64,000 nucleotides of DNA from Pelagibius marinus (GTDB lineage: Bacteria; Pseudomonadota; Alphaproteobacteria; Kiloniellales; Kiloniellaceae). Shown here one piece after another: positions 1-64,000 of the stretch. Under the pieces are notes generated by a model. It saw nothing but the letters and a program-made list of their open reading frames with translations, did not search any database and was not told the origin of the DNA. Position 1 is the first letter of the stretch, and each line of letters begins with the position of its first letter. The translations under genes were made by a program, and so were the position numbers. The stretch covers positions 1 through 64,000 of the forward strand of contig NZ_JACSDK010000020.1 of the NCBI RefSeq assembly GCF_014925385.1, written 5' to 3'.

Positions 1-91
1 GGACTTCCCCTTCCTTCGGACCCTCAAGCTGTACCGTCGTCACTTCCAGCGGCTTGCCCGCCTCGAATGCCACCGCAGCGCGCACGTCCAT
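1..91 (-). CDS. frmA: S-(hydroxymethyl)glutathione dehydrogenase (class III alcohol dehydrogenase), 5' end only
   Basis: Only the first 30 codons are in the window; the gene runs off the left edge. The reverse strand from the ATG at 91 reads MDVRAAVAFEAGKPLEV and continues with LEGPKEGEV, the characteristic N-terminus of glutathione-dependent formaldehyde dehydrogenases of the zinc ADH family. These oxidise S-hydroxymethylglutathione, the spontaneous adduct of formaldehyde and glutathione. It diverges from a PQQ-dehydrogenase accessory cluster, which fits disposal of aldehyde made by a periplasmic alcohol dehydrogenase. The zinc ligands lie outside the window, so the call rests on the N-terminus alone. 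Confidence 0.8.
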   Translation of the reverse strand, partial: MDVRAAVAFEAGKPLEVTTVQLEGPKEGEV

Positions 92-502
92 ACCCGCATC
101 TCCTCACTCTTGCATCTTTCCGGGTCGGCCGTTGCCCGGCCGATCCCCTTGTTTTTACGAGAAATGCGGTGCCGCTCTCCATAGTCCTAAAGTACGCCAT
201 GCCCCCCCGAAAAACGCCTTGGCGGGCCTCCGCGCGGTTTTTCGCGGAGGCGGCGCGGACAGCTTTCCTTGCGGGACCCCGGCGGCCCAAATTTGACCTT
301 CGCCGTCGCCGCGGGAGGCGCCGCGACCACGCGGCGGGCGACGGCAGGCCCCCCAGCGGGCCCGGTGGCGGCGGGGGGGCGGAATGCTTTGCCTATAGCA
401 CTTTAGGCCTATTTGGCGGCCCCGCGGCTTGGCTGATAATCGCTCTCAAACCCTCCCAGACAAAAAGCGGCGGCAGACCGCAGCGGGAGGACGGGAGGAC
501 AC
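92..502. other. Divergent intergenic region with a perfect 9-bp hairpin (226-251)
   Basis: About 410 bp between the divergent formaldehyde dehydrogenase and binding-protein genes. GCCTCCGCG at 226-234 and CGCGGAGGC at 243-251 form a perfect 9-bp stem with an 8-nt T-rich loop. There is no T-run after it, so it is not a standard terminator in either direction. 290-400 is extremely GC-rich. No convincing small gene was seen. The promoters of both flanking genes must lie here, but no clear -35/-10 pair was recognised. Confidence 0.5.
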
Positions 503-1708
503 TTGTTCAGCAGATTTTTTGTCACCGCCGGTCTGATTCTGGCGACGCTCGCGGTGCCCCTTGGAACGGCTTCAGCCGCCGAGGGTTTCGATGTCCCCAT
601 CGTGTTCCTGTCGCGTGCGGAGGAGCCGCGGCTGCCGCTGTCCTTCATCGACCCGGTGGTCGAGGACCCCGGCGTCTGGGGCGCCCGCCTGGCGATCAAG
701 GACAACCAGACCACCGGCAGCTTTCTCGGCCACCGCTACGAGCTGATCGAGGACGTCGTTTCCGCCGAGGCGGACATCGCGGCGGCTTTCGCCGAACACG
801 CCGCCGCCGGGCGCCACATCTTCATCGCCGACCTGCGGCGCGACGACCTGCTGACCCTCGCGCGGCTGCCGGAAAGCGCCGGCTCCCTGATCTTCAACGG
901 GCGCATCGGCGACGACGACCTGCGGGTCGAGACCTGTTTTCCCCAGGTCTTCCATACCGCGCTCAGCCGCGCCATGCGCGCCGACGCCCTGCTCCAGTTC
1001 CTGGTCTGGAAGAAATGGACCGACGTCTTCCTGCTCGCCGGCTCCACCGAAGAGGACAAGGCCTACGCCGCGGCCCTGCGGCGCTCCATCAAAAAATTCG
1101 GCGCTGACCTGGTGGCCGAGGAGAGCTACGCCTACGACCCCATCGCCCGGCGCACCGACAGCGGCCACATCCAGGTACAGCGTCAGATGCCGCTGGCCAC
1201 CCAGGGGGCGGGCGACGACTACGACGTGCTGCTGGCCGTCGACGAGAACGAGATCTTCGGCGAATACCTGCCCTACAACACCTACGCACCGCGTCCGGTG
1301 GCCGGGACCCACGGCCTGGTGCCCACCTCCTGGCATCGGGTGCAGGAGCAGTGGGGCTCGACCCAGTTCCAACGGCGCTTCACCAAGATCGCCGGCCGCT
1401 GGATGGAGGAGCGCGACTACGGCGCCTGGCTGGCCATCCGTGCCGTCGGCGAGGCGGTGACCCGCACCGGCAGCCCGGACACCGGGGTTCTGCGCGATTA
1501 CCTGCGCGGCCCCGACTTCGCCCTCAGCGGCTTCAAGGGGCTCGGGCTGTCCTTCCGCCCCTGGAACCAGCAGATGCGCCAGCCGGTCCTGCTGGTGAAC
1601 AAGCGGGTGCTGGTCTCGGTGTCGCCGCAGCCGGGCTTCCTGCACCAGCGGACGACGCTCGACAGCCTGGGCTACGACCAGCCCGAAACCGACTGCGCCC
1701 TGGAATGA
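503..1708 (+). CDS. Periplasmic ABC-type substrate-binding protein of the PQQ-alcohol-dehydrogenase system
   Basis: A 401-residue exported protein. The start is TTG at 503, preceded by a strong GGGAGGACGGGAGGA ribosome-binding stretch. The N-terminus is a signal peptide ending near TASAA. The body resembles branched-chain-amino-acid-type (Peripla_BP) binding proteins, specifically the family found beside PQQ-dependent alcohol dehydrogenases (TIGR03863-like). Its ligand is unknown. It opens a same-strand run of exported proteins: the beta-propeller gene begins within about 40 bp, and three uncharacterised periplasmic proteins follow. No ABC permease or ATPase is in the window; those could lie elsewhere. 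Confidence 0.75.
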   Translation: MFSRFFVTAGLILATLAVPLGTASAAEGFDVPIVFLSRAEEPRLPLSFIDPVVEDPGVWGARLAIKDNQTTGSFLGHRYELIEDVVSAEADIAAAFAEHAAAGRHIFIADLRRDDLLTLARLPESAGSLIFNGRIGDDDLRVETCFPQVFHTALSRAMRADALLQFLVWKKWTDVFLLAGSTEEDKAYAAALRRSIKKFGADLVAEESYAYDPIARRTDSGHIQVQRQMPLATQGAGDDYDVLLAVDENEIFGEYLPYNTYAPRPVAGTHGLVPTSWHRVQEQWGSTQFQRRFTKIAGRWMEERDYGAWLAIRAVGEAVTRTGSPDTGVLRDYLRGPDFALSGFKGLGLSFRPWNQQMRQPVLLVNKRVLVSVSPQPGFLHQRTTLDSLGYDQPETDCALE

Positions 1709-1745
1709 CGACCCCGCAATGAAGAGAAACGGGAGACAGCAGACC

Positions 1746-2723
1746 ATGCAATGCGGATTGAGGCGGACCCTGACGGCCTTGGGCCTGGCGGCCGTTCCCT
1801 TCGCCTTCCCGGTGGAGGCCATGACCATCTACGTCTCAAACGAGAAGGGTAATTCCATCACCGTCATCGACGGCGACAGCATGGAAGTCACCGCGACGAT
1901 CGATGTCGGCAACCGGCCGCGCGGCATCGCCCTCTCCAAGGATCACCGCTTCCTCTACATCTGCGCCAGCGACGATGACCATATCGAGGTGCTGGATACC
2001 GAAAGCCTGGAACTGGTCGGCACCCTGCCTTCCGGCCCCGACCCGGAGCTGATGATCATCTCGCCAGACGGCAAGCGGCTTTACGTCGCCAACGAGGACG
2101 ACAACCAGGTAACGGTGATCGACCTGGAGAGCGGCACCCAGCTGACCGAGATCCCGGTCGGCGTGGAGCCAGAAGGCATGGGCGTCAGCCCCGACGGCAA
2201 GACCATCGTCAATACTTCCGAGACCACCAACATGGCGCACTTCATCGACGCCGAGACCTTCCAGATTACCGGCAACGTGCTGGTCGACCAGCGCCCGCGC
2301 TTCGCCGAGTTCACGGCCGACGGCGAGGAGGTCTGGGTGAGCTCGGAGATCGGCGGCACGGTCAGCGTCATCGACGCCAAGACCTTGGAGATCAAGAAGA
2401 AAATCAGCTTCTCGGTGCCTGGCCTGCAGCCGGAAGCAATCCAGCCGGTGGGCGTGCGCATCCTGAAGGACCGCAGCAAGGCCTTCGTGGCCTTGGGCCC
2501 GGCCAACCGCGTCGCCATCATCGACGCCCAGAGCTACGAGGTGGAAGACTACGTCCTGGTCGGCCAGCGGGTCTGGCAGCTGGCGCTGAGCCCGGACGAA
2601 AAGCAGCTCTTCTCCTCCAACGGCGTCAGCAACGACATTTCCCTGATCGACGTGAAACGCGGCAAGGCGCGCAAGTCGATCCCGACCGGCAGCTACCCCT
2701 GGGGCATCGCCATCAAACCCTGA
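1746..2723 (+). CDS. YVTN-family beta-propeller protein, PQQ-catabolism associated
   Basis: A secreted beta-propeller of about 325 residues with repeated blades of the form IYVSNE..NSITVID, LYVANEDDNQVTVID and VWVSSEIGGTVSVID, each about 42 residues. This matches the propeller family that accompanies PQQ-dependent alcohol oxidation (TIGR03866-like). The ATG at 1746 is preferred over the in-frame ATG at 1719 because GGGAGA lies just upstream and the product then begins directly with a signal peptide (LGLAAVPFAFPVEA). It probably acts in the periplasm as a scaffold or carrier in the quinoprotein system; no enzymatic role is evident. Confidence 0.8.
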   Translation: MQCGLRRTLTALGLAAVPFAFPVEAMTIYVSNEKGNSITVIDGDSMEVTATIDVGNRPRGIALSKDHRFLYICASDDDHIEVLDTESLELVGTLPSGPDPELMIISPDGKRLYVANEDDNQVTVIDLESGTQLTEIPVGVEPEGMGVSPDGKTIVNTSETTNMAHFIDAETFQITGNVLVDQRPRFAEFTADGEEVWVSSEIGGTVSVIDAKTLEIKKKISFSVPGLQPEAIQPVGVRILKDRSKAFVALGPANRVAIIDAQSYEVEDYVLVGQRVWQLALSPDEKQLFSSNGVSNDISLIDVKRGKARKSIPTGSYPWGIAIKP

Positions 2724-2752
2724 ACCCGGACAGTCGAAGGAAGCGATCGGCA

Positions 2753-3355
2753 ATGAACTTCAAGGTACCGGCGTTGTTCTGCCTGACCGTGCTGCTGCTC
2801 CCGGCCGCGGCGCGGGCGGCAGAGTCCGCAGATCCGGACTGGCCCTGCATCCAGCGCCTGGTGCCGCGCATCAGCGCCGCGCAGGTCTGGGCCGGGCCGC
2901 AGCCGGATCCGGAGCTGTGGCAGGGTGACCTGGAGGTCAGCCGCCTCGCTTCCAAGCTGGCGGCGCGGCGCACGCCGATAGCGGAGACCGAGAAGCTGGT
3001 GGAAGACTTCGCCGACGCGCAGCCGCCGCAGGCCCTGAACACCAAGCTGACCGCCCTTTTCGGCCGCAGCCTGCAGATCATCAACCAGGACCGCGCCTCG
3101 ATCATCGCCGGCATCAAGCGCTTCGCCAAACGCCAGCGCGCTCTGGCCGAGCGCATCCGCGAGACCCGCGCCACCTTGAAGACCGCGGAGGGTGACGGCG
3201 GCAAGGCCGACGAGCTGCGCGAGACCCTGGCCTGGGACATCCGGATCTTCGACGAGCGCGAAAAATCCATGACCTATCTCTGCGAGCAGCCGGTGCTGCT
3301 GGAGCAGCGCGCCTTCGCCCTGGGGCGCACCATCTATTTCTTTGTGGAGGACTGA
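2753..3355 (+). CDS. Uncharacterised periplasmic protein in the quinoprotein cluster
   Basis: A 200-residue protein with a clear signal peptide (LFCLTVLLLPAAARAAE). The mature part is mostly helical by composition: a charged stretch at about residues 95-175 (KRFAKRQRALAERIRETRATL) looks like coiled coil. Two cysteines remain in the mature protein, at WPCIQRL near the N-terminus and LCEQP near the C-terminus, and could form a disulfide. I do not recognise the family. It sits 29 bp after the beta-propeller and 2 bp before the next gene, so it is almost certainly in the same operon. Confidence 0.7.
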   Translation: MNFKVPALFCLTVLLLPAAARAAESADPDWPCIQRLVPRISAAQVWAGPQPDPELWQGDLEVSRLASKLAARRTPIAETEKLVEDFADAQPPQALNTKLTALFGRSLQIINQDRASIIAGIKRFAKRQRALAERIRETRATLKTAEGDGGKADELRETLAWDIRIFDEREKSMTYLCEQPVLLEQRAFALGRTIYFFVED

Positions 3356-3357
3356 CC

Positions 3358-4095
3358 ATGAAACGAGCGACGCTGACGACTTGGCGACACCTCCTCTTGC
3401 CGCTGACGGCTCTCGTTGTCCTGGGAGCGGCCCTGCTGTCAGCCGCGGGCAACGCGGCCGGGGCCGCCACCGACGGGCTGGAAGGGCTGGTGCCCGGCTC
3501 GCCCGGCGAAGGGATCTACGGCTCCAACCACCTCGCCCAAATGCCGGACAAGGCCGAGCTGATCTTTGATTACCGCTTCGAGGGCACGGCGATGGAGAAG
3601 CCCTTCTCCGACGATGTGCTGCTGGACTTCACCCGCCACGCCGGGGAGGACCAGGGCTTCGATGTCGAGATGACGATCTTCCCGCAATCGCGCAAGCAGA
3701 CGGTCGGGCCGGTCTCCGCAACCAACATCAATCCCATCCTGCTGGTCTTCTTCCAGCGTGACGTGTCCCATATGAGCAACGGCACCGGCGGCAGCCAGCA
3801 TTATTTCCGCAACGTCATCCGCCGCGTCCTGCAGACCCCGGACGAGGCCAGCGTGAAGGCGGTCACCATCGACCTGGACGGCCATCAGGTGGCGGCCCGG
3901 GAGATCAGCTTCCGGCCCTTCGTGGGGGACAGCCACCGTGCGCAGCTGCGCGGCTTCGCCGACAAGACCTACCGCGTGATCGTCTCCGAGGCAGTACCGG
4001 GCGGCATCTACGAGGTGCAGTCGGAGACGCCGGACGAGAAGACCGGCGAGGTACGGCTGCGCGAGACCTACCGCTTCCGGGAAATCCGCCAATGA
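3358..4095 (+). CDS. Uncharacterised exported protein in the quinoprotein cluster
   Basis: A 245-residue protein. The N-terminal 40 residues contain a long hydrophobic stretch (LLLPLTALVVLGAALLSAAG), a signal peptide or membrane anchor. The remainder is soluble and beta-rich by composition, with segments such as AELIFDYRFEG and VEMTIFPQSRKQ and no cysteines, and ends in a charged tail. I considered a SoxYZ-like carrier, which occurs in similar clusters, but the SoxY carrier cysteine is absent. The start ATG lies 2 bp after the previous stop, and the next gene overlaps it by 4 bp, indicating translational coupling. Confidence 0.7.
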   Translation: MKRATLTTWRHLLLPLTALVVLGAALLSAAGNAAGAATDGLEGLVPGSPGEGIYGSNHLAQMPDKAELIFDYRFEGTAMEKPFSDDVLLDFTRHAGEDQGFDVEMTIFPQSRKQTVGPVSATNINPILLVFFQRDVSHMSNGTGGSQHYFRNVIRRVLQTPDEASVKAVTIDLDGHQVAAREISFRPFVGDSHRAQLRGFADKTYRVIVSEAVPGGIYEVQSETPDEKTGEVRLRETYRFREIRQ

Positions 4096-4451
4096 GACGC
4101 CGCGCAACCGCCCTGGCCTTCGCGGCGGCCTGCGTGATGACGCTGCTGCCCGCCGGCGCCGGCCGCGCCAACGACTACCCCACCGAAGTGGTGGCCGACT
4201 ACGTGCTGGCCTGCATGGCGGCCAACAACAACACCGCCCAGGCGCTGCGCCAGTGCTCCTGTTCCATCGACGTGGTGGCCTCGCTGCTCAGCTACCAGGA
4301 CTACTCCATGGCCGAGACCGTCCTGCGCATGCGCCAGGTGCGCGGCGGCGGCGAGAAGATGGCGCTGTTCCGCGAGACGCCTTTCGCCAAGACAACCGTC
4401 GACCGCCTGCGCCGGGCCCAGGTGGAAGCCGAGGTCCGTTGCTTCCTGTAG
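4092..4451 (+). CDS. Small secreted Cys-containing protein, quinoprotein cluster
   Basis: A 119-residue exported protein whose ATG overlaps the previous stop in an ATGA junction. The signal peptide ends near GAGRAND. The mature part carries four cysteines (LACMAAN, QCSCSIDVV and the C-terminal RCFL). The CSC pair followed by a short helical region recalls small periplasmic proteins that hold a disulfide. Function is unknown. It is the last gene of the five-gene exported run; about 170 bp with no gene separates it from the sensor operon. Confidence 0.7.
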   Translation: MRRRATALAFAAACVMTLLPAGAGRANDYPTEVVADYVLACMAANNNTAQALRQCSCSIDVVASLLSYQDYSMAETVLRMRQVRGGGEKMALFRETPFAKTTVDRLRRAQVEAEVRCFL

Positions 4452-4620
4452 GGGCAGCGCAGGCGCGCCACGGCACGCCGTTGTTGCGGCGCAGCACGGC
4501 CCGGAGGAAAGCGGCTGCCCGCGGCCAGACTTGTGCTAGGGTTTCGACAGACAAGAAGGGCCGCGCAGGCGGCACCGAGAACAAGAAGTCACAGGGAAGA
4601 ACCAGCCGAGGGACGGTCCC

Positions 4621-5805
4621 ATGGCAACCATAACCACCGAGCCCGGCGCGGCCGAACGCCCCGCCGGCACCGCCCGCCCGGCGATCGCCCGGGCCTGGTC
4701 GGCGGCACGCAACCCCGCGCGCGTGATCGAAGAACTGAGCGCCGGCATCACCGACTGCGACCCGGCGCTGATCACCGTCTTCGTCTCCTCCAACCTGCCC
4801 TACGAGGACATCGTCGGCCCTCTCTCGCAGGCCTTTCCGGGGATCCCGCTGGTCGGCTGCACCACGGCCGGCAGCCTGACCTGTGAGAGCTATGAGCCCG
4901 ACGGCTCCATCGCCATCGCCTTCGACCGCGCGGCCTTCAGTTTCGAGACCTGCCTGCTGACCAACCTGCGCAACTACTCCATGGCCCAGGGCGGCGAGGC
5001 CATCGAGTCCGCCTACTTCCGCCTCCTGCGCAAGCTGGAGCCGGAGCGTGAGAACTTCTTCGCCATGCTGCTGGTCGACGGCCTCTCGCGGCGCGAGGAA
5101 GAAATCGCCGCCAGTGCCTATGCGGCCCTCGACGAGGTGCCGATCTTCGGCGCCTCGGCCGGCGACAATCTCAACTTCGACACCACGCAGATCTTCTTCA
5201 ACGGCGAGGTGCTGGAGGATTCCGCTCTGGTTGTGATCGGCGCCTCCAGCCGCCAGATGGAGGTCTTCAAGTTCGAGCATTTCCGCCCCACCGAGCAGAA
5301 GATCGTGGTGACCTCCGCCGACCCGGAGCGCCGCATCGTCTGGTCGCTCAACGCCGAGCCGGCGGCCGAGGAGTACGCCCGCCTGATCGGTGTCGCCCCC
5401 GACGCGCTGACGCCGGAGGTCTTCGCCGCCAACCCCATGCTGGTGCGTATCGGCGGCGAGTATCATGTGCGCGCCATCCAGCAGGTCGACAAGGAAGGCG
5501 CCCTGCACTTCTACTGCGCGATCGACGAGGGCATCGTCCTCACCCTCGCCCACCCCGAGGACATGCGCGACAACCTGGTGCAGAACATGGAGCGCATTAC
5601 CGAGCGCATCGGCAGGCTGGACACGGTGCTCTGCTTCGACTGCATCCTGCGCCGCCTGGAGGCCGAACGCCTGGGCATCAAGAACGACCTGCTGCCGATC
5701 TTCAGACGCTACAACATGATCGGCTTCAACACCTATGGGGAGCAGTACCGCTTCCTGCACCTGAGCCAGACCCTCACCGGCCTGGCCATCGGGGCCGCGC
5801 CATGA
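4621..5805 (+). CDS. FIST-domain sensor protein, NosP-like
   Basis: A 394-residue cytoplasmic protein with FIST_N (about residues 35-230) and FIST_C (about 240-375) domains: VFVSSNLPYEDIVGPL, VGCTTAGSL, IFGASAGDNL. FIST proteins bind small ligands. The NosP subgroup in Pseudomonas is a haem-type nitric-oxide sensor encoded beside a hybrid histidine kinase, and the same pairing occurs here, with the kinase start overlapping this stop (ATGA). The start at 4621 follows GAGGGACGGTCCC. In Pseudomonas the homologous genes sit by the PQQ ethanol-oxidation regulon, as here. Haem binding cannot be established from the sequence. Confidence 0.75.
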   Translation: MATITTEPGAAERPAGTARPAIARAWSAARNPARVIEELSAGITDCDPALITVFVSSNLPYEDIVGPLSQAFPGIPLVGCTTAGSLTCESYEPDGSIAIAFDRAAFSFETCLLTNLRNYSMAQGGEAIESAYFRLLRKLEPERENFFAMLLVDGLSRREEEIAASAYAALDEVPIFGASAGDNLNFDTTQIFFNGEVLEDSALVVIGASSRQMEVFKFEHFRPTEQKIVVTSADPERRIVWSLNAEPAAEEYARLIGVAPDALTPEVFAANPMLVRIGGEYHVRAIQQVDKEGALHFYCAIDEGIVLTLAHPEDMRDNLVQNMERITERIGRLDTVLCFDCILRRLEAERLGIKNDLLPIFRRYNMIGFNTYGEQYRFLHLSQTLTGLAIGAAP

Positions 5806-8141
5806 GCTCCGCTCTGCCCGCCGCCGCGGCGACTGGGGCTGCGACGCCGCAGGAACTGGAAGCCCGCGTGGCGGCGCTGGAGCGCGAAAATGCCAAGCTG
5901 AAGACCGTGCGCGATGCCCTGATCCGGCAGGTCGACCGCAGCCACGACTTCACCGGTAACGCCTACAAGCTGTTCCAGTCGGTTGCCGAACTGGAGACCA
6001 GCGTCGAGAAGCGCATCCAGCGCCTGGCCCGCGCCATGAGCGAGGCCAAGATCGCCCGTCAGCAGTTGCAGCAGGCCATCGACGCCATCGGCGAAGGCTT
6101 CATCCTCTACGACAGCAACGACCGCATCGTGCTGTGCAACCGCAAGTACCGCGATTTCTTTCCGGTGCTGGAAGACCTGCTGAAGCCGGGCACGCACTTC
6201 AACGACATCATCCAGGCGGCGGCGGAGGCCGGCGTCATCGTCGAGGCGGTCACCGACCCCGACGCCTGGATCGCCTCGCGCATCGACTACCACCGCCGCA
6301 AGTCCTGCCAGTTCCAGCAGCTGCTGAGCGACGGCCGCTGGATCCAGATCAGCGAGCGCATGACCAACGACGGCGGCAAGGTGACCATCGTCACCGAGAT
6401 CACCCACTTCCGCCGCCTGGAGGAAACCCGGCGCCTGACCAAGGTGGCCGGACAGTCGGGCCTCCTGGCCACGACCGTGGCCAACATCGCCCAGGGTGTC
6501 GTGGTCTTCGACGCCGATCTGAAGCTTGTCGCCTGGAACTCCCAGGCCGCCATGCTGCTGAACCTGCCCTATGCGGGCATGCACTCGGGCATGCGCCTCA
6601 GGGACCTGGCCCGCGAGGTGTCGCGCTACGGCGCCGAGGTGGCGAAAGAGCGCCGCCGCGAGGTCTACGAATGGGTCGGCAACGTGAAAAAGCGCCTGCC
6701 GCTGCGCATCGAGCTGTCCTATCGCGGCCGCCGCTTCGTCGCCGCCAATTTCCGCACCATGCCCGACGACAGCTTCGTCGTGACCATGACCGACATCACC
6801 GCGCAGATCAAAGCCGCCAAGCTGCTGGAGCAGAGCAAGGAGGAGCTGGAAAAGCGCGTCGACGAGCGCACCCTGGAACTGCGCCGCCTGAACGAGATCC
6901 TGCAGGACGAGGTGCATCGCCACGAGCAGACCGCCGCCGACCTGGAGCGCGCCCGCAAAGCGGCGGAGGCCGCCAACCTGGGCAAGACCCGCTTCCTGGC
7001 GGCCGCCAGCCACGACCTGCTGCAGCCGCTGAATGCCGCCCGCCTCTATCTCTCCGCGCTGGAGGCCTCGCCCCTGGTCGACCCGGGCGCGCGCGGCCTG
7101 ATCGACAATATCGCCAAGGCCTTTCAGTCGACCGAGGCGCTGCTCAGCACCCTGCTCGACATCTCGAAGATGGACGCCGGGGGCTACCGCCCTCGCATGA
7201 CCGCGGTCAAGGTCGGTGAGCTCTTCGAGACCCTGGACGCCGAATTCAGCGCCCTGGCCCGGCAAAGGGGACTGCGCCTGCGGCGGGTCGACTGCTCGGC
7301 CGTGGTGCGCTCAGACGCCCAGCTTCTGCGCCGCATCGTGCAGAACCTGCTGTCCAACGCGCTGAAATACACCGACGAGGGCGCCATCCTGCTGGGCGCC
7401 CGGCGGCGCGGCGACCTGCTGTCCATCGAGATTCACGACAGCGGTCCGGGAATCGCCGCCGAGAATCACCAGGCTATTTTCGAGGAGTTCAGGCGCGCGG
7501 TTCCGGCGGGGGTGCAGGCCAACGGCCTCGGGCTCGGGCTCGCTATCGTCAAGCGCGCCGCCGACCTGCTGGGCCACCAGGTGGGGCTGCACTCGCACAT
7601 CGGTCGCGGCTCCTGCTTCTACCTGACGGTGCCGCTGCTGCCGGCCGACGGCAGCGAGGACGTCGAGGCGGCACTCTACGATCTGCCGCCCGCAGCGAGC
7701 CAGGGACCGCAGTTCAACGGTGTGGTGCCGGCCGAAGGCCCGCTCTTCGTACTGGAGAATGACGAGGGCGTGGCGGACGCCATAACGACACTGTTCGACT
7801 ACTGGAATCTCCCCAGCATCAACGCGCCGTCCTACACCGCCCTGCTGGAAATGGCGCAGGTCGGCGCCATGACGCCGCGCGCGATCATCGCCGACCTGCA
7901 CCTGGACGGCGGTATCGACGGGATCGATGCGATTATCCTGCTGCGCGAGCGCCTGGGACGTGATGTGCCGGGCATCCTGGTGACGGCCGACCAGTCTCGC
8001 GAGGTGAAGGAGCGCGCCAAGGCCACGGGCATCGAGTACTTCTCGAAACCCATGAAGCCGGCCCAGCTACGCGCCTACCTCACTCACCTGTCCATGGTCG
8101 CCAGCACGGCCTCCGACCCCGCCATCGCCCCGGAAGACTGA
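5802..8141 (+). CDS. Hybrid histidine kinase (NahK/ErcS'-like), coupled to the FIST sensor
   Basis: A 779-residue protein without membrane segments. In order: N-terminal coiled coil (about 15-90), two PAS-like domains (about 90-205 and 220-335), a second coiled coil (about 335-395), HisKA with phosphoacceptor H404 (ASHDLLQPLNAARLYL), HATPase with N box (QNLLSNALKYTDEG), GPGIAAEN and GLGLGLAIVKRA, and a C-terminal receiver whose phosphoacceptor is D698 (IIADLHLDGG). It is probably controlled by the adjacent FIST protein and relays to the LuxR-type regulator encoded convergently. Its 3' end overlaps that regulator's 3' end by 58 bp. Confidence 0.88.
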   Translation: MSSALPAAAATGAATPQELEARVAALERENAKLKTVRDALIRQVDRSHDFTGNAYKLFQSVAELETSVEKRIQRLARAMSEAKIARQQLQQAIDAIGEGFILYDSNDRIVLCNRKYRDFFPVLEDLLKPGTHFNDIIQAAAEAGVIVEAVTDPDAWIASRIDYHRRKSCQFQQLLSDGRWIQISERMTNDGGKVTIVTEITHFRRLEETRRLTKVAGQSGLLATTVANIAQGVVVFDADLKLVAWNSQAAMLLNLPYAGMHSGMRLRDLAREVSRYGAEVAKERRREVYEWVGNVKKRLPLRIELSYRGRRFVAANFRTMPDDSFVVTMTDITAQIKAAKLLEQSKEELEKRVDERTLELRRLNEILQDEVHRHEQTAADLERARKAAEAANLGKTRFLAAASHDLLQPLNAARLYLSALEASPLVDPGARGLIDNIAKAFQSTEALLSTLLDISKMDAGGYRPRMTAVKVGELFETLDAEFSALARQRGLRLRRVDCSAVVRSDAQLLRRIVQNLLSNALKYTDEGAILLGARRRGDLLSIEIHDSGPGIAAENHQAIFEEFRRAVPAGVQANGLGLGLAIVKRAADLLGHQVGLHSHIGRGSCFYLTVPLLPADGSEDVEAALYDLPPAASQGPQFNGVVPAEGPLFVLENDEGVADAITTLFDYWNLPSINAPSYTALLEMAQVGAMTPRAIIADLHLDGGIDGIDAIILLRERLGRDVPGILVTADQSREVKERAKATGIEYFSKPMKPAQLRAYLTHLSMVASTASDPAIAPED

Positions 8142-8770
8142 GACAGGGCGCCGCGCTGGGCCAGCAGCACCGCCTGCATGCGCGAAGAAACCTCGAGCTT
8201 CTTCAGGATGGCCGAGACGTGGGCCTTGACGGTGGACTCGCTGATGGAGAGCTCATAGGCGATCTGCTTGTTCAGCAGACCTTCCCCGAGCAGCCGCAGG
8301 ACCGTGGTCTGCTGCGGCGTAAGGGTCCCTATAACCCGGGAGACCTCGTCGATCTCCGCCAGTTCCTCCGGCTCGCAGGCCGATCCCTGACCGCCGAACA
8401 CGGTGTTGCCGGCGAGCACCTCGCGCACCGCCGACACGATCTCCGCCGAACTGGCCTTCTTGTTGACGAAGCCAAGCGCTCCGTAGCTGCGCGCCATCTG
8501 CACCAGACGGGCGTCGTCCAGCCCTGACAGGACCAATATGGGGAGCTTGGGCGCCTCCTTGCGCAGCTGCAGAAGGCCCTGAAATCCCTCCACATCCGGC
8601 AACTTCAGGTCTAGAAGCACCAAATCGATGTCTTCCAGCCGGCGCACGGTCTCCAGGGCTTCCGAGCCCGAATGCGCCTGCATCATTTCGCAGGGCTCGA
8701 ACGCCGTCGCCAGCATGCCCTCAAGCGCCGAACACACCAAGGGGTGGTCGTCGACAATCAAGATGCGCAT
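8084..8770 (-). CDS. LuxR-family (NarL-type) response regulator
   Basis: A 228-residue two-domain regulator. The receiver spans about residues 1-120 with acidic pair DD7-8, phosphoacceptor D54 (VLLDLKLPD) and a lysine at NKKAS. The LuxR/GerE helix-turn-helix spans about 150-215 (LTPQQTTVLRLLGEGLLNKQ, then SISESTVKAHVSAILKKLEV). It resembles regulators of PQQ-dependent alcohol oxidation (ErbR/AgmR type) and is a natural partner of the hybrid kinase on the opposite strand, with which it overlaps tail to tail by 58 bp. Targets are unknown; the upstream exported gene run is the obvious candidate. Confidence 0.85.
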   Translation of the reverse strand: MRILIVDDHPLVCSALEGMLATAFEPCEMMQAHSGSEALETVRRLEDIDLVLLDLKLPDVEGFQGLLQLRKEAPKLPILVLSGLDDARLVQMARSYGALGFVNKKASSAEIVSAVREVLAGNTVFGGQGSACEPEELAEIDEVSRVIGTLTPQQTTVLRLLGEGLLNKQIAYELSISESTVKAHVSAILKKLEVSSRMQAVLLAQRGALSQSSGAMAGSEAVLATMDR

Positions 8771-9134
8771 TGCGTCACCTTCCTCCCTAGTGCGGCCTCG
8801 TTCATTTCGTGCCGCCTTTTTACTTATCCACAGAATAGGGGGCGGGGTGGGCTATGTGCAATTCACAATTGCAGAAAATCCTATTTCACCGGCCTCACGG
8901 CACCCCGCCGCCTGCCTTGCTGGCAACAGCCTGACGACTGCGCAGCTGGAGGGCGAGTGCCAAAAACCGGACATGGCGGCAGGAAGTAGCGACGAAATGT
9001 TTATTTTCTACAGCCGGCATGCGTAAAGGTCTCGGCTCTTACACGTCGTTCCCCTGTACGAGGCGCCCTGCCCGCACCAGATCCTCGCCGTTGGGCCCCC
9101 GACGTGGCGGGCCCTGCTTGGAGGCAAGCTGCCC
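8771..9134. other. Intergenic region with one DnaA-box-like site
   Basis: About 360 bp between the divergent response-regulator and SOD-like genes. It contains one perfect TTATCCACA at 8824-8832 but no cluster of such sites and no AT-rich unwinding element, so no origin is proposed. No RNA gene or convincing small reading frame was seen. Confidence 0.4.
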
Positions 9135-9599
9135 ATGTACACCTCTTTTCGTGCCGCCGAGGTGGCGGCCCTTTTCTGGCTTGGCGCCGCCGCGACGGCG
9201 ACAGCCGCCGATGCGACGATTCAGATGCAGGCGGTCCGCGACAAGGGCCCCGGCCCGGTCATCGGCACGGTGCACGCCGTGGAGACCGCCGAGGGGCTCG
9301 TCCTGGAACTGGATCTCGCCGACCTGCCGCCGGGCCCCAACCGTCTGTTCCTGCACGACGCCGGTGACTGCTCGGCGCCCCGGGGCGAGCTGCTGTCCAG
9401 CGCGCCTCTGGCGGTGGTGAACGTGGACATCACTGAAGACGGTGCCGAGCCCCTGAAGCAGATGCTCGTGCTCCCCGGCACGAGCCTGGGCGAGATATCG
9501 CTCAAGGCCCTGGTGATCTATCGCGGCGGCCAGACTGCGGACCTGGGGCCCGAGCAGACCGGCCTGCGTCGCCTGGTTGCTTGCGGCGTCGTCCGATAG
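9135..9599 (+). CDS. Secreted Cu/Zn-superoxide-dismutase-like protein lacking metal ligands
   Basis: A 154-residue protein with an N-terminal hydrophobic signal (AALFWLGAAATATAAD). The layout follows SodC: a beta strand with GTVHAVETAEGL, then LPPGPNRLFLHDAGDCSAP, which aligns with the SodC stretch GxHGFHVHExGDC, and a C-terminal cysteine (VACGVV) that would complete the conserved disulfide. The copper-binding histidines of that stretch are mostly replaced; only one His (LFLHD) remains there. It is therefore probably not an active dismutase and may serve as a structural or metal-chaperone-like periplasmic protein. It lies alone; no operon partner is apparent. Confidence 0.6.
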   Translation: MYTSFRAAEVAALFWLGAAATATAADATIQMQAVRDKGPGPVIGTVHAVETAEGLVLELDLADLPPGPNRLFLHDAGDCSAPRGELLSSAPLAVVNVDITEDGAEPLKQMLVLPGTSLGEISLKALVIYRGGQTADLGPEQTGLRRLVACGVVR

Positions 9600-9612
9600 A
9601 CCTTATCGCGAA

Positions 9613-9653
9613 GGAGGCGACTCTGGCCCCCCCAAAGGGCCGGTGTCGCCTCC
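9613..9653. other. Long GC-rich inverted repeat downstream of the SOD-like gene
   Basis: GGAGGCGAC at 9613-9621 pairs perfectly with GTCGCCTCC at 9645-9653, with an inner GGCCC/GGGCC helix. It begins 14 nt after the SOD-like stop codon, the position of a terminator, but no T-run follows, so intrinsic termination is doubtful. It may act as an mRNA 3'-end stabiliser. Confidence 0.5.
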
Positions 9654-10313
9654 AAGGCGCCGCCAGTCTCCCCAGCGGTCACAATTTGTTACGCAATATT
9701 TCATCGCCGCGCCGCCCGCTGCGCCGCCGCGATCGCGCTTCCAATGGCCAGATCTGACCGTCAGGGCCCGCAGGCGGCGGGCGAAACGGCCATTCGCCTG
9801 TGAAAAGGCACCGGCCCGCAGCAACGCGCAGCGGGGCCGGGCGACTGCCCCACCCTCTCCAAAAGCCCTGTTTTCGGGCGATTCCGTCAGGTTCCGGTCA
9901 GATGACACTGCTACCTGTTTGATTGATTACCTGGAGCATCTGTCGTAAATCACAGCACTGAAGTGAGCAAAGCGAGTCGCTTGGACTGCGTCGGCTTGTG
10001 GGCTACGCAAGGTGATTAAGAGGGGGAAGGGGGCCGCCGAGCATCGGAGCCGTTATGTCCTTTGACGTCTTCAAGGATTGACGGGGCCGTAATAAAACGG
10101 CAAAGGATGCAGGTCTGCGGTGGATTTTACGATCCCTAAATGTGTTTCTCGCCTATGTCGCGGAAACGAGCAGTATGGTCGGCAAGGCTGCTCCAGCGAC
10201 ACTGGAAACCGGCGATCCGGGGGATAGCCAGATACTCAGGAGTCTCAACTCTTGGAAGATCTTGTCCGGCAGCAAAGATAGAGAGATCAAAAAAGGAAGC
10301 TAGGGATCAATTA
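9654..10313. other. Long non-coding region upstream of the sphingolipid operon
   Basis: About 660 bp. Reading frames crossing it have no ribosome-binding site and unnatural composition. A short inverted repeat, GCCGT-N6-ACGGC, lies at 10086-10101. The region probably contains the promoter and a long leader for the acyl-ACP ligase gene; no riboswitch class was recognised. Confidence 0.4.
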
Positions 10314-12128
10314 ATGCCAAGTGCTACGGCATCAACAAACAGCAACCTGTCGTTCCGCATCGCAGAATTTGAAACACTAGTCGACGGATTGGACTACGCC
10401 GCAAAAGGCGAGACCGGGTGCAATTTCTTTTCCCCGCGCGGTGAACTGCAGCAAGCGCTTACCTACCGAGAGATTCGCGAGCGCGCTGTCGCCCTGGCGC
10501 AGCGCTTCGATCGCCTGGGGCTCGAGCGCGGCGCCCGCGTCGCCCTGGTTGCCGAGACTTCCCCGGATTTCCTGACGTTCTTCTACGCCTGCCAGTACGC
10601 GGGCCTGATCCCGGTACCCCTGCCCCTGGCCATCAACCTCGGCGGCCACGACGCTTACGTCGAGCGCCTGCGCAACATGATCGGCCGGGCCGGTGCCGAA
10701 ATCGCCGTCGGCCCAGCGGAGTTGCTGCACTACCTCCGGGAAGCGGCCAGCAACCTCAAGATGGTCGGCACGCCGGAAGATTTCTACGCCTTGCCGGCCA
10801 GCGGCGGCGACCTGCGTCCCTTCACCAAGGACGAAGCCTGCTACATCCAATACTCCTCCGGCAGCACCAGCCTGCCGCGCGGCGTCTTCGTCTCCCAGCG
10901 CGCCATTACCAGCAACGCCCGCGGCATCGGCCAGCACGGCCTGGAGCTGCGCCCCGGCGACCGCGCAACGTCCTGGCTGCCGCTCTATCACGATATGGGC
11001 CTGGTCGGCTTCTGCCTGACCCCCATGCTGAGCCAGATCACCCTCGACTACCTGGCGACCAAAAGCTTCGCCCTGCGCCCGCTGACCTGGCTGAAGCTGC
11101 TGTCGCAGTACGGCGGCACCATCTCCTTCAGCCCGACTTTCGGCTACGACCTCTGCGCGACCCGCGGCCTCAACGGCTCCGCCAAAACCATCGACCTGTC
11201 GCATTGGCGCGTCGCCGGCATCGGCGGCGAGATGGTGCGCGCCGAGATCCTGTCGCGCTTCGCCGAGACCTTCGGAGTGACCGGTTTCTCGCCCAAGGCC
11301 TTCCTGCCCAGCTACGGCCTGGCGGAATCCACCCTGGCCGTCACCTTCGCCTCGCTGGACAAGGGCGTCGAGGTCGATCGCATCGACCAGGAACACTACA
11401 CCCACACCGGCAATGTCTCGCCGGTCAACGGCAGGGCCAACGGCAAGGCAAATGGCCATGTCAACGGCCATATCAACGGCAGCGCCGCGCGTTCCTTCGT
11501 GATTTGCGGCGCGCCGATGCCCGGCCACGAGGTCGAGGTGCGCAGCGAGACCAACGCGCCCCTGGCCGACCACAACGTCGGGCGCGTCGTCGTGCGCGGC
11601 CCCAGCGTCATGGACGGCTACTTCAACGATCCGGCAGCCACCGCCGCGGTGACCACCGAGGACGGCTGGCTCGACACCGGCGACCTCGGCTACATGATCG
11701 ACGGCAAGCTGGTGGTGACCGGCCGCCGCAAGGACCTGGTGATTCTCAACGGCCTGAACATCTGGCCGCAGGACGTAGAGTGGGCCGTGGAAGCCCTTGA
11801 AGAGGTGCGCGGCAGCGACGTCGCCTGCTTCTCCGTCATCGAGACCGACGGCAACGAGCGGATGATCGTGGTCTTGCAGTGCCGCATGCACGACACGGCC
11901 GCGCGCGAAAGCCTGCGCAAGAAGGTGGTGGCCACGGTGCGCAAGACCTGCGGCGCCGACTGCCGCGTGGTCCTGGTGCCGCCGAAGACCCTGAAGTTCA
12001 CCTCCTCCGGCAAGCTGAGCCGTTCGGCGGTGAAGGCCGACTACATCTCCGGAGAGATCAGCGATCTCAATCTCGCCTCCAGCCGGCAGGCCGCGCCGAC
12101 CCCGGCCTATTCCGAGCAGCGCCGCTAG
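10314..12128 (+). CDS. Fatty acyl-AMP ligase / acyl-ACP synthetase of sphingolipid synthesis
   Basis: A 604-residue ANL-superfamily enzyme. Key motifs are the adenylation P-loop YIQYSSGSTSLPRG, WLPLYHDMGLVG typical of fatty acyl-AMP ligases, the YGLAEST box, and DGWLDTGDLGY with GRRKDLVILNG. The ATG at 10314 is preferred to the upstream ATG at 10140: AGGGA lies 7 nt before it and the 58 extra codons show no family similarity. It likely loads a fatty acid onto the dedicated ACP encoded 1.2 kb downstream for use by serine palmitoyltransferase, like Caulobacter Acs. An odd N-G-rich linker (NGRANGKANGHVNGHINGS) sits at about residues 371-390. Confidence 0.82.
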   Translation: MPSATASTNSNLSFRIAEFETLVDGLDYAAKGETGCNFFSPRGELQQALTYREIRERAVALAQRFDRLGLERGARVALVAETSPDFLTFFYACQYAGLIPVPLPLAINLGGHDAYVERLRNMIGRAGAEIAVGPAELLHYLREAASNLKMVGTPEDFYALPASGGDLRPFTKDEACYIQYSSGSTSLPRGVFVSQRAITSNARGIGQHGLELRPGDRATSWLPLYHDMGLVGFCLTPMLSQITLDYLATKSFALRPLTWLKLLSQYGGTISFSPTFGYDLCATRGLNGSAKTIDLSHWRVAGIGGEMVRAEILSRFAETFGVTGFSPKAFLPSYGLAESTLAVTFASLDKGVEVDRIDQEHYTHTGNVSPVNGRANGKANGHVNGHINGSAARSFVICGAPMPGHEVEVRSETNAPLADHNVGRVVVRGPSVMDGYFNDPAATAAVTTEDGWLDTGDLGYMIDGKLVVTGRRKDLVILNGLNIWPQDVEWAVEALEEVRGSDVACFSVIETDGNERMIVVLQCRMHDTAARESLRKKVVATVRKTCGADCRVVLVPPKTLKFTSSGKLSRSAVKADYISGEISDLNLASSRQAAPTPAYSEQRR

Positions 12129-12191
12129 CTTGGCCGCGCCGTCCGGCGCCGGGCGCAACCCGCCCCGCCCGCGCGGAGCCGACGAACAGCC

Positions 12192-13190
12192 ATGAATGAC
12201 GCAATCACGCCCCGCGGCAGCGTCGCCCTGACCGGCGGCTCCGGCTTCGTGGGCGGCCACATTCTGCGCCGCCTGGTCGCCGAAGGCTGGCAGGTGCGCG
12301 CCCTCACGCGCCGCCCCGACGGCCTGCCGCCGGTCGAGGGTGCCCCACCGGGCAGCGTAACGGCGATCCCGGGCGATCTAGAGTCCAGCGAAGCCCTGGC
12401 CGAGCTGGTCGCCGGCGCGGACGCGGTGATCCACTGCGCCGGGCTGGTCGCCGCGCGGCGCAGGGCGGACTTCCTGCGGGTCAATGCGGAGGGCACGGCG
12501 GCCCTGCTGCGCGCGCTGGAAGCCGGGAGGCAGGCCGGCGGGCCCGCCCCGCGCTTCGTGCTCATCTCCTCACTGGCGGCGCGCGAGCCGCAGCTCTCGC
12601 CCTACGCCGACAGCAAGCGCCAGGCCGAGGAGGCGCTGCGCCGCCTCGGCGCAGGGCTGGACTGGCGGGTGCTGCGCCCCGCCGTGGTCTACGGGCCGGG
12701 CGACCGGGCCACCCTGCCGCTGTTCCGCCAGTTCCTGCGCGGCCTTGCCCTGGTGCCCGGCGGCAGCGGGCGGTTCTCCATGATCTACGTCGAGGACTTG
12801 GCCGCCGCCGCGGTCGCCGCCCTGGCCCCGGAGCTGCCGGCCGGCGGCTTCCTGGGGCCCGACGACGGCACCGCCGGCGGGTATGGCTGGGCGGAGGTGC
12901 TGGCTGCCGCCGGACGCCTGGCCGGACGGCCGGTGCGTGCCGTGACCGTCCCGCGCGTCCTCCAGCGCCTGGCCGCGGCCCTCAGCACCGCCGGCGCCCT
13001 GGTGAGCGGCCGTCCGGCCGTGCTGTCCCAGGGCAAGGTCAACGAATTCGGGCACCCGGACTGGGTCTGCCGCCCGCAGCCGCCCGGGGCCCCGTCGCTG
13101 AGCGATTGCATTTCCTGGCGTCCGGCGGTAGGCCTGGACGAGGGTTTCTCCAAGACCGTCGCGTGGTATAAGGCTGCTGGCTGGCTTTGA
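12192..13190 (+). CDS. NAD-dependent epimerase/dehydratase-family reductase (CerR-like)
   Basis: A 332-residue extended short-chain dehydrogenase. The Rossmann motif TGGSGFVGGHIL is at residues 15-26 and the catalytic YADSKRQAEEAL (YxxxK) near residue 138. Its position between an acyl-ACP ligase and an ACP/serine palmitoyltransferase pair matches Caulobacter CerR, which reduces the 3-keto group in bacterial ceramide synthesis. The role is inferred from context; by itself the family is broad. It starts 63 bp after the ligase stop in the same orientation. The C-terminal 70 residues are less family-like. Confidence 0.75.
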   Translation: MNDAITPRGSVALTGGSGFVGGHILRRLVAEGWQVRALTRRPDGLPPVEGAPPGSVTAIPGDLESSEALAELVAGADAVIHCAGLVAARRRADFLRVNAEGTAALLRALEAGRQAGGPAPRFVLISSLAAREPQLSPYADSKRQAEEALRRLGAGLDWRVLRPAVVYGPGDRATLPLFRQFLRGLALVPGGSGRFSMIYVEDLAAAAVAALAPELPAGGFLGPDDGTAGGYGWAEVLAAAGRLAGRPVRAVTVPRVLQRLAAALSTAGALVSGRPAVLSQGKVNEFGHPDWVCRPQPPGAPSLSDCISWRPAVGLDEGFSKTVAWYKAAGWL

Positions 13191-13305
13191 CGCGCGCGTC
13201 CCGGACATCGTGGACAGCGCAGGCGCTGTAACGTCGCTTTGGGGGAACCAGGTAGGAAACGGGATCCCTCCCCACTTCAGAGGGTCCCGATCATGAGGGA
13301 AAGAT

Positions 13306-13557
13306 ATGCAGTGGACTGCCGATAAGGTCCAGGAGGAGATAGTCACGCTCCTCCAACCCTTTAATCCCAAGGGCATCGAGATAACGCCGGAAACCGACCT
13401 TTCGGCCGACCTCTACATGGATTCCGTCGCCGCCATGAACCTGGTCATGGAAATCGAAGACCGCTTCGAGATCGACATCCCAATCAGCCTGCTCCCGGAC
13501 GTGAACAACCTCCAGGATCTGGTCGAAGCGGTGCTTGCACAATTGAGCAAGGGCTAA
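13306..13557 (+). CDS. Acyl carrier protein dedicated to sphingolipid synthesis
   Basis: An 83-residue acidic helical protein. The phosphopantetheine attachment serine lies in DLYMDSVAAMNLVMEIEDRF, where the usual DSL is DSV. The start is supported by AGGGAAAG eight bases upstream. Encoded 4 bp before the serine palmitoyltransferase gene, it is the likely carrier of the acyl chain delivered by the upstream ligase, as AcpR in Caulobacter. It is not the housekeeping ACP: it lies away from fab genes and carries the variant motif. Confidence 0.85.
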   Translation: MQWTADKVQEEIVTLLQPFNPKGIEITPETDLSADLYMDSVAAMNLVMEIEDRFEIDIPISLLPDVNNLQDLVEAVLAQLSKG

Positions 13558-13561
13558 CCAT

Positions 13562-14776
13562 ATGAGTCTGTTCGATAAATATGATCAGGTAGCCGCCCGC
13601 CACGACCGCCTTCTGGCGGCCGGCAGAGATCCCTTCAACATGTGCATGGACCGCATCGTCTCGGCTACCGAGGCGATCGTCGACGGTCGCGAGACAATCC
13701 TGGTCGGCACCAACAACTATCTGGGCCTGACCTTCGATCCCGACTGCGTCGAGGCCACGGTGGAGGCGGTGCGCGAGCAGGGCACCGGCACCACGGGCTC
13801 GCGCATCGCCAACGGCACCTACGCGAGCCACCGGGCGCTGGAGCAGGCGATCGCGGCCTTCCTGGGCCGCAGCGCCGCCATGGTCTTCCCGACCGGCTAC
13901 CAGGCCAACCTGGGCGTTATCGCCGGCCTCGCCGGCCCCAAGGACACCATCCTGCTGGACTCCGACTCCCACGCCAGCATTTACGACGGCTGCCGTCTCA
14001 GCGGGGCGACGCTGATCCGCTTCCGCCACAACTCGCCCGCCGACCTCGACAAGCGCCTGGAGCGCCTCAAGGACGACAAGGCGAGCAAGCTGATCATCGT
14101 CGAGGGCATCTATTCCATGCTGGGCGACCAGGCGCCGCTGGACGAGTTCGTCGACGTAAAGCGCCGCCACGGGGTCGAGCTGCTGGTCGACGAGGCCCAC
14201 TCCCTGGGCGTCTTCGGCGACAACGGCCGCGGCATCGCCGAGGCTTACGACGTCGAGGACGACGTCGACTACGTTGTCGGCACCTTCTCCAAGAGCCTGG
14301 GCGCGGTCGGCGGTTTCGGCGCCTCGAGCAACCCGGAGTTCGAGCAGCTGCGCTTCACCAGCCGGCCCTATATGTTCACGGCCTCCTCCTCGCCGTCCAG
14401 CATCGCCACGGCCATGGCGACGCTGAAGAAAATCCAGTCCGAGCCGCAGCTGCGCCGGCAGCTCTGGGACAATGCCGAGGCGCTCTACAACGGCCTGAAA
14501 GACCTGGGCTTCGCGATCTGCGCCGAGACCAGTCCGATCATCGCCGTGAAGCTGCCCAGCGAGGAAGCGGCGGTCTTCATGTGGAATGCGCTGATCGAGG
14601 CCGGCGTCTACGTGAACCTGGCGCTGCCGCCGGGCACGCCGGACGGCTCCTGCCTGCTGCGCTGCAGCCTCTCGGCGGCCCACACGCCGGCCCAGGTGCA
14701 GAAGGTCTGCGAGGTCTTCGACGCGGCCCGCCGCGCCCTCAAGGAATGGGAAGCCGCCCAGTCTGCGGCCGAATAG
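13562..14776 (+). CDS. spt: Serine palmitoyltransferase (alpha-oxoamine synthase)
   Basis: A 404-residue fold-type I PLP enzyme. Motifs: NYLGLTFDP near the N-terminus, GTGTTGSRIANGTYASHRALE, DSDSHASIYDG, VDEAHSLGVFGDNGRGIAE and the PLP lysine in GTFSKSLGAVGGFG. It condenses an acyl thioester with an amino acid and is close in form to KBL/BioF. Tight linkage to a dedicated ACP, acyl-ACP ligase and CerR-like reductase makes serine palmitoyltransferase, giving 3-ketosphinganine, much likelier than BioF; no biotin genes are nearby. Cytoplasmic. Last gene of the plus-strand operon, convergent with the head-group operon. Confidence 0.85.
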   Translation: MSLFDKYDQVAARHDRLLAAGRDPFNMCMDRIVSATEAIVDGRETILVGTNNYLGLTFDPDCVEATVEAVREQGTGTTGSRIANGTYASHRALEQAIAAFLGRSAAMVFPTGYQANLGVIAGLAGPKDTILLDSDSHASIYDGCRLSGATLIRFRHNSPADLDKRLERLKDDKASKLIIVEGIYSMLGDQAPLDEFVDVKRRHGVELLVDEAHSLGVFGDNGRGIAEAYDVEDDVDYVVGTFSKSLGAVGGFGASSNPEFEQLRFTSRPYMFTASSSPSSIATAMATLKKIQSEPQLRRQLWDNAEALYNGLKDLGFAICAETSPIIAVKLPSEEAAVFMWNALIEAGVYVNLALPPGTPDGSCLLRCSLSAAHTPAQVQKVCEVFDAARRALKEWEAAQSAAE

Positions 14777-14785
14777 GCGCCGCGG

Positions 14786-15706
14786 CTATCTGAAGGCGCC
14801 CCTGCGGTAGAGCTTCCAGAACAGTACCGTCGAAGCCAGCACCGGGTGGCGGCGCTGCCAGGGCGTCAGGGTGATGGTGACGCCGGAGTGCCGCTCGATC
14901 TTCCACAACAGGTACTGCGCGCCGTCCTGGAAGGTAAAGGCCGCCTTCACCAGGCGCGCCACCGACAGCAGCTTTCCCTGCCAGCGGCGCAGCAGCCACT
15001 TGAACTCCGCCCGCCGTCGCGGCGGCGCCTCCCAGCTGTCGCCCACCGCCTGGGCGCCCAGCAGCGGCAGGACCGTCGCCGCGACCCGGGCGTAGTGCGC
15101 TGCATTGGCCTGGTAGATCTCCTCTGCCCGCTCCGGCGGTTCGGCGCGCAGCTCGCTACGGTAGGTCTGGCGGAACACCGAGACCCAGAGGTCGCGGCTG
15201 GTGAAGGTCCCCTCGACCAGGGCCAGCCCCTCGCCCGCCACCTTGCGCGCCGAAGCGGCCAGCGCCGCTACTGCGCGCGCGCGGACCGCGGCGTCACGGC
15301 AGTACGGGAGGCGGCAAGGCTGCGCGAAGCGGGCCCAGAGGTAGGGGTGGAACCATCTGCCGGAAGCGCCCTTCTCGAAATCGGCAAGCGAGATCAGCGC
15401 GTACTTGGCGCGCACCCGGCGCCCCTCGAACGGCGCTTCCAGATAGAAAACGTTCGGCGGCAGGGCCCAGTTCAGGAAGGCGCGCAGGCCCTTGCCGTAG
15501 ATCGCGCCATAGCTGTCCACCAGGACGTAGAGATCGACGATCTTGCCGTCGTCGTCGCCCAGACGCAGGCAGGACCCGTAGAAGATCACCGCCGAGACAG
15601 CCGCGCCATGGCGGGCGCGCGCGGCCTCGACGATGGCGGTGATGGGCGCGGCGACGGCCTGCGCCGTCTCCGCTTCCCGCAGGCTCACAAGCGCGTCGCC
15701 GTTCAT
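14786..15706 (-). CDS. Nucleotidyltransferase-fold protein of the ceramide head-group operon
   Basis: A 306-residue protein. Residues 41-62 (IFYGSCLRLGDDDGKIVDLY) match the polymerase-beta-type nucleotidyltransferase motif GS-x-D-h-[DE]: G44-S45 and D58 are present, but the second acidic residue is Tyr60, so catalysis is uncertain. The rest is helical and basic with the conserved-looking segment RRRAEFKWLLRRWQGKLL. It is last in a tightly packed minus-strand operon, 3 bp after the lipid kinase. In Caulobacter a comparable three-gene set makes the ceramide phosphoglycerate head group; this is inferred to be its third member. Confidence 0.65.
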   Translation of the reverse strand: MNGDALVSLREAETAQAVAAPITAIVEAARARHGAAVSAVIFYGSCLRLGDDDGKIVDLYVLVDSYGAIYGKGLRAFLNWALPPNVFYLEAPFEGRRVRAKYALISLADFEKGASGRWFHPYLWARFAQPCRLPYCRDAAVRARAVAALAASARKVAGEGLALVEGTFTSRDLWVSVFRQTYRSELRAEPPERAEEIYQANAAHYARVAATVLPLLGAQAVGDSWEAPPRRRAEFKWLLRRWQGKLLSVARLVKAAFTFQDGAQYLLWKIERHSGVTITLTPWQRRHPVLASTVLFWKLYRRGAFR

Positions 15707-15709
15707 CTG

Positions 15710-16681
15710 CTAAAGCCTCACGAAGCGGGCTTCGTCGGCGGCGGTCAGGACAATCTCCTTGCCCGGCGTCGGCTCGAAGATCTCGCCGTCCAGGGTGAAG
15801 GGACAGTCCATGGCCAGCGCCACGCGGCGCACGCTGCGGCTGAGGTAGGTCTCCGGCGCCAGCTTGCGCTCCGGCCCGCCGTAGAGAATGCGTAGGGCAT
15901 AGCGCAGTATCCCCTTGGGGGGATAGGCGATGGCGGTGAAGCGCAGGTGCCCCGCATCGCCGCCCCAGAAGGGCCGGCTGCCGAGGATCAGCTTGTCCAG
16001 CGTGGTCGCCAGCACCAGCAGGCTCTCCAGTGTCTCCCTCGGGGCTTCGTCGAAGGTCATCGCGATCCTGTCGCCGTAGAAGATGCTGCCTTCCTTGCGG
16101 CCGCCCTTGCCGCCGCGCAGCAGCCAACCGCCCAGCAGACCTGCCAGGGTCACCGCCGCCGCCGAGTCCGACTTGATGTTGTAGGGATGGACCTTGCTGC
16201 GGCAGGCCTCGATGGCTCGGGTGATCCCGGCGCCGCCGAAAAACATACCGTATTGCGGCTGATGGTTCAGGGCGTTCTCCAGCCGCAGGATGCGCCGGGT
16301 AAGGCAGGCCCGGGCCAGCGTTTCCGCGTCAGCGGCCAGGAGGCGCTGCAGCCCCTTGAGGCCGCGCCGTTTCAGGCCGACGTCGGCGGCGATCATGTTG
16401 GTCATGCCGCGCGGCACCACGACCAGCAGCGGGTCGCTTTCGAAGGGGCGCTGGCCGTAGAGCTCGGTCAGTGCCGCCTGCACCGTGCCGTCGCCGCCGG
16501 CCACGGCCACCACGCCGACTTCCCGTCGGGCGAAGCCGCGCAGGATCTCCGGGATGTCGGTGATCTTGTCGAGGATGGCGTGCTCGACGTTGGACGCGCC
16601 GTCGAGCAATTCCCGCAGTTCGCCCAGGCCCGCCTTGTTGCGCTGGCTGCCGGGGTTGGTGATGACGCCGATCCTGGGCAT
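15710..16681 (-). CDS. Diacylglycerol/ceramide-kinase-family lipid kinase
   Basis: A 323-residue DAGK-catalytic-domain protein. It begins VITNPGSQRNK, carries the nucleotide-binding GGDGT at residues 62-66 (VAVAGGDGTVQAAL), and ends with the typical lipid-kinase beta domain (CPFTLDGEIFEP). These enzymes phosphorylate a lipid hydroxyl with ATP. Context favours ceramide as substrate, as for Caulobacter CpgB. The ATG at 16681 is chosen because the product starts at the kinase fold; a GTG at 16699, overlapping the upstream TGA in a GTGA junction, is an alternative that adds six residues. Confidence 0.78.
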   Translation of the reverse strand: MPRIGVITNPGSQRNKAGLGELRELLDGASNVEHAILDKITDIPEILRGFARREVGVVAVAGGDGTVQAALTELYGQRPFESDPLLVVVPRGMTNMIAADVGLKRRGLKGLQRLLAADAETLARACLTRRILRLENALNHQPQYGMFFGGAGITRAIEACRSKVHPYNIKSDSAAAVTLAGLLGGWLLRGGKGGRKEGSIFYGDRIAMTFDEAPRETLESLLVLATTLDKLILGSRPFWGGDAGHLRFTAIAYPPKGILRYALRILYGGPERKLAPETYLSRSVRRVALAMDCPFTLDGEIFEPTPGKEIVLTAADEARFVRL

Positions 16682-16695
16682 CTCGCCGCCGGCGC

Positions 16696-17850
16696 TCACG
16701 CCGGCCCCGCCATCCAGGAGCGCAGCTTGCCGCGCCGCGCCGCGAAGAGCGCCTGCGCGATCTGCAGCAGGTGCAGCAAGAGGCAGAGCGCGGTCCAGAC
16801 CGCCACCGCCGCGAGGCCAAGGTCCGGGCGGCCAAGGAGCGCGAAGAGCGTCAGCAGCACCAGATTGGGATTGCGCCGCGCGGTGAAGAGGCGGAACCAG
16901 GTATCGACCTTGCGCCAGACGTGGATCTCCAGGCCCAGACGCCAGATGGCGAGCCCTTCGACGACCCGCTGCAGCACGTAACCGGCGATGATCACCACGA
17001 GCAGCAGTGCGAGGCTGTCGGGACTGACGGCCTGCTGCAACCCGACGCCCCAGGCCCAGTACCAGAAGGGCGGATGGACCAGGTCGATGCCGTGGTCGAA
17101 GACATTGCCCCACTTGCTCGACTGGAGGGTGATGCGCGCCAGCTTGCCGTCGACGGTGTCAAGGAAGGTCATACCCCAAGCGGCCAGCAGACCGGGCAGC
17201 CAGTTGCCTTCCCAGAACCAGTAGAAGGCGGCGACGACCAGGACCGCGCTCAGCGCCGTCACCTGGTTCGGCGTGATGCCGAGGCGCGCGCAGAGCTTGG
17301 TCACATGAAAGGCCGGACGTGGCCAGAACCACTTGGTGACGAAGTCGGTGGCGCCCTTGTAGGTCCCCATGAACATGCGCCACTCGATGGGCTTCAGGCG
17401 CTCCTGCTGCAGCAGCAGCGCGTAGGGTTCCTCGCGCTTGCGCAGCGCCTGCCAGTAGGAGGCGCCGAGATCACCGCTGCTCACGGCCTTCAGGCCTTCG
17501 GGCAGCTCCCCGGCGCTGTCACGGCGCAGGACCCCAGCCGCCGCGCCCGCCAGTCCGGCCGGCGCATGAATCGCCAGGGGCACGCCTGCCGGCGTTCCGT
17601 TGGAGAGCAGCACGGCGCCCGGCGCCGCGAGCAGGGCCTGGAGCAGCGGCGTGTCGATGACGGCGTCGGAGCGCAGCAGCAAGACGGAACCTTCCTGCCC
17701 GGCCAACGCGCCTTCATCGACGAGCTGCGTGACACCGGCCCTGGCGAGCTGGCGGCGCAGGCGGTCGGACGCGGCGGCGCACCACACCTGGGGGTCGGTG
17801 GCCCCGGCGATGGCGGCAGCTGCGGGCCGTGACTCCTTCTCAGCGCGCAA
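16696..17850 (-). CDS. CDP-alcohol phosphatidyltransferase with an unusual N-terminal domain
   Basis: A 384-residue membrane protein. The C-terminal part holds the CDP-alcohol signature DG-x2-AR-x8-G-x3-D-x3-D (DGKLARITLQSSKWGNVFDH, then GID) and about five or six membrane helices. The N-terminal 150 residues are soluble and contain VLLLRSDAVIDTPLLQALLA, recalling the nucleotidyltransferase half of IPCT-DIPPS fusions but without a GxGxR loop, so probably degenerate. It likely transfers a phospho-alcohol from a CDP donor in building an anionic ceramide head group. It is followed by the lipid kinase 14 bp downstream. Confidence 0.78.
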   Translation of the reverse strand: MRAEKESRPAAAAIAGATDPQVWCAAASDRLRRQLARAGVTQLVDEGALAGQEGSVLLLRSDAVIDTPLLQALLAAPGAVLLSNGTPAGVPLAIHAPAGLAGAAAGVLRRDSAGELPEGLKAVSSGDLGASYWQALRKREEPYALLLQQERLKPIEWRMFMGTYKGATDFVTKWFWPRPAFHVTKLCARLGITPNQVTALSAVLVVAAFYWFWEGNWLPGLLAAWGMTFLDTVDGKLARITLQSSKWGNVFDHGIDLVHPPFWYWAWGVGLQQAVSPDSLALLLVVIIAGYVLQRVVEGLAIWRLGLEIHVWRKVDTWFRLFTARRNPNLVLLTLFALLGRPDLGLAAVAVWTALCLLLHLLQIAQALFAARRGKLRSWMAGPA

Positions 17851-17982
17851 GTGAACTCTCTTTGCAGAACATTGTTATGGAAATCAGAGGTTTGGCGAGT
17901 ACCCTCCGGACGGCGACGAGGCGCCGGGAAGGGCGGTTCCGCTCCATTAATCGGACCCGGCGGCGCTTGTCAAGGAAGCCAC

Positions 17983-19065
17983 CTAGGCCGGCCGGTTCTT
18001 CAATTCGTGCCAGTAGATGATGCTCATGGCGACGGCGGTAAAGGCGACCAGCGGCACGGCACTGGCGATCAGCGGCGGCAGCAGTCCGACCTCCCCCATC
18101 GCCAGGGTGATGCCGTTAAAGATGAAGAAGGCGAAGCCGACGGCGACCCCGCCCAGGAACAGCAGCTCGACCCGGCCGCCGCGCTGCGACTGCTGGCCCA
18201 GGGCGGCACAGAGCAGCAGCATCAGCAGCGGCACCAGGCAGGTGCTGATCTTCTCATAGAGCCAGGTGCGGTAGAGGTAGGGCGCCCAGGTGCCCTGGCC
18301 GTCGCCGCCGGCAAAGCGGCTGATCTGGTCGAAGGAGAGGTTGCGCGGATGGGCGCTGAGGTTACGCAGGCTTTCCGGATCCAGGGAGATTCGCCATTCG
18401 CGCGTGTCGCTGTGACGCGGCAGACCGCGGCCCACCGCACGCTCGGTGATGTCGCTCAGCACCCAGACGCCGCCGTCATAGTGCGCGCCGACCACGTCCA
18501 GGCGACCCAGCAATGTGCCGTTGCCGTCACGCTCAAAGATGGTGAAGTTGCTGAGGCGTCCCTCGCCGATATTCTCCGTCGGCACCCTTACGATGTCGCT
18601 GCCGATATGGATCCAGGTCACGCCCTCGGTCAGGCTGGCCTCATCAGGGTCGTTGTCACGGACGATGCCCCAGCTGCGCAGCTCCTCGAAGCCTACCGGC
18701 ACGGCGAAGTCGTCGACGGCGAACTGCAGCAGGCCCAGCAGGGCGGCCATCGGCAGCAAGCGCAGGAAAAGCCCGAACTGCGAGACGCCCGCGTTCCACA
18801 TCGCCGTCAGTTCGCCGTGGCGGATCAGCGTGGCGAAGGTCAAGAGCCCCGCCAGCAACGTCGCGATCTTGATGACGTCGGAGATGATGATCGGGCTGCG
18901 CAGCAGCATGTAGCGGCCCAGGTCCGACAGATCGGCGCCGCGCCCAAGCAGGCGGTTGGAATTGACCATGACGTCGAGCGCGAGCAGCAGTGCGAGCAGG
19001 CAGACCAGCATCAGCAGGAAGCGGCCCAGCAGCAAGCGTGTCAGATAAGCGGCAAAGGTGTTCAT
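17983..19065 (-). CDS. lptG: LptG-like permease (YjgP/YjgQ family)
   Basis: A 360-residue permease with six predicted membrane helices, three at each end, around a periplasmic beta-jellyroll (about residues 100-260). It is typical of LptF/LptG, the inner-membrane half of the LptB2FG lipid extractor. The ATG at 19065 begins MNTFAAYLTRLLLGRF; an upstream frame extension to 19098 would overlap lptF. It lies 7 bp after lptF and 133 bp before the CDP-alcohol transferase gene. The location in a sphingolipid operon, away from lptD/surA, suggests specialisation for ceramide transport. Confidence 0.85.
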   Translation of the reverse strand: MNTFAAYLTRLLLGRFLLMLVCLLALLLALDVMVNSNRLLGRGADLSDLGRYMLLRSPIIISDVIKIATLLAGLLTFATLIRHGELTAMWNAGVSQFGLFLRLLPMAALLGLLQFAVDDFAVPVGFEELRSWGIVRDNDPDEASLTEGVTWIHIGSDIVRVPTENIGEGRLSNFTIFERDGNGTLLGRLDVVGAHYDGGVWVLSDITERAVGRGLPRHSDTREWRISLDPESLRNLSAHPRNLSFDQISRFAGGDGQGTWAPYLYRTWLYEKISTCLVPLLMLLLCAALGQQSQRGGRVELLFLGGVAVGFAFFIFNGITLAMGEVGLLPPLIASAVPLVAFTAVAMSIIYWHELKNRPA

Positions 19066-19072
19066 GGACCGC

Positions 19073-20329
19073 TCACTCCGACGCGCGGCGCTTGGCAAAA
19101 CCGCCGCGCAGCATCTGCGCCAGCCCTTCCAGCGCGGCGATCGGCGACCAGCGCTGGCGGCGGCCGCGCGGCACCAAGAAGGCGCTGCGGTAAAACAGCA
19201 CGCCGCTGAGCAGCGTCAATACGACAAAAGGCAGCCACAGGCCGACCAGCGGCGACACCAGACCTACCGCTGCCCAGCCCTTGCCGACGTTGAGCACCTG
19301 GTTGTAGAGGACAAGGACCAGCAGCCCGACGGCAATGCCGTAGCTCTGCCGCCCGCGCCGCGGCCCCAGTGCGAAAGGCACCGCCAGAAAGGGCAGCAGC
19401 AGCACCGACAGGCTGCGCACGATGCGGTCGTGGAAGTCGGCCAGCATCTCCAGCGTCGTGGTGTCCGGCGGCGGCGCGTGCCGATAACGCCACAGCTCGA
19501 AGAGCGTCAGCTCGCGCTCGTCCTCACCGCGCGGCCGAAAGGCGTCCTGCCCAACCAGGTCGATGGGCACCTGCAGTTGGTCGAACTGCAGGGCGCCGGA
19601 TTGTCCGCTTGAGAACTCGTCACTTCCGGCCAGCCCGCTCCCCACCTGTGTCGGGCCCGGCAGCGGGGTTTCGAGTCGCACGCCATCGCGCAGCAGCAGC
19701 GTCGATTTCTCGCCCGCCGGCGCGACATAGAGGCTGCCGCGCTCCGCCGTGGTGGCCACGCCCCGATCGCTGCCGCCGTCGGGGTCCGCTTCGGTCTCCT
19801 GATAGATGAAGACGCGCGCGAACTCGCGGCTGTTGCGCCAGATTCGCTCGGCCATGAAGGTCACGCCCTCGACCTCCATGAAGGTGCGCTCCTTCAGGTA
19901 GACGTTGGCCGCGGCCTTCTCCACGTTATGCACCAGGGCGCGGTAGACGTAGCGGGTGTAGGGCTGGCCGACCGCAAAGTTCGCCGCCGAGAGAACGGTG
20001 AGCCCGAGGCCAAGCAGGATCACCGGTGTCATGAGCCGCGACAGGCCAATGCCGGCGGCGCCCAGGGCATCCAGCTCGTTCGCCTGGTACAGCCGGGTGA
20101 AGGCCAGCAGCACCCCCAGGAAGAACGCCACCGGCAAGGCCAGGGCCATATAGTGGGGCACCAGGAAGGCCAGCATCTGCAGCAGCACGGTCAGGCCGCC
20201 GCCCGTGTCGAGCACCAGGTCGAGCAGACGCAGCATGCGCTCCGTGAGCAGTACCAGCAACGCGATGCCGATGGCTGCGAAGAGTGGGCCCAGCGTCTGC
20301 CGCAGAATATAGCTGTTGATCGTCGACAT
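19073..20329 (-). CDS. lptF: LptF-like permease (YjgP/YjgQ family)
   Basis: A 418-residue protein starting MSTINSYILRQTLGPLFAAI. Membrane helices are at about 12-35, 55-80 and 100-122, then a periplasmic jellyroll region of about 180 residues, then helices at about 297-318, 325-345 and 352-372. FTRLYQANELDALGAAGIG is the family coupling-helix segment. It pairs with lptG downstream to form an Lpt-type permease powered by LptB, which is not in this window. A HIT-family gene ends 27 bp upstream. The C-terminal tail after residue 380 is longer and more basic than usual. Confidence 0.87.
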   Translation of the reverse strand: MSTINSYILRQTLGPLFAAIGIALLVLLTERMLRLLDLVLDTGGGLTVLLQMLAFLVPHYMALALPVAFFLGVLLAFTRLYQANELDALGAAGIGLSRLMTPVILLGLGLTVLSAANFAVGQPYTRYVYRALVHNVEKAAANVYLKERTFMEVEGVTFMAERIWRNSREFARVFIYQETEADPDGGSDRGVATTAERGSLYVAPAGEKSTLLLRDGVRLETPLPGPTQVGSGLAGSDEFSSGQSGALQFDQLQVPIDLVGQDAFRPRGEDERELTLFELWRYRHAPPPDTTTLEMLADFHDRIVRSLSVLLLPFLAVPFALGPRRGRQSYGIAVGLLVLVLYNQVLNVGKGWAAVGLVSPLVGLWLPFVVLTLLSGVLFYRSAFLVPRGRRQRWSPIAALEGLAQMLRGGFAKRRASE

Positions 20330-20355
20330 GGACCGGGCGCCGGCGCTCTCTCTCG

Positions 20356-20817
20356 CTACTCGCCTGTCGTGCCGGGCCAGGCGGCCTTCAGCGCCGCAAC
20401 CAGGGCGGCCTGCGTCTCGGCATCCGGCTGCACGCCGCCGGTGAGATCCGGAACCGCCGGCCAGCCGGCGTCCGCGTAGACCGTGCCGTCGAAGATCTGA
20501 TCGGCTTCGTAGCGCGGCAGGACGTGGAAGTGCACGTCCTTGTCCACCATCATCAGCATCAGGTAGTTGATCTTCTGATAGGGGCGGAAGGCGCTGAGGC
20601 CTGCCTCGATATCGCTGATAACCTGCTGCAGCTGGGCGAAGGCTTCGCCCGAGATGTCGCTGAAAGCCTCCGCCTCGTCCCTGCAGATCAGCACCAGCGC
20701 GCCCAGCGTCGCCTGGTGCGGACGCAGCAGAACCACCCAGCGGCCGTAGTCGTGGATCAGGCTGCCGGGGTAGCCGAACTTGGCCATGGTGCCGTTGGGC
20801 TTACTTGACAAAATCAC
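20356..20817 (-). CDS. HIT-family hydrolase, first gene of the lpt/head-group operon
   Basis: A 153-residue histidine-triad protein. The signature reads VDKDVHFHVLPRYE: two histidines of the HxHxH triad are kept while the first is Asp, a variant I recall from other alphaproteobacterial HIT proteins. HIT proteins hydrolyse or transfer nucleotide phosphoesters. The GTG at 20817 is used because PNGTMAKFGYPG looks like the family's conserved N-terminus; the internal ATG at 20787 would cut it. Being 27 bp upstream of lptF, it probably belongs to the same transcript, perhaps processing CDP-linked intermediates; that role is inferred. Confidence 0.72.
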   Translation of the reverse strand: MILSSKPNGTMAKFGYPGSLIHDYGRWVVLLRPHQATLGALVLICRDEAEAFSDISGEAFAQLQQVISDIEAGLSAFRPYQKINYLMLMMVDKDVHFHVLPRYEADQIFDGTVYADAGWPAVPDLTGGVQPDAETQAALVAALKAAWPGTTGE

Positions 20818-20967
20818 GCCGCGGTCCTACCTCGCTTGCATTGACGCCGGTCGCGCGCCCCATTGGGTTTTGGGGACAGCGGGGGGATGGCAGCCACCCC
20901 TGCTCCGTAATACCAGATGGTGCCGCCCCAGGCACCCTTCCGGCCCGCAATGAATGGGAATGCGAAC

Positions 20968-21510
20968 ATGGGTCCCAGTTCCCGTACGGTCCAGTCAAAA
21001 GATGCGATCCCGCCGCTGCTGACGGCGTTCTTCGTGGCGGCCGCCCTGGCCTTGGCCACCCTGTCCCCGGCGCGGGGCGAAGAGCCCGTGGTGGCCAAAT
21101 GCGCCGCCGGGGCGGCGGGCGACCCCAATGCCCCCACCCCGGGCACGGTCCAGGTGGCGGGGGATAAAGTCCGCAATTCCAAGGGCCTAATCACCGCTGT
21201 TCTCTATTCGGACGACCCCAAGACCTTCCTGAAGAGCGGCAAGAAGCTCGACCGGATCCGGGTCGAGGCCCATGAGGGCGAAACCGTGCTCTGTCTGAAA
21301 GCCCCCGCCAACGGCCGCTATTCGGTGGCACTGTATCACGACGAGAACGGGAACAAGAAATTCGACCGGGACTTTCTGGGCATTCCCGTCGAGGGTTACG
21401 GCTTCTCCCAGAACCCGGGCTTCCGCTTCGGCAAGCCGGAATTGGAGGAGACGCTCTTCACCATCAACAGCGCCCTCACAAGTCTGCGGATCTCAATCCT
21501 CTACCTCTAG
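20968..21510 (+). CDS. DUF2141 secreted protein
   Basis: A protein of about 180 residues with a signal segment (LTAFFVAAALALATLSPARG) and a DUF2141 domain. The hallmark is YHDENGNKKFDRDFLGIP followed by EGYGFSQNPG, an Asp/Asn-rich, possibly calcium-binding loop. DUF2141 proteins are small periplasmic or outer-membrane-associated proteins of unknown function. In-frame ATGs at 20950 and 20917 are alternatives; 20968 gives the most compact signal peptide. It diverges from the HIT/lpt operon and converges with the phosphoesterase gene. Confidence 0.75.
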   Translation: MGPSSRTVQSKDAIPPLLTAFFVAAALALATLSPARGEEPVVAKCAAGAAGDPNAPTPGTVQVAGDKVRNSKGLITAVLYSDDPKTFLKSGKKLDRIRVEAHEGETVLCLKAPANGRYSVALYHDENGNKKFDRDFLGIPVEGYGFSQNPGFRFGKPELEETLFTINSALTSLRISILYL

Positions 21511-21522
21511 GGCCGTCGCGGC

Positions 21523-22446
21523 TTACAGGTCATAGCTGCGGGCTTCGCGGAAGCTGCCGCTGGCCGGATCGAAGCCGCGCGACCTGACCCCGATGCGCCA
21601 GCCGTTGCCCGCCTGCTCGATGTCGTAGAGCTGGTAGTGGGCGATCGGATGCTTGCTTTCGCGCCCGGCCGAGGCCGAGGGCACGCCGATCACCGGCACG
21701 CCGGCATCGGGTCCGGCGATCTGCTCGGCGCCGAAGCTGTGGTCGTGCCCGTGGAGAATCAACTCGGCCCCCGCCTCGGCGATGACCTCGCGGAAAGGCA
21801 CGGCGTCCACCAGGCGCTTGCGCCAGGCGATCCTGTCCAGACTGGGCGGATGGTGCAGCAGCACCACGCGGAACCAGCCCTGCTCACCCAGGCGCTGCAG
21901 CAAACTCCGCAGACGCTCCAACTGGGCCGTGCCCAGAGTGCCGTGGGCGCAGAACAGCGGTGTCGCTTGGGCCGAAGAGAGACCGATGATGGCCGCCGGA
22001 CCACGATAGCGCACGAAGGGGAAGGCCTCCGGCCCGCTTTGGGCCTCGGCATCAGCGCCGGCGTTCTCCCCTGCCCCCGCCTCGCAGGTCATGAAGGGCT
22101 GCCACTTGGCCAGCGAAGCCTCCCAGGGCAGCGTCACATAAGCATCATGATTACCGGGGATCACGGTGACGGCCTCCGGCGTGCCGAGGCCATGCAACCA
22201 CTCGGCGACGCGGGAGAATTCCTCCAGCAGCGCGATGTTGGTCAGATCGCCGGTCACAACCAGATGGTCGGGCGCGCGGGCGCCCAGATCCTCGGCCAGG
22301 GCCGTCAGCACCTCCGGGCGGTGGATGCCCTGGCGCCGGCGCATCCACGACAGCCAGCCGAAAAAACGCTTGTTCATCAAATCCCTGGCCCGGACCGGTG
22401 GCAGCGGGCCGAGGTGCGGGTCGGAAATATGGGCCAGGGTGAACAT
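21523..22446 (-). CDS. Calcineurin-like metallophosphoesterase
   Basis: A 307-residue enzyme with all metallophosphatase blocks: HISDPHLGPL (residues 6-15), VVTGDLTNIA, VIPGNHDAYV, LLHHPPSLD and LILHGHDHSFG. These bind two metals and hydrolyse phosphomono- or diesters. No signal peptide is seen, so it is cytoplasmic. Sitting between the lipid head-group genes and cytidylyltransferase-like genes, it could act on a lipid or nucleotide-alcohol intermediate, but substrate specificity cannot be read from the motifs. Confidence 0.85.
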   Translation of the reverse strand: MFTLAHISDPHLGPLPPVRARDLMNKRFFGWLSWMRRRQGIHRPEVLTALAEDLGARAPDHLVVTGDLTNIALLEEFSRVAEWLHGLGTPEAVTVIPGNHDAYVTLPWEASLAKWQPFMTCEAGAGENAGADAEAQSGPEAFPFVRYRGPAAIIGLSSAQATPLFCAHGTLGTAQLERLRSLLQRLGEQGWFRVVLLHHPPSLDRIAWRKRLVDAVPFREVIAEAGAELILHGHDHSFGAEQIAGPDAGVPVIGVPSASAGRESKHPIAHYQLYDIEQAGNGWRIGVRSRGFDPASGSFREARSYDL

Positions 22447-22502
22447 CAGGCAGAATCCGCCGCCCCAAGGCAGCTCAAAGGTTGACGTAACACAAGGAAC
22501 AT

Positions 22503-23333
22503 GTGATCAAAACCGCCTGCGTGAAAGCCAAAAATCGCCACCTGGGATCCATATCCGCGTTGAAAGCCCTGATTATCGGCGCCGGCCAAGGCAAGCGCCT
22601 GCTCCCTCTCACGGAAGTGGAGCCCAAAGCCCTCCTCGAAGTCGGCGGCAAGTCGCTGCTGGAATGGCAGATCGAATCGCTGATCGCCTGCGGTGTCGAA
22701 GACATCGTGGTGCTGGCCGGCTTCAATCTGGCCGCCGTCGAAGAGCGCCTGGAGAGCTTCGCCCGTCGCTGGCCCTCGGCGAGCTTCCGCTGCGTCTACA
22801 ATCCCTTCTACGGCGTCGCTGATAACCTGGCGACCTGCTGGATGGCCCGCCACGAGATGGTCGGGGACTTCCTGCTGCTGAACAGCGACACCCTGTTCAG
22901 CCTGCCGGTGCTGGAGACCCTGCTGGCCAGCGCGCCGGCCCCGATCAGCCTGGCGGTGGACCACAAGGAAAAGTACGACGACGACGACATGAAGGTGCAG
23001 CTGCAGGACGGCCGCCTGCTCGACATCGGCAAGAAGTTGCCGGCCGAGCGGGTGCAGGGCGAGTCCATCGGCATGCTGTACTTCCGGGGCGAAGGCCCGC
23101 GGCATTTCGCCGCAGCCCTGGAGGCCGCCATGCGCGACCCCGCGGCCATCCGCCAGTGGTACCTCTCCGTCATCGCGGCCCTGGCCCCCAAGGTCGAGAT
23201 CCAGGCCGTCACCATCAGCGGGCGCGACTGGTGCGAGATCGACTATCCGGTGGACGTGCAGACGGCCAAGCGCATGGTTGCCTCCTGGCGCCCCAAGCCG
23301 GACGACAACCTGGCCGCCGCCGAGTCCTCCTGA
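22503..23333 (+). CDS. Phosphocholine-cytidylyltransferase-like nucleotidyltransferase
   Basis: A nucleotidyltransferase of about 276 residues with a GT-A-like fold: LIIGAGQGKRLLPLTEVEPK (signature loop, here GAGQGKRL), FLLLNSDTLFS (acidic metal site) and CEIDYPVDVQTAKRM at the end. It resembles LicC-type CTP:phosphocholine or phospho-alcohol cytidylyltransferases and could supply the CDP-alcohol for the CDP-alcohol transferase in the neighbouring operon. The start is uncertain: GTG at 22503 adds about 19 residues before the fold, and TTG at 22560 would give the typical short N-terminus. Confidence 0.75.
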   Translation: MIKTACVKAKNRHLGSISALKALIIGAGQGKRLLPLTEVEPKALLEVGGKSLLEWQIESLIACGVEDIVVLAGFNLAAVEERLESFARRWPSASFRCVYNPFYGVADNLATCWMARHEMVGDFLLLNSDTLFSLPVLETLLASAPAPISLAVDHKEKYDDDDMKVQLQDGRLLDIGKKLPAERVQGESIGMLYFRGEGPRHFAAALEAAMRDPAAIRQWYLSVIAALAPKVEIQAVTISGRDWCEIDYPVDVQTAKRMVASWRPKPDDNLAAAESS

Positions 23334-23339
23334 GTCCCC

Positions 23340-24140
23340 TCAAGCCTTCGCCAGAATCTCTTCGACCAGCGCCAGGTCCTCCGGTTTGTCGACGTCGATG
23401 GCCGCCTCGGCGAAAGGCATCTTTACCGCCGCCACGCTGACGCCCAGGCGCGCCGAGACGCGCCCCATGGCCTGGTCCAGGGTGAAGCGGCGCAGCAGAT
23501 AACCGAGCAGCAGCCTCGGGCCGAAGACGGCGGCGATGCGCCAGGGCCGCTTGCGCTGCTGCTCGACCCGCAGCCACAGTTCAGGCAGCGCCCTGGCCGC
23601 CGGGCTCATCAGCGCAAAGAGATTGCTGCCCGAATAGCGCTCGTCGCGGAACGTCAGGTAGGTGCGCCTGGTCTGCGGATAGCGCGCCAGCAACACCCCC
23701 GCGGCAGTGAGGCCAGCGGTCACTTCAGCCCCTGACGCCCGGCTGGCGGCGCAGAAGTGATCCACCATCTCGGTTGTCAGCAAGGCATGGTCGGCGGTGG
23801 TGACCAGCAGTGGAAAGGGCCGGTCCAAGCCGGTCGCGGCCTGCAGCACGCTGCGGCTGGGCGAGCCCGCCGCCTGCAAGGCGGTGAGCCGTCCCCCCGC
23901 CACCAGCGGCGCCAGGGCCGGCAATTGCGCCAGCAGCGCCGTATCGCGCAGGGAGACGGCAATGCGACCCACCTGGGCGCTGGCCGCCAGGGCGGTAACC
24001 ACCCGTTCCAGCATGGCGGTGCCGGCGACCGGCGCCAGGCACTTGTGCGCCACCCCCGCGGCTTGCGAAACCGGATCGTCGGGCCCACGGTCCGCCGCCA
24101 GCACCAGGGCGGTGAAGGACGCCGCCGGGGCGTGGGTCAT
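23340..24140 (-). CDS. MobA-like NTP transferase of the ceramide operon
   Basis: A 266-residue nucleotidyltransferase-family protein. The loop near residue 15 (LVLAADRGPDDPVSQ) departs from GxGxR, but HKCLAPVAGTAMLERVV, LVTTADHALLTTEMVDHF and AAIDVDKPEDLALVEEIL are standard NTP_transf_3 segments. The ATG at 24140 overlaps the stop of the upstream acyltransferase gene (ATGA), so it is co-translated with the probable ceramide synthase. Its substrate is unknown; a head-group precursor is the simplest guess. Confidence 0.72.
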   Translation of the reverse strand: MTHAPAASFTALVLAADRGPDDPVSQAAGVAHKCLAPVAGTAMLERVVTALAASAQVGRIAVSLRDTALLAQLPALAPLVAGGRLTALQAAGSPSRSVLQAATGLDRPFPLLVTTADHALLTTEMVDHFCAASRASGAEVTAGLTAAGVLLARYPQTRRTYLTFRDERYSGSNLFALMSPAARALPELWLRVEQQRKRPWRIAAVFGPRLLLGYLLRRFTLDQAMGRVSARLGVSVAAVKMPFAEAAIDVDKPEDLALVEEILAKA

Positions 24141-25336
24141 GACCCGAGCTCGCGGGCGTAGACACGGTAGGTCTTGTAAGCTTCGCCGCCGAATTCCTCG
24201 ATCATCCGCCGCATGGGCAGGTTGTCTTCCAGGATCCACGACAGCTCGCCGCCTATCACCCCCAGCGCCGTCTGTTCGCGGCGGATGGCGTCGATCACCG
24301 AGAGCGCCAGCGTGGCGCCCATCAAGGAGTTCTGATAGGCCTTGCGCACGCCCATCAACGGCACGCGCCCTGTCTTGGTCGTCTTCACCTTGAGTCGCCA
24401 CAGCAGCTTTGCCCAGCCGAAGGGCAGCAGGCGCCCGTTCAGATCGCTGATGGCCTCGTTCACGTTGGGCAGGCTGATGGCCATGGCGGCCGGCTCGCCC
24501 TTCAGCTCGGCGATGGCGATCGACTGCGGCCGAACGATGGGCTTCAGCTCCTTGGCCAGGTGGCGCAGGTCCGCCTCCGACATGGGGATAAAGCCCCAGT
24601 TCTCCGACCAGGCGTCATTGAAGACGTCGACGATGATGCGCAGATCGCGCTCGTAGTTGCGCATATCCAGGGGACGGATGGTCAACTGCTCCGCCGCCGC
24701 GGTCTTGCGCAGCACATAGGCGGCGGCGGGCGGCAGTTCATGCGCCGCCTCGTAGTAGTAGCAGATGAGGTCCTTGATCTTGTGATAGCCCAAGGCCTCC
24801 AGCCGCGTGGCGTAATAGGGCAGCGCGTGGCCCATCATCAGCGAGGGCGGATACTGGAAGCCTTCCACCAGCAGGCCGGATTCCTCGTTGATGGAAAGGC
24901 TGAAAGGGCCGGCAATGCGTTTCAGGCCCTTTTCGCGCAGCCAATCCTCCGCCGTCTGCAGCAAGGCAGCGAAGGTCTCCGCGTCGTCCTCGGCTTCCAA
25001 CATACCGAAATGGCCCGTGGCGTCGTGGTGCCGGCCCAGGTGCGCCCGGTTCACCTGGGCGGAGATGCGGCCGACCGGGCGACCGTCGCGCAGCGCCAGC
25101 CAGAACCGCGCCTCGGCGTTCTGGAAGAAGGGGTTCTTCTTCGGGTTCAGGTGGTCGCGCCGCTCCATCAGCAGCGGCGGAACCCAGGCCGGGTCGTCGC
25201 GGTACAGCGCCCAGGGTAACCGGATGAAAGCCTCGCGGTCAGCGGAGCTCTCGACGGGCTTTATCGTGAGAGATTCCCCGGTCTGCGAAACCCCGGTCTG
25301 CAATGCCCCGGTCTGCGAAAGCCGCGGCGCGCTCAT
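24137..25336 (-). CDS. GNAT-fold acyltransferase, probable bacterial ceramide synthase
   Basis: A 399-residue protein. After a short repetitive N-terminus, a region begins WALYRDDPAWVPPLLMERRD, followed by NPFFQNAEARFWLALRDG and later GFIPMSEADLRHLAKELKPI. This is the large GNAT-like acyltransferase family that includes the Caulobacter bacterial ceramide synthase, which N-acylates a long-chain base. Family assignment is from memory of that protein's form and from context. The ATG at 25336 overlaps the hydroxylase stop (ATGA), and its own stop overlaps the next start, so three genes are coupled. Confidence 0.72.
   Translation of the reverse strand: MSAPRLSQTGALQTGVSQTGESLTIKPVESSADREAFIRLPWALYRDDPAWVPPLLMERRDHLNPKKNPFFQNAEARFWLALRDGRPVGRISAQVNRAHLGRHHDATGHFGMLEAEDDAETFAALLQTAEDWLREKGLKRIAGPFSLSINEESGLLVEGFQYPPSLMMGHALPYYATRLEALGYHKIKDLICYYYEAAHELPPAAAYVLRKTAAAEQLTIRPLDMRNYERDLRIIVDVFNDAWSENWGFIPMSEADLRHLAKELKPIVRPQSIAIAELKGEPAAMAISLPNVNEAISDLNGRLLPFGWAKLLWRLKVKTTKTGRVPLMGVRKAYQNSLMGATLALSVIDAIRREQTALGVIGGELSWILEDNLPMRRMIEEFGGEAYKTYRVYARELGS
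25276..25320. repeat. Three tandem 15-bp repeats inside the acyltransferase gene
   Basis: Three adjoining units with consensus CCCCGGTCTGCGAAA (25276-25290, 25291-25305, 25306-25320); the middle one differs at the end. On the coding strand they encode the repetitive N-terminus LSQTGALQTGVSQTG. In-frame 15-bp units can change copy number without shifting the frame. Confidence 0.85.
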
Positions 25337-26094
25337 TCCTGGCGGCCGCGCCGCAGCACCGCGCTGCCGGGCGTGATGCCCGAGAGCGAGGCGACCCACG
25401 GGAAGCGCGCGGTCTCCGGCCCCGTGTAGCCCAGATTGAACACCGTCTCGCTGCGCGGGAAAGACTTGGGCTCGGCGTAGAAGGTCCCGAAGAGCCGGTC
25501 CCAGAAATAGTTGGTGATGCCGTAGTTGCCGTGCTCACTGTGGAAGTGGTGCGCCAGGTGATAGCGCTTGATGCGGCGCAGCCATTCCTGCTTCGGCGTG
25601 AAGGGCAGGTGCTGGATGCAGTGGCAGAACTCGTAGAAGCAGGTGGTCAGCATCCCTGTCGCCGCCGCCAGGGCCGCCGCGCCCGGCCCACCGATCAGCC
25701 AGCCGATGGGGATGGTCACCATCAGGATCGTGGGCAGCGTGGTGTAGAGGGCGCCGAACAGCACGCCCAGGTCGTTGGGGTCCTGGTGGTGGTCGAAATG
25801 GATGCGCTTCCACAGCGCCGCGGTCTGCGGGAACCTGTAGAGCGTGCGCCCGTGCAGCACGAAGCGGTGAAGCAGGTACCAGACCAGGGGATAGACCAGG
25901 ATCGTCGCCACCACCGCCGCGGCCAGGGCCAGCGGCTCGCCGCCCCAATAGGCCGCCAGGGCGACACCGACAACGCTGAGCAGCGCATAGGCCTGAATTG
26001 CCGGATAGGTCACATAGGCCCAGACCAGCTCTCGCAGGTTCATCTTGTCCAGAAAGTACTTGCGGCCGGACCAGGATGTTCTGGCAAACAACAC
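25333..26094 (-). CDS. Sterol-desaturase/fatty-acid-hydroxylase superfamily enzyme
   Basis: A 253-residue di-iron membrane enzyme. The histidine boxes are HRFVLH, HFDHH and, after more membrane segments, HLAHHFHSEHGNYG; HCIQH adds another. About four membrane helices precede and separate the boxes. These enzymes hydroxylate or desaturate lipid chains using oxygen. Because its stop overlaps the start of the ceramide-synthase-like gene, hydroxylation of the sphingoid base or N-acyl chain is a reasonable inference. Start at the ATG at 26094; a later Met (MNLRELVWAYV) is also possible. Confidence 0.82.
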   Translation of the reverse strand: MLFARTSWSGRKYFLDKMNLRELVWAYVTYPAIQAYALLSVVGVALAAYWGGEPLALAAAVVATILVYPLVWYLLHRFVLHGRTLYRFPQTAALWKRIHFDHHQDPNDLGVLFGALYTTLPTILMVTIPIGWLIGGPGAAALAAATGMLTTCFYEFCHCIQHLPFTPKQEWLRRIKRYHLAHHFHSEHGNYGITNYFWDRLFGTFYAEPKSFPRSETVFNLGYTGPETARFPWVASLSGITPGSAVLRRGRQE

Positions 26095-26192
26095 GTGAGG
26101 GACTGCCTTTCATTCAGGAGCGCGATTCGCGCACAAAACTAAGAGTTGGAGGGTGAACAATCAACGCCCTGTCCGAACCCGGCGGAGCACTG

Positions 26193-26951
26193 CTAAATCC
26201 AGGAAATCCGCGTGCCCGGCTTGTGCCTGTTGATGAACTTGCGCAGCCGGCTGCTCCAGCCGGCGATCAACTCCTGCTTGTCAGTCACCTTCAATTCCGT
26301 GTCCAGCGTGTAGATCACGGGCAGCGCAGTGGCGATGCGGAACTCGGCGGCCTCCTCGCCGCTCAGACCCTCGATCTCGCGCACCAGGCCGCGGATGCTG
26401 CTGGTGTGGGCGACCACCAGCGCGTTCCGGCCCTGGCTGAGGCGCGGCGCCAGGAAGTCCCGCCACCAGGGCGCGACGCGCGCCGCCGCCTGCTCCAGGC
26501 TCTCGCTGCGCGGCAGCAAAGCAGGATCAATCCCGGCATAGAGGGGGTCGAGGGCCGGCAGGCGCGGATCGCCGTCCGGCAAGGGCGGCGGTTCGGCGGT
26601 GAAGCTGCGCCGCCAGGCCGCCACCTGGTCGTTGCCGTGTTGCAGCGCCATCTTCGCCCGGTTAAAGCCTTGCAAAGCCCCGTAGTGGCGCTCGTTCAGT
26701 CGCCAGCTGCGCTCAATCTGCGCTTCTGGTTGGTCCAGTTCTTCTAGAATGATTTCAAGGGTTTTAACGGCGCGACTGAGATAAGAGGTGCAATACAGAT
26801 CGAATTCAAGACCTGTCGCGGCGAGGCTCCGGCCGGCGCCGTGCGCCTCCTGCACGCCGGCGGCGCTGAGCGGCGCGTCGGCCCAGCCGGCGAAGCGATT
26901 CTGGCTGGACCACTCCGTCTTGCCGTGGCGCACCAAAACTAGTGTCGACAT
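26193..26951 (-). CDS. 2,3-bisphosphoglycerate-dependent phosphoglycerate mutase-like histidine phosphatase
   Basis: A 252-residue histidine phosphatase. LVRHGKTEWSSQNRFAGWAD holds the phosphorylated His in RHG, followed by SRAVKTLEIILEEL, the LNERHYGALQGFNRAKM block typical of GpmA, and the second catalytic His in VVAHTSSIRGLVREIEGL, where GpmA usually has AHGNSLR. The overall layout and length match GpmA, but the altered second block leaves open a broader phosphatase function. It is monocistronic and divergent from the glycan cluster. Confidence 0.78.
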   Translation of the reverse strand: MSTLVLVRHGKTEWSSQNRFAGWADAPLSAAGVQEAHGAGRSLAATGLEFDLYCTSYLSRAVKTLEIILEELDQPEAQIERSWRLNERHYGALQGFNRAKMALQHGNDQVAAWRRSFTAEPPPLPDGDPRLPALDPLYAGIDPALLPRSESLEQAAARVAPWWRDFLAPRLSQGRNALVVAHTSSIRGLVREIEGLSGEEAAEFRIATALPVIYTLDTELKVTDKQELIAGWSSRLRKFINRHKPGTRISWI

Positions 26952-27115
26952 AATTTCCCGTATCTCTCGGCGGCGGCGCGCGATGATCAGCGCGCTTTAC
27001 CCCACTGGCCGCTGGATATAAACCCTATGTCCGGGCGTCGGCAATCACCCTCTGGCGGGAGCCGGTGGGGGCTGCGCCCCAGCGGTACCCGAAGCCAACG
27101 GTTTTCGTCCCTCGT

Positions 27116-28255
27116 ATGTCAGCTCTGGAGTCGCGCTCAGCCGAGATGGTGTCCCATCCGGACCAAGACAGTCCCCCCGTGGTGACGCCGCGCCTGTGGC
27201 TGCTGCTCGACGACCGTCCCGGCCACACCACGCAGGCCGTGGGCCTGGCCGAGGCGCTGGGTTGGCCCTACGAGACCCGCGAACTTCGCTTCACCTTGCT
27301 CAACCGGCTCAGCAACCGCCTGCTGGGGGCCAGCCGCCTCTCCCTCGACGCCGGGCGCTCCGACGCCCTGACACCGCCCTGGCCGGACCTGGTGATCGCC
27401 ATGGGCCGGCGCACGGCCCCCATCGCGCGCTGGATCAAGCGCCAGAGCGGCGGCCACAGCAAACTGGTGCAACTGGGCCGCAAAGCCGCCAACGTGGCCG
27501 CGGACTTCGATCTGTCGGTGACCTGCGCCCACTTCCAGCAACCCGCCCACCCCAAGCGGGTGGAACTGCTGCTGCCGCCGACCCAGGTGACGCCCGCGCG
27601 CCTGCAGGCCGCCGCGGCACGCTGGCCCGACCTCTTCGACGGCGCAGCCCGCCCGCGCGTCGCGCTGCTGGTGGGCGGCACCACCGCGCATCACCGCCTC
27701 ACGGCCGAGACGGCGGCGCGCATGGCCGGCGAGGTGCAGGCCTTCGCCGCCGCCCTCGGCGGCTCCCTCACCTGCGTCACCAGCCGGCGCAGCGGCGCGG
27801 CGGTGGAGCAGGCGCTGAAGGAGGGCGCGCCGGCGGCCACGATGCATTTCTGGCGTCGCGACCAGCAGGAGAACCCCTACCTGGGCTACCTGGCCCAAGC
27901 CGACATCCTGGTGGTGACCGGTGAGAGCGAGTCGATGCTGGCCGAGGCCGCCGGCGCCGCCAAGCCGCTCTATATCTACCCCATTCCGGCCAAGCCCGAA
28001 TCCCTGCGCGCCCGCCTGGCCGCCGGGGTGCTGAGGGCGTCGCAGGACCACGGCCCGCTGGCGCGTCTCTGCGAGGGCCTGATCCAGCGCGGCCTGGTGG
28101 TGCCGCCGCGCGACCTGGAGCTCATGCATCGGGGCATGATCGCCGCGGGCATCGCCCGTCCCTTCGGCGACGGCCGCCCGCCGGCCGGCGGGCTGCCGCC
28201 GCTGCGCCAAGACGCGCTCACCGAACGTGTCCGTCTGCTCTTGGAGGGGCGCTAG
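27116..28255 (+). CDS. ELM1/GtrOC1-family putative glycosyltransferase
   Basis: A protein of about 379 residues beginning near LWLLLDDRPGHTTQAVGLAE, a hallmark of the ELM1 (formerly DUF1022) family related to GT-B glycosyltransferases, with VALLVGGTTAHHRLT and ILVVTGESESMLAEAA in the C-terminal domain. Bacterial members occur in surface-polysaccharide loci. The ATG at 27116 is taken; a GTG at 27065 would add 17 unconserved residues. The next gene starts 2 bp after its stop, so the two are coupled. Confidence 0.78.
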   Translation: MSALESRSAEMVSHPDQDSPPVVTPRLWLLLDDRPGHTTQAVGLAEALGWPYETRELRFTLLNRLSNRLLGASRLSLDAGRSDALTPPWPDLVIAMGRRTAPIARWIKRQSGGHSKLVQLGRKAANVAADFDLSVTCAHFQQPAHPKRVELLLPPTQVTPARLQAAAARWPDLFDGAARPRVALLVGGTTAHHRLTAETAARMAGEVQAFAAALGGSLTCVTSRRSGAAVEQALKEGAPAATMHFWRRDQQENPYLGYLAQADILVVTGESESMLAEAAGAAKPLYIYPIPAKPESLRARLAAGVLRASQDHGPLARLCEGLIQRGLVVPPRDLELMHRGMIAAGIARPFGDGRPPAGGLPPLRQDALTERVRLLLEGR

Positions 28256-28257
28256 TC

Positions 28258-29646
28258 TTGCCTGGCAGGCCAGCCACCCGAGTTCCGAAGGGCGGCCTGC
28301 TCACCCGCGCGGGCCGGGCAACCTGGCCGGGGGAGCGCACCTTCTGGATCCTGGGCCACAGCCAGGCGGAGTTCGAAGGGGTCACCGACCTGGTCGAGGC
28401 CCTCATGGAGCGCTATCCGCGGGTCGACATGCTGTTCACGGCGCCGGAGCCGGCGACGCGAGACTGGCTCCAGCGGCGCTTTCCGGCAGCGATGATCCTG
28501 CCGCCCCCCCTGCCCTTCACCCTGGCGGGCGGGCGCTACCTGCTGAACCTGAACGTTCGCGGCCTGATGATCCTCGGCGCGCCGACCCGCGGCGACCGCG
28601 CCGTGCTGCGCGCCGCCGGCAAGCGGGCGCTGCCCTGCGTCGGCGTCGAGGTGCCCGATCCCGCAGGGGTCGCCGGAGCCATCGCCACGGCAGAGGCCTG
28701 GGGCAAACTGCCTGAACGCATCGACCATTTCTTTGCCGCCGCTCCAGCCACGACGTCGCGGCTCGAGGCGCTGGGCATCGACGTACAGCGGATCACCCTG
28801 CTGCCGGCCGAGGGAACGGCGCGCGACAGCAGCTTCATCCCCGTCCTCGCGCACCTGCTGATGCAGGACCTGAAGCTGATCCGCAGCAAGCAGCGGCCCT
28901 TCCGCCGCGCGATGGAACGGCTTTGCCTCCGGGCAATAGGGCACCCGCGGCTGCGCCGCCTGCTGGCGGACAAGGCCCGGCGCTTTGACGACATCGAGGC
29001 ACTGCGCGAGGCACTGGGCAATCCCGGGACCATCCTCTGCCTCGGCAACGGCCCCACCTCCGAGGATCCGGCCGTGGCCGAAGTGCGCCACGACTGCCTG
29101 TTCCGGGTCAACGACCTGTGGCTGACGCGCGGGTTCCTGACCGAGCCGGACATGGTCTTCACCGGCTCCAAGGGCACCCTGGCGCTGGTGAAGGGGGCGA
29201 TTTTCGGCCTCTACAGCATCAAGTCGGAGGCCCGCCTGGTGGTCGCCCCCCTGCTGCGGCCCTGGATCTGGGGGTTCCGCTACGCCACGATCGAGCGCTT
29301 CAGGCTGTTTCTCTCGGAACCGCGCTGGCAGGACGTGCGGCCGACCAACGGCGCGGTCATGCTGGTCACCGCGGCAGCGCTGCAGCCGGCGCGGCTGGTG
29401 GTCTCCGGCATCGACCTCTTCAGCCATCCCGCAGGCAGCTATCCTGGGGACACCACCACCCCCAATGCCTACACCCCGGGGCACAACCCCGAATCGGAGC
29501 TGGAAATCCTGCTGGAGGCACTCAGCCGCTACCGAGGCGAACTCACGATCCTCAGCCCGGCCCTGCGCGAACAGTGGGAAGCCTTCAAGAGCGGCGCCCC
29601 CCGGGGGGACGGCCAGCCCCCGCAACAGAGCCAGGATGCTCGCTGA
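28258..29646 (+). CDS. Two-domain putative glycosyltransferase: Kdo-transferase-like N-half, sialyltransferase-like C-half
   Basis: A 462-residue protein with a TTG start, supported by GGAGGGG nine bases upstream. Residues about 25-190 resemble the N-terminal Rossmann domain of Kdo transferases (ILGHSQAEFEGVTDLVEALM, GGRYLLNLNVRGLMILGAP). Residues about 255-420 look like a sialylmotif-bearing (GT29/GT42-like) domain: ILCLGNGPTSEDP, FRVNDLWL, MVFTGSKGTLAL and SGIDLFSHPAG. No membrane segment is seen. The fold assignments are from motif resemblance. It probably adds an acidic sugar to a surface glycan, together with the ELM1-like protein upstream. Confidence 0.6.
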   Translation: MPGRPATRVPKGGLLTRAGRATWPGERTFWILGHSQAEFEGVTDLVEALMERYPRVDMLFTAPEPATRDWLQRRFPAAMILPPPLPFTLAGGRYLLNLNVRGLMILGAPTRGDRAVLRAAGKRALPCVGVEVPDPAGVAGAIATAEAWGKLPERIDHFFAAAPATTSRLEALGIDVQRITLLPAEGTARDSSFIPVLAHLLMQDLKLIRSKQRPFRRAMERLCLRAIGHPRLRRLLADKARRFDDIEALREALGNPGTILCLGNGPTSEDPAVAEVRHDCLFRVNDLWLTRGFLTEPDMVFTGSKGTLALVKGAIFGLYSIKSEARLVVAPLLRPWIWGFRYATIERFRLFLSEPRWQDVRPTNGAVMLVTAAALQPARLVVSGIDLFSHPAGSYPGDTTTPNAYTPGHNPESELEILLEALSRYRGELTILSPALREQWEAFKSGAPRGDGQPPQQSQDAR

Positions 29647-29914
29647 AAGCCGCCCCAATCCGGCTCGGACCGTCTCGGGACTGCGACGATCTGCATCTTG
29701 CCTAGAGGGCTTGGCTGTTCTAAACGTGGCCTATCGCCGACCGACTTGAGGCCGGCCCCCGACCGCTGGTGAGGCCTGGAAACGGGCGCGGCCGCTGGGG
29801 CCTGGGATGAGGCTGAAGAAGTGGTCTTTGGCGGGTTGTGGCCGCTGGGGTATCCTGGCGGCCGGTAATCCGCCTTCTGCTGTGCCCATCATCTGCTGAA
29901 GAGAGCGTAGATCC

Positions 29915-31318
29915 GTGACCCTCGCCGAGCCGAGTTTCAAGACCAAGTACTATCACAAGCGTATCGGACACCTGCTGCGCGTCGAGCGTGGCCGCGCCCC
30001 CGGATTTCGCGACGAGCCGGAAGTGCTCGTGATCGATCCGGTGCCGGGGGTGACCCCCAGCGAGAAGCCGGCGGTGCGCATCTTCCTCGGCACCGAGCCC
30101 ATGCAGCACCGCGCCGAGCGGGTTTTCGTCTGGTCGATCCTGCAGCACCGCGATCCCGCGCGCCGCTACGAGATCCACTTCATGAAGGACCTCAAGGGCT
30201 ACGACCGCGACCGCTGGAAGACCGGCTTCACCAACTACCGCTATGCCATTCCCTTCATGGCGGGCATGCAGGGCCGCGCGATCTACAATGACGTCGACCA
30301 GATCTATCTGACCGATCCGGCCGAACTGTTCGACAGAGACATGAACGGCGCCGGCCAGATGTGCATCGCCCCCCGCGAAACCGCCGTCATGCTGCTCGAC
30401 TGCGAGAAGATGGCCAAGGTCTGGAGCCTGGACGACGCCCAACACGGCGCCAAGCACCGCACCTTCCGCGACAAGGTGGCGGCCATTCCGGGCCTGTTCC
30501 AGCCGTTTGAAGGCGGCTGGAACGCGCGCGACCACGAATACAACAAAGGCGACGCCAAGGTGCTGCATTACACGACGCTGCAGACCCAGCCCTGGCGGCC
30601 CTTCCCGAAGGTCCTGAAGTACAAGGACAACCCCATCGGCTATGTCTGGTTCGACATGGAAAAGGCGGCCGACAAGGCGGGCTTCACCATCTTCACCGAG
30701 GAACACCCCAGCACGCGCTACAAGAAGCTGGTCGAGATGTACCAGTCGATGCACGAGCAGGGCTGGACCCAGGCCAATTGGTCGGCGGAAGAAACCTTCG
30801 ACGGCAAGTCGCTGGGCCACCATATCCAGCCAATCGCCTCCCTGATCAAGGAGACCGGCGCCAAGACCCTGCTGGACTACGGCTCGGGCAAGGCGAAGTT
30901 CTACCAGCCCTATCCGGGCGACGTGCCGGAATCGCGCTTCAAGTCGCTGAAGGAATGGGGCGACACCAGGATCACCTGCTACGACCCGGGCTACCAGCCC
31001 TATGCCGGCCCGATCGAGCCGTCCTACGACGGCGTGATCTGCACCGACGTGCTGGAGCACATCCCGGAGGAAGATATCCCCTGGGTGCTGGACAAGCTGT
31101 TCCACCACGCAAACAAGTTCGTCTACGCGGTGGCGGCCTGCTATCCGGCGCGCAAGCAGCTTCCCGACGGCCAGAACGCCCACTGCACGGTGCTTGAGCC
31201 GCGCTGGTGGCGGGAGCAGATGGAGGCCGCAGCCCGCCGCACGCCCGGCGTGCAGTGGCAACTCTGTGCCCGGGTGAAGGGACCGCTGGGCAAGAGCGAC
31301 AGGGTGTTCCGCGGCTGA
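29915..31318 (+). CDS. GT8-like glycosyltransferase fused to a class I methyltransferase
   Basis: A 467-residue protein with a GTG start at 29915 preceded by GAAGAGAG. The N-terminal half (about 50-260) reads like GT8-type transferases: IFLGTEPMQHRAERVFVWSI, then GRAIYNDVDQIYLTDPAELF with a DxD-like metal site, and KVLHYTTLQTQPW. The C-terminal half (about 300-460) is a SAM methyltransferase domain: TLLDYGSGKAKFY, VICTDVLEHIPEEDIPW. This combination suggests transfer and capping or modification of a sugar by one polypeptide. It lies in a surface-glycan region, followed 80 bp later by a 2OG oxygenase gene. Confidence 0.68.
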   Translation: MTLAEPSFKTKYYHKRIGHLLRVERGRAPGFRDEPEVLVIDPVPGVTPSEKPAVRIFLGTEPMQHRAERVFVWSILQHRDPARRYEIHFMKDLKGYDRDRWKTGFTNYRYAIPFMAGMQGRAIYNDVDQIYLTDPAELFDRDMNGAGQMCIAPRETAVMLLDCEKMAKVWSLDDAQHGAKHRTFRDKVAAIPGLFQPFEGGWNARDHEYNKGDAKVLHYTTLQTQPWRPFPKVLKYKDNPIGYVWFDMEKAADKAGFTIFTEEHPSTRYKKLVEMYQSMHEQGWTQANWSAEETFDGKSLGHHIQPIASLIKETGAKTLLDYGSGKAKFYQPYPGDVPESRFKSLKEWGDTRITCYDPGYQPYAGPIEPSYDGVICTDVLEHIPEEDIPWVLDKLFHHANKFVYAVAACYPARKQLPDGQNAHCTVLEPRWWREQMEAAARRTPGVQWQLCARVKGPLGKSDRVFRG

Positions 31319-31398
31319 ACCACGGCGGGTATTGACGTCATCCACATTTGTGAGCTGATTCGCGCCCACAGAGAGCCCCCGGGCGCAGAAGGTCAATC

Positions 31399-32151
31399 AT
31401 GAGTCTATTGAATTTCGAGAATTTCAAATTCGACTACGAGCCCTACCCCGTCGGCATCGCGCGCAATGTCTTCGACCCCGCCGATTATCAGGAACTGATC
31501 GACAGCTATCCCGACGAGAAACTCTTCGTCTCCAAGGACTACCACGGTGTGAAGCTGGCGCTGTCGCAGCTCAACAACGGCCGCGGCTACCGGGCGCACC
31601 TGCGCCAAAGCCCGGCCTGGCAACGCTTCTACGACTACGTCAGAAGCGACGCCTTCATCGAAGACACCTTCGAGATGCTGAAAGCCCACAACGTCGACCT
31701 CGGCCTCGACAAGGTCCCCTTCAAGGCGCGCATCGCAAGACGCATCAAGTCCTGGCGCCGGGGCAGCCCGCAGCCGCACTATCCGACCCAGAAGTCGCGC
31801 TTCGAGTTCTCCTCCATGCCCATCACCGGCGGCAGCATCCGCCCCCACACGGATGCCCTGGCCAAGGTCGTGACCATGGTGATTCCGATCCTGCGCGAAG
31901 GCGAGTGGAAGGAGGAATACGGCGGCGGCACCAGCGTGGTCTGGCCGAAGGACCGTACCCGCAGCTTCAACCTCACCAACGGCTACATGGATTTCGACGA
32001 GGTCGACTGCGTCCGGACCTATCCCTTCGAGCCGAACCAGTGCCTGGTCTTCGTGAAGACCTACAACTCCTGGCACGCGGTCTGGCCGATGACCGGCAAC
32101 GACCCGTCGGTCCTGCGCCGCACCCTGACCATCAACATCGAAAGCAGCTGA
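31399..32151 (+). CDS. 2-oxoglutarate/Fe(II)-dependent oxygenase-like protein
   Basis: A 250-residue protein. The HxD iron motif appears in GGSIRPHTDALAKVVTMVIP, the distal His in YNSWHAVWPM, and the 2OG-binding Arg in RRTLTINIE. The central part FSSMPITGG precedes the metal site. These enzymes hydroxylate or oxidise small molecules, peptides or sugars using oxygen and 2-oxoglutarate. The neighbours (glycosyl-, methyl- and sulfotransferases) suggest a sugar or glycan substrate; that is inference. It converges with the ABC-exporter gene. Confidence 0.75.
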   Translation: MSLLNFENFKFDYEPYPVGIARNVFDPADYQELIDSYPDEKLFVSKDYHGVKLALSQLNNGRGYRAHLRQSPAWQRFYDYVRSDAFIEDTFEMLKAHNVDLGLDKVPFKARIARRIKSWRRGSPQPHYPTQKSRFEFSSMPITGGSIRPHTDALAKVVTMVIPILREGEWKEEYGGGTSVVWPKDRTRSFNLTNGYMDFDEVDCVRTYPFEPNQCLVFVKTYNSWHAVWPMTGNDPSVLRRTLTINIESS

Positions 32152-32170
32152 AGCAGCCTGGCGCGGAGGC

Positions 32171-33889
32171 TCAGGCCGGGCGCTTCAGGTCGCGGCCTTC
32201 CTTCGCCAGCTCGGCCCTGCCGCGGTCGATGCGGTAGGTGCGATCGGCGATCTCGGTCCAGGCCTCGCGGTGGGTGATCGCCAGGATCGTAATCCCGCCG
32301 CCCAGTTCATCGATGTTGCGGCAGATGTCGCGCTCCGTGCGCGGGTCGAGGGCCGAGGTCACCTCGTCGAGGATCAGCAGCCTGGGCCGCCCCACCAGGG
32401 CGCGGGCCAGGGCGATGCGCTGGCGCTGCCCGCCGGACAGCTTGGCCCCCTTCTCGCCGACAATGGTCTCCAGGCCTTCGGGCAGGGCCGCCACGAAGTC
32501 CCAGGCGCCGGCCGCCTCGAGGGCGCGCCGGGCGTCCTCCGCCCCAAGGCGCGGGTCGCCCAGGGTGACGTTGGCCAGCACCGTGTCGTGGAACAGGATG
32601 AGTTCCTGGGGCACATAGCCGACCATGCCGCGCCAGGCCTGCAGGTCGATCTCGGCCAGCGGCGTGCCGTCGATAAGGACGCGGCCGCTCTGCGGGTGAT
32701 AGAAGCCGAGCAGCAGGTCGGTCAGCGTCGTCTTGCCCGACCCGGAGGCGCCGGTGATGACGGTCAGGCCGCCGGCGGGAAGCTCCATGTTCACCTCGCT
32801 CAGCACGTTCTCCGTGCCGTAGGCGAAGGACACGTTGTCGAAGCGGCAACCCTGTTCCAGGCTCGGCGCGCTGCGGCCGGACTCCGGCTCGCGGGCCGCC
32901 TCGGTCTCCGCGATCAGGTCGCGCACCGCCCAGTACCCGCTCTCCACGAAGTAGGCCTTCTGCAGCTGGCGCTGCATGACGCCGATGCTGGAGACGGTCT
33001 GGAACAGCAGCAGGCCCATGACCAGCAGCTGCTTCACCGGCACGTCCCAGTAAGTGGTGGCGAAGTAGAAGCCGATGCCGACCGAGGCGGCGACCAGGAT
33101 CTCTTCCAGGTTTTTCAGCGCGTACTCGCTGACCACCTGGCTGCGCAGGGCCTGCTTGAGCTGTTCGATTTTGCGGTCGAACAGGTTGGCGAAGGGCCCC
33201 GACTTGGCCATGGCCTTCAGCGGCTTGATGTTGCTGAGCGCGTCGCTCAGGTAGACCACCAGCTCGGTCGTGCGCTTGGTCTGGCGCCGTCCGGCCTTCT
33301 TGCTGGTCCGGATGAGAAAGCTCAGCGTCAGCGCGATGACGCCGCCCAGCGCAAGGGCAGCCAGGGCGAGGCGCCAGGAGATCAGCGCCGCCACGGCGCA
33401 GTAGATCGCGGTGCGGATCATGTTGACCTGGAAGATCGCCGCCATCAGGTAGGCCCGCCCGGCGCGCGTCGCATCGACACTCACGGCGTTGGCAATGCGC
33501 CCCAGCGGCTGGTGCGTGAAATAGGCCCAGCGCACGTTGAGGAGACTCTTGATCAGCTCCGCGCGTAAGCCGGTGGCCACGTCAGCCACCGCATTGCCCA
33601 CGTACCTCATGGCCGCCATGGTCAGCAGGCACTTCACGGTGATGCCACCGACCACCAGGGTCAGCAGCACGTCGAGCCTCGGCTGCAGGCCGACCCAGCC
33701 CAGGATCTCGGTGACGTAGCGGGCGACCGGCGAGGTCTCGCCGCCGCCGTCCTCCATGGTCACGGAGAGCGCGGGCAGCAGGGCCGCCATGCCCACCCCC
33801 TCGGCGAGGCCCGCCAGCAGCAGGCAGCCGAGAACGAGCCAGGGCGTGGTGCCCTTGGCCCCATAGAAGATGCGAAGAATGCCGATCAT
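32171..33889 (-). CDS. ABC exporter, fused permease-ATPase (MsbA-like)
   Basis: A 572-residue half-transporter. Six membrane helices span about residues 1-320. The ATPase domain follows with Walker A (ITGASGSGKTTLTDLLLG), Q-loop, signature LSGGQRQRIALARALVG and Walker B LLILDEVTSALD, then an H-loop at ITHREAW. The ATG at 33889 (MIGILRIFYGAK) is chosen; a GTG at 33937 is the alternative. A homodimer would export a hydrophobic or glycolipid substrate, fitting the surrounding surface-glycan genes. It is 160 bp downstream of the sulfotransferase gene on the same strand. Confidence 0.88.
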   Translation of the reverse strand: MIGILRIFYGAKGTTPWLVLGCLLLAGLAEGVGMAALLPALSVTMEDGGGETSPVARYVTEILGWVGLQPRLDVLLTLVVGGITVKCLLTMAAMRYVGNAVADVATGLRAELIKSLLNVRWAYFTHQPLGRIANAVSVDATRAGRAYLMAAIFQVNMIRTAIYCAVAALISWRLALAALALGGVIALTLSFLIRTSKKAGRRQTKRTTELVVYLSDALSNIKPLKAMAKSGPFANLFDRKIEQLKQALRSQVVSEYALKNLEEILVAASVGIGFYFATTYWDVPVKQLLVMGLLLFQTVSSIGVMQRQLQKAYFVESGYWAVRDLIAETEAAREPESGRSAPSLEQGCRFDNVSFAYGTENVLSEVNMELPAGGLTVITGASGSGKTTLTDLLLGFYHPQSGRVLIDGTPLAEIDLQAWRGMVGYVPQELILFHDTVLANVTLGDPRLGAEDARRALEAAGAWDFVAALPEGLETIVGEKGAKLSGGQRQRIALARALVGRPRLLILDEVTSALDPRTERDICRNIDELGGGITILAITHREAWTEIADRTYRIDRGRAELAKEGRDLKRPA

Positions 33890-34051
33890 GGCCCATCTAT
33901 TTGCAGGAATCGCCGGGGGGTCAAGGCGAAAAGACACTCGCGAGCCCGACGGTCGCTGCCTTCACAGGCAGGGCCGTCATCATCCCGCCCAGAATGCGCC
34001 CTTTGTGGTCAAAAGGGCATCGTCCGGATCGGCGGACGGCCTTGTCATCGT

Positions 34052-34978
34052 CTACCCCTTGGCTTCGCTGGGCGGCGACTGAGTCTGCCAGCAATCAGGC
34101 GCATATCCGAAGAGCTCGAAATCTCGTCTGTAGCGCCGGAAAACGGTGTCCGCGAGCTCCGCATCAAAGCTCGGGGCAAAGCGCTCCTCCAAGGATGCCT
34201 TCCGAGTCGGATTGATAGGCTCTCTGCCAAGCTGTTCGACGAGCTCCGCAGGCAACGCCAAGCGACGAACCACCGGCTCCATATCTCTCGCAAAGTTCTC
34301 GACATGCCCGATATGGCTATAGCTAATGGCTTCGCTCATGATCAAGGACGCTTGGGGACGCCAATGCGCATCCATGTCCTCGTCCTTTTGATCGCACACT
34401 GCCTGCACGAAGTCCCTGAAAGGTATCGCACCGCTGGCTTCAGGATCCAGGCGCTTCACGTATTGAAGCCCTGTATCTACCGTGCCGAGCCCGATAACCT
34501 TATCCTTATACACAGACACAAGCCGGTCATAGGGGTTGCGCACAAAGGTAAACCGGAACCAGCCGCTGTCGTTTATGGCCGTATGCAACTCTCTGGAACT
34601 GAATTTGCGTGTGTCGGGCAGCAGGGAGCCGCGCTGAACCGACACCATCGCGTCGGCGGCTGGCAACACTTCACCGCATGCCGCAACCAGGAAACGTTTG
34701 ATCGTGCTGTTTGCCGCTTTTGGAACCACCGTGTAGACGACACGGTGTTCAGGGAGCACCACCAGCATCCGGTCCAGTCCGCCGCTACGCAGCAAAGAAA
34801 GGTGCATCCGGGTCGGGAGATATCGCCACAATGGGCGCGGGAGGCTGTGCCGCAGGATTCTACGAAGAGATATACTCAAGGCCTTCCCCACCCGCGACGC
34901 GTTTTCGCCACCATCATCAGCTTCTGCAACCTCTTCCATTCCACAGGATGCCGGGCTCGGCCCAATCCTGCCAGCCAT
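34052..34978 (-). CDS. Sulfotransferase-family protein
   Basis: A 308-residue protein with both PAPS-binding motifs of Sulfotransfer_2-type (carbohydrate) sulfotransferases: VPKAANSTIKRFLV (5'-phosphosulfate loop) at about residue 88, and FRFTFVRNPYDRLVSVYKDK (3'-phosphate loop) at about residue 142. The first 40 residues are poorly conserved, and an internal ATG (MEEVAEADD) may be the real start. It would add sulfate to a glycan. It follows a glycosyltransferase and a methyltransferase gene on the same strand with a 23-bp gap. Confidence 0.8.
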   Translation of the reverse strand: MAGRIGPSPASCGMEEVAEADDGGENASRVGKALSISLRRILRHSLPRPLWRYLPTRMHLSLLRSGGLDRMLVVLPEHRVVYTVVPKAANSTIKRFLVAACGEVLPAADAMVSVQRGSLLPDTRKFSSRELHTAINDSGWFRFTFVRNPYDRLVSVYKDKVIGLGTVDTGLQYVKRLDPEASGAIPFRDFVQAVCDQKDEDMDAHWRPQASLIMSEAISYSHIGHVENFARDMEPVVRRLALPAELVEQLGREPINPTRKASLEERFAPSFDAELADTVFRRYRRDFELFGYAPDCWQTQSPPSEAKG

Positions 34979-35001
34979 GCACCATTTTGGTGCAAGCTCC
35001 T

Positions 35002-36144
35002 CTAATCCTGCAGCGCGGCATCAAAGAGTGCCTTCCACTGCTCTGCAATACGTTCAATCTTCCAGTCCCGCTCGATGATCGCGCGGCCTTCGGCAACGTG
35101 GCGCTGCCTCAGGCTGCTGTCCGCCAGGTATCGTCGCAGACCTGCCTCCCAATCGCCGAGAATGCAGGCGCCGGAGAAGGCCTCGTAACTCGGGATCGGG
35201 TCGGCCACCACCGCCACTCCGAGATGCAGCGCAGCGGCAAGGCGGTTGTTGGTCTTGCAGACGGTGATCGGGTTCGCGACGATGGGAATTACCGCCACAT
35301 CGTGTGCGGCGATGATGCCCGGCGCGCTCACCAGGTCCCAGGCGATGTAGCGCGTCGGCACAGACCACCCTTCTACCGTTTCCTTGTAGCCGCGCCTGCT
35401 GTTGCTGATGACGGTCAGTGTAAGCGGATAGTCCCGGTTGACGGCTTCCAAAGCGTCTCGGATCGTCGCGAGGTCGCGAATGCCGCCGGCGAAGCTGCTG
35501 CCGCGGTTGCCGAACCACACCAACGCATGCCGCCCTTGGCGCCGTTGACTGCGCAACCGCTGCGCCCAATACCAAACCTTGGCCGCACCAAACCATGATC
35601 GCCACAAAGAGAGGCGCACCACATTCGCCCTCGGCTCCACCGCATCGCCGACCACTGTCACCGGCTGCGTCAACTTCATCTGGGCCGCCACCACTTCAGC
35701 CAGCGCGTCAGTGGAAACTACTACCCTGTCGGCAAGGTCGAGAAACTGGCTCAGCCGACCCATCTTCTCCTGCCGTTTTTCCTGTTCCTCCGGATTGCTG
35801 AAATAGTTGTCGCAGAGGTCGTAGATAATGCGCGTGCCGTTGCGCTTGAGTGCCTGCGCCGCCTCAAGCGACTGCTGGCTGAAATGCTTGGAGAACAGCA
35901 CGACCCTATAACGGCCCGCGTTCCTGGGATCATAGAGTTCGATGGGATAGCCGGCCCGTTGCAACGCCGCCAGTGGATGCAGGCAGCGAATACGGACACT
36001 GGCTACTGAGGGGTCGTAGCTGTACGGCCACCAGCCGATCACGGGACCGGTCGAGGTTGAAACGCGAGTCGCCCCTTGAGCTCCCCGATCGTCGCCGTGC
36101 TCCTCATGCCGAGCTGCTGTGGCCGCTGGCGTAGTCTGCACCAC
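35002..36144 (-). CDS. GT-B-like glycosyltransferase
   Basis: A 380-residue protein with a GTG start 1 bp after the upstream stop. The N-terminal domain begins GWWPYSYDPSVASVRIRCLH and contains RVVLFSKHFSQQSLEAAQAL and RIIYDLCDNYF. The C-terminal domain has LVWFGNRGSSFAGGIRDL and a probable donor-binding stretch VIPIVANPITVCKTNNRLAA. The layout matches family-4-like glycosyltransferases, though the specific sugar is unknown. It lies in an operon with methyltransferase and sulfotransferase genes. Confidence 0.7.
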   Translation of the reverse strand: MVQTTPAATAARHEEHGDDRGAQGATRVSTSTGPVIGWWPYSYDPSVASVRIRCLHPLAALQRAGYPIELYDPRNAGRYRVVLFSKHFSQQSLEAAQALKRNGTRIIYDLCDNYFSNPEEQEKRQEKMGRLSQFLDLADRVVVSTDALAEVVAAQMKLTQPVTVVGDAVEPRANVVRLSLWRSWFGAAKVWYWAQRLRSQRRQGRHALVWFGNRGSSFAGGIRDLATIRDALEAVNRDYPLTLTVISNSRRGYKETVEGWSVPTRYIAWDLVSAPGIIAAHDVAVIPIVANPITVCKTNNRLAAALHLGVAVVADPIPSYEAFSGACILGDWEAGLRRYLADSSLRQRHVAEGRAIIERDWKIERIAEQWKALFDAALQD

Positions 36145-36145
36145 G

Positions 36146-37123
36146 CTAGCCGGGCCTTGCCCAAACGGTCATGCGCCCACTCTGGTGAAACAGTCCCATC
36201 AGGATACCGACCGTCTTGCCCACAGCCTTAAACCTGCGCCGCTCACCGGCATCTCGGAAGAAGGCCGCCGCGCGCGGGCAGCCGAGATCGGAGGCGAGAT
36301 AGGAGAGGCTCATCAGCGTGTTCTTGGCGCTTCTGTGCCACACGATACGCTCGACTTTCCAGCCTCCCGCGGCCAACAGGCTGGTCAGCGTCGCCCGCGA
36401 AAAGTGATGCAGGTGGGCCGGCAGATGCAGAGCGTACCATCGGTCATTAAACAGCTTGAACTCCAGCCCACCGGCGTCCGGCACCGACAAAACCAACCAG
36501 CCGTCTTCAGGGACCCAGCGCCTGAGCTTCTGCAGCGCCGCCAAAGGCTCGTGCAGGTGTTCCAGGACCATCCAGCCCACAATGATGTCGAAGGGAGCCT
36601 CGGGATCGCTCGCAGCCTCCAGCGAAACATTGCGGACCTTGTAGCCGGCTGCGCAGGCTTGCCTTGCTGCATGGGCCGACGGCTCGATGCCCTCGACCTC
36701 CCAGCCTGCCTGAGCCATCTTGTGCAGGAAGCTGCCGGAGGCGCAGCCCAGTTCCAGCAATCGCCCCGGCGCGACCGGCGGCAGTCCTCGCGGATCGGGC
36801 CTCAGCAAGCGGCGGAAAAGGCCCTGCCGCTTGGCCGGGCGAGTCTTGCCTTTTCGAGGCCCAGCCTTGGAGACGCTCGTGTCCGCGTAAGGCTGGTAGT
36901 CGTCCGGATAGTAAAACGACATAGACCGCTCATCAGGCCGCGGGTTGGTGCGCATCAGCCCACAGGTTTTGCACCTGACGATCGAAAAGGTGCCCGGCAG
37001 GGCGTGCAGGCGGTCATGGCCGGTCAGCACCGGCTCCTCGCCCCGCGGACAGCCCATCGGGCAGCCGACGTCCTCGAGGACGACGGCATCCGGAAGATCG
37101 GTGAGCAGAGCGTTGGTGGCCAT
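36146..37123 (-). CDS. Class I SAM-dependent methyltransferase with N-terminal Cys cluster
   Basis: A 325-residue protein. The N-terminus carries cysteine pairs (CPMGCPRGEE and VRCKTCGLMRTNPRP) that look like a zinc-binding knuckle, common in sugar C-methyltransferase relatives. The SAM domain begins LLELGCASGSFLHKMAQAGW at about residue 140 and includes IIVGWMVLEHLHEPLAAL. It is the first gene of the MT-GT-sulfotransferase operon, so it probably methylates a sugar or glycan intermediate. No signal peptide. Confidence 0.78.
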   Translation of the reverse strand: MATNALLTDLPDAVVLEDVGCPMGCPRGEEPVLTGHDRLHALPGTFSIVRCKTCGLMRTNPRPDERSMSFYYPDDYQPYADTSVSKAGPRKGKTRPAKRQGLFRRLLRPDPRGLPPVAPGRLLELGCASGSFLHKMAQAGWEVEGIEPSAHAARQACAAGYKVRNVSLEAASDPEAPFDIIVGWMVLEHLHEPLAALQKLRRWVPEDGWLVLSVPDAGGLEFKLFNDRWYALHLPAHLHHFSRATLTSLLAAGGWKVERIVWHRSAKNTLMSLSYLASDLGCPRAAAFFRDAGERRRFKAVGKTVGILMGLFHQSGRMTVWARPG

Positions 37124-37469
37124 GTTGTGTCCGAAGGGAATCTACCGACGGCCGATGCCGCATCCTGCCCGGCCTTGGCAGCGAACCTAAGGCACGGGAG
37201 CCATACTGACAAGGCGCTTTCCCTGGCTTTCCGCCCGGGCCAGGGCCGCCCGACAGCGGCGGCCGGGCGGGCGTCAGGTCCTCTGCCGGGGGCCTCAGCT
37301 TCGCCGTGAATCTCGACCTCCCCGGCCAGGTCGCCAGTCCCGGTCCTTGTTCCGCCATCCGCCGTCTTCGTGCCGTCGTCACCTGGCATGCCCGCCGAAC
37401 GCCGCGGTTGAGGCCCCGCAAAGCAGCTCTGCCCTGGGCTGAGACCACGCGGCGCGCTACCCTGCCGCC
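37124..37469. other. Intergenic region with a GC-rich hairpin
   Basis: About 345 bp between the divergent methyltransferase and DUF72 genes. CCGCCCG at 37246-37252 pairs with CGGGCGG at 37264-37270. No RNA gene or supported small frame was seen; it should contain both divergent promoters. Confidence 0.4.
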
Positions 37470-38207
37470 ATGGCGAAGCGCGGCGCCCTGCACATCGGCA
37501 CCTGCGGGTGGCACTACCGGCACTGGATCGGGCCCTTCTACCCGGTGGGGACGCGCCCGGCAGCCTTCCTGGCCTACTACACCACGCGGTTTTCCGCCGT
37601 CGAGGCCGACAACAGCTTCTACCGCCTGCCTTCGCCCGAGACCCTCAGCCACTGGCGCGCCGCGACACCGAAGGATTTCGCCTTCACCTGCAAGGCCAGC
37701 CGCTTCATCACCCACATGAAGAAGCTGAAGGAACCGCAGAAAACCCTGCCGCCCTTCTTCGACGGTATGGGCCAGCTGGGCGACAAGCTGAAGGTGGTGG
37801 TCTTCCAGCTGCCGCCGCGCTGGCGCTGCAACCTGGAACGCCTGCAAAGCTTCCTCGCCGCCCTGCCGAAAGGCCGGCGCTACGCCTTCGAGTTCCGCGA
37901 CGAAAGCTGGTTCGACCCCGCCGTCTACGCCGCCCTGGAAAACCGGGGCGCCGCCTTCTGCATCTACGACCTGGCGGGGCGGCAGTCGCCCCATGAGGTC
38001 ACCGCCGACTTCGTCTACCTGCGCCTGCACGGCCCCGGCGCCGCCTACGAAGGAAGCTACAGCGCTGAGCGCCTGGCCACGATCGCCCAGCGGCTGCAGG
38101 CCTGGCGCCGGGAGGGCCGAGACTGCTTCGTCTTCTTCGACAACGACGCCGAGGGTCAGGCCCCCAGGGACGCCCTGCGGCTGATCAAGCAGATCGAGAA
38201 GCACTGA
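37470..38207 (+). CDS. DUF72 family protein
   Basis: A 245-residue cytoplasmic protein of the DUF72 (YecE) family: HIGTCGWHYRHWIGPFYP at the N-terminus, VEADNSFYRLPSPETLSHWR, FAFTCKASRFITH, and near the end YLRLHGPGAAYEGSYS and CFVFFDNDAEGQAP. The fold is a TIM-barrel-like domain of unknown biochemical activity. It appears to be transcribed alone. Confidence 0.88.
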   Translation: MAKRGALHIGTCGWHYRHWIGPFYPVGTRPAAFLAYYTTRFSAVEADNSFYRLPSPETLSHWRAATPKDFAFTCKASRFITHMKKLKEPQKTLPPFFDGMGQLGDKLKVVVFQLPPRWRCNLERLQSFLAALPKGRRYAFEFRDESWFDPAVYAALENRGAAFCIYDLAGRQSPHEVTADFVYLRLHGPGAAYEGSYSAERLATIAQRLQAWRREGRDCFVFFDNDAEGQAPRDALRLIKQIEKH

Positions 38208-38292
38208 GGGGCCGATTGCGGCAAATCAACTCCGCGGCCGCCGCGCCGGTGCTACTCTTCATGGCGAACTCACAAGGGGCCCTTGCCGAAAT

Positions 38293-39474
<1,182 letters not shown>

Positions 39475-39484
39475 GCCGGCGCCC

Positions 39485-40198
39485 TCAGGCGCCGAAGAGG
39501 TTGTTGCGCACCTGGGTCAGGTGGTGCTGCAGCTCGGCCTTGGCCTGCTCGGCATCGCGGTCCTTCAGGCACTGCACGATGCGGCGGTGCTGGTCGCGGT
39601 AGTTCCCGCGGCGTTCCGGCGTCACGCTGCGCTCCTTCAGGCGCTGCCACTCGGCCTGGCCGCGCAGGTTGTTGATGGCCTCGTAGAGCGCGCTCAGCAT
39701 GCCGTTCTTGGCAGCCGAGACGATGGCCACATGCAGCATGCCGTCCCAGTATTCGAACTCCGGCACGTCTCCGGCGTGCTCGCAGTGCCAGAGGCAGTCG
39801 TCGAGGCGCTGCAGGTCCTCGGCGGTGGCGCGCACCGCGGCCAGCTCGGCCGCCAGCGGCTCGATCATCAGGCGCACCTCCATGACCTCGACCGGACTGG
39901 CGCCCTGAATGCGCCAGGCCAGCCCGGAAAGGTCGGCGGGCCGCACCGGCGCCTCGGCCGCGGCCTCCGCGACGAAGGAACCGCGCCCCACGTGGCGCGT
40001 GATCTTGCCCTGCTGTTCCAGGCGCTTCAGGCTCTTGCGCAGGGTGTTGCGCGAGACGCCGAACTGGCGCTCCAGCACCCGCTCGGTCGGCAGCTTGGTG
40101 CCGGCCTGCCAGATCCCCTCGGCGATGTTGCGCTCGATGAACTCGGTGAGCGCCGCGGTGCCGCTCGCCGCCTTCTCCCGCACGTTCAGACCATCCAT
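39485..40198 (-). CDS. GntR-family regulator, FadR/FCD subfamily
   Basis: A 237-residue regulator. The winged helix occupies about residues 12-80 (GTKLPTERVLERQFGVSRNT, then LRKSLKRLEQQG), and a helical FCD ligand domain follows (about 95-225) with EVMEVRLMIEPLAAELAA and YRDQHRRIVQCLKDRD. Such regulators bind carboxylic acids and usually repress neighbouring catabolic genes. The ATG at 40198 is chosen because frame extensions upstream enter the intergenic operator region. It diverges from the FAH/TRAP operon, its likely target. Confidence 0.85.
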   Translation of the reverse strand: MDGLNVREKAASGTAALTEFIERNIAEGIWQAGTKLPTERVLERQFGVSRNTLRKSLKRLEQQGKITRHVGRGSFVAEAAAEAPVRPADLSGLAWRIQGASPVEVMEVRLMIEPLAAELAAVRATAEDLQRLDDCLWHCEHAGDVPEFEYWDGMLHVAIVSAAKNGMLSALYEAINNLRGQAEWQRLKERSVTPERRGNYRDQHRRIVQCLKDRDAEQAKAELQHHLTQVRNNLFGA

Positions 40199-40305
40199 CG
40201 GTAGTTTCTCATCTACTACTGAACCAATACTGCGCCGATTATAGATTGGCACAGGCCCAAATACAATAACGGCACCAAAGGGGTGAAATTGCGCAGAATT
40301 TCGCC

Positions 40306-40344
40306 AGGCGGTTCCTTGACCGCCTCCGGCAATGGTGCTTGTAT
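40306..40344 (+). promoter_or_regulatory. Candidate promoter overlapping an inverted repeat, for the FAH/TRAP operon
   Basis: A -35-like TTGACC at 40316-40321 and a -10-like TTGTAT at 40339-40344 are 17 bp apart. The inverted repeat AGGCGGT-N6-ACCGCCT (40306-40325) covers the -35 element, where a GntR repressor could block RNA polymerase. Three ATTGG motifs follow (40343-40370). This is a pattern-based prediction. Confidence 0.4.
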
Positions 40345-40390
40345 TGGAGACAAATTGGCAGATATTGGTTGAGTTTTGGTGGAGTAGAGA

Positions 40391-41263
40391 GTGAAGATCG
40401 CGACTTTTCGGCACCAGGGACAACGGCGGGTCGGCGTGGTCGACCCGGAGAAGGGCACCATCGCCCCCTTCGACCTGCCGGCGGAGAAAACCGAGGACGG
40501 CATCGCCTGCCTGATCGGCATGAACCCGCTGCCGACCCTGCAGGCGGAACTGCCGCTTGCCGAGGTGACCCTGGAGGCGCCCCTGCCCCGCCCGCGGCGC
40601 AACGTCTTCTGTGTCGGCAAGAACTACTACGACCATGCCGAGGAGTTTTCGAAGAGCGGCTTCGATTCCAGCGCCGCCGCGGGCAACGTGCCGAAGGTAC
40701 CCATCGTCTTCTCCAAGGTGCCCGAAAGCGTGGCCGGGCCCGGCGCGCCCATCCGCATCGACCCGAAGGTCTCCACCGCCGTCGACTACGAGGTCGAGCT
40801 GACGGTGATCATCGGGCGCGAGGGGCGCAACATCCCGAAGGAACAGGCGCTGGACCACGTCTGGGGCTACACCATCGTCAACGACGTGACGGCGCGCGAC
40901 ATCCAGGGGCGCCACAGCCAGTGGCTGCTCGGCAAGTCGCAGGACAGCTTCTGCCCCATGGGCCCCTGGGCGGTGACCAAGGACGAGATCGACCTGGCCG
41001 ACACGGCGGTGCGCAGCTTCGTCAACGGCGAGAAGCGCCAGGACTCGAACACCGGGCTTCTGATCTTCGACGTGCCGACGATCATCGCCGCGATCTCCAA
41101 CGGGATCACCCTGCTGCCGGGCGACGTCATCGCCACCGGCACGCCGGCCGGCGTCGGCATCGGCTTCGACCCGCCGAAGTATCTCAAAGCCGGCGACGTG
41201 GTGCGCCTGGAGATCGACGGCATCGGCACCCTGGAGAACACCTGTGAAGAGATGAAGGCCTGA
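40391..41263 (+). CDS. Fumarylacetoacetate-hydrolase-family enzyme
   Basis: A 290-residue protein with a GTG start. The FAH core runs from about residue 70: NVFCVGKNYYDHAEEF, then VDYEVELTVIIGREGRN with the metal-binding acidic residues, WGYTIVNDVTARDIQGRH, and LLPGDVIATGTPAGVGIGF. FAH-family enzymes cleave, hydrate or decarboxylate 2-oxo or beta-diketo acids from aromatic or sugar-acid breakdown. Adjacent TAXI-TRAP genes suggest import of the organic-acid substrate. A small hairpin (CCCCG-A7-CGGGG, 41275-41291) follows the gene. Confidence 0.85.
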   Translation: MKIATFRHQGQRRVGVVDPEKGTIAPFDLPAEKTEDGIACLIGMNPLPTLQAELPLAEVTLEAPLPRPRRNVFCVGKNYYDHAEEFSKSGFDSSAAAGNVPKVPIVFSKVPESVAGPGAPIRIDPKVSTAVDYEVELTVIIGREGRNIPKEQALDHVWGYTIVNDVTARDIQGRHSQWLLGKSQDSFCPMGPWAVTKDEIDLADTAVRSFVNGEKRQDSNTGLLIFDVPTIIAAISNGITLLPGDVIATGTPAGVGIGFDPPKYLKAGDVVRLEIDGIGTLENTCEEMKA

Positions 41264-41350
41264 AGAATGAAAGACCCCGAAAAAAACGGGGCACCGCAAT
41301 AACAACGCGCGGCGGCACCGCCGCACCGCGCACAAGAGAGGGAGGAAAAC

Positions 41351-42301
41351 GTGAAGAAGACAGCCCTAGCACTCACGGCTGCGCTGCTGACCGCCTCGAC
41401 GGGCGGCGTGGCGCAGGCCCAGACCGACATCGCCTGGGGTGGTTCCAACCCCGGCGGCGTCATGTACTACATGGTCGGCGTGGCAGGCACCGAGATCGGC
41501 AACGAGCTGCCCGACGTCAACATCACCCAGGTGACCACCGGCGGCTCCACCGAGAACGCCAAGCGCCTGATCAAGGGCGAGCTCGACATGGGCATCGTCT
41601 ACGGCTCCCACGTCTACATGTCGCAGGAGCCCACCGGCCCCTTCGAGGGCGGCGACAAGGGCACCATGCTGCGCGGCGTCGCCATGGCCTACCAGGGCCC
41701 GACCTACTTCGTGACCCTGTCCGGCAGTGGCATCGAGTCGCTGGAGGATCTGGACGGCAAGAAGGTGGCCCTCGGCCCGCCGGGATCGGGCACCGTCTTC
41801 AACTGCTCCAACATCCTGCGCGCCCTGGGCCTGCTGGACGCGGTGGAGCCCTCGATGATGACCTTCGCCGACGCCGGCCGCGCGCTGGGCAACGGCCAGA
41901 TCGACGCCCTCTGCCAGTCCTCGGCGCCGGCCGCGGCGGTCACCGAGCTGGCCGAGACCCGCGACATCGTGGTGCTGCCCTACGGCGAGAACAAGCTGGG
42001 CAAGATCAGCGACACCTATCCCTTCTATGCCGCCGGCACCATGCCCTCGACCATGTACAAGGGCGTGCCCGACACCGACCTGCCCTACACCACCGTCTAC
42101 TGGGTGGCGCATGAGCGCGTCCCGGCCGACATCGTCGAGAAGATGCTGGCCATCGCCTATGCCAAGCAGGACAAGCTGGCCGCCGGCCACAAGGCCTGGG
42201 GCCAGATGAAGCCCGACATCGTGAACTTCCAGGGCCTGGGCGCGCCGATGCACCCCGGCGCGGAGGCCTACTACAAGTCCAAGGGCCTCTGGCCGAACTG
42301 A
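41351..42301 (+). CDS. TRAP transporter solute-binding protein, TAXI family
   Basis: A 316-residue periplasmic receptor with a GTG start and GGAGG ribosome-binding site. The signal peptide ends at GGVAQAQ. The mature protein has TAXI features: IAWGGSNPGGVMYYM, VTTGGSTENAKRLIKGELDM, LGPPGSGTVFN and YPFYAAGTMPSTMYKG. It captures an unknown, probably carboxylated, ligand for the fused DctQM permease downstream. A strong terminator separates the two genes. Confidence 0.88.
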   Translation: MKKTALALTAALLTASTGGVAQAQTDIAWGGSNPGGVMYYMVGVAGTEIGNELPDVNITQVTTGGSTENAKRLIKGELDMGIVYGSHVYMSQEPTGPFEGGDKGTMLRGVAMAYQGPTYFVTLSGSGIESLEDLDGKKVALGPPGSGTVFNCSNILRALGLLDAVEPSMMTFADAGRALGNGQIDALCQSSAPAAAVTELAETRDIVVLPYGENKLGKISDTYPFYAAGTMPSTMYKGVPDTDLPYTTVYWVAHERVPADIVEKMLAIAYAKQDKLAAGHKAWGQMKPDIVNFQGLGAPMHPGAEAYYKSKGLWPN

Positions 42302-42316
42302 TCCCTGTGAACTCCC

Positions 42317-42358
42317 TGCCCCGTCCCGCTTCAGGCCGGACGGGGCAGAGTTTTTTTT
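42317..42358 (+). terminator. Rho-independent terminator between the TRAP receptor and permease genes
   Basis: TGCCCCGTCC (42317-42326) and GGACGGGGCA (42338-42347) form a perfect 10-bp stem with an 11-nt loop, followed by eight T residues (42351-42358). It would end most transcripts after the receptor gene, allowing partial read-through into the permease gene and thus more receptor than permease, a usual arrangement for binding proteins. Confidence 0.88.
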
Positions 42359-42374
42359 GAGAAGAACCGACGGC

Positions 42375-44300
42375 ATGTTCGATACCGCCTGGCTGTTCCG
42401 GGTCGAGGGTTCGCGCCGCACCCTGACGGGCCTCTACGCCCTGGCCTTCAATCTCGTCGCCGTCGGCTTTTCCGGCTTCTACCTCTACACCTCCGGCTTC
42501 GGCCTGGTCTCGACCCAGAGCAACCGCGGCATCTACCTGATGCTGACCTCGGTGCTGGTCTTCCTGCTCTATCCCGCGCGCAAGGGCGCGCCGAAGCATC
42601 GCCCCAGCATCGTCGACCTGGTGCTCATCGCGGCGACCGTGGTGACCATGTGGTACTGGATCGACCAGTACGTCAGCTACGCCATGTTCCGCGTCTCCTC
42701 GCCCAGCCAGAGCGACCTGGTCATGGGCGCCGTCGCCATCCTCCTCATGCTGGAGACAAGCCGGCGCACGCTGGGGCCGGTGATCTCCATCATCGCCCTC
42801 ATCTTCCTGGCGCAGCTCTACTACGGCGCCTACCTGCCGGGGCGCCTCTCGCATCCCGGCATGTCGGTCGAGCGCATCCTGGAGTTCACCTATTCCACGC
42901 AGGAAGCGCTCTTCGGCGTGGTGACGGCGACCTTCGCCACCTTCGTCTTCCCCTTCATGATCTTCGGCGCCTTCCTGGAGCGCTCCGGCGCCGGAAACTT
43001 TTTCATGAACCTGGGCACGGCCATCGCCGGGCGCTGGCGCGGCGGCCCGGCCAAGGTGGCGGTGCTGACCTCGGCGCTCTTCGGCTCGATCTCCGGCTCC
43101 TCGGTGGCCAACGTGGTCACCACCGGCTCCTTCACCATCCCGCTGATGAAGCGCACCGGTTTCCGCCCCCACGACGCCGGCGCCATCGAGGCCATCTCCT
43201 CCACCGGCGGGCAGTTCATGCCGCCGGTCATGGGCGCGGGCGTCTTCATCCTGGCGACGCTGACCGAGAGCAGCTACCTGACCATCGCCCTGATGAACGT
43301 CATCCCGGCCTGCGTCTTCTTCCTCTTCCTGCTCTCCATGGTGGACCTGGAGGCCGTGCGCCTTGGCCTGAAAGGCCTGCCGGCGGAGGATATCCCCAGC
43401 GTGCGCAAGGTGCTGCTGGAAGGCGGCCATTTCATCCTGCCGCTGGTGGTCGTCATCGGTCTGCTGTTCAGCGGCTACTCGCCGGAGTTCTGCGCCTTCT
43501 GGGGCACCGTCTCCGCCGCCGTGCTGTCGTGGCGCCACAAGGAAACCCGCATGGGTTCCTCGGCGATCCTGCAGGGCCTGGTCGGCGGCGCCACCAGCAA
43601 CACCTCGGCCGGCGCCGCCATCGGCACCCTGGGCGTCATCATCGGCGGCATCGTGCTGGCCGGTCTCGGCCTCAAGTTCTCGGCGGTGCTCATCGACTTC
43701 TCCCAGGGCCAGCTCTTCATCGCCCTCTGCCTGGTGACCCTGGTCTCCATCATCATCGGCATGGGCTCCTCGACCACCGGGTCCTACATCATCCTCTCGG
43801 TGGTCGCCGCCCCGGCGCTGATCCAGCTCGACGTGCCGGTCATCGCCGCGCACCTGGCGGTGTTCTATGCCGCCTGCCTGTCGAACATCACCCCGCCGGT
43901 CTGCGTCTCGGCCTTCGCCGGGGCCGCCATCGCCGGGGCGCCGCCGATGAAGACCGGCTTCTCCGCCCTGAAGTACGGCGCGACGCTGGTGCTCATGCCC
44001 TTCAGCTTCGCCTATGTGCCGGAGCTGCTGCTGGGCGGTACCTGGAGCGAGATCGTCTACGCGACCGGGCTCTACGCCCTCGGCTGCGTGCTGCTGGCTT
44101 TCGCCATCCAGGGCACGGTGACGACCGGCCAGCACGCCACGCCGCTGCAGCGCGGACTCTTCGCCCTCGGCGGAGCGGCCTTCATGTTCCCGGCCTCGGT
44201 CTGGGTCGACCTCGTGGGCCTGGCCCTGACCCTGGCCGCCGTCGCCCTGCTGTGGCGCGGACGCAACCGCGGGACCAGCCGGGACGCCGCCGCGCCGTGA
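42375..44300 (+). CDS. TRAP transporter permease, fused small and large subunits (DctQM type)
   Basis: A protein of about 641 residues with some 18 membrane helices: a short N-terminal DctQ-like block followed by the large DctM block. Typical segments include FMIFGAFLERSGAGNFFMNL, LFGSISGSSVANVVTTGSFT, STGGQFMPPVMGAGVFILAT and CLSNITPPVCVSAFAGAAIA. Such fusions pair with TAXI receptors and are sodium- or proton-driven. The ATG at 42375 follows GAGAAG; a TTG at 42357 lies within the terminator T-run and is unlikely. Confidence 0.88.
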   Translation: MFDTAWLFRVEGSRRTLTGLYALAFNLVAVGFSGFYLYTSGFGLVSTQSNRGIYLMLTSVLVFLLYPARKGAPKHRPSIVDLVLIAATVVTMWYWIDQYVSYAMFRVSSPSQSDLVMGAVAILLMLETSRRTLGPVISIIALIFLAQLYYGAYLPGRLSHPGMSVERILEFTYSTQEALFGVVTATFATFVFPFMIFGAFLERSGAGNFFMNLGTAIAGRWRGGPAKVAVLTSALFGSISGSSVANVVTTGSFTIPLMKRTGFRPHDAGAIEAISSTGGQFMPPVMGAGVFILATLTESSYLTIALMNVIPACVFFLFLLSMVDLEAVRLGLKGLPAEDIPSVRKVLLEGGHFILPLVVVIGLLFSGYSPEFCAFWGTVSAAVLSWRHKETRMGSSAILQGLVGGATSNTSAGAAIGTLGVIIGGIVLAGLGLKFSAVLIDFSQGQLFIALCLVTLVSIIIGMGSSTTGSYIILSVVAAPALIQLDVPVIAAHLAVFYAACLSNITPPVCVSAFAGAAIAGAPPMKTGFSALKYGATLVLMPFSFAYVPELLLGGTWSEIVYATGLYALGCVLLAFAIQGTVTTGQHATPLQRGLFALGGAAFMFPASVWVDLVGLALTLAAVALLWRGRNRGTSRDAAAP

Positions 44301-44357
44301 TCCGGGGTGTCTTGCAGCTTGTTGACCCCTACCGGGCGCGGGACTAGCTTCCAAGCC

Positions 44358-44858
44358 ATGACGGCCCCCACCCCCGGTTCGAATCCGCAATCCGCCGGCG
44401 CCGGCCTGCCCGAGCACGTGAAGGCGGCGGCCCTGCTGCGCAACCGCGCCGTCGCGGCGCTGCAGGAGGGGCGCGGCGGGGAGGCCGAGGCGCTGCTGAA
44501 AGAGGCCGTCAGGATATTTCCGGGCTTCGCCGAGGCCGAGATCCGCATCGGCAACATCCGCCGCGCAGGCAGCGACCTGGAGGGCGCCGCCCTGGCCTAT
44601 CGCCGGGCGCTGAAGATCAAGCCCGACTACGCCTGGGCGCACCTGGAACTGGCCATCTGCCTGCAGCGCGCCGGCGAGTCCGACGCCGCCATGGACCACT
44701 ACCGCCGGGCCGTGCGCTACAATCCCAAGCTCTATAAGACCGTGCTCTTCGCCATGGTCGACCAGCCGCAAGGCAGCTTCTGGCTCGACATCGATGCCCT
44801 GAAGCGCGAACTGCGGATCGAGACGCCACCGCCCGGCCCGGAGAAGGACTCCGCATGA
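44358..44858 (+). CDS. TPR-repeat protein
   Basis: A protein of about 166 residues with three tetratricopeptide-type repeats: AVAALQEGRGGEAEALLKEA, IRIGNIRRAGSDLEGAALAY and AHLELAICLQRAGESDAAMD. The C-terminal 40 residues include a hydrophobic FWLDIDALKREL stretch. It likely mediates protein-protein contact. The next gene starts within its stop (ATGA at 44855), so they are co-translated. No signal peptide. Confidence 0.75.
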   Translation: MTAPTPGSNPQSAGAGLPEHVKAAALLRNRAVAALQEGRGGEAEALLKEAVRIFPGFAEAEIRIGNIRRAGSDLEGAALAYRRALKIKPDYAWAHLELAICLQRAGESDAAMDHYRRAVRYNPKLYKTVLFAMVDQPQGSFWLDIDALKRELRIETPPPGPEKDSA

Positions 44859-45556
44859 AGATCAAGTTCCGCTGCTATCCCGAGCTGGAGCCCTACCTGC
44901 CCAAGCCGACGCCGGCCAAGCGCGGCACCCCCGACTGGCTGAAGACCATGCCGCTGACCGCCTGGGCCACCGACTTCGAGGAAGAAGTGAAGACGGTGAA
45001 GGGCTGCCCGCCGGTGATCGACGCCATGACCCACGGCTTCATGCTGCCGCTGGCCTGCGACCTGCACGTCGACCGCGGCCGCTTCGAGTGGCACTGGGAG
45101 GGCCTGCCCGACGACATGCCGCCGCACGTGCCGCGCTCGCCGATCCACTTCCACGTGGCCGAGCAGGTCGAGGGCTCGCCGCTGTTCAAGCCCGGCTGGA
45201 TCCCGGTGAAGTTCCGCAACCTCTGGGCCGCCGAGCCGGAGGACGGCTGGTCGATCCTCTACACCCATCCGCTGAACCGCCTGGACCTGCCCTACCGCAC
45301 CATCACCGGCCTGGTCGACAACGACCGCTACCACGACGTCTTCACCCACATCCCGGCGGTCTGGACCGACCCGGATTTTATCGGCACCCTGCCGGCCGGG
45401 ACGCCCATCGCCCAGGCCATCCCGGTGAAGCGCGAGACCCTGGAGATGGAGACGGCGTCCATGACCCCGGCCGAGCTCGACGTCTTCCTGGAGGCCACCC
45501 GCTCCATCAACGAGAACCCCGGCGAGTACAAGCGCCTCTACCGCGTGGCGCGGTAG
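44855..45556 (+). CDS. Uncharacterised protein, coupled to the TPR protein
   Basis: A 233-residue soluble protein with notable conserved-looking segments: IKFRCYPELEPYLPKPTPAK at the start, IPVKFRNLWAAEPEDGWSIL, THPLNRLDLPYRTITGLVDN and WTDPDFIGTLPAGTPIAQAI. Many aromatic and proline residues and HFHV at about residue 100 suggest a beta-barrel (cupin-like) fold. It could belong to the DUF6065 family, but I cannot confirm it. Its start overlaps the TPR gene's stop. No signal peptide or membrane segment. Confidence 0.7.
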   Translation: MKIKFRCYPELEPYLPKPTPAKRGTPDWLKTMPLTAWATDFEEEVKTVKGCPPVIDAMTHGFMLPLACDLHVDRGRFEWHWEGLPDDMPPHVPRSPIHFHVAEQVEGSPLFKPGWIPVKFRNLWAAEPEDGWSILYTHPLNRLDLPYRTITGLVDNDRYHDVFTHIPAVWTDPDFIGTLPAGTPIAQAIPVKRETLEMETASMTPAELDVFLEATRSINENPGEYKRLYRVAR

Positions 45557-45562
45557 GGGGCC

Positions 45563-46894
45563 TCATCTGCCCCCGACCGCCTCCGGCAGAACTACTGCGA
45601 TGTTCGGATAATAGCCGGCAAGATTCTGCATCCTTTCGCACCTGGGTGCAAAGCCGGCCGCGGGGCGCGATTGAACCGCCACCAATGCGAGCTTCCCGTC
45701 CTTGTCCAGGGTGAAAAACGGACTGCCGCTGGTTGTGATTTCGGTCTGGCAGGCGTGGTACATGAGACGCCCGTCTATGATCGCTGCCCGGCACAAGGGA
45801 GAGACATCCAGGCTCGGTTCCCTGATTTGCTCCACAAGCCCCTCCGTCTTGTCTCCCAGCCGTCTGCGCAGTTCCAGAACTTCGGCGGCGTGCCGATTGT
45901 GGGAGATGAAGATCAAGTCGTCCCAAGGCTGGGCCTGTCGGACTGTGATTCTTTCGCCGGAAAACGGCAAGGCGCCCGCAGGCAAAATCAGCGACACCCA
46001 GTCGCTCTCAACCCCTGGGCCGAAGAAGCGCTGGTCCTGCGGAACCTCGGCCTGAGAGAGATCAATGGGCTGATCCGGTGCTGCGAAGACCACGAATTTC
46101 CAGCCGGTGCCAAGCTTGACGGCCAGGGAACCGCCGGTGAATTGCCGCTGGCCCAAGAGGCAGTGCCGTGCCGTAAACAACCGATTGCCGACAATGGCGC
46201 CGCCGCAGAACGGCTTGCCATCGCCGCCAATGATCGTTCCCGCACTCCGCAGGATCTGGTTGATCGATTCCTCTGAGAGAACGGAGCGCGCGATGTCCGA
46301 CTGCGGCGCCGCAAAACAGGCCCTACGGTAGTCCATCAGCACATCGGCATAGCTGCGGCGTTGGCTGTCCGTCAGGGCGATATCACTCAGCTTCCAGGTA
46401 TAGCTTCCACCCCGGCGGCGCATTTCCAGCAGTCGCGCGGCGGCTTCGTGACACCGCGCGAATTCGGTCGAATTTCCGTAGAAGACGAGCCCGCGGCGCA
46501 GTTCAGCCGGCGCGACCCCGCTGGCCGTTCGGCAGATTTCGGGTTCAACCTGCGAGCCATCAACAGCGAGTCCGGCGGCCGCTTTGTTGAAGGCCAGCGA
46601 TTCCTCGCGCGGCGCAACTGACATTGCCTCGATTTCTAGCCAAGCCTTCTCCGCTGCGAAGTGCTCCTCGCCGCTACCTGCGGCGTTGGCCGAGCAGCAC
46701 TTACCCGTGGCGCAGCATTGCGGCTCTCCCGGATCGACCGGGACCATAGGCCAGTTGTCACCAAACTTCGTGCTCTGGCCTTGCGCCGCCCCACCCGCGA
46801 GAACTGCGCATAGCAGGACGAGCCTGGCAGAAGGAATTCGGCAGCGCGGCCTTCGACTCTTTCGCCCGCGGCTCACTAATTCCGTCGGCCTCAT
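45563..46894 (-). CDS. Secreted trypsin-like serine protease with long Cys-rich N-terminal region
   Basis: A 443-residue protein. The signal segment is LVLLCAVLAGGAAQG (about 25-40), then a Cys-rich patch (CCATGKCC, 60-67). The chymotrypsin-fold domain is at about 220-440, with likely triad His244 (FTARHCLLG), Asp298 (ESDWVSLIL) and Ser389 (TTSGSPFF). The 180-residue region between the signal and the protease is helical. The ATG at 46894 overlaps the stop of the upstream protease gene (ATGA). It probably acts in the periplasm or outside the cell. Confidence 0.8.
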   Translation of the reverse strand: MRPTELVSRGRKSRRPRCRIPSARLVLLCAVLAGGAAQGQSTKFGDNWPMVPVDPGEPQCCATGKCCSANAAGSGEEHFAAEKAWLEIEAMSVAPREESLAFNKAAAGLAVDGSQVEPEICRTASGVAPAELRRGLVFYGNSTEFARCHEAAARLLEMRRRGGSYTWKLSDIALTDSQRRSYADVLMDYRRACFAAPQSDIARSVLSEESINQILRSAGTIIGGDGKPFCGGAIVGNRLFTARHCLLGQRQFTGGSLAVKLGTGWKFVVFAAPDQPIDLSQAEVPQDQRFFGPGVESDWVSLILPAGALPFSGERITVRQAQPWDDLIFISHNRHAAEVLELRRRLGDKTEGLVEQIREPSLDVSPLCRAAIIDGRLMYHACQTEITTSGSPFFTLDKDGKLALVAVQSRPAAGFAPRCERMQNLAGYYPNIAVVLPEAVGGR

Positions 46895-47907
46895 TTGATG
46901 ATCTCCGACACTGTGCTGACGGCATGGAGGCTGACGCCGAAGTTGTACCCGCCGGTGAACTGGCGGCACCCGCCGTTGGTATGCACGCCGATCACAGCGC
47001 CGCTGTCGGCGATAATGCCGGAGCCCGAGGCCCCGCCGAAGGTATCCAGGTCATCGTACTGGATCTGCCAGTCATCGACACCGTGAAGCAGCCCGGCTTC
47101 CAGTTTCTTCGGATCGCCTTTTGGATGCTGAACAATCGTAAGTTCGCGCACCTTGCGGAGGGCCCCCTCGGAGGCATCGAAATCGGCGACCCGATAGCGC
47201 GCGCCCGGCAATTGCCCTGCCGCCCCCTTGCCTAGACGCAGGATGGCATAGTCATAGTGGCCGCCACCCGGCGCGGGGCGGTCGTCTCCCGACTCCACCA
47301 GTTCCAAGATGGGGTACTCGTCGGCGACACGCGGGCGCTCGGTCTCCCGAGCCAGCTGGTAGTTGAAATTGACGTGCATCAGCTTGGCCAGCTCCGCCGG
47401 CTTGACATAGTCCCTGCCGGTGATACCGGAACGGCTGGGCGTCCGCGGGTAGGTCGGCCAAGACGGCATCCCCTCCGAAACCCGGATGCAGTGCGCCGCA
47501 GTCAGGAATAGGTCTTCGGCGATCAGAGTGCCGCTGCACCACCGCTTCCCGGCCACGTTGCCGGGGTCGTCGCCCGGCCCGTTGAACAGGTCCGCGAAAT
47601 TGGCATTCCACTGGATCTGGCCCGTTGAACTCTCTTCATGGTCGACGAATGCTTCGCTCGGGCCGAGAGCCCCGTCGTAGAACTCGACGTGCTGCGAATC
47701 GTCGACGGGGCCGCATTGCGACTCAACCTCCGCGAAGAGATCGAATTCGCCAGGCACTGCTTCCAAGCTATTCGACATCTCCTTGAAGTCGCGGTTTGCG
47801 ATGCCGCCAGGCGGGTGCATGAAGGCGTCCTTCGGCTCCTGTGCGGACGCCGAGACAGAGGTCGTCAAGACTGCTCCAAGAACGAGAGAAATGTTTTTCC
47901 AACTCAT
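46891..47907 (-). CDS. Secreted trypsin-like serine protease
   Basis: A 338-residue secreted protease. The signal peptide ends near SVSASAQ. The likely triad is His139 (LFLTAAHCIRV), Asp219 (HYDYAILRL) and Ser294 (GGASGSGI, glutamyl-endopeptidase-like). The start at 47907 follows GGAGACGAGCG. It is translationally coupled to the second protease and lies 76 bp after the lipoprotein gene. Only a paralogous relation in fold, not close similarity, is seen between the two proteases. Confidence 0.84.
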   Translation of the reverse strand: MSWKNISLVLGAVLTTSVSASAQEPKDAFMHPPGGIANRDFKEMSNSLEAVPGEFDLFAEVESQCGPVDDSQHVEFYDGALGPSEAFVDHEESSTGQIQWNANFADLFNGPGDDPGNVAGKRWCSGTLIAEDLFLTAAHCIRVSEGMPSWPTYPRTPSRSGITGRDYVKPAELAKLMHVNFNYQLARETERPRVADEYPILELVESGDDRPAPGGGHYDYAILRLGKGAAGQLPGARYRVADFDASEGALRKVRELTIVQHPKGDPKKLEAGLLHGVDDWQIQYDDLDTFGGASGSGIIADSGAVIGVHTNGGCRQFTGGYNFGVSLHAVSTVSEIIK

Positions 47908-47983
47908 CGCTCGTCTCCAGTTTCCTTGGCTGGTATTGCGGATGCGGAGACGGCCGACAGCAAGGCTGCCAGCCGTTTCCAAT

Positions 47984-48580
47984 TCATGATCCCGACGGGC
48001 TTCCACCTGCCGTCGCCAGTCGCTCTCTACGAACCAAGTGCTCCTCGGCATTGCATGCCGGCGGCGATTTCTCCAGCTCTTCCCCCAGCGATTCCGGAGC
48101 CGGAGCCAAGCCGGGAACGAGCTGTGCCAGAGACGTCACCACGCCAGCGAGCTTTGACAGCGTCTCGCCTCGATCAGGTGTCGATTCTGTGTTCACTGAC
48201 TTCAGCCCCCCCCGGTCGTTGAGCTCCAACCCGAACTTGTTCGTCTCCAACAAGCCCGGCCGGTAGAACAGTTGATATGGCCGATCCAGATCTGCCGCCA
48301 CGACGATTTTCTCTTGCTCCAGGGGTATGCACTTCATCCCGATAGTCCCGTCGGAACTACCGACGACCTTGCCGTCGACGACAAGCTTTCTGGTTTCGGA
48401 CACCTCCCTGAAATTTGCCAGGTGGTAAACCGGCGCACCCGGCTTGCGTACTTCTTTACCGTCTTCGGCCGTCTCCATGGTGTAGAGCATGCCGTTGCAG
48501 CCAGCAGCCAGGCTTGCTACCGCCACCGCGGCGCCGACTCCCAGATATCGGATGTATCTACGGCCCCTGTACGTTTTCAT
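47984..48580 (-). CDS. Lipoprotein of unknown function upstream of the protease pair
   Basis: A protein of about 198 residues. The N-terminus GVGAAVAVASLAAGCNG is a lipoprotein signal with lipobox LAAGC, so Cys28 would be lipidated. The start at 48580 follows a clear AAAGGAGC. The body has beta-rich segments (GAPVYHLANFREV and IVVAADLDRPYQLFYRPG), and the last third is Pro/Glu-rich. No known domain is recognised. It heads the minus-strand trio with the two proteases and may be a substrate, inhibitor or anchor. Confidence 0.7.
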   Translation of the reverse strand: MKTYRGRRYIRYLGVGAAVAVASLAAGCNGMLYTMETAEDGKEVRKPGAPVYHLANFREVSETRKLVVDGKVVGSSDGTIGMKCIPLEQEKIVVAADLDRPYQLFYRPGLLETNKFGLELNDRGGLKSVNTESTPDRGETLSKLAGVVTSLAQLVPGLAPAPESLGEELEKSPPACNAEEHLVRRERLATAGGSPSGS

Positions 48581-48797
48581 TGATCTGCTCCTTTCGTTGA
48601 TCTCCCGAGCGCATCGCGTCAGGAAAGTCCCGCACTCATTCGGCACGGCAATAGCCGTGAGCCCTACGAAAGAGTGCGGGGAGTAGGCCCAGCGGGCCTC
48701 AGGGAGGATCGCGGCCGAGCGCCGGGCGCCCGAAAGACTGAAGGACTCCTGGGCGAGGCCAGGTTTCCTGAAAACGCGATCCCGGGAAACACCATGC

Positions 48798-49013
48798 TCA
48801 GCCTCCTTCGTCGCGGTGCACCCGATCTGCAAGACGGACGAGCCATACCAGGATCTGGCGGACATCGTCTGGCACATCGAGCGACTGCAGACTTTCTTCA
48901 GAGACGGCGTCCCGCAGGCTTGGCCAGTGCTGACAGAAATCGCTCAAGTCGCGCAGCTGGCTGGGGTCGCCGGCGTAAGTTCCTTTATTGGAATGAAAAT
49001 CTTTAATACTCAT
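48798..49013 (-). CDS. Possible small protein in the divergent region of the protease cassette
   Basis: A 71-codon frame from the ATG at 49013 (MSIKDFHSNKGTYAGDPSQL) to a stop at 48798. The amino-acid composition is natural: a helical SLRDAVSEESLQSL, then PDDVRQILVWLVRLADRVHR. GGGAAA lies immediately upstream but too close to the ATG for an ideal ribosome-binding site. A plus-strand frame overlaps it (48816-49031) but starts without a good site. No family recognised. Confidence 0.45.
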   Translation of the reverse strand: MSIKDFHSNKGTYAGDPSQLRDLSDFCQHWPSLRDAVSEESLQSLDVPDDVRQILVWLVRLADRVHRDEGG

Positions 49014-49160
49014 GATTTCCCAAGCGACTAGTGGGTATTGCCTGAGAAAAGAATACGTCCGGACTGCCGGTTTATTGGCGTCCAAAAGACGTGATTAAAG
49101 CGTGAATGGCCTTCCTTTCCGCAAGAGAATGGGAAATATTCATTTCGAAGGCCACTATGT

Positions 49161-50858
49161 TTGAACTCTATCGTATTCACTATGCCGCAACTTCGAACAT
49201 TGAAACTTCGACTGCACGGACCTTTCTCCGCCGCTTGGCGGGACGGTTCGGAAATCGATCTGAGAAGCGTCAAGCTGCAAGCTCTCCTGGCGCTGCTGGC
49301 CCTCTCGCCCAATCAAAAACGAACGCGCGCCTGGCTGCGGGACAAGCTCTGGAGCCGCTCCGGCTCCGAACTCGGACGCGCAAGCCTGCGGCGCGGGCTG
49401 AGCGACCTGCGTCGCTGTTTCGGCGAAGACTTCGAGCAGGTATTCGAGGTCACCAACGACTGGCTGCGCCTGCGCCCGGGCATGGTGGAGATCGAGGGCC
49501 GGCCGTCCGACGGCGAGTTGCTGGAAGGCATCAAGGTGCAGGAAACGGCCTTCGAAATGTGGTTGGAGGCGCAGCGCCAGCGCGAACGCCAGACGTCTGT
49601 GACGGTGCTCAGCGACACGGGTCGCGACGGCCCAACGGAACGACCGGAGACCGGCGACCGAATCACGCCCTCCATTGCTGTTATCCCCTTTGTGGCCCTG
49701 CCAACCGAGGGCGCCGATGCGCTTCTGGGCGACGTGCTGGCGCAGGAGATCACGCGCGCGTTGTCACGCTCACACCTGCTGACCGTGATTTCTCACCTCT
49801 CCAGCCGCAGCTTGGCCAGTCGCTCGGTAGGACTTGAGGAACTGCGCGAGAAGCTGGATGTCGACTACGCGGTCAGCGGCTGTGTGCGACTGCAGGGAGA
49901 GAGGATACGGATCGATGCCGATTTCATCGACGCGCGCAGCGGACGAATCTGCTGGACCCGTGAGTTTTTCGCGCAACTGCCGGACTTCTTTGCAGGCACA
50001 GACGAGGTGGTGGCGGCCCTGTCGCTGGAAGTTGGCAGAGCCATTCTCGCGTCCGAAGTCGAGCTTGCGACCTCGAAGCCGCTGCCGGATGTCCCCAGCC
50101 ACACACTGCTGATGTCCGGCATCGCCCTGATGCACCGGCAAACGCTGGCCAGCTTCTCCAAGGCGCGCACGCACGTCGAGGAGGTTATCCGGCGCGCCCC
50201 GAAGCACTCCATGGTCCACGCCTGGCTTGGTAAGTGGTACATCCTGAGCGTCCAGCAAGGGTGGAGCACCGATCTCCGCAAGGACGCCCGCATCGCCAGT
50301 GAATGCACCCAGCGCGCGCTGGATCTCGACCCGGACTGCGCTTTCTCTCTGGCGATCGACGGCTTCGTGCAGAACAACCTCATGAAGCGCTTCGACACTG
50401 CCCTGGCACGTTTCGACGATGCCCTGGAGCGGGATCCCAACAACGCCCTGGCCTGGCTGCTCAAAGGCACTCTGCATGCCTTCGTCGATGACGGGCCGAA
50501 CGCCGTCGCCTTCACCGACCGCGCGCGAACCTTGTCGCCGCTCGACCCGCACCGCTATTTCTTCGATTCGCTCTCCGCCACCGCGCGCCTCGCCAACGCC
50601 GACTACGCTACGGCGCTGGAGCTTGCCGAGCGCTCGCTGCGCGCCAATCGGCGGCACACCTCGACGCTTCGCGTAAGGACCATTGCGCTGCAGCGGCTGG
50701 GTCGGGCGGAAGAAGCCCGGACCTCGGTTCGGGAACTGCTGAAGCTCGAGCCGACACTGACGATTCAACACTACCTTCACAAGCACCCGGCCGCGGAGTT
50801 CCGGACCGGACGGGAATGGGCCGACGCCTTGCGCGCGGCGGGAGTACCGGACAGCTGA
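49161..50858 (+). CDS. Winged-helix/TolB-like/TPR transcriptional regulator
   Basis: A 565-residue protein. The N-terminus (about 10-105) resembles SARP/OmpR-like DNA-binding winged helices (LRLHGPFSAAWRDG, LRDKLWSRSGSELGRASLRR). A middle part (about 170-310) reads as the FlgO/TolB-N-like domain common in CadC/adenylate-cyclase-like regulators: IAVIPFVALPTEGADALLGD, LDVDYAVSGCVRLQGERIRI. The rest is TPR repeats. TTG at 49161 follows GAAGG; the ATG at 49182 is an alternative. It likely senses a state and controls the flanking divergent operons. Confidence 0.75.
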   Translation: MNSIVFTMPQLRTLKLRLHGPFSAAWRDGSEIDLRSVKLQALLALLALSPNQKRTRAWLRDKLWSRSGSELGRASLRRGLSDLRRCFGEDFEQVFEVTNDWLRLRPGMVEIEGRPSDGELLEGIKVQETAFEMWLEAQRQRERQTSVTVLSDTGRDGPTERPETGDRITPSIAVIPFVALPTEGADALLGDVLAQEITRALSRSHLLTVISHLSSRSLASRSVGLEELREKLDVDYAVSGCVRLQGERIRIDADFIDARSGRICWTREFFAQLPDFFAGTDEVVAALSLEVGRAILASEVELATSKPLPDVPSHTLLMSGIALMHRQTLASFSKARTHVEEVIRRAPKHSMVHAWLGKWYILSVQQGWSTDLRKDARIASECTQRALDLDPDCAFSLAIDGFVQNNLMKRFDTALARFDDALERDPNNALAWLLKGTLHAFVDDGPNAVAFTDRARTLSPLDPHRYFFDSLSATARLANADYATALELAERSLRANRRHTSTLRVRTIALQRLGRAEEARTSVRELLKLEPTLTIQHYLHKHPAAEFRTGREWADALRAAGVPDS

Positions 50859-50907
50859 GCGGACCCGACGGTAGCCGGGTCCAACAACTCATTGGGAGGG
50901 GGAAAAG

Positions 50908-52164
50908 ATGACCATTTCAGCAGTTGCAGGCGGCGCCGGGGGCGCCGGAGGTGCAGGCGGCGCCAGTCTGGCCGGCGGGGCCGGAGGCGCTGGCGGTGCG
51001 GGTGGTGCCGGCGGAGCCGGAGGCGCGGGCGGGGCCGGGATCGTCGGCGGCGCGGCGGCCGGAAGCGCAGGAAGCTACGGCCCCCTGCTCGCCGCAGCGA
51101 TGATCATCTCGCGCGACGGGATCGTCGGAAAATGGAATCACGCCACGCTCGACCCCGGCGAGCTGACCGGAGGCGACCCGGACAACATGGCGCTCTGGGC
51201 CCCCTGGGTCCGCGCCTTCGTCGTCGAGCACGAACTGCTCTCGCGGCTGGAGTTTTTCGGCTTCGAGGCGAGCGCCTCGAAGGGGCAGGAGCGCGAACCC
51301 GGGGTGCATGTCGCTCACCTGAATATCAGGGACCACCGAAAGGGTGGCGAGGACGAGAAGAGCGATTTTCCTAAGGTGTCCTATGTCAAGCTGATGAGCC
51401 TGACCCGCCCTTCCTGGTCGGATTTCCGCAATCAACTCGACCTGGTCAACACCTATGCCGATCTGCGCGTCGACCGCAGTCCGGAAATCCTCAACCAGGT
51501 GGGCTTCCCGACGCCGTTCTTCGGCACCGTCGTGTCGCTGCATCCGGAGCGCACGCGCTATACCCTGGAAGTTGTCGCTGCGGCTCAGTTGCTGGCGGCC
51601 AAAGTCGCCATGCAGGTCAAGCACGCCCTCGCTTGCCGGCGGCCCGACGCCTTGTCGCCGCAGGTGCAGCCCATGATCCCGACCCCTGGGCACGGCACGC
51701 TGCCCAGCGCCCACGCGGTGGAAGCCTTCATTGTCGCGACGGTGCTTTGGAAAATAATCGACCCGCAGGCGGCCGCGCCGAAGCTGCGTGACATGCTCAT
51801 GGCACAGGCAGAGCGCATCGCCGTGAACCGCACGGTCGCCGGCGTCCACTTCCCCGTGGACTCGATTGCCGGCGCGGTGCTGGGAATCACCCTGGGCGAG
51901 TACATGCATGCCAGGGCGACGCGCGCGGATATCGAACCTGCGATCTTCGACGGCCGGGGTATCGGGCATCACGATTTCCACGCCGGCGAGATTTTCCACG
52001 ACGGACAGCGGCGCTCCCTCAAGGTGCGCAACGCGAAAATTGTCAAGATCGGCGGTAGAGACGTGAAGATTCGAAAGGAAGACACCTCAAAGCCGCTGAG
52101 CTGGCTCTGGCAGCAAGCGCTCAAAGAATGGCCCGATCTGCGGTCCGGTGACGGGGGACAATGA
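50908..52164 (+). CDS. PAP2/vanadium-haloperoxidase-like protein with a Gly-rich N-terminal repeat
   Basis: A 418-residue protein. Residues about 7-55 are almost pure GGA repeats (AGGAGGAGGAGGASLAGGAG and similar). The vanadate-site pattern follows: KX6RP in KHALACRRP (about 237-245), a PSGH-like PSAH in GHGTLPSAHAVEAF (about 266-269), and RX5HX3D in NRTVAGVHFPVD (about 307-317; Ser of SR replaced by Asn). These signatures are shared by vanadium haloperoxidases and acid phosphatases. There is no typical signal peptide. The start follows GGGAGGGGG. It is coupled to the downstream subtilase (ATGA). Confidence 0.75.
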   Translation: MTISAVAGGAGGAGGAGGASLAGGAGGAGGAGGAGGAGGAGGAGIVGGAAAGSAGSYGPLLAAAMIISRDGIVGKWNHATLDPGELTGGDPDNMALWAPWVRAFVVEHELLSRLEFFGFEASASKGQEREPGVHVAHLNIRDHRKGGEDEKSDFPKVSYVKLMSLTRPSWSDFRNQLDLVNTYADLRVDRSPEILNQVGFPTPFFGTVVSLHPERTRYTLEVVAAAQLLAAKVAMQVKHALACRRPDALSPQVQPMIPTPGHGTLPSAHAVEAFIVATVLWKIIDPQAAAPKLRDMLMAQAERIAVNRTVAGVHFPVDSIAGAVLGITLGEYMHARATRADIEPAIFDGRGIGHHDFHAGEIFHDGQRRSLKVRNAKIVKIGGRDVKIRKEDTSKPLSWLWQQALKEWPDLRSGDGGQ

Positions 52165-54326
52165 CCATGCGCGGCGACTACAATTGGGCCCCGGAGCCGC
52201 CTGATAGACGGCCGATGTCACTCGATCCCTACAGCCGGTGGTTCCTGACTCACGGCACAGAGTTTGAGTTCTCCGCCGGCGAAGCAAGCCAGGCGGACAC
52301 CGACTTCAACTACAGGGTCGTCGTCGTCAGCTATACGAGAACCGTCGAGCCTGGAGAAAATCCGACGCCGCTCTTCTCCTTCGACGGCCTCGAGACAGCG
52401 AGCTACAGGCCGAATGAGACGACCGAAACAGCGCTGGTCTATGGCTTGGTCCCGAATGCGGAGAGCATCTCTGGCAGCCTGGAAGAGGCAATCATTGACC
52501 TTGAGAAGAAAGTCGGCGTCGCCGAAATCAGCTTGGAATCAATGATCCTGAGAGCGCCGCTGCGCCAGCGCAGTGTGCCTTCGAACCCCGACCTTGATAC
52601 CGAACCTTGCTGGGAACCACCGATAGGTCTGGATCCGGAAAAGGCGGTGATCGTCGCGGCAATCGATGACGGTATCAACTTCGCCCATGAGCGGTTCCGC
52701 CTGAGTGACGGCACCACCCGGGTCGACTTCGCCTGGCACCAGGACGGCACCACCCAGGAGGGAACGCGCGTGGTGTTTGGGCGCGAGTGGGAGCGTCACG
52801 AAATCGACGCGGCGGCCGGTGACACCGCCGGCGACGAAGGCGCCCTGCTACACCGCCTTGGGCTCGTCGACTTCAGCCTGCCCGGCACCCATCCCGTGGC
52901 GCGTCGCACGACTCACGGCACGCACGTTCTCGACCTTGCGGCCGGCAGCAGTCCCGAAACCTCCAGCGACGACCCCGTCAACCAGCGCATCATCTCCGTC
53001 CAGATCCCCTGTCTCGTGACCGAGGAAACCTCCGGCGCTCTGCTCGGGCTCTTCCACATGTTGTCGGTCCAGTACATTCTCCAACGCGCCCGTAGGATCT
53101 CCAAGAAGCTGAAGCTGGCGGTACCGGTCGTCATCAACTTCAGCTACGCCGTCGCCGGCGGACCGCACAACGGCAGGCACTTTATCGAGCGCGCCTTCGA
53201 GGCCCTGATCGGCCATCATCGCGAGGAGCTTGAGCGTTGCCATGTACCCTACGCGCAAAGCGCGGTTGTGGAAATCGTCATGCCCACCGGGAACCGGCAC
53301 CTCGCGCGCTGCCATGCTTCGGCGACAAGCGTCAATGACGCCTGTGGAGAGGACCCGGCGAAACCGACCGAGATCTCACTCAGCTGGCGGATCCCCGGGC
53401 GCGACAGGAGCCCCAACTACCTCGAACTCTGGCTGCCGATGGAGGCCACCGACCTGTCTTTGGAAGTCAGCGACCCAGAAAGCCAGGCCCCGGCCTCCGT
53501 CACCCTCGACGCGACAGCGCCGCAGGTCTTCTGGGACCACAGTATAGCGCAGGAGGATGACCGGCGTTGTTCGATCATCGCCTGGGTCCACTACACAACA
53601 GATCTGCCTGAACTCTTCAGTCATCAAAGGCAGCGCGTTTTTCTCGCGATCGCGCCTACGGATGTTCTGCACATCAACAGGCGCCCGGCACTGCCGGGCG
53701 ACTGGAAGATAAAGCTGAAAGCCAAAATCGCGCCCGGTGAAAGCATCGACGCCTGGATTCAACGGGACGCGCCGCCGCTCGGCTATCGCTCGCGCGGCGT
53801 ACAGTCCTATTTCGAAGACCCGGCCTATGAACGCTTCGACAGCCTTGGCGACCTGCAGGACGAGGACAATGCCCGCAGCACCGTCCGGCGGCTCGGTTCC
53901 CTGAGCGGGATCGCCACGCACAACAAGGCCGTTGTCGTGGGTGCCTATCGCTATCGTGACGGAGTCCCGGGCCTTTATTCGGCCGGCGCCTCGGAGCACA
54001 TGCGCGCGCCCAATGCGATGGCGCCTGCTGATACCTCGCGACATCTGGAAGGAGTGCTCGCGGCAGGAAGCCGCAGCGGCACGCAGGTCACCATCAGCGG
54101 CACCAGCGTCGCAGCGCCACAGGTGACCCGGTATCTCGCGCAAATTCTCTCGGGCCTGCCGCCGGACCAGCGCGTCAACCTCGACTGCCGGGCCAAGGTC
54201 GAGGAAACCGCCACGTCCTTTGAAGATCGAAATCCATATGGCGGCGAAAAACCCGATAGCCGCCGTGGCGGTGCGGGCCGCCTGCCAATCCTTGAGGAGC
54301 AGCGCTTTCAGGTCGAGCGGCGGTAA
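52161..54326 (+). CDS. Subtilisin-family (S8) serine protease with a long insertion
   Basis: A 721-residue subtilase. Catalytic residues are Asp at about 168 (VIVAAIDDGINFAHERF), His at about 250 (TTHGTHVLDLAAG) and Ser at about 648 (SGTSVAAPQVTRYLAQIL). The His-Ser distance is about 400 residues, much longer than in ordinary subtilisins, and includes PVVINFSYAVAGGPHNGRHF and a beta-rich part. No signal peptide or propeptide is obvious, so it may act in the cytoplasm. The start overlaps the haloperoxidase-like gene's stop. Confidence 0.8.
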   Translation: MTMRGDYNWAPEPPDRRPMSLDPYSRWFLTHGTEFEFSAGEASQADTDFNYRVVVVSYTRTVEPGENPTPLFSFDGLETASYRPNETTETALVYGLVPNAESISGSLEEAIIDLEKKVGVAEISLESMILRAPLRQRSVPSNPDLDTEPCWEPPIGLDPEKAVIVAAIDDGINFAHERFRLSDGTTRVDFAWHQDGTTQEGTRVVFGREWERHEIDAAAGDTAGDEGALLHRLGLVDFSLPGTHPVARRTTHGTHVLDLAAGSSPETSSDDPVNQRIISVQIPCLVTEETSGALLGLFHMLSVQYILQRARRISKKLKLAVPVVINFSYAVAGGPHNGRHFIERAFEALIGHHREELERCHVPYAQSAVVEIVMPTGNRHLARCHASATSVNDACGEDPAKPTEISLSWRIPGRDRSPNYLELWLPMEATDLSLEVSDPESQAPASVTLDATAPQVFWDHSIAQEDDRRCSIIAWVHYTTDLPELFSHQRQRVFLAIAPTDVLHINRRPALPGDWKIKLKAKIAPGESIDAWIQRDAPPLGYRSRGVQSYFEDPAYERFDSLGDLQDEDNARSTVRRLGSLSGIATHNKAVVVGAYRYRDGVPGLYSAGASEHMRAPNAMAPADTSRHLEGVLAAGSRSGTQVTISGTSVAAPQVTRYLAQILSGLPPDQRVNLDCRAKVEETATSFEDRNPYGGEKPDSRRGGAGRLPILEEQRFQVERR

Positions 54327-54372
54327 ATGGCTGCATCCAACTCTCTGTGGAAGAAGAGCACCACGCGTAGAT

Positions 54373-55002
54373 CTACCCCAAATACCCCGCCGCTTCTTCC
54401 AGGTCTTCGGGGCGGTTGGTGTTGAAGAAGGGGTCGAGGGGGCCGACGGTCGTCTGAACGTCGGGGAAGTCCACCTCCACCAGCTTGTAGCGCGCAGTCC
54501 AGAGGTCGACCTTGCGGATCTCCTCCTCGACCATCGCTTTGCGCAGCTCCTCGCGCAGCTTGAGCGGCCAGACGCCGAAGACCGGGTGGCTGCGGCCGTG
54601 TGTGACGGCGCAGGCCATGTCAGCGTTCCCAGCTTCGATGGCCGCCAGCATCTTTTCCACCATGTCGGCCGGGAAGAAGGGCGCGTCGCAGGCGAAGCTG
54701 GCGAGCCACTCGGCCTCCGGCGCATTCGCCGCCGCCCAGTCGAGGCCGGTGAGCACCCCGGCCAGCGGCCCGGCGTAGCCCTCCACCACGTCGGCGGCAA
54801 CCGGCAGGCCGAAGTCCGCGAAGCGCGCCGGATCGCCGTTGGCGTTCAGCACCAATTCGCCCACCTGCGGGGCCGCGCGTTCGATGATGTGCGTTAGGAT
54901 CGGCCTGCCGCCCAGGTCGCGCAGGCACTTGTCGCCGCCGCCCATGCGCCGCGAGAGGCCGCCGGCCAGCAGCACGCCGGCTACTTTGCTTTTATCGATC
55001 AC
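54373..55002 (-). CDS. mobA: Molybdenum cofactor guanylyltransferase
   Basis: A 209-residue MobA. The GTP-binding loop is GVLLAGGLSRRMGGGDK (residues 9-25), with the downstream ASFACDAPFFPADMVEKML and a closing VDFPDVQTTVGPLDPFFNTN. It attaches GMP to molybdopterin to form the cofactor of formate dehydrogenase-type enzymes. It follows fdhD by 13 bp on the same strand, a typical partnership for formate dehydrogenase maturation. The dehydrogenase itself is outside the window. Confidence 0.9.
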   Translation of the reverse strand: MIDKSKVAGVLLAGGLSRRMGGGDKCLRDLGGRPILTHIIERAAPQVGELVLNANGDPARFADFGLPVAADVVEGYAGPLAGVLTGLDWAAANAPEAEWLASFACDAPFFPADMVEKMLAAIEAGNADMACAVTHGRSHPVFGVWPLKLREELRKAMVEEEIRKVDLWTARYKLVEVDFPDVQTTVGPLDPFFNTNRPEDLEEAAGYLG

Positions 55003-55015
55003 GGATTAATCCAGC

Positions 55016-55972
55016 TCACGCCGCGTCATCGGCGCGGCCGGACTTGCGCTGGTGGCGCGGGTCTTCCTCATCCAGGGCGTCCGGGTCATGGTCGAAGACC
55101 AGGCGCTCGGCGCCGGCGAGCGCGATGAAGCGCTTGCCCTTGGCGCGGCCCACCAGGGTGAGGCCCGCCTGCTTCGCCAGGTCGACGCCCCAGGCGGTGA
55201 AGCCGGAGCGCGACACCAGGATGGGGATGCCCATCTGCACGGTCTTGATCACCATCTCCGAGGTGAGCCGCCCGGTGGTGTAGAAGATCTTGTCCTCGGG
55301 CGTCACCTTGTGCAGCAGCATGTAGCCGGCGATCTTGTCGACGGCGTTGTGGCGGCCGACGTCTTCCATGTAGAGCAGCGGGCGGTCGCCCTGGCACAGC
55401 ACGCAGCCGTGGATCGCTCCGGCTTCCAGGTAGAGGCTGGGCGCGGCGTTGATCTTCTTCGAGAGGCTGACCAGCCAGGAGGTCTTCAGCACCGCGTCCT
55501 GCGGCAGCATCACCGTCTCGAACTTCTCCATGAGGTCGCCGAAGACCGTCCCCTGCGCGCAGCCGGAGGTGCGCACCTTCTTCTTCAGCTTTTCCTCATA
55601 GTCGGTCTCGCGCTCGGTGCGCACGACCACGACCTCCAGTTCCTCGTCGTAGTCAATACCTTCGATGACGTCGTCGGGGCGCAGCATGTTCTGATTGAGC
55701 AGGTAGCCGACGGCCAGATAGTCGGGATAGTCACCGATGGTCATCATGGTGACGATTTCCTGCCCGTTGAGGAACAGGGTGAGCGGCCGCTCCACCACCA
55801 CGGCGGTCTCCACCGCCTTGCCGTCCTGGTCGACGCCCTCGACGCGCTCGGTGAGGCGCGGATCGTCCGGGTCGGGGCGCAGTTCGAACTCCGCCAGGGC
55901 CGCCTCGTCGGCCCTGGCCTGGCCCTTGCGGACCCGGCGTGGGGCCTGCTCTTCGTCGTCTTGCTTTCTCAT
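55016..55972 (-). CDS. fdhD: Formate dehydrogenase accessory sulfurtransferase
   Basis: A 318-residue FdhD homologue. LFLNGQEIVTMMTIGDYPDY is the family N-terminal block, SGCAQGTVFG near residue 138 carries the sulfur-transfer cysteine (single Cys here, where E. coli has CxxC), and LLHKVTPEDKIFYTTGRLTS and ILVSRSGFTAWGVDLAK follow. It sulfurates the molybdenum cofactor for formate dehydrogenase. An N-terminal charged extension of about 40 residues precedes the domain. Confidence 0.9.
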   Translation of the reverse strand: MRKQDDEEQAPRRVRKGQARADEAALAEFELRPDPDDPRLTERVEGVDQDGKAVETAVVVERPLTLFLNGQEIVTMMTIGDYPDYLAVGYLLNQNMLRPDDVIEGIDYDEELEVVVVRTERETDYEEKLKKKVRTSGCAQGTVFGDLMEKFETVMLPQDAVLKTSWLVSLSKKINAAPSLYLEAGAIHGCVLCQGDRPLLYMEDVGRHNAVDKIAGYMLLHKVTPEDKIFYTTGRLTSEMVIKTVQMGIPILVSRSGFTAWGVDLAKQAGLTLVGRAKGKRFIALAGAERLVFDHDPDALDEEDPRHQRKSGRADDAA

Positions 55973-56169
55973 GGGAGAAATATGAAGCCCGGGACCGGCG
56001 CCCGCAAGTAGGGCCGAAAATGTGCCCTGCTCCTGAAATGCTGCCCTCCACAGCCCAAATTCTCACCCCCCGGCCATAAATATCCGAATCTATCATTCTG
56101 CTGCAGGTTGTGCTTTCGCAAACTATATTGGGTACCTAGCCAAGCTGATCGAGGGGGGAAGATCATCTC

Positions 56170-56946
56170 ATGATTCCAGCACTCCTTCACGGAAAGCTGT
56201 CGCGAGAACAGGAAAACATGGAGGATATTCTGACCTCTAATGTATTCGGCGTACTGCGATATATCAGGCCCGAAGATGGCCTATTGCCGTTTTTGCGCGA
56301 AAGCGAAGCGATCTACGGCGATATCGCGCCCCTTCTTGAACTGAAGTCACCTTGCCAAGCGGACTATGAATTTTGGCCGCAACTAAAAGAGAGTTCCGCC
56401 GTTGGTGGGCAAATCTACGAGTGCCCGTCTTGTGAACCTGACGTTCTCATCAGGATCACCGACTCAACAGGCACCAAGGTAAATGTCCTGGTGGAGGCAA
56501 AGCTCTCATCCGGGAAATCGTCCCGCCCCAGTGACGACCCTGACAGACTACACGACCAGCTAGCAAGAGAGTGGGACAACCTCCTTTGCCAAAGCGAGAA
56601 ACTCGGCGCCGAACCAGTTCTAATATACCTAACTGCAGATTTTAGTGCGCCGATTGAACAAGTCGATGAGTCCGGCAAAGAATATCTGAGAAAGCGGCAT
56701 CAGCATCGTTTCGCCTGCGCGTGGCTAAGTTGGAGAAAGATCCCAGTCGCATTTCAAGAAAATTCAGAGAACGCTCTGATCCAAGATCTCATCCAGCTCT
56801 GCAACCGCATGAACCTAAGGTATTTCTACCGCACCACGCATTTCGAGCGCTCAGCACAAATCCAATGGCAGTTCACCATGGATGAGATCGAGTTTAACTG
56901 GCTGTCTGAGCAGCCTCTGAGACTTACGTGGAGATATGAAAAATGA
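56170..56946 (+). CDS. PD-(D/E)XK-like nuclease-fold protein, first gene of a two-gene AT-richer cassette
   Basis: A 258-residue protein. CEPDVLIRIT followed by VNVLVEAKLSSGKSS gives the D...ExK pattern of PD-(D/E)XK nucleases. Base composition is clearly less GC-rich than in the neighbours, and codon use (many ATA, AGA, TTT) differs, suggesting acquisition. The next gene overlaps it by 4 bp (ATGA). It could act in DNA restriction or phage defence, but no domain of a known system was recognised. The start ATG is uncertain; MEDILTSNVFG at 56218 is an alternative. Confidence 0.7.
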   Translation: MIPALLHGKLSREQENMEDILTSNVFGVLRYIRPEDGLLPFLRESEAIYGDIAPLLELKSPCQADYEFWPQLKESSAVGGQIYECPSCEPDVLIRITDSTGTKVNVLVEAKLSSGKSSRPSDDPDRLHDQLAREWDNLLCQSEKLGAEPVLIYLTADFSAPIEQVDESGKEYLRKRHQHRFACAWLSWRKIPVAFQENSENALIQDLIQLCNRMNLRYFYRTTHFERSAQIQWQFTMDEIEFNWLSEQPLRLTWRYEK

Positions 56947-57500
56947 TCGAGAATGAGGGCCAATTCATTCTAGAGGCCCTAAGACAAATTCGGACGTTGC
57001 ACCAGAACATTTCCCTTCTCCTCAAGACTGCCGATGCGGCTATGGCAGAGTTGAAATGGGTCAATGCCAAGACAGACGCGACGGCTCTTCACGAGATGTC
57101 ATATTCTATCAACTCGCCGGATCAATGGATGCCATGGGAGGTCTACAGGTACTACAAGAACGACGCATACCCCTCACTCCTGGCGTCAACCGCAGTGCTG
57201 TTGGACGATGCTGAAGAGCGAGTGACCGAGCCCTTGGTAACGGGAGCGCTGTTCGAGTTTGACCCTAGCAGCACCTCGCCTAGTTTCCTCAACTGGTACG
57301 CAACGATTTTTAAGGCAGCCCCCGACAGGACTGCCGATGGCCAACTTCTGGAAGTCTCCCGGGACCAGCTTCCAACATCTTGGCAGAACAATTTCATCAA
57401 GGTTTGGTGCTTTGCCTACCCTCTTGTTGACTTCAACAATGAAGGAGACGTCCGCAGTAAGCTTATTGGACGGCTTCAATCGAAAATCGAGGATTTTTGA
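56943..57500 (+). CDS. Uncharacterised partner protein of the nuclease-fold gene
   Basis: A 185-residue protein coupled to the PD-(D/E)XK-like gene. The N-terminus is helical (EALRQIRTLHQNISLLLKTA), the rest mixed, with aromatic-rich WYATIFKAAPDRTADGQLLE and NFIKVWCFAYPLVDFNNEGD. No motif recognised. The AT-richer composition matches its partner, so both probably arrived together. A regulatory or specificity subunit, or an immunity partner, is possible; none can be shown. Confidence 0.68.
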   Translation: MIENEGQFILEALRQIRTLHQNISLLLKTADAAMAELKWVNAKTDATALHEMSYSINSPDQWMPWEVYRYYKNDAYPSLLASTAVLLDDAEERVTEPLVTGALFEFDPSSTSPSFLNWYATIFKAAPDRTADGQLLEVSRDQLPTSWQNNFIKVWCFAYPLVDFNNEGDVRSKLIGRLQSKIEDF

Positions 57501-57595
57501 GATCAGCGGACGCTCTGGGCTAGCACGCCACATGGCTAGAGTTGAACTTCGAGTCTCCATTTGGTCCCGGCGCGGCGAAAAGCTATAAGAAGGCC

Positions 57596-59515
57596 ATGCG
57601 ATTCCAGACCCTTGCCCTTCTTCTCGGCCTCTACGGCGCGCTCGCGGTGGCCGCCGGCGCCCAGGACACCCCGGCGCCCAAGCCGGTGCCCGAACCGCCG
57701 GGCCTGCGCTACGACCTGGCCACCGGCGAGCTGCCGCCCCTGGCCGAGCGCCTGCCCGCCGAGCCGCGCCGCGACCTGCCCGGGCGTGAGGGCTGGCAGA
57801 GCGGGCGCTACGGCGGCAGCCTCGTCATGCTGGCGCGCGGCGGGCGCGACGCCCGCGACCTGGCGCTCTTCGGCTACGCGCGCCTGGTGGCGTGGGACGA
57901 GAAGCTGGAGCTGGTCCCCGATATCCTGAAGGACGTCCAGGTGCAGGACGAGCGGGTCTTCACCCTCACCCTGCGCGCAGGCCACCGCTGGTCCGACGGC
58001 ACGCCCTTCACCACCGAGGACGTCCGCTTCTGGTGGGAGGACGTGGCCAACAACGCCGGGCTCTCCCCGCGCGGCCTGCCGCCGGAGCTGCTGGCCAAGG
58101 GCCAGCCGCCCAAAGTGGAATTCGTCGACGCGACCCAGGTGCGCTTTTCCTGGCCGGCACCCAACCCGCGATTCCTGCCGGCCCTGGCCGCCGCCTCGCC
58201 GCTCTTCATCTACCGCCCGGCCCACTACCTGAAACAGTTCCACGCCAACTATGCCGCCCCGGAAGAACTGAACCGCCAGGCCCAGGCCATCGGCCTTGCC
58301 GGCTGGGCCGAGCTGTTCCACCGCAAAGACCGGATGTTCTTTTTCGACAATCCGGAGCTTCCTACGCTGCAGCCCTGGGTCAACACCTCGGCGCCGCCGG
58401 CCGAGCGCTTCGTCGCCAGGCGCAATCCCTACTTCCACCGGGTCGACGGCGCGGGCCGGCAGCTGCCCTACATCGACGAGGTGATCCTGGACCGCACGGA
58501 GCCGCGCCTCATCGCCGCCAAGACCGCCGCCGGCGAGATCGGCCTGCAGGCCCGCGGCCTGACCTTCCGGGACGGCGCGGTGCTGAAGCAGGCGGAGAAG
58601 GAAGGCCGCATCAAACTGCGGCTCTGGCCCATCGGCCGCGGGTCGCAGCTGGCGCTCTATCCCAATCTGAACGCCGCGGCGCCGGGCTGGCGCGACGTGC
58701 TGCGCGAGGCCCGCTTCCGCCGGGCGCTGTCGCTCGCCACCGACCGCGACGAGTTGAACCAGGTGCTCTACCAGGGCACCGCCCTGCCCGGCGCCAACAC
58801 CCTGCTGCCCGGCTCGCCGCTCTATAAGGAGGACTACCGCAGCGCCTGGGCGAGCTACGACCCGGAGCAGGCCAACCAGTTGCTCGACGGCCTGGGCATG
58901 ACCTGGAAAGACCCGGACGGCATCCGCCACCTGCCCGACGGGCGGCGCGCCGACATGGTGATCGAAACCGCCGAGGCCGACCCGGCGGAAGCCGACGCCC
59001 TGGAGATCATCAAGTCGCAGTGGGCGAAGATCGGCATCGCCGTGCTGGTGCGCAGCCAGCCGCGCCAGGCCGCACGCCAGCGCATCGGCAGCGGCGCCAC
59101 GGTGATGAGCGTCTTCTACGGCCTCGCCAACGGCCTGGCGACACCCGCCATGTCGCCGGCGGAGCTGGCCCCCACCAGCGAGAAGCAGAACAACTGGCCG
59201 CTCTGGGGCCTGCACTACGAAAGCGGCGGCGATGCCGGAGAGGCCCCGGCTCTGCCGGCCGCGCGCCGGCTGCTGGCGCTCTACGAGGACTGGCGTCTCG
59301 CCACCGACGAGGCGACGCGCAGCAACATCTGGCAGCAGATGCTGAAGCTCCACGCCGAGCAGGTCTTCACCATCGGCCTGCTGGGCGCCGTGCAGCAACC
59401 GGTCGCCGCAGACCCGCGCCTGCGCAACCTGCCGGACAAGGCCGACTACATCTACGAGCCCGGCGCCTATTTCGGGCGCTACCGCATGGACACGCTGTGG
59501 TTCGCGGGGAAGTAG
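57596..59515 (+). CDS. ABC transporter peptide/nickel-type solute-binding protein (SBP_bac_5)
   Basis: A protein of about 639 residues. The signal peptide ends near AVAAGAQD. The SBP_bac_5 features include GHRWSDGTPFTTEDVRFWWE, ARFRRALSLATDRDELNQVL and YQGTALPGANTLLPGSPLYK. The ATG at 57596 has AAGAAGG before it; an upstream frame start at 57542 lacks one. Its permease and ATPase genes are not in the window. A broken copy of its 3' end lies about 2.4 kb downstream. Confidence 0.86.
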   Translation: MRFQTLALLLGLYGALAVAAGAQDTPAPKPVPEPPGLRYDLATGELPPLAERLPAEPRRDLPGREGWQSGRYGGSLVMLARGGRDARDLALFGYARLVAWDEKLELVPDILKDVQVQDERVFTLTLRAGHRWSDGTPFTTEDVRFWWEDVANNAGLSPRGLPPELLAKGQPPKVEFVDATQVRFSWPAPNPRFLPALAAASPLFIYRPAHYLKQFHANYAAPEELNRQAQAIGLAGWAELFHRKDRMFFFDNPELPTLQPWVNTSAPPAERFVARRNPYFHRVDGAGRQLPYIDEVILDRTEPRLIAAKTAAGEIGLQARGLTFRDGAVLKQAEKEGRIKLRLWPIGRGSQLALYPNLNAAAPGWRDVLREARFRRALSLATDRDELNQVLYQGTALPGANTLLPGSPLYKEDYRSAWASYDPEQANQLLDGLGMTWKDPDGIRHLPDGRRADMVIETAEADPAEADALEIIKSQWAKIGIAVLVRSQPRQAARQRIGSGATVMSVFYGLANGLATPAMSPAELAPTSEKQNNWPLWGLHYESGGDAGEAPALPAARRLLALYEDWRLATDEATRSNIWQQMLKLHAEQVFTIGLLGAVQQPVAADPRLRNLPDKADYIYEPGAYFGRYRMDTLWFAGK

Positions 59516-59566
59516 CGGGAAAGGCAGGCACAAGCAGCAACACCTTCGACGGCCAGACTCCGACCG

Positions 59567-60136
59567 TCAGAGGCCGCTAGCCTCTATGGTTCCCCAGATT
59601 GCGGCGCCAGTAATCGCAAACGAGACCGCCGCGGCAGCCAGGGCGATGCACAGCAGGAGGCCGTCTTCCTCCAGAAACGCAAAAGCGAGCAGCATGATTG
59701 CGAGGGCAGGAATGATGTTGCTCAGGGGAACCGGAACAAGAAGAGTCGCGCCCAGCAGAAGGATGACGAAGCCGACGGCCCGCTTTGTCATCTCGAACGG
59801 CGTGGTCCATCGCGGTCGAATGAAGCGTTCCAAGCGCTTTACCACAGGGATCAGGCGCTTGAGGATCCGCCTGAGCCGGGCCCGTGAGATGCGTCGCGCT
59901 GCAAGCCGACGGGGAACCAGGGGTTCGCTGCGTCCCAGGATCATCTGGATGGCCGGAATCGCAAGCAGGATGCCGACGACGGGCGAGAGTCCCGGCACCA
60001 GGCCCGCGAGAGCGATCAGCAGCATCACGATGCCAAAGGAACGCTCCCTCAGGTTCGCGACGATCCACTCCAGGGTCACGTCGCTCGGGGCATCACGCAA
60101 CAGGCCTTCCAGAATATTCGACGTCGCAACGCGCAT
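59567..60136 (-). CDS. exoD: Exopolysaccharide synthesis protein ExoD-like
   Basis: A protein of about 189 residues with four membrane helices (VMLLIALAGLVPGLSPVVGI, MTKRAVGFVILLLGATLLV and two C-terminal ones), matching the ExoD family first linked to exopolysaccharide production in rhizobia. The ATG at 60136 is preferred because GAGG sits five bases upstream; a GTG at 60172 would add 12 residues. It is convergent with the binding-protein gene. Confidence 0.82.
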   Translation of the reverse strand: MRVATSNILEGLLRDAPSDVTLEWIVANLRERSFGIVMLLIALAGLVPGLSPVVGILLAIPAIQMILGRSEPLVPRRLAARRISRARLRRILKRLIPVVKRLERFIRPRWTTPFEMTKRAVGFVILLLGATLLVPVPLSNIIPALAIMLLAFAFLEEDGLLLCIALAAAAVSFAITGAAIWGTIEASGL

Positions 60137-60669
60137 CGTTACCTCAACGAACTGGCCGCCTTTCTTCGACACTTCGACTTGAGCGCAGACCCTGGCGCAC
60201 CTATGGCCGGCAGACTTGGAGGTGAAAGCCGCCTTGGGCCCGCCGGCGCACGGGTCGGAGAGCTGCCTTAACTCTATAGCAGCTGCATCGTTCCCGTCCC
60301 GGGCGCAGTCAAGGGCTCTCGACCGTTCCTCCGGCTCGATGCCTCCCTACAGTTACAAGGGCCCGCCATCAAGCAGCGCTCAGAAGAGATTCGCTTCGCA
60401 GACTTCCGGATCGGGCGAACGAGAGATCAGCACAGGTTAGTCTGCCAGGGCCAGAGCATAGGCCGCCCCCCGCCACGCAATAATACTAAAAATAAATATT
60501 TCGATATATGAGAAAAACCAAATAAAATATCCCATACTGAGTTTATTGAAAATCAAATACTGCAATACTTCATAATATATTATTTATCATGCACATTGTA
60601 ATTACATTGCGCGATGTCCATATAATACCCAACGGCAAATCACTGCCGGTATCACGAAAGGCACTTCAC
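60137..60669. other. Intergenic region ending in a strongly AT-rich island
   Basis: About 530 bp. 60481-60600 is only about 21% G+C by my count, against a very GC-rich background, with many poly-A and TATA-like runs (AATATATTATTTA). No gene is supported. The AT-rich part lies immediately before a small gene and could hold its promoter or be a scar of an insertion. Confidence 0.5.
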
Positions 60670-60816
60670 ATGTCGTTTAAGAAATTCTCCTCCGATCAGG
60701 ACGCAGCGGACAAAACCGGCAGTGCCGACAAGTCCAAGGAAGCCGCGCCCGCCGAAAACCCGGCGGCCCAGCCCAGCCAGAAGCCCGCGGAAGCCGCGCC
60801 GACGCCCAAGTCCTAG
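60670..60816 (+). CDS. Small Ala/Pro/Lys-rich protein
   Basis: A 48-residue frame from the ATG at 60670 (MSFKKFSSDQDAADKTGS) with GAAAGG upstream. It is low-complexity and disordered (PAENPAAQPSQKPAEAAPTP) with no hydrophobic segment. A longer frame from 60589 exists but enters the AT-rich island and lacks a site. Function unknown. It opens a run of small plus-strand genes. Confidence 0.55.
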   Translation: MSFKKFSSDQDAADKTGSADKSKEAAPAENPAAQPSQKPAEAAPTPKS

Positions 60817-60879
60817 GCAGCGGACCGGAGGGGGACTGCCCCCTCCGCCACTCTTGCCGGCTCAAGTGAAGGACAATCG

Positions 60880-61149
60880 ATGACGACCCGCATCAGCGAA
60901 AAGACGGTGACCTTCAGACGGCCCTTCGTTCTTGCAGAGCTTGATGAGGTGCTCCCCGCCGGTGACTACCGCGTGGAAACGGAAGAGGAACTCATCGGAG
61001 GCCTGTCCTATGCCGCCTACCGGCGCATCGCGACGGTGCTCCGCCTGCAGGCGAAATCCGGGATTCCTCACCTGACGCGGGCGATGACCGTCGATCCGGA
61101 AGAGCTGGACCAGGCATTGCAGCGCGACTGGGCTGGAGTCCAAGATTGA
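60880..61149 (+). CDS. Small conserved-type hypothetical protein
   Basis: An 89-residue soluble protein: EKTVTFRRPFVLAELDEVLP, DYRVETEEELIGGLSYAAYR. The first part reads like a beta-hairpin with FRRPF, followed by a helix. No motif recognised. Its stop overlaps the region of the next gene's leader, so transcription is probably shared. I cannot assign a function. Confidence 0.7.
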   Translation: MTTRISEKTVTFRRPFVLAELDEVLPAGDYRVETEEELIGGLSYAAYRRIATVLRLQAKSGIPHLTRAMTVDPEELDQALQRDWAGVQD

Positions 61150-61166
61150 CTGGAGAAAATTCACGA

Positions 61167-61385
61167 ATGCGATTGTCACGCCCCCTGTCGGTAATGATCC
61201 TCATGGCGGCCATGGTCGCGGGAGCCGCATGGTACGCGCCGCCTCAGAACCAGACGGCGCAGATAGCTGTGATGCTGCCGATCGCCACCTATCACACGCT
61301 CGCCCAGAAGGGAGAAGCGGAGGTCGATTCGACGGGACGTCCGCGCTCCGTCGTAAGGGTCATAGAAGATTTCGCGGCGCAGTGA
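61167..61385 (+). CDS. Small single-membrane-segment or exported protein
   Basis: A 72-residue frame starting ATG at 61167, with GGAG about ten bases upstream. Residues 1-24 (MRLSRPLSVMILMAAMVAGA) form a signal or membrane segment; the rest is soluble, ending in VEDSTGRP-like polar sequence and VVRVIEDFAAQ. It follows the 89-residue gene with an 18-bp gap. Function unknown. Confidence 0.6.
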   Translation: MRLSRPLSVMILMAAMVAGAAWYAPPQNQTAQIAVMLPIATYHTLAQKGEAEVDSTGRPRSVVRVIEDFAAQ

Positions 61386-61441
61386 AGCGTTCCTGGAGCT
61401 GCCTCTCGCGAAGCCTCACGGCCATTTGAGGAACCGAAGAC

Positions 61442-61618
61442 ATGATCACTTCACGCCACGATGCGAAGCAGACCTGTCCGGAGTGTGCAGCTGAGTACTC
61501 CAAGCCGACAGGGCAGGTCACCGACTGCCCGAAGTGCGGCGCCAAGCTGTCGACCGGACCCGGCGCAGCTGCGCCGCAGCCGGCCCAGAGCGTGTGGGGC
61601 GCCCCCTTCCCGAAGTAA
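61442..61618 (+). CDS. Tiny zinc-ribbon protein
   Basis: A 58-residue frame starting ATG at 61442 after GAGGAA. It reads MITSRHDAKQTCPECAAEYS and then DCPKCGAKL, so two CxxC pairs 16 residues apart form a zinc ribbon. The tail is Ala/Pro/Gln-rich and ends WGAPFPK. It probably binds zinc and a partner nucleic acid or protein. It lies about 55 bp after the small membrane-segment gene and may share its transcript. Confidence 0.65.
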   Translation: MITSRHDAKQTCPECAAEYSKPTGQVTDCPKCGAKLSTGPGAAAPQPAQSVWGAPFPK

Positions 61619-61680
61619 AAATCACGGCAAAAACCGGAAAGCGCGGCTTCCGCTGCGCGGAGGAACTGCAAGACCGGCGT

Positions 61681-61916
61681 GAAACCCCCGGGCTTTGCGC
61701 CTGCGCGCCGGCCGCTGGCGTTCCATAAGGACTGGCGCCTCGCCGCCGAGGCGGTCTACACCATTTACCCTGCGGAGCGCCGTGCAGCAGCCTGTCGCCG
61801 TCGAAGCGCACTTGCGCAAGCGGCGGGTCAAGGCCGATTATCTGTACGAGCCCGGCGCCTATCGCGGCCGCTACCGCGTGGACAGGCTGTGGTTCGGGGA
61901 CAAAGACGAACGATAG
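61681..61916 (+). pseudogene. Broken 3' fragment of a paralogous peptide-binding-protein gene
   Basis: DNA matches the 3' end of the binding-protein gene (about 59239-59512): CGCGCCGGCCGCTGGCG against CGCGCCGGCTGCTGGCG, and later SAVQQPVAV...KADYLYEPGAYRGRYR against AVQQPVAA...KADYIYEPGAYFGRYR. Relative to the intact copy there is a deletion of about 50 bp and a one-base insertion, so the frame is broken. No start or upstream domain remains. It points to an old duplication with the rest lost. Confidence 0.75.
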
Positions 61917-62240
61917 CCGTTCCTCCATGACGGACTAGCTTCGAGAAGTTACCTCCAAAACTCTGCCTTCTGCCAAATCAAACCGAACCGCAAGACTGAG
62001 GGTTAGCTGATCAATAAAGCAGGTTTCATGTAGGGGGCAGAGCCACAGCCATCAAATAGGGACGTCTCAAATTCGTATCTGTGGCATCTCGGGTAAATGC
62101 CTGCAAGAAGCCAATCTTCGCACCATCGGGAGATCCGACAGCGGAATCGAGGTTATCGTTATGACAGGCTTCGCCACCTCAACCTCAATTTTCAGAGACT
62201 GCGGCAACGGGTCACTTTGATTGGGCATTTAGGAAACAAT
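61917..62240. other. Intergenic region, nothing recognised
   Basis: About 320 bp between the pseudogene fragment and the convergent two-helix membrane protein gene. A frame crossing 62097-62555 overlaps that gene on the other strand and lacks a ribosome-binding site. No RNA gene seen. Confidence 0.4.
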
Positions 62241-62960
62241 CTACCGGCTGCGATCTTCCTCATCCGCATTGGGAAAATCCACATGGTAGAACTCATGCTG
62301 CTTGGACCATCGACAGAATGCGTCGAGTCCGATGCTGAAGATTATGAATACAAAACCTGCAATAACGGGCGCCCCCATTATTCCAAGAATAGGGATGTTG
62401 TCGACCAGTATCGCGCCCATAGTCAGGCCGCCGGAAGCGACAATCGTTTCTGGAGTAATGTTTCTGAGGTCAAGTCCTGCGCGCCTCGTCTGTTCGATTT
62501 GCTCCTTAATTTCAGCACGAAGTTTGGGATTTCGACAAATGTATCCCCGACATGATGTGGCCAGGAACCACCACAAACCGCGCTCGCTTTGCGCGGTTGC
62601 GACCAACATATAGACGCTATTAATCTCCCCTCCCAGATTCTTGACCACATTGGGATCTACGCGGAGGTGCTCCAATGCCTTGTACTGCCAAGTATTTCTA
62701 GCCTTCGCATTCTCAAATTCTGATTCAGGCTTCAGTTTCCATTCCCGATATGCACGGGTTGCCAGGGATTGTTTATCGACAAATTTCCCTCTGGCAAAAG
62801 GTTCCTTTAGAGAAACGCCCAGTAAACGCCCGATGCGAAGCAGACGGACATCTTCATCATCGTCTGTCTGGCTGACAATATCTGCGAGAGAAGCGCGATA
62901 CTCTTCTTGTGCAAGATTGTTTAATTCGTAAAGAGATCGCTCGAGCTCTTCGACATCCAT
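62241..62960 (-). CDS. Uncharacterised protein with C-terminal membrane helices
   Basis: A 239-residue protein. The N-terminal 150 residues are charged and helical (LERSLYELNNLAQEEYRASL and RIGRLLGVSLKEPFARGKF). Two hydrophobic segments near the C-terminus (IVASGGLTMGAILVDNIPIL and GAPVIAGFVFIIFSIGLDAF) anchor it, leaving a short charged tail. Base composition is AT-richer than average for the window, hinting at foreign origin. No family recognised. Confidence 0.6.
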   Translation of the reverse strand: MDVEELERSLYELNNLAQEEYRASLADIVSQTDDDEDVRLLRIGRLLGVSLKEPFARGKFVDKQSLATRAYREWKLKPESEFENAKARNTWQYKALEHLRVDPNVVKNLGGEINSVYMLVATAQSERGLWWFLATSCRGYICRNPKLRAEIKEQIEQTRRAGLDLRNITPETIVASGGLTMGAILVDNIPILGIMGAPVIAGFVFIIFSIGLDAFCRWSKQHEFYHVDFPNADEEDRSR

Positions 62961-63375
62961 AGCGACCTCTCAGGTAGTTCGACACCTAAACGCCGCAGAG
63001 AATATCTAACTTGCTCGTGATTCGTTAATCCAGTGCAATTAAGTCTCATCCATCTAGGCTTAACTTCCGATCAGCGCCGTATCTACTGGATTCTCACAGG
63101 CAACTTAGTATGACGCTGACGCGATAAGGAAATTATGTGACGCACGTTATGTAAAGAGTGGCCATAGTTAGTCAGGACTTACTCTCGCGAGCTATGGCGC
63201 TTCTAGTTCGCGCTGCGCAAATATAAAACCACTGCCTCCTTTTAAATCGATCTTGGCGCTTGGCGGCACTATGAGCAGCTGAGATGGTTGTAGCGCTATT
63301 GTGCGCGGCCTTTGCCGCCTCAGATGTCGCAGTTCATACCTCTACAACGCCGCCTGAACCCACCTATCTGAGTTG
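62961..63375. other. Intergenic region, AT-richer, nothing recognised
   Basis: About 415 bp between two minus-strand genes. It is AT-richer than the coding surroundings, with no supported small gene, RNA or obvious terminator. Confidence 0.4.
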
Positions 63376-64000
63376 TTAGTTCATTGAGCGGATCGCCTTC
63401 GCCACCGCCTTTTGTTTGTCGAATTCGGCGCGGCGGCGGGCGATCTCCTCGGGGCCCAGCTTCTCGAGGTTCATGTAGTCCTGCTTCCAGGCGGCGCTCT
63501 CGCTCCAGCGCAGCGGTGACTGGACGGTGGTACGCTCGGCCGGCGCGCCTTCCAGCAGCTTCAAGGCCAGCTCCAGCGTGATGTCCTGGGACGCCGGGTC
63601 GTGCGGCCGACCGGCGGCGTTACCGAGGGGAAAGTCGGAGAAGAGGAAGCGCGGCACGCCGACGTACTCGACGATGTCCTTGGCGCAGCCGAGCACCACC
63701 GTGGCGATGCCCGCCGCCTCCAGCTGATTGGCCGCGAGGCTGACGCTCTGGTGGCAGACCGGGCAGTTGGGCACGAGGATCGCGGCATCGACGCCGTCGC
63801 CCTGACAGCGCGCCACGATCTCCGGGCAGTCGGTGCCGAGGGTCACGCGGTGGCTACGGTTCGTCGGCAGGCCGTGGAAGCGCGGCGCCAGTTCTCCGAT
63901 ACGCCCCTTGGCCGCCGCCCGGCGCAGCGCCGCCAGAGGGAAGTAGCAGCCCTGGTCGCCCTGGGCGTGGTGGTCGCGGTCGACGGCGACGTGGACGTTG
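63376..64000 (-). CDS. Glycine/betaine-reductase-like (GrdB-family) protein, 3' part only
   Basis: The frame is open from 64000 to the stop at 63376, giving about 208 residues; the N-terminus lies beyond the right edge. Visible segments include VAVDRDHHAQGDQGCYFPLA, LGTDCPEIVARCQGDG, LVPNCPVCHQSVSLAANQLE and RFLFSDFPLGNAAGRPHDP. This matches homologues of the selenoprotein B subunit of glycine/sarcosine/betaine and proline reductases, where a UxxC or CxxC is catalytic; here it is CPVC. An aerobic alphaproteobacterial member has no established substrate. A GTG at 63846 is internal, not the start. Confidence 0.7.
   Translation of the reverse strand, partial: NVHVAVDRDHHAQGDQGCYFPLAALRRAAAKGRIGELAPRFHGLPTNRSHRVTLGTDCPEIVARCQGDGVDAAILVPNCPVCHQSVSLAANQLEAAGIATVVLGCAKDIVEYVGVPRFLFSDFPLGNAAGRPHDPASQDITLELALKLLEGAPAERTTVQSPLRWSESAAWKQDYMNLEKLGPEEIARRRAEFDKQKAVAKAIRSMN

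Follow-up and report, generated by a model that had tools for sequence, protein, structure and literature searches.

What would a pair of LptF/LptG permeases be doing inside a sphingolipid locus? The window (the whole stretch analyzed, 64,000 nucleotides of Pelagibius marinus DNA) holds a near-complete sphingolipid locus at 10140-26094 by Pfam and NCBIfam searches, with an LptF/LptG pair at 17983-20329. Its features are given below, where "named loci" are the 80 loci with a window-type LptF that were kept for neighborhood comparison.

10140..12128, plus strand, fatty acyl-AMP/ACP ligase (aasR/acl); PF00501 191.5 bits, NF006624 752 bits (cut-off 600)
12192..13190, plus strand, CerR-like NAD-dependent reductase (SDR); PF01370 93 bits; homolog in 49/80 named loci
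13306..13557, plus strand, acyl carrier protein (ACP); PF00550 42.6 bits
13562..14776, plus strand, serine palmitoyltransferase (SPT); NF047599 638 bits (cut-off 500)
14786..15706, minus strand, 306-aa protein, CpgC-like by position; homolog in 64/80
15710 to ~16700, minus strand, ceramide-kinase-like lipid kinase (CpgB-like, DAGK_cat); PF00781 47.8 bits; homolog in 63/80
16696..17850, minus strand, CDP-alcohol phosphatidyltransferase-like protein (CpgA-like); PF01066 39.8 bits; homolog in 49/80
17983..19098, minus strand, LptG-type permease (LptG2); PF03739 194 bits; type-2 side of the first tree
19073..20329, minus strand, LptF-type permease (LptF2); PF03739 224 bits; type-2 side, 100/100
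20356..20817, minus strand, HIT-like protein; PF01230 17.5 bits (cut-off 21.5); PDB 2oik, E 7e-4
20917..21510, plus strand, DUF2141 protein; PF09912 94 bits; homolog in 20/80
21523..22446, minus strand, metallophosphoesterase (CC_1158-like by domain); PF00149 50 bits; homolog in 68/80
22503..23333, plus strand, nucleotidyltransferase (NTP transferase); PF00483 and PF12804, 41 bits each; homolog in 39/80
23340..24140, minus strand, MobA/CofC-like NTP transferase (CC_1153-like by domain; start picked from its translation); PF12804 45 bits; homolog in 60/80
24137..25399, minus strand, bacterial ceramide-synthase-like GNAT protein; PF00583 28 bits; homolog in 63/80
25333..26094, minus strand, fatty acid hydroxylase; PF04116 84 bits; homolog in 45/80
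26193..26951, minus strand, 2,3-bisphosphoglycerate-dependent phosphoglycerate mutase; TIGR01258 259 bits (cut-off 81.7); homolog in 5/80
32171..33937, minus strand, MsbA/HepA-like ABC exporter; PF00005/PF00664

The gene order is the one described by an earlier, sequence-only reading, in which ligase, reductase, ACP and SPT genes face a minus-strand operon, with a ceramide-synthase-like gene and a hydroxylase farther on. The ligase itself was confirmed, but its start had been placed 174 bases further in than 10140. The operon's HIT protein is present as a HIT-like protein that scores under the Pfam cut-off; its gene lies immediately upstream of lptF2, with a homolog in 41/80 named loci. The operon's nucleotidyltransferase-like protein exists as the 306-aa frame, but that likeness was seen by eye, and Pfam, NCBIfam and PDB searches of the frame returned no match. 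The start of the lipid kinase is uncertain, as its open frame extends to 17113. The earlier reading did not include the DUF2141 protein, the metallophosphoesterase, the two NTP transferases, the phosphoglycerate mutase or the ABC exporter. The nucleotidyltransferase at 22503..23333 may act in head-group activation, and the phosphoglycerate mutase is a possible supplier of a phosphoglycerate head group. The ABC exporter is a candidate sphingolipid flippase by analogy with CC_1166; homologs were observed at 488-632 bits in 10/80 named loci and, at 650 bits, adjoining acl in one sampled genome (G106). Because much of the gene set recurs around window-type LptF in the 80 named loci, it is not a chance assembly.

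A similar arrangement is known from Caulobacter crescentus, in which CC_1168, CC_1156 and CC_1155 are LptC2, LptF2 and LptG2 within the CC_1152-CC_1168 sphingolipid region (PMC11324152). That 2024 paper states that the route of bacterial sphingolipids to the outer membrane is unknown, and proposes transport by LptF2/LptG2 without investigating it. It also gives orthologs in six other proteobacteria, including Sphingomonas wittichii and Zymomonas mobilis, and describes three beta- and gamma-proteobacteria as likewise without CC_1168; its passage on co-fitness lists CC_1156 as a partner of CC_1159 (CpgA; 0.60) and not of spt. P. marinus fits this pattern in having a second LptFG besides a canonical pair, within an spt/head-group cluster. 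Compared by description rather than by sequence, the two regions share ceramide genes, CpgA/B/C-type head-group genes and the second LptF/LptG, but in P. marinus no LptC2 was detected, the flippase candidate is set ~6 kb outside the block, and lptF2 is preceded by a HIT-like gene. The pathway of CpgB ceramide kinase and CpgD phosphoglycerate cytidylyltransferase (PMC12275187) likewise matches the window in its kinase, CDP-alcohol transferase and nucleotidyltransferase types; unlike that pathway, the P. marinus cluster adds a phosphoglycerate mutase. In a literature search that left aside bioRxiv preprints and most subscription papers, PMC11324152 was the one paper listed that connects LptFG with sphingolipids. 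The transport proposal is thus already in print, and what is new here are the counts, the single LptD and a post hoc residue signature.

Is the window pair a true paralog of the LPS exporter? Both proteins pass the PF03739 cut-off of 27.9 bits, with LptG2 covering model positions 2-351 and LptF2 positions 2-353 of 353, and type-2 LptF and LptG profiles match solved LptF/LptG chains almost end to end. Compared with canonical LptB2FG (PDB 6mhu, 5l75, 6s8g and others), the type-2 proteins are alike in these nearly full-length matches and in their coupling glutamates, but differ in neighborhood, in lipid-contact positions and in falling under the LPS-exporter equivalog cut-offs (LptF2, TIGR04407 217.5 bits versus 230; LptG2, TIGR04408 206.1 bits versus 240). 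A search of the genome for a second set, as the sequence-only reading had proposed, located another, canonical pair next to pepA, lptD, surA and pdxA; that reading had given lptD/surA or pepA as the normal surroundings of these genes. The window pair as the genome's only LptFG set is thereby ruled out. The two pairs share 21% identity, and a tree of 62 LptF proteins separates the window and canonical types by a 100/100 split; a recent copy of the canonical pair is ruled out by this identity and deep split. The LptF tree, which the sequence-only reading had also called for, retains 62 of the 123 rows of a first tree, leaving out the LptG rows and a very long LptF (G018 C2), and its canonical rows are a subset of all canonical pairs among the sampled genomes, full classification coming from the type-2 profile search. 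All 27 window-type rows are from SPT+ genomes, and the window LptF lies on the opposite side of the split from the LptF of species without SPT. When left out of the profile, every type-2 LptF still reached 351 bits or more, with canonical LptF never above 180; for LptG the corresponding bounds were 264 and 230 bits.

Does the window type follow sphingolipid synthesis across the class? The 192 genomes sampled comprise 29 SPT+ and 163 SPT- genomes by one family model (NF047599), with five sub-cut-off matches (305-331 bits; G006, G028, G062, G089 and G114) counted as SPT-. Window-type LptF was present in 27/29 SPT+ and 0/163 SPT- genomes by profile search, in counts that ignore kinship among related, non-independent genomes. 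The 27 genes recovered by the type-2 LptF profile score 435-531 bits and belong without exception to SPT+ genomes; the next best match has 191 bits. LptF type also tracks SPT in all five families in which SPT varies among the sampled genomes (f2, f28, f42, f77 and f79). Two LptFG pairs occur in 12 of the 13 SPT+ LpxC+ genomes, and P. marinus itself is LpxC+. By comparison, 15 of the 16 SPT+ LpxC- genomes have a single pair, which is of the window type in all 15. LpxC served as the single marker of LPS loss, and 8 of the 28 genomes without it were identified by exclusion. These counts suggest that the window-type pair is a dedicated sphingolipid exporter and, in relatives with an apparent loss of LPS, the sole LptFG pair to remain.

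Two SPT+ genomes are exceptions: the LpxC- genome G055 shows no match to LptF/G, LptB, LptC or LptD, and G064 has only a non-window-type LptFG pair. Since both lack the window-type pair, ceramides alone do not require LptF2G2. Moreover, no kinase or CpgC gene was found near spt in either genome, head-group genes having been sought in fetched stretches around spt and LptFG, and the joint absence points to a head-grouped ceramide.

LptD does not double with the permeases, nor, as a rule, does LptB. LptD was matched in 30 of 31 genomes tested, at one locus each (split over two contigs in G191), including all 15 LpxC- genomes with a type-2 pair. LptB was found in 28 of the 31, as a single copy in 27, and in 14 of the 15 SPT+ LpxC- genomes with only the window-type pair. 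P. marinus has one LptB (G000:C9:469168-469878) and, in a Pfam search reaching to E 1, one LptC. A class-derived LptC profile gave no convincing match in the fetched type-2 loci, matches in or next to the loci that supplied the profile being skipped; among the 26 matches listed, the best from type-2 loci were E 0.058 for a fragment of an outer membrane efflux protein (L227) and E 0.16 for a 104-aa frame (L239).

Which residues distinguish the two types? The coupling-helix glutamates LptF E84 and LptG E88, which we take to serve LptB coupling, are each kept in 27/27 type-2 sequences. Lysine or arginine at LptG position 40 occurs in 28/32 type-1 but 1/27 type-2 sequences, at LptG position 41 in 29/32 versus 4/27, and at LptF position 30 in 2/35 versus 27/27, a post hoc signature chosen after inspecting 39 positions, with both G018 C2 rows left out of the counts. 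In the cryo-EM structure, K40 contacts the lipid A 4'-phosphate, K41 the inner core, and LptF R33 the 1'-phosphate as labeled there (PMC6744409); R33 is kept in type 2. LptG position 34, where the same structure shows a key contact with LPS (PMC6744409), was rejected as a discriminator because nearly every row carries an acidic residue there, whichever the type. At LptG 133, basic residues are commoner in type 2, with R in 12/27 against none in type 1, and charge totals showed no type difference in three of four LptF regions. P. marinus itself reads N-R versus D-R at LptG 40/41 between its two pairs. LptG 40/41 and LptF 30 may be residues that set lipid specificity.

We hypothesize, with a probability of roughly 0.8, that LptF2G2, powered by the LptB it shares with the canonical pair, feeds head-grouped ceramides into the common Lpt bridge that ends at LptD. 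The locus would make a head-grouped ceramide, probably of the phosphoglycerate type, and would encode its inner-membrane pump. Flipping of the ceramide into the outer leaflet may fall to the ABC exporter at 32171-33937 or to MsbA. LptF2 and LptG2 would take the places of LptF and LptG in an extractor of the LptB2FG type. This LptB2F2G2 would extract the ceramide laterally and push it onto the common LptC/LptA bridge leading to the single LptD. The proposal that the window pair is a paralog dedicated to ceramide lipid export gains support from the SPT co-occurrence, the tree and the LpxC- genomes, with transport itself the step that we infer. A broader model, to which we give slightly better than even odds, is that in Alphaproteobacteria lipid-specific front ends feed one Lpt bridge, LptB2F1G1 loading LPS and LptB2F2G2 head-grouped ceramides, and that LPS-less lineages dropped the LPS front end so that the whole machine, LptD included, is now a sphingolipid exporter. 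If so, LptD would not be an LPS-specific translocon, and the counts do suggest that it can carry lipids besides LPS. The genomic rule, with the exceptions named in this text, is that the number of LptFG types tracks the number of surface-lipid pathways (LPS and sphingolipid), with LptD staying single and LptB usually so. The question of sphingolipid export becomes testable in a few strains.

Could the pair instead be a second LPS exporter, for an LPS variant of sphingolipid-producing species? Membership in the Pfam LptF/LptG family and the LpxC of its own genome would fit, but the 15 LpxC- genomes retain only this pair, it is missing from all 163 SPT- genomes although 151 of them are LpxC+, and most type-2 LptG proteins have lost the basic residues at the lipid A 4'-phosphate and core-binding positions, so that we regard this explanation as very improbable. 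A complete second Lpt system, with its own bridge and outer-membrane exit in place of the shared LptB, LptC, LptA and LptD, competes with the shared-bridge part of our model only, so that its probability and that of the preferred reading are not mutually exclusive. The LptC2 reported for Caulobacter (PMC11324152) speaks for it, and a very divergent LptC2 or LptA2 could escape the profiles used. It is nevertheless unlikely, given that genomes with two pairs have a single LptD locus and usually a single LptB, that LpxC- genomes retain both, and that the coupling glutamates are unchanged.

Export of another lipid or intermediate genetically tied to the ceramide cluster, rather than ceramide, appears quite unlikely. 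An SPT homolog lies inside 49 of the 80 named loci (phmmer, at least 300 bits), SPT above the family cut-off is elsewhere in the genome for 22 more and a partial match for 2 more, and the two SPT+ genomes without the pair also show no kinase or CpgC near spt. What favors such export are two named loci, L204 (Defluviicoccus sp. SSA4, a MAG labeled a complete genome) and L227 (a Rhodospirillales MAG), which have a type-2 pair and no SPT by genome search, and in which no ceramide synthesis gene was found in the locus. The sequence-only reading had named homologous pairs in species without spt as evidence against a ceramide role; none occurs among the 163 SPT- genomes of the class, but these 2 of the 80 named loci do have them. 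The L204 pair lies near phosphoesterase, sulfotransferase and glycosyltransferase genes. The related loci also include one from a Robiginitomaculum MAG (L263).

The window covers positions 1-64000 of contig C20, and the genome that carries it (5.44 Mb in 35 contigs) contains four genes with Pfam matches to LptF or LptG, arranged as two separate pairs. The canonical pair (type 1) is divergent from pepA, with lptD, surA, pdxA and ksgA next in order, and lptC, lptA, lptB and rpoN lie together on a third contig. The pair in the window (type 2) is 21% identical to its canonical counterparts in LptF and 21% in LptG, and both of its proteins score below the NCBIfam equivalog cut-offs for the LPS-exporting LptF and LptG. 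The solved LptF and LptG chains are matched by type-2 profiles over nearly their whole length. The second LptF/LptG pair in the sphingolipid locus is real, and the paralogy proposed by the sequence-only reading is borne out. Domain searches also confirmed the gene content which that reading had assigned to the locus, and they identified further genes that its list lacked. The nearest named relatives of the window LptF come from a Kiloniellaceae MAG (70% identity) and from Pelagibius litoralis (61%).

Genes of the sphingolipid locus, from domain searches
plus strand: acyl ligase, CerR-like reductase, ACP and serine palmitoyltransferase (SPT, gene spt)
minus strand, block facing the plus-strand genes: 306-aa protein (CpgC-like by position, after the Caulobacter head-group gene), lipid kinase, CDP-alcohol transferase, LptG (17983-19098), LptF (19073-20329) and HIT-like protein
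beyond the facing blocks: phosphoesterase, two NTP transferases, ceramide-synthase-like GNAT and fatty acid hydroxylase
20917-21510: DUF2141 protein, absent from the sequence-only list
26193-26951, minus strand: phosphoglycerate mutase (TIGR01258, 259 bits), absent from the sequence-only list
32171-33937, minus strand: MsbA/HepA-like ABC exporter, absent from the sequence-only list

The two types were separated by trees and profiles across a sample of 192 genomes of the same class. A first tree held 123 LptF and LptG rows, and a careful tree of 62 LptF sequences followed. The careful tree, an analysis suggested along with the original observation, sets 27 window-type LptF apart from the 35 others with a split support of 100/100, and all 27 belong to genomes with SPT. 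In the first tree the LptG proteins of these 27 pairs also cluster, with a support of only 86. A profile of the 27 type-2 LptF recovered exactly those 27 from the 192 genomes at 435-531 bits, the next match scoring 191. Leave-one-out profiles gave at least 351 bits for type-2 LptF versus at most 180 for canonical LptF, and the gap was smaller for LptG (type-2 minimum 264, canonical maximum 230). A long LptF branch from genome G064 adjoins the window type in the careful tree, a join flagged by the program as possibly false, and by profile this protein is not of the window type (125 bits). One LptF that groups with the canonical sequences in the tree (L138:6654-7901, genome G072) has no LptG partner within the fetched stretch; a pair is present elsewhere in that genome.

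The number of LptF/LptG pairs tracks the lipid pathways that are present, as marked by SPT and LpxC. SPT, scored as an NF047599 match over the family cut-off, occurs in 29 of the 192 genomes, LpxC in 164 and LptF/LptG in 184. By profile classification the window type is found in 27/29 genomes with SPT and in 0/163 without it (Fisher test, p ~ 7e-31, among genomes that are related). As a coarse control, LptF type follows SPT in all five of the families that include both SPT-positive and SPT-negative genomes (f2, f28, f42, f77 and f79). The pair lies less than 20 kb from spt on one contig in 19 of the 27 window-type genomes. SPT and LpxC occur together in 13 genomes, of which 12 show four or more LptF/LptG matches and so contain both types; the other, G064, has two matches, neither of them window-type. 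Sixteen genomes have SPT and no LpxC, the absence of LPS being judged from LpxC alone, and 15 of these have exactly two LptF/LptG matches, which both group with the window type in the tree; in the remaining genome, G055, there is no LptF/LptG match. Of 151 genomes with LpxC and no SPT, only G018 exceeds two matches, through a highly divergent additional pair that does not belong to the window type. The 12 genomes lacking both markers have no match (six), two (five) or three (one).

Scanning GTDB species genomes gave 380 stretches in which a relative of the type-2 profile is encoded. The best 80 by likeness were kept, a non-random set in which at least six loci come from genomes also in the class sample, and the profile assigns every one of the 80 to type 2. 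An SPT homologue (phmmer, at least 300 bits) is encoded in the kept flank of 49 of these 80 loci. In the other 31 genomes, SPT exceeds the cut-off elsewhere in 22, is matched in part in two (L198 and L213) and is not found in seven. Five of the seven (L203, L207, L208, L215 and L225) are MAGs whose locus encodes a ceramide synthase homologue; none was found in the loci of the remaining two, L204 and L227. L204 is Defluviicoccus sp. SSA4, a MAG labelled as a complete genome, in which a genome search found no SPT; its type-2 pair neighbours a homologue of the cluster's phosphoesterase as well as sulfotransferase, glycosyltransferase and ELM1-like genes. L227 is a Rhodospirillales MAG in which SPT was likewise not found, and its type-2 pair sits among housekeeping genes. 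With these two genuine exceptions, the link with SPT is not strict.

How would a second LptF/LptG pair be served by the remaining Lpt components? LptD, LptB and LptC were searched for in 31 genomes, namely the 29 with SPT plus G018 and G072. LptD was matched at one locus each in 30 of the 31 (that of G191 being split over two contigs) and was not found in G055; therefore, the two LptF/LptG types come without two LptD. LptB was found in 28 of the 31, as one copy in 27 and as two copies in G125; it was not found in G055, G163 and G173, in which only some of the candidates were scored. Pfam matches to LptC were present in 27/31, with no match in G047, G055, G112 and G173. The genomes with a type-2 pair and no LpxC have LptD in 15/15 cases and LptB in 14/15. 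The coupling-helix glutamates are retained in both types: LptF E84 in 35/35 canonical and 27/27 type-2 proteins, and LptG E88 in 31/32 and 27/27, respectively. We infer from the gene counts that the same LptB would drive both pairs and that both would feed the same bridge; the rest of the Lpt machine looks shared. G055 (L097) is a single-contig genome that has SPT and ceramide genes and lacks matches to LpxC, LptF/LptG, LptB, LptC and LptD.

In the sfLptB2FG-LPS cryo-EM structure, LptG K40 together with LptF K317 binds the 4'-phosphate, LptG K41 binds the inner core, and LptF R33 and LptG K34, K62, R133 and R136 bind what is labelled in the paper as the 1'-phosphate (PMC6744409). After 20 LptG and 19 LptF positions had been viewed, those chosen as a signature showed K/R at LptG position 40 in 28/32 canonical versus 1/27 type-2 proteins, K/R at LptG position 41 in 29/32 versus 4/27, and a basic residue at LptF position 30 in 2/35 versus 27/27. 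LptF R33 is kept in both (27/35 and 25/27), position 34 of LptG does not tell the types apart, and LptG position 133 is R in 12/27 type-2 proteins and in no type 1. At LptG 40/41 in the genome of the window, the canonical protein has D-R and the window protein N-R, and the signature is a trend of the family that is not confined to the window pair. This pattern of residues lost, kept and gained would suit a lipid with a single head phosphate that lacks both the core and a second glucosamine phosphate. Among the 27 genomes with a type-2 pair, 25 encode a homologue of the kinase or of CpgC in the fetched stretches (neither was found in those of G010 and G125). In G055 and G064, the SPT-positive genomes without the pair, the 20 kb around spt contain no homologue of the kinase, of CpgC or of the CDP-alcohol transferase. 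This co-occurrence fits a head-grouped ceramide as the probable cargo.

The idea of such transport is already in print, since the relevant passage of PMC11324152 names CC_1168, CC_1156 and CC_1155 of Caulobacter as second versions of LptC, LptF and LptG and CC_1166 as a potential flippase, and suggests, as a proposal only, that they carry phosphosphingolipids to the outer membrane. That passage also describes orthologues from six further proteobacteria, Sphingomonas wittichii and Zymomonas mobilis among them, so the occurrence of these genes in sphingomonads is likewise in print, and it gives a co-fitness of 0.60 for CC_1156 and CC_1159 without naming CC_1156 among the co-fitness partners of spt (PMC11324152). 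Searches of a single open-access library, with most subscription journals outside its coverage, found no printed account of the SPT/LpxC counts, of LpxC-negative genomes that retain type 2 alone with a single LptD, or of the signature residues. As judged from sequence, the role of the pair as a putative sphingolipid exporter of the kind already proposed is well supported, and the original interpretation is refined accordingly by these comparisons.

Homologues of the ABC exporter are encoded in 10/80 named type-2 loci (488-632 bits) and in G106, where the gene adjoins acl (650 bits), making it a candidate sphingolipid flippase. The HIT-like protein (20356-20817, minus strand) is encoded directly upstream of lptF and has homologues in 41/80 named loci; the triad region reads D-V-H-F-H in the window copy, and H-V-H-x-H occurs in 8 of 54 homologous frames. 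Its substrates may be head-group intermediates in nucleotide-activated form. The phosphoglycerate mutase sits at the edge of the presumed ceramide phosphoglycerate cluster, and its homologues occur in 5/80 named loci, which are the five nearest relatives (L192-L196). Genes for ELM1-like, KdtA-like and 467-aa methyltransferase-domain proteins (27065-31318, plus strand) keep the same order in these five relatives, and the methyltransferase-domain protein has a homologue in four further named loci. Upstream of the acyl ligase lie FIST-domain and histidine kinase genes (4621-8141) and a LuxR-type response regulator (8084-8770, minus strand) with a homologue also in L192, and these are possible regulators of the cluster.
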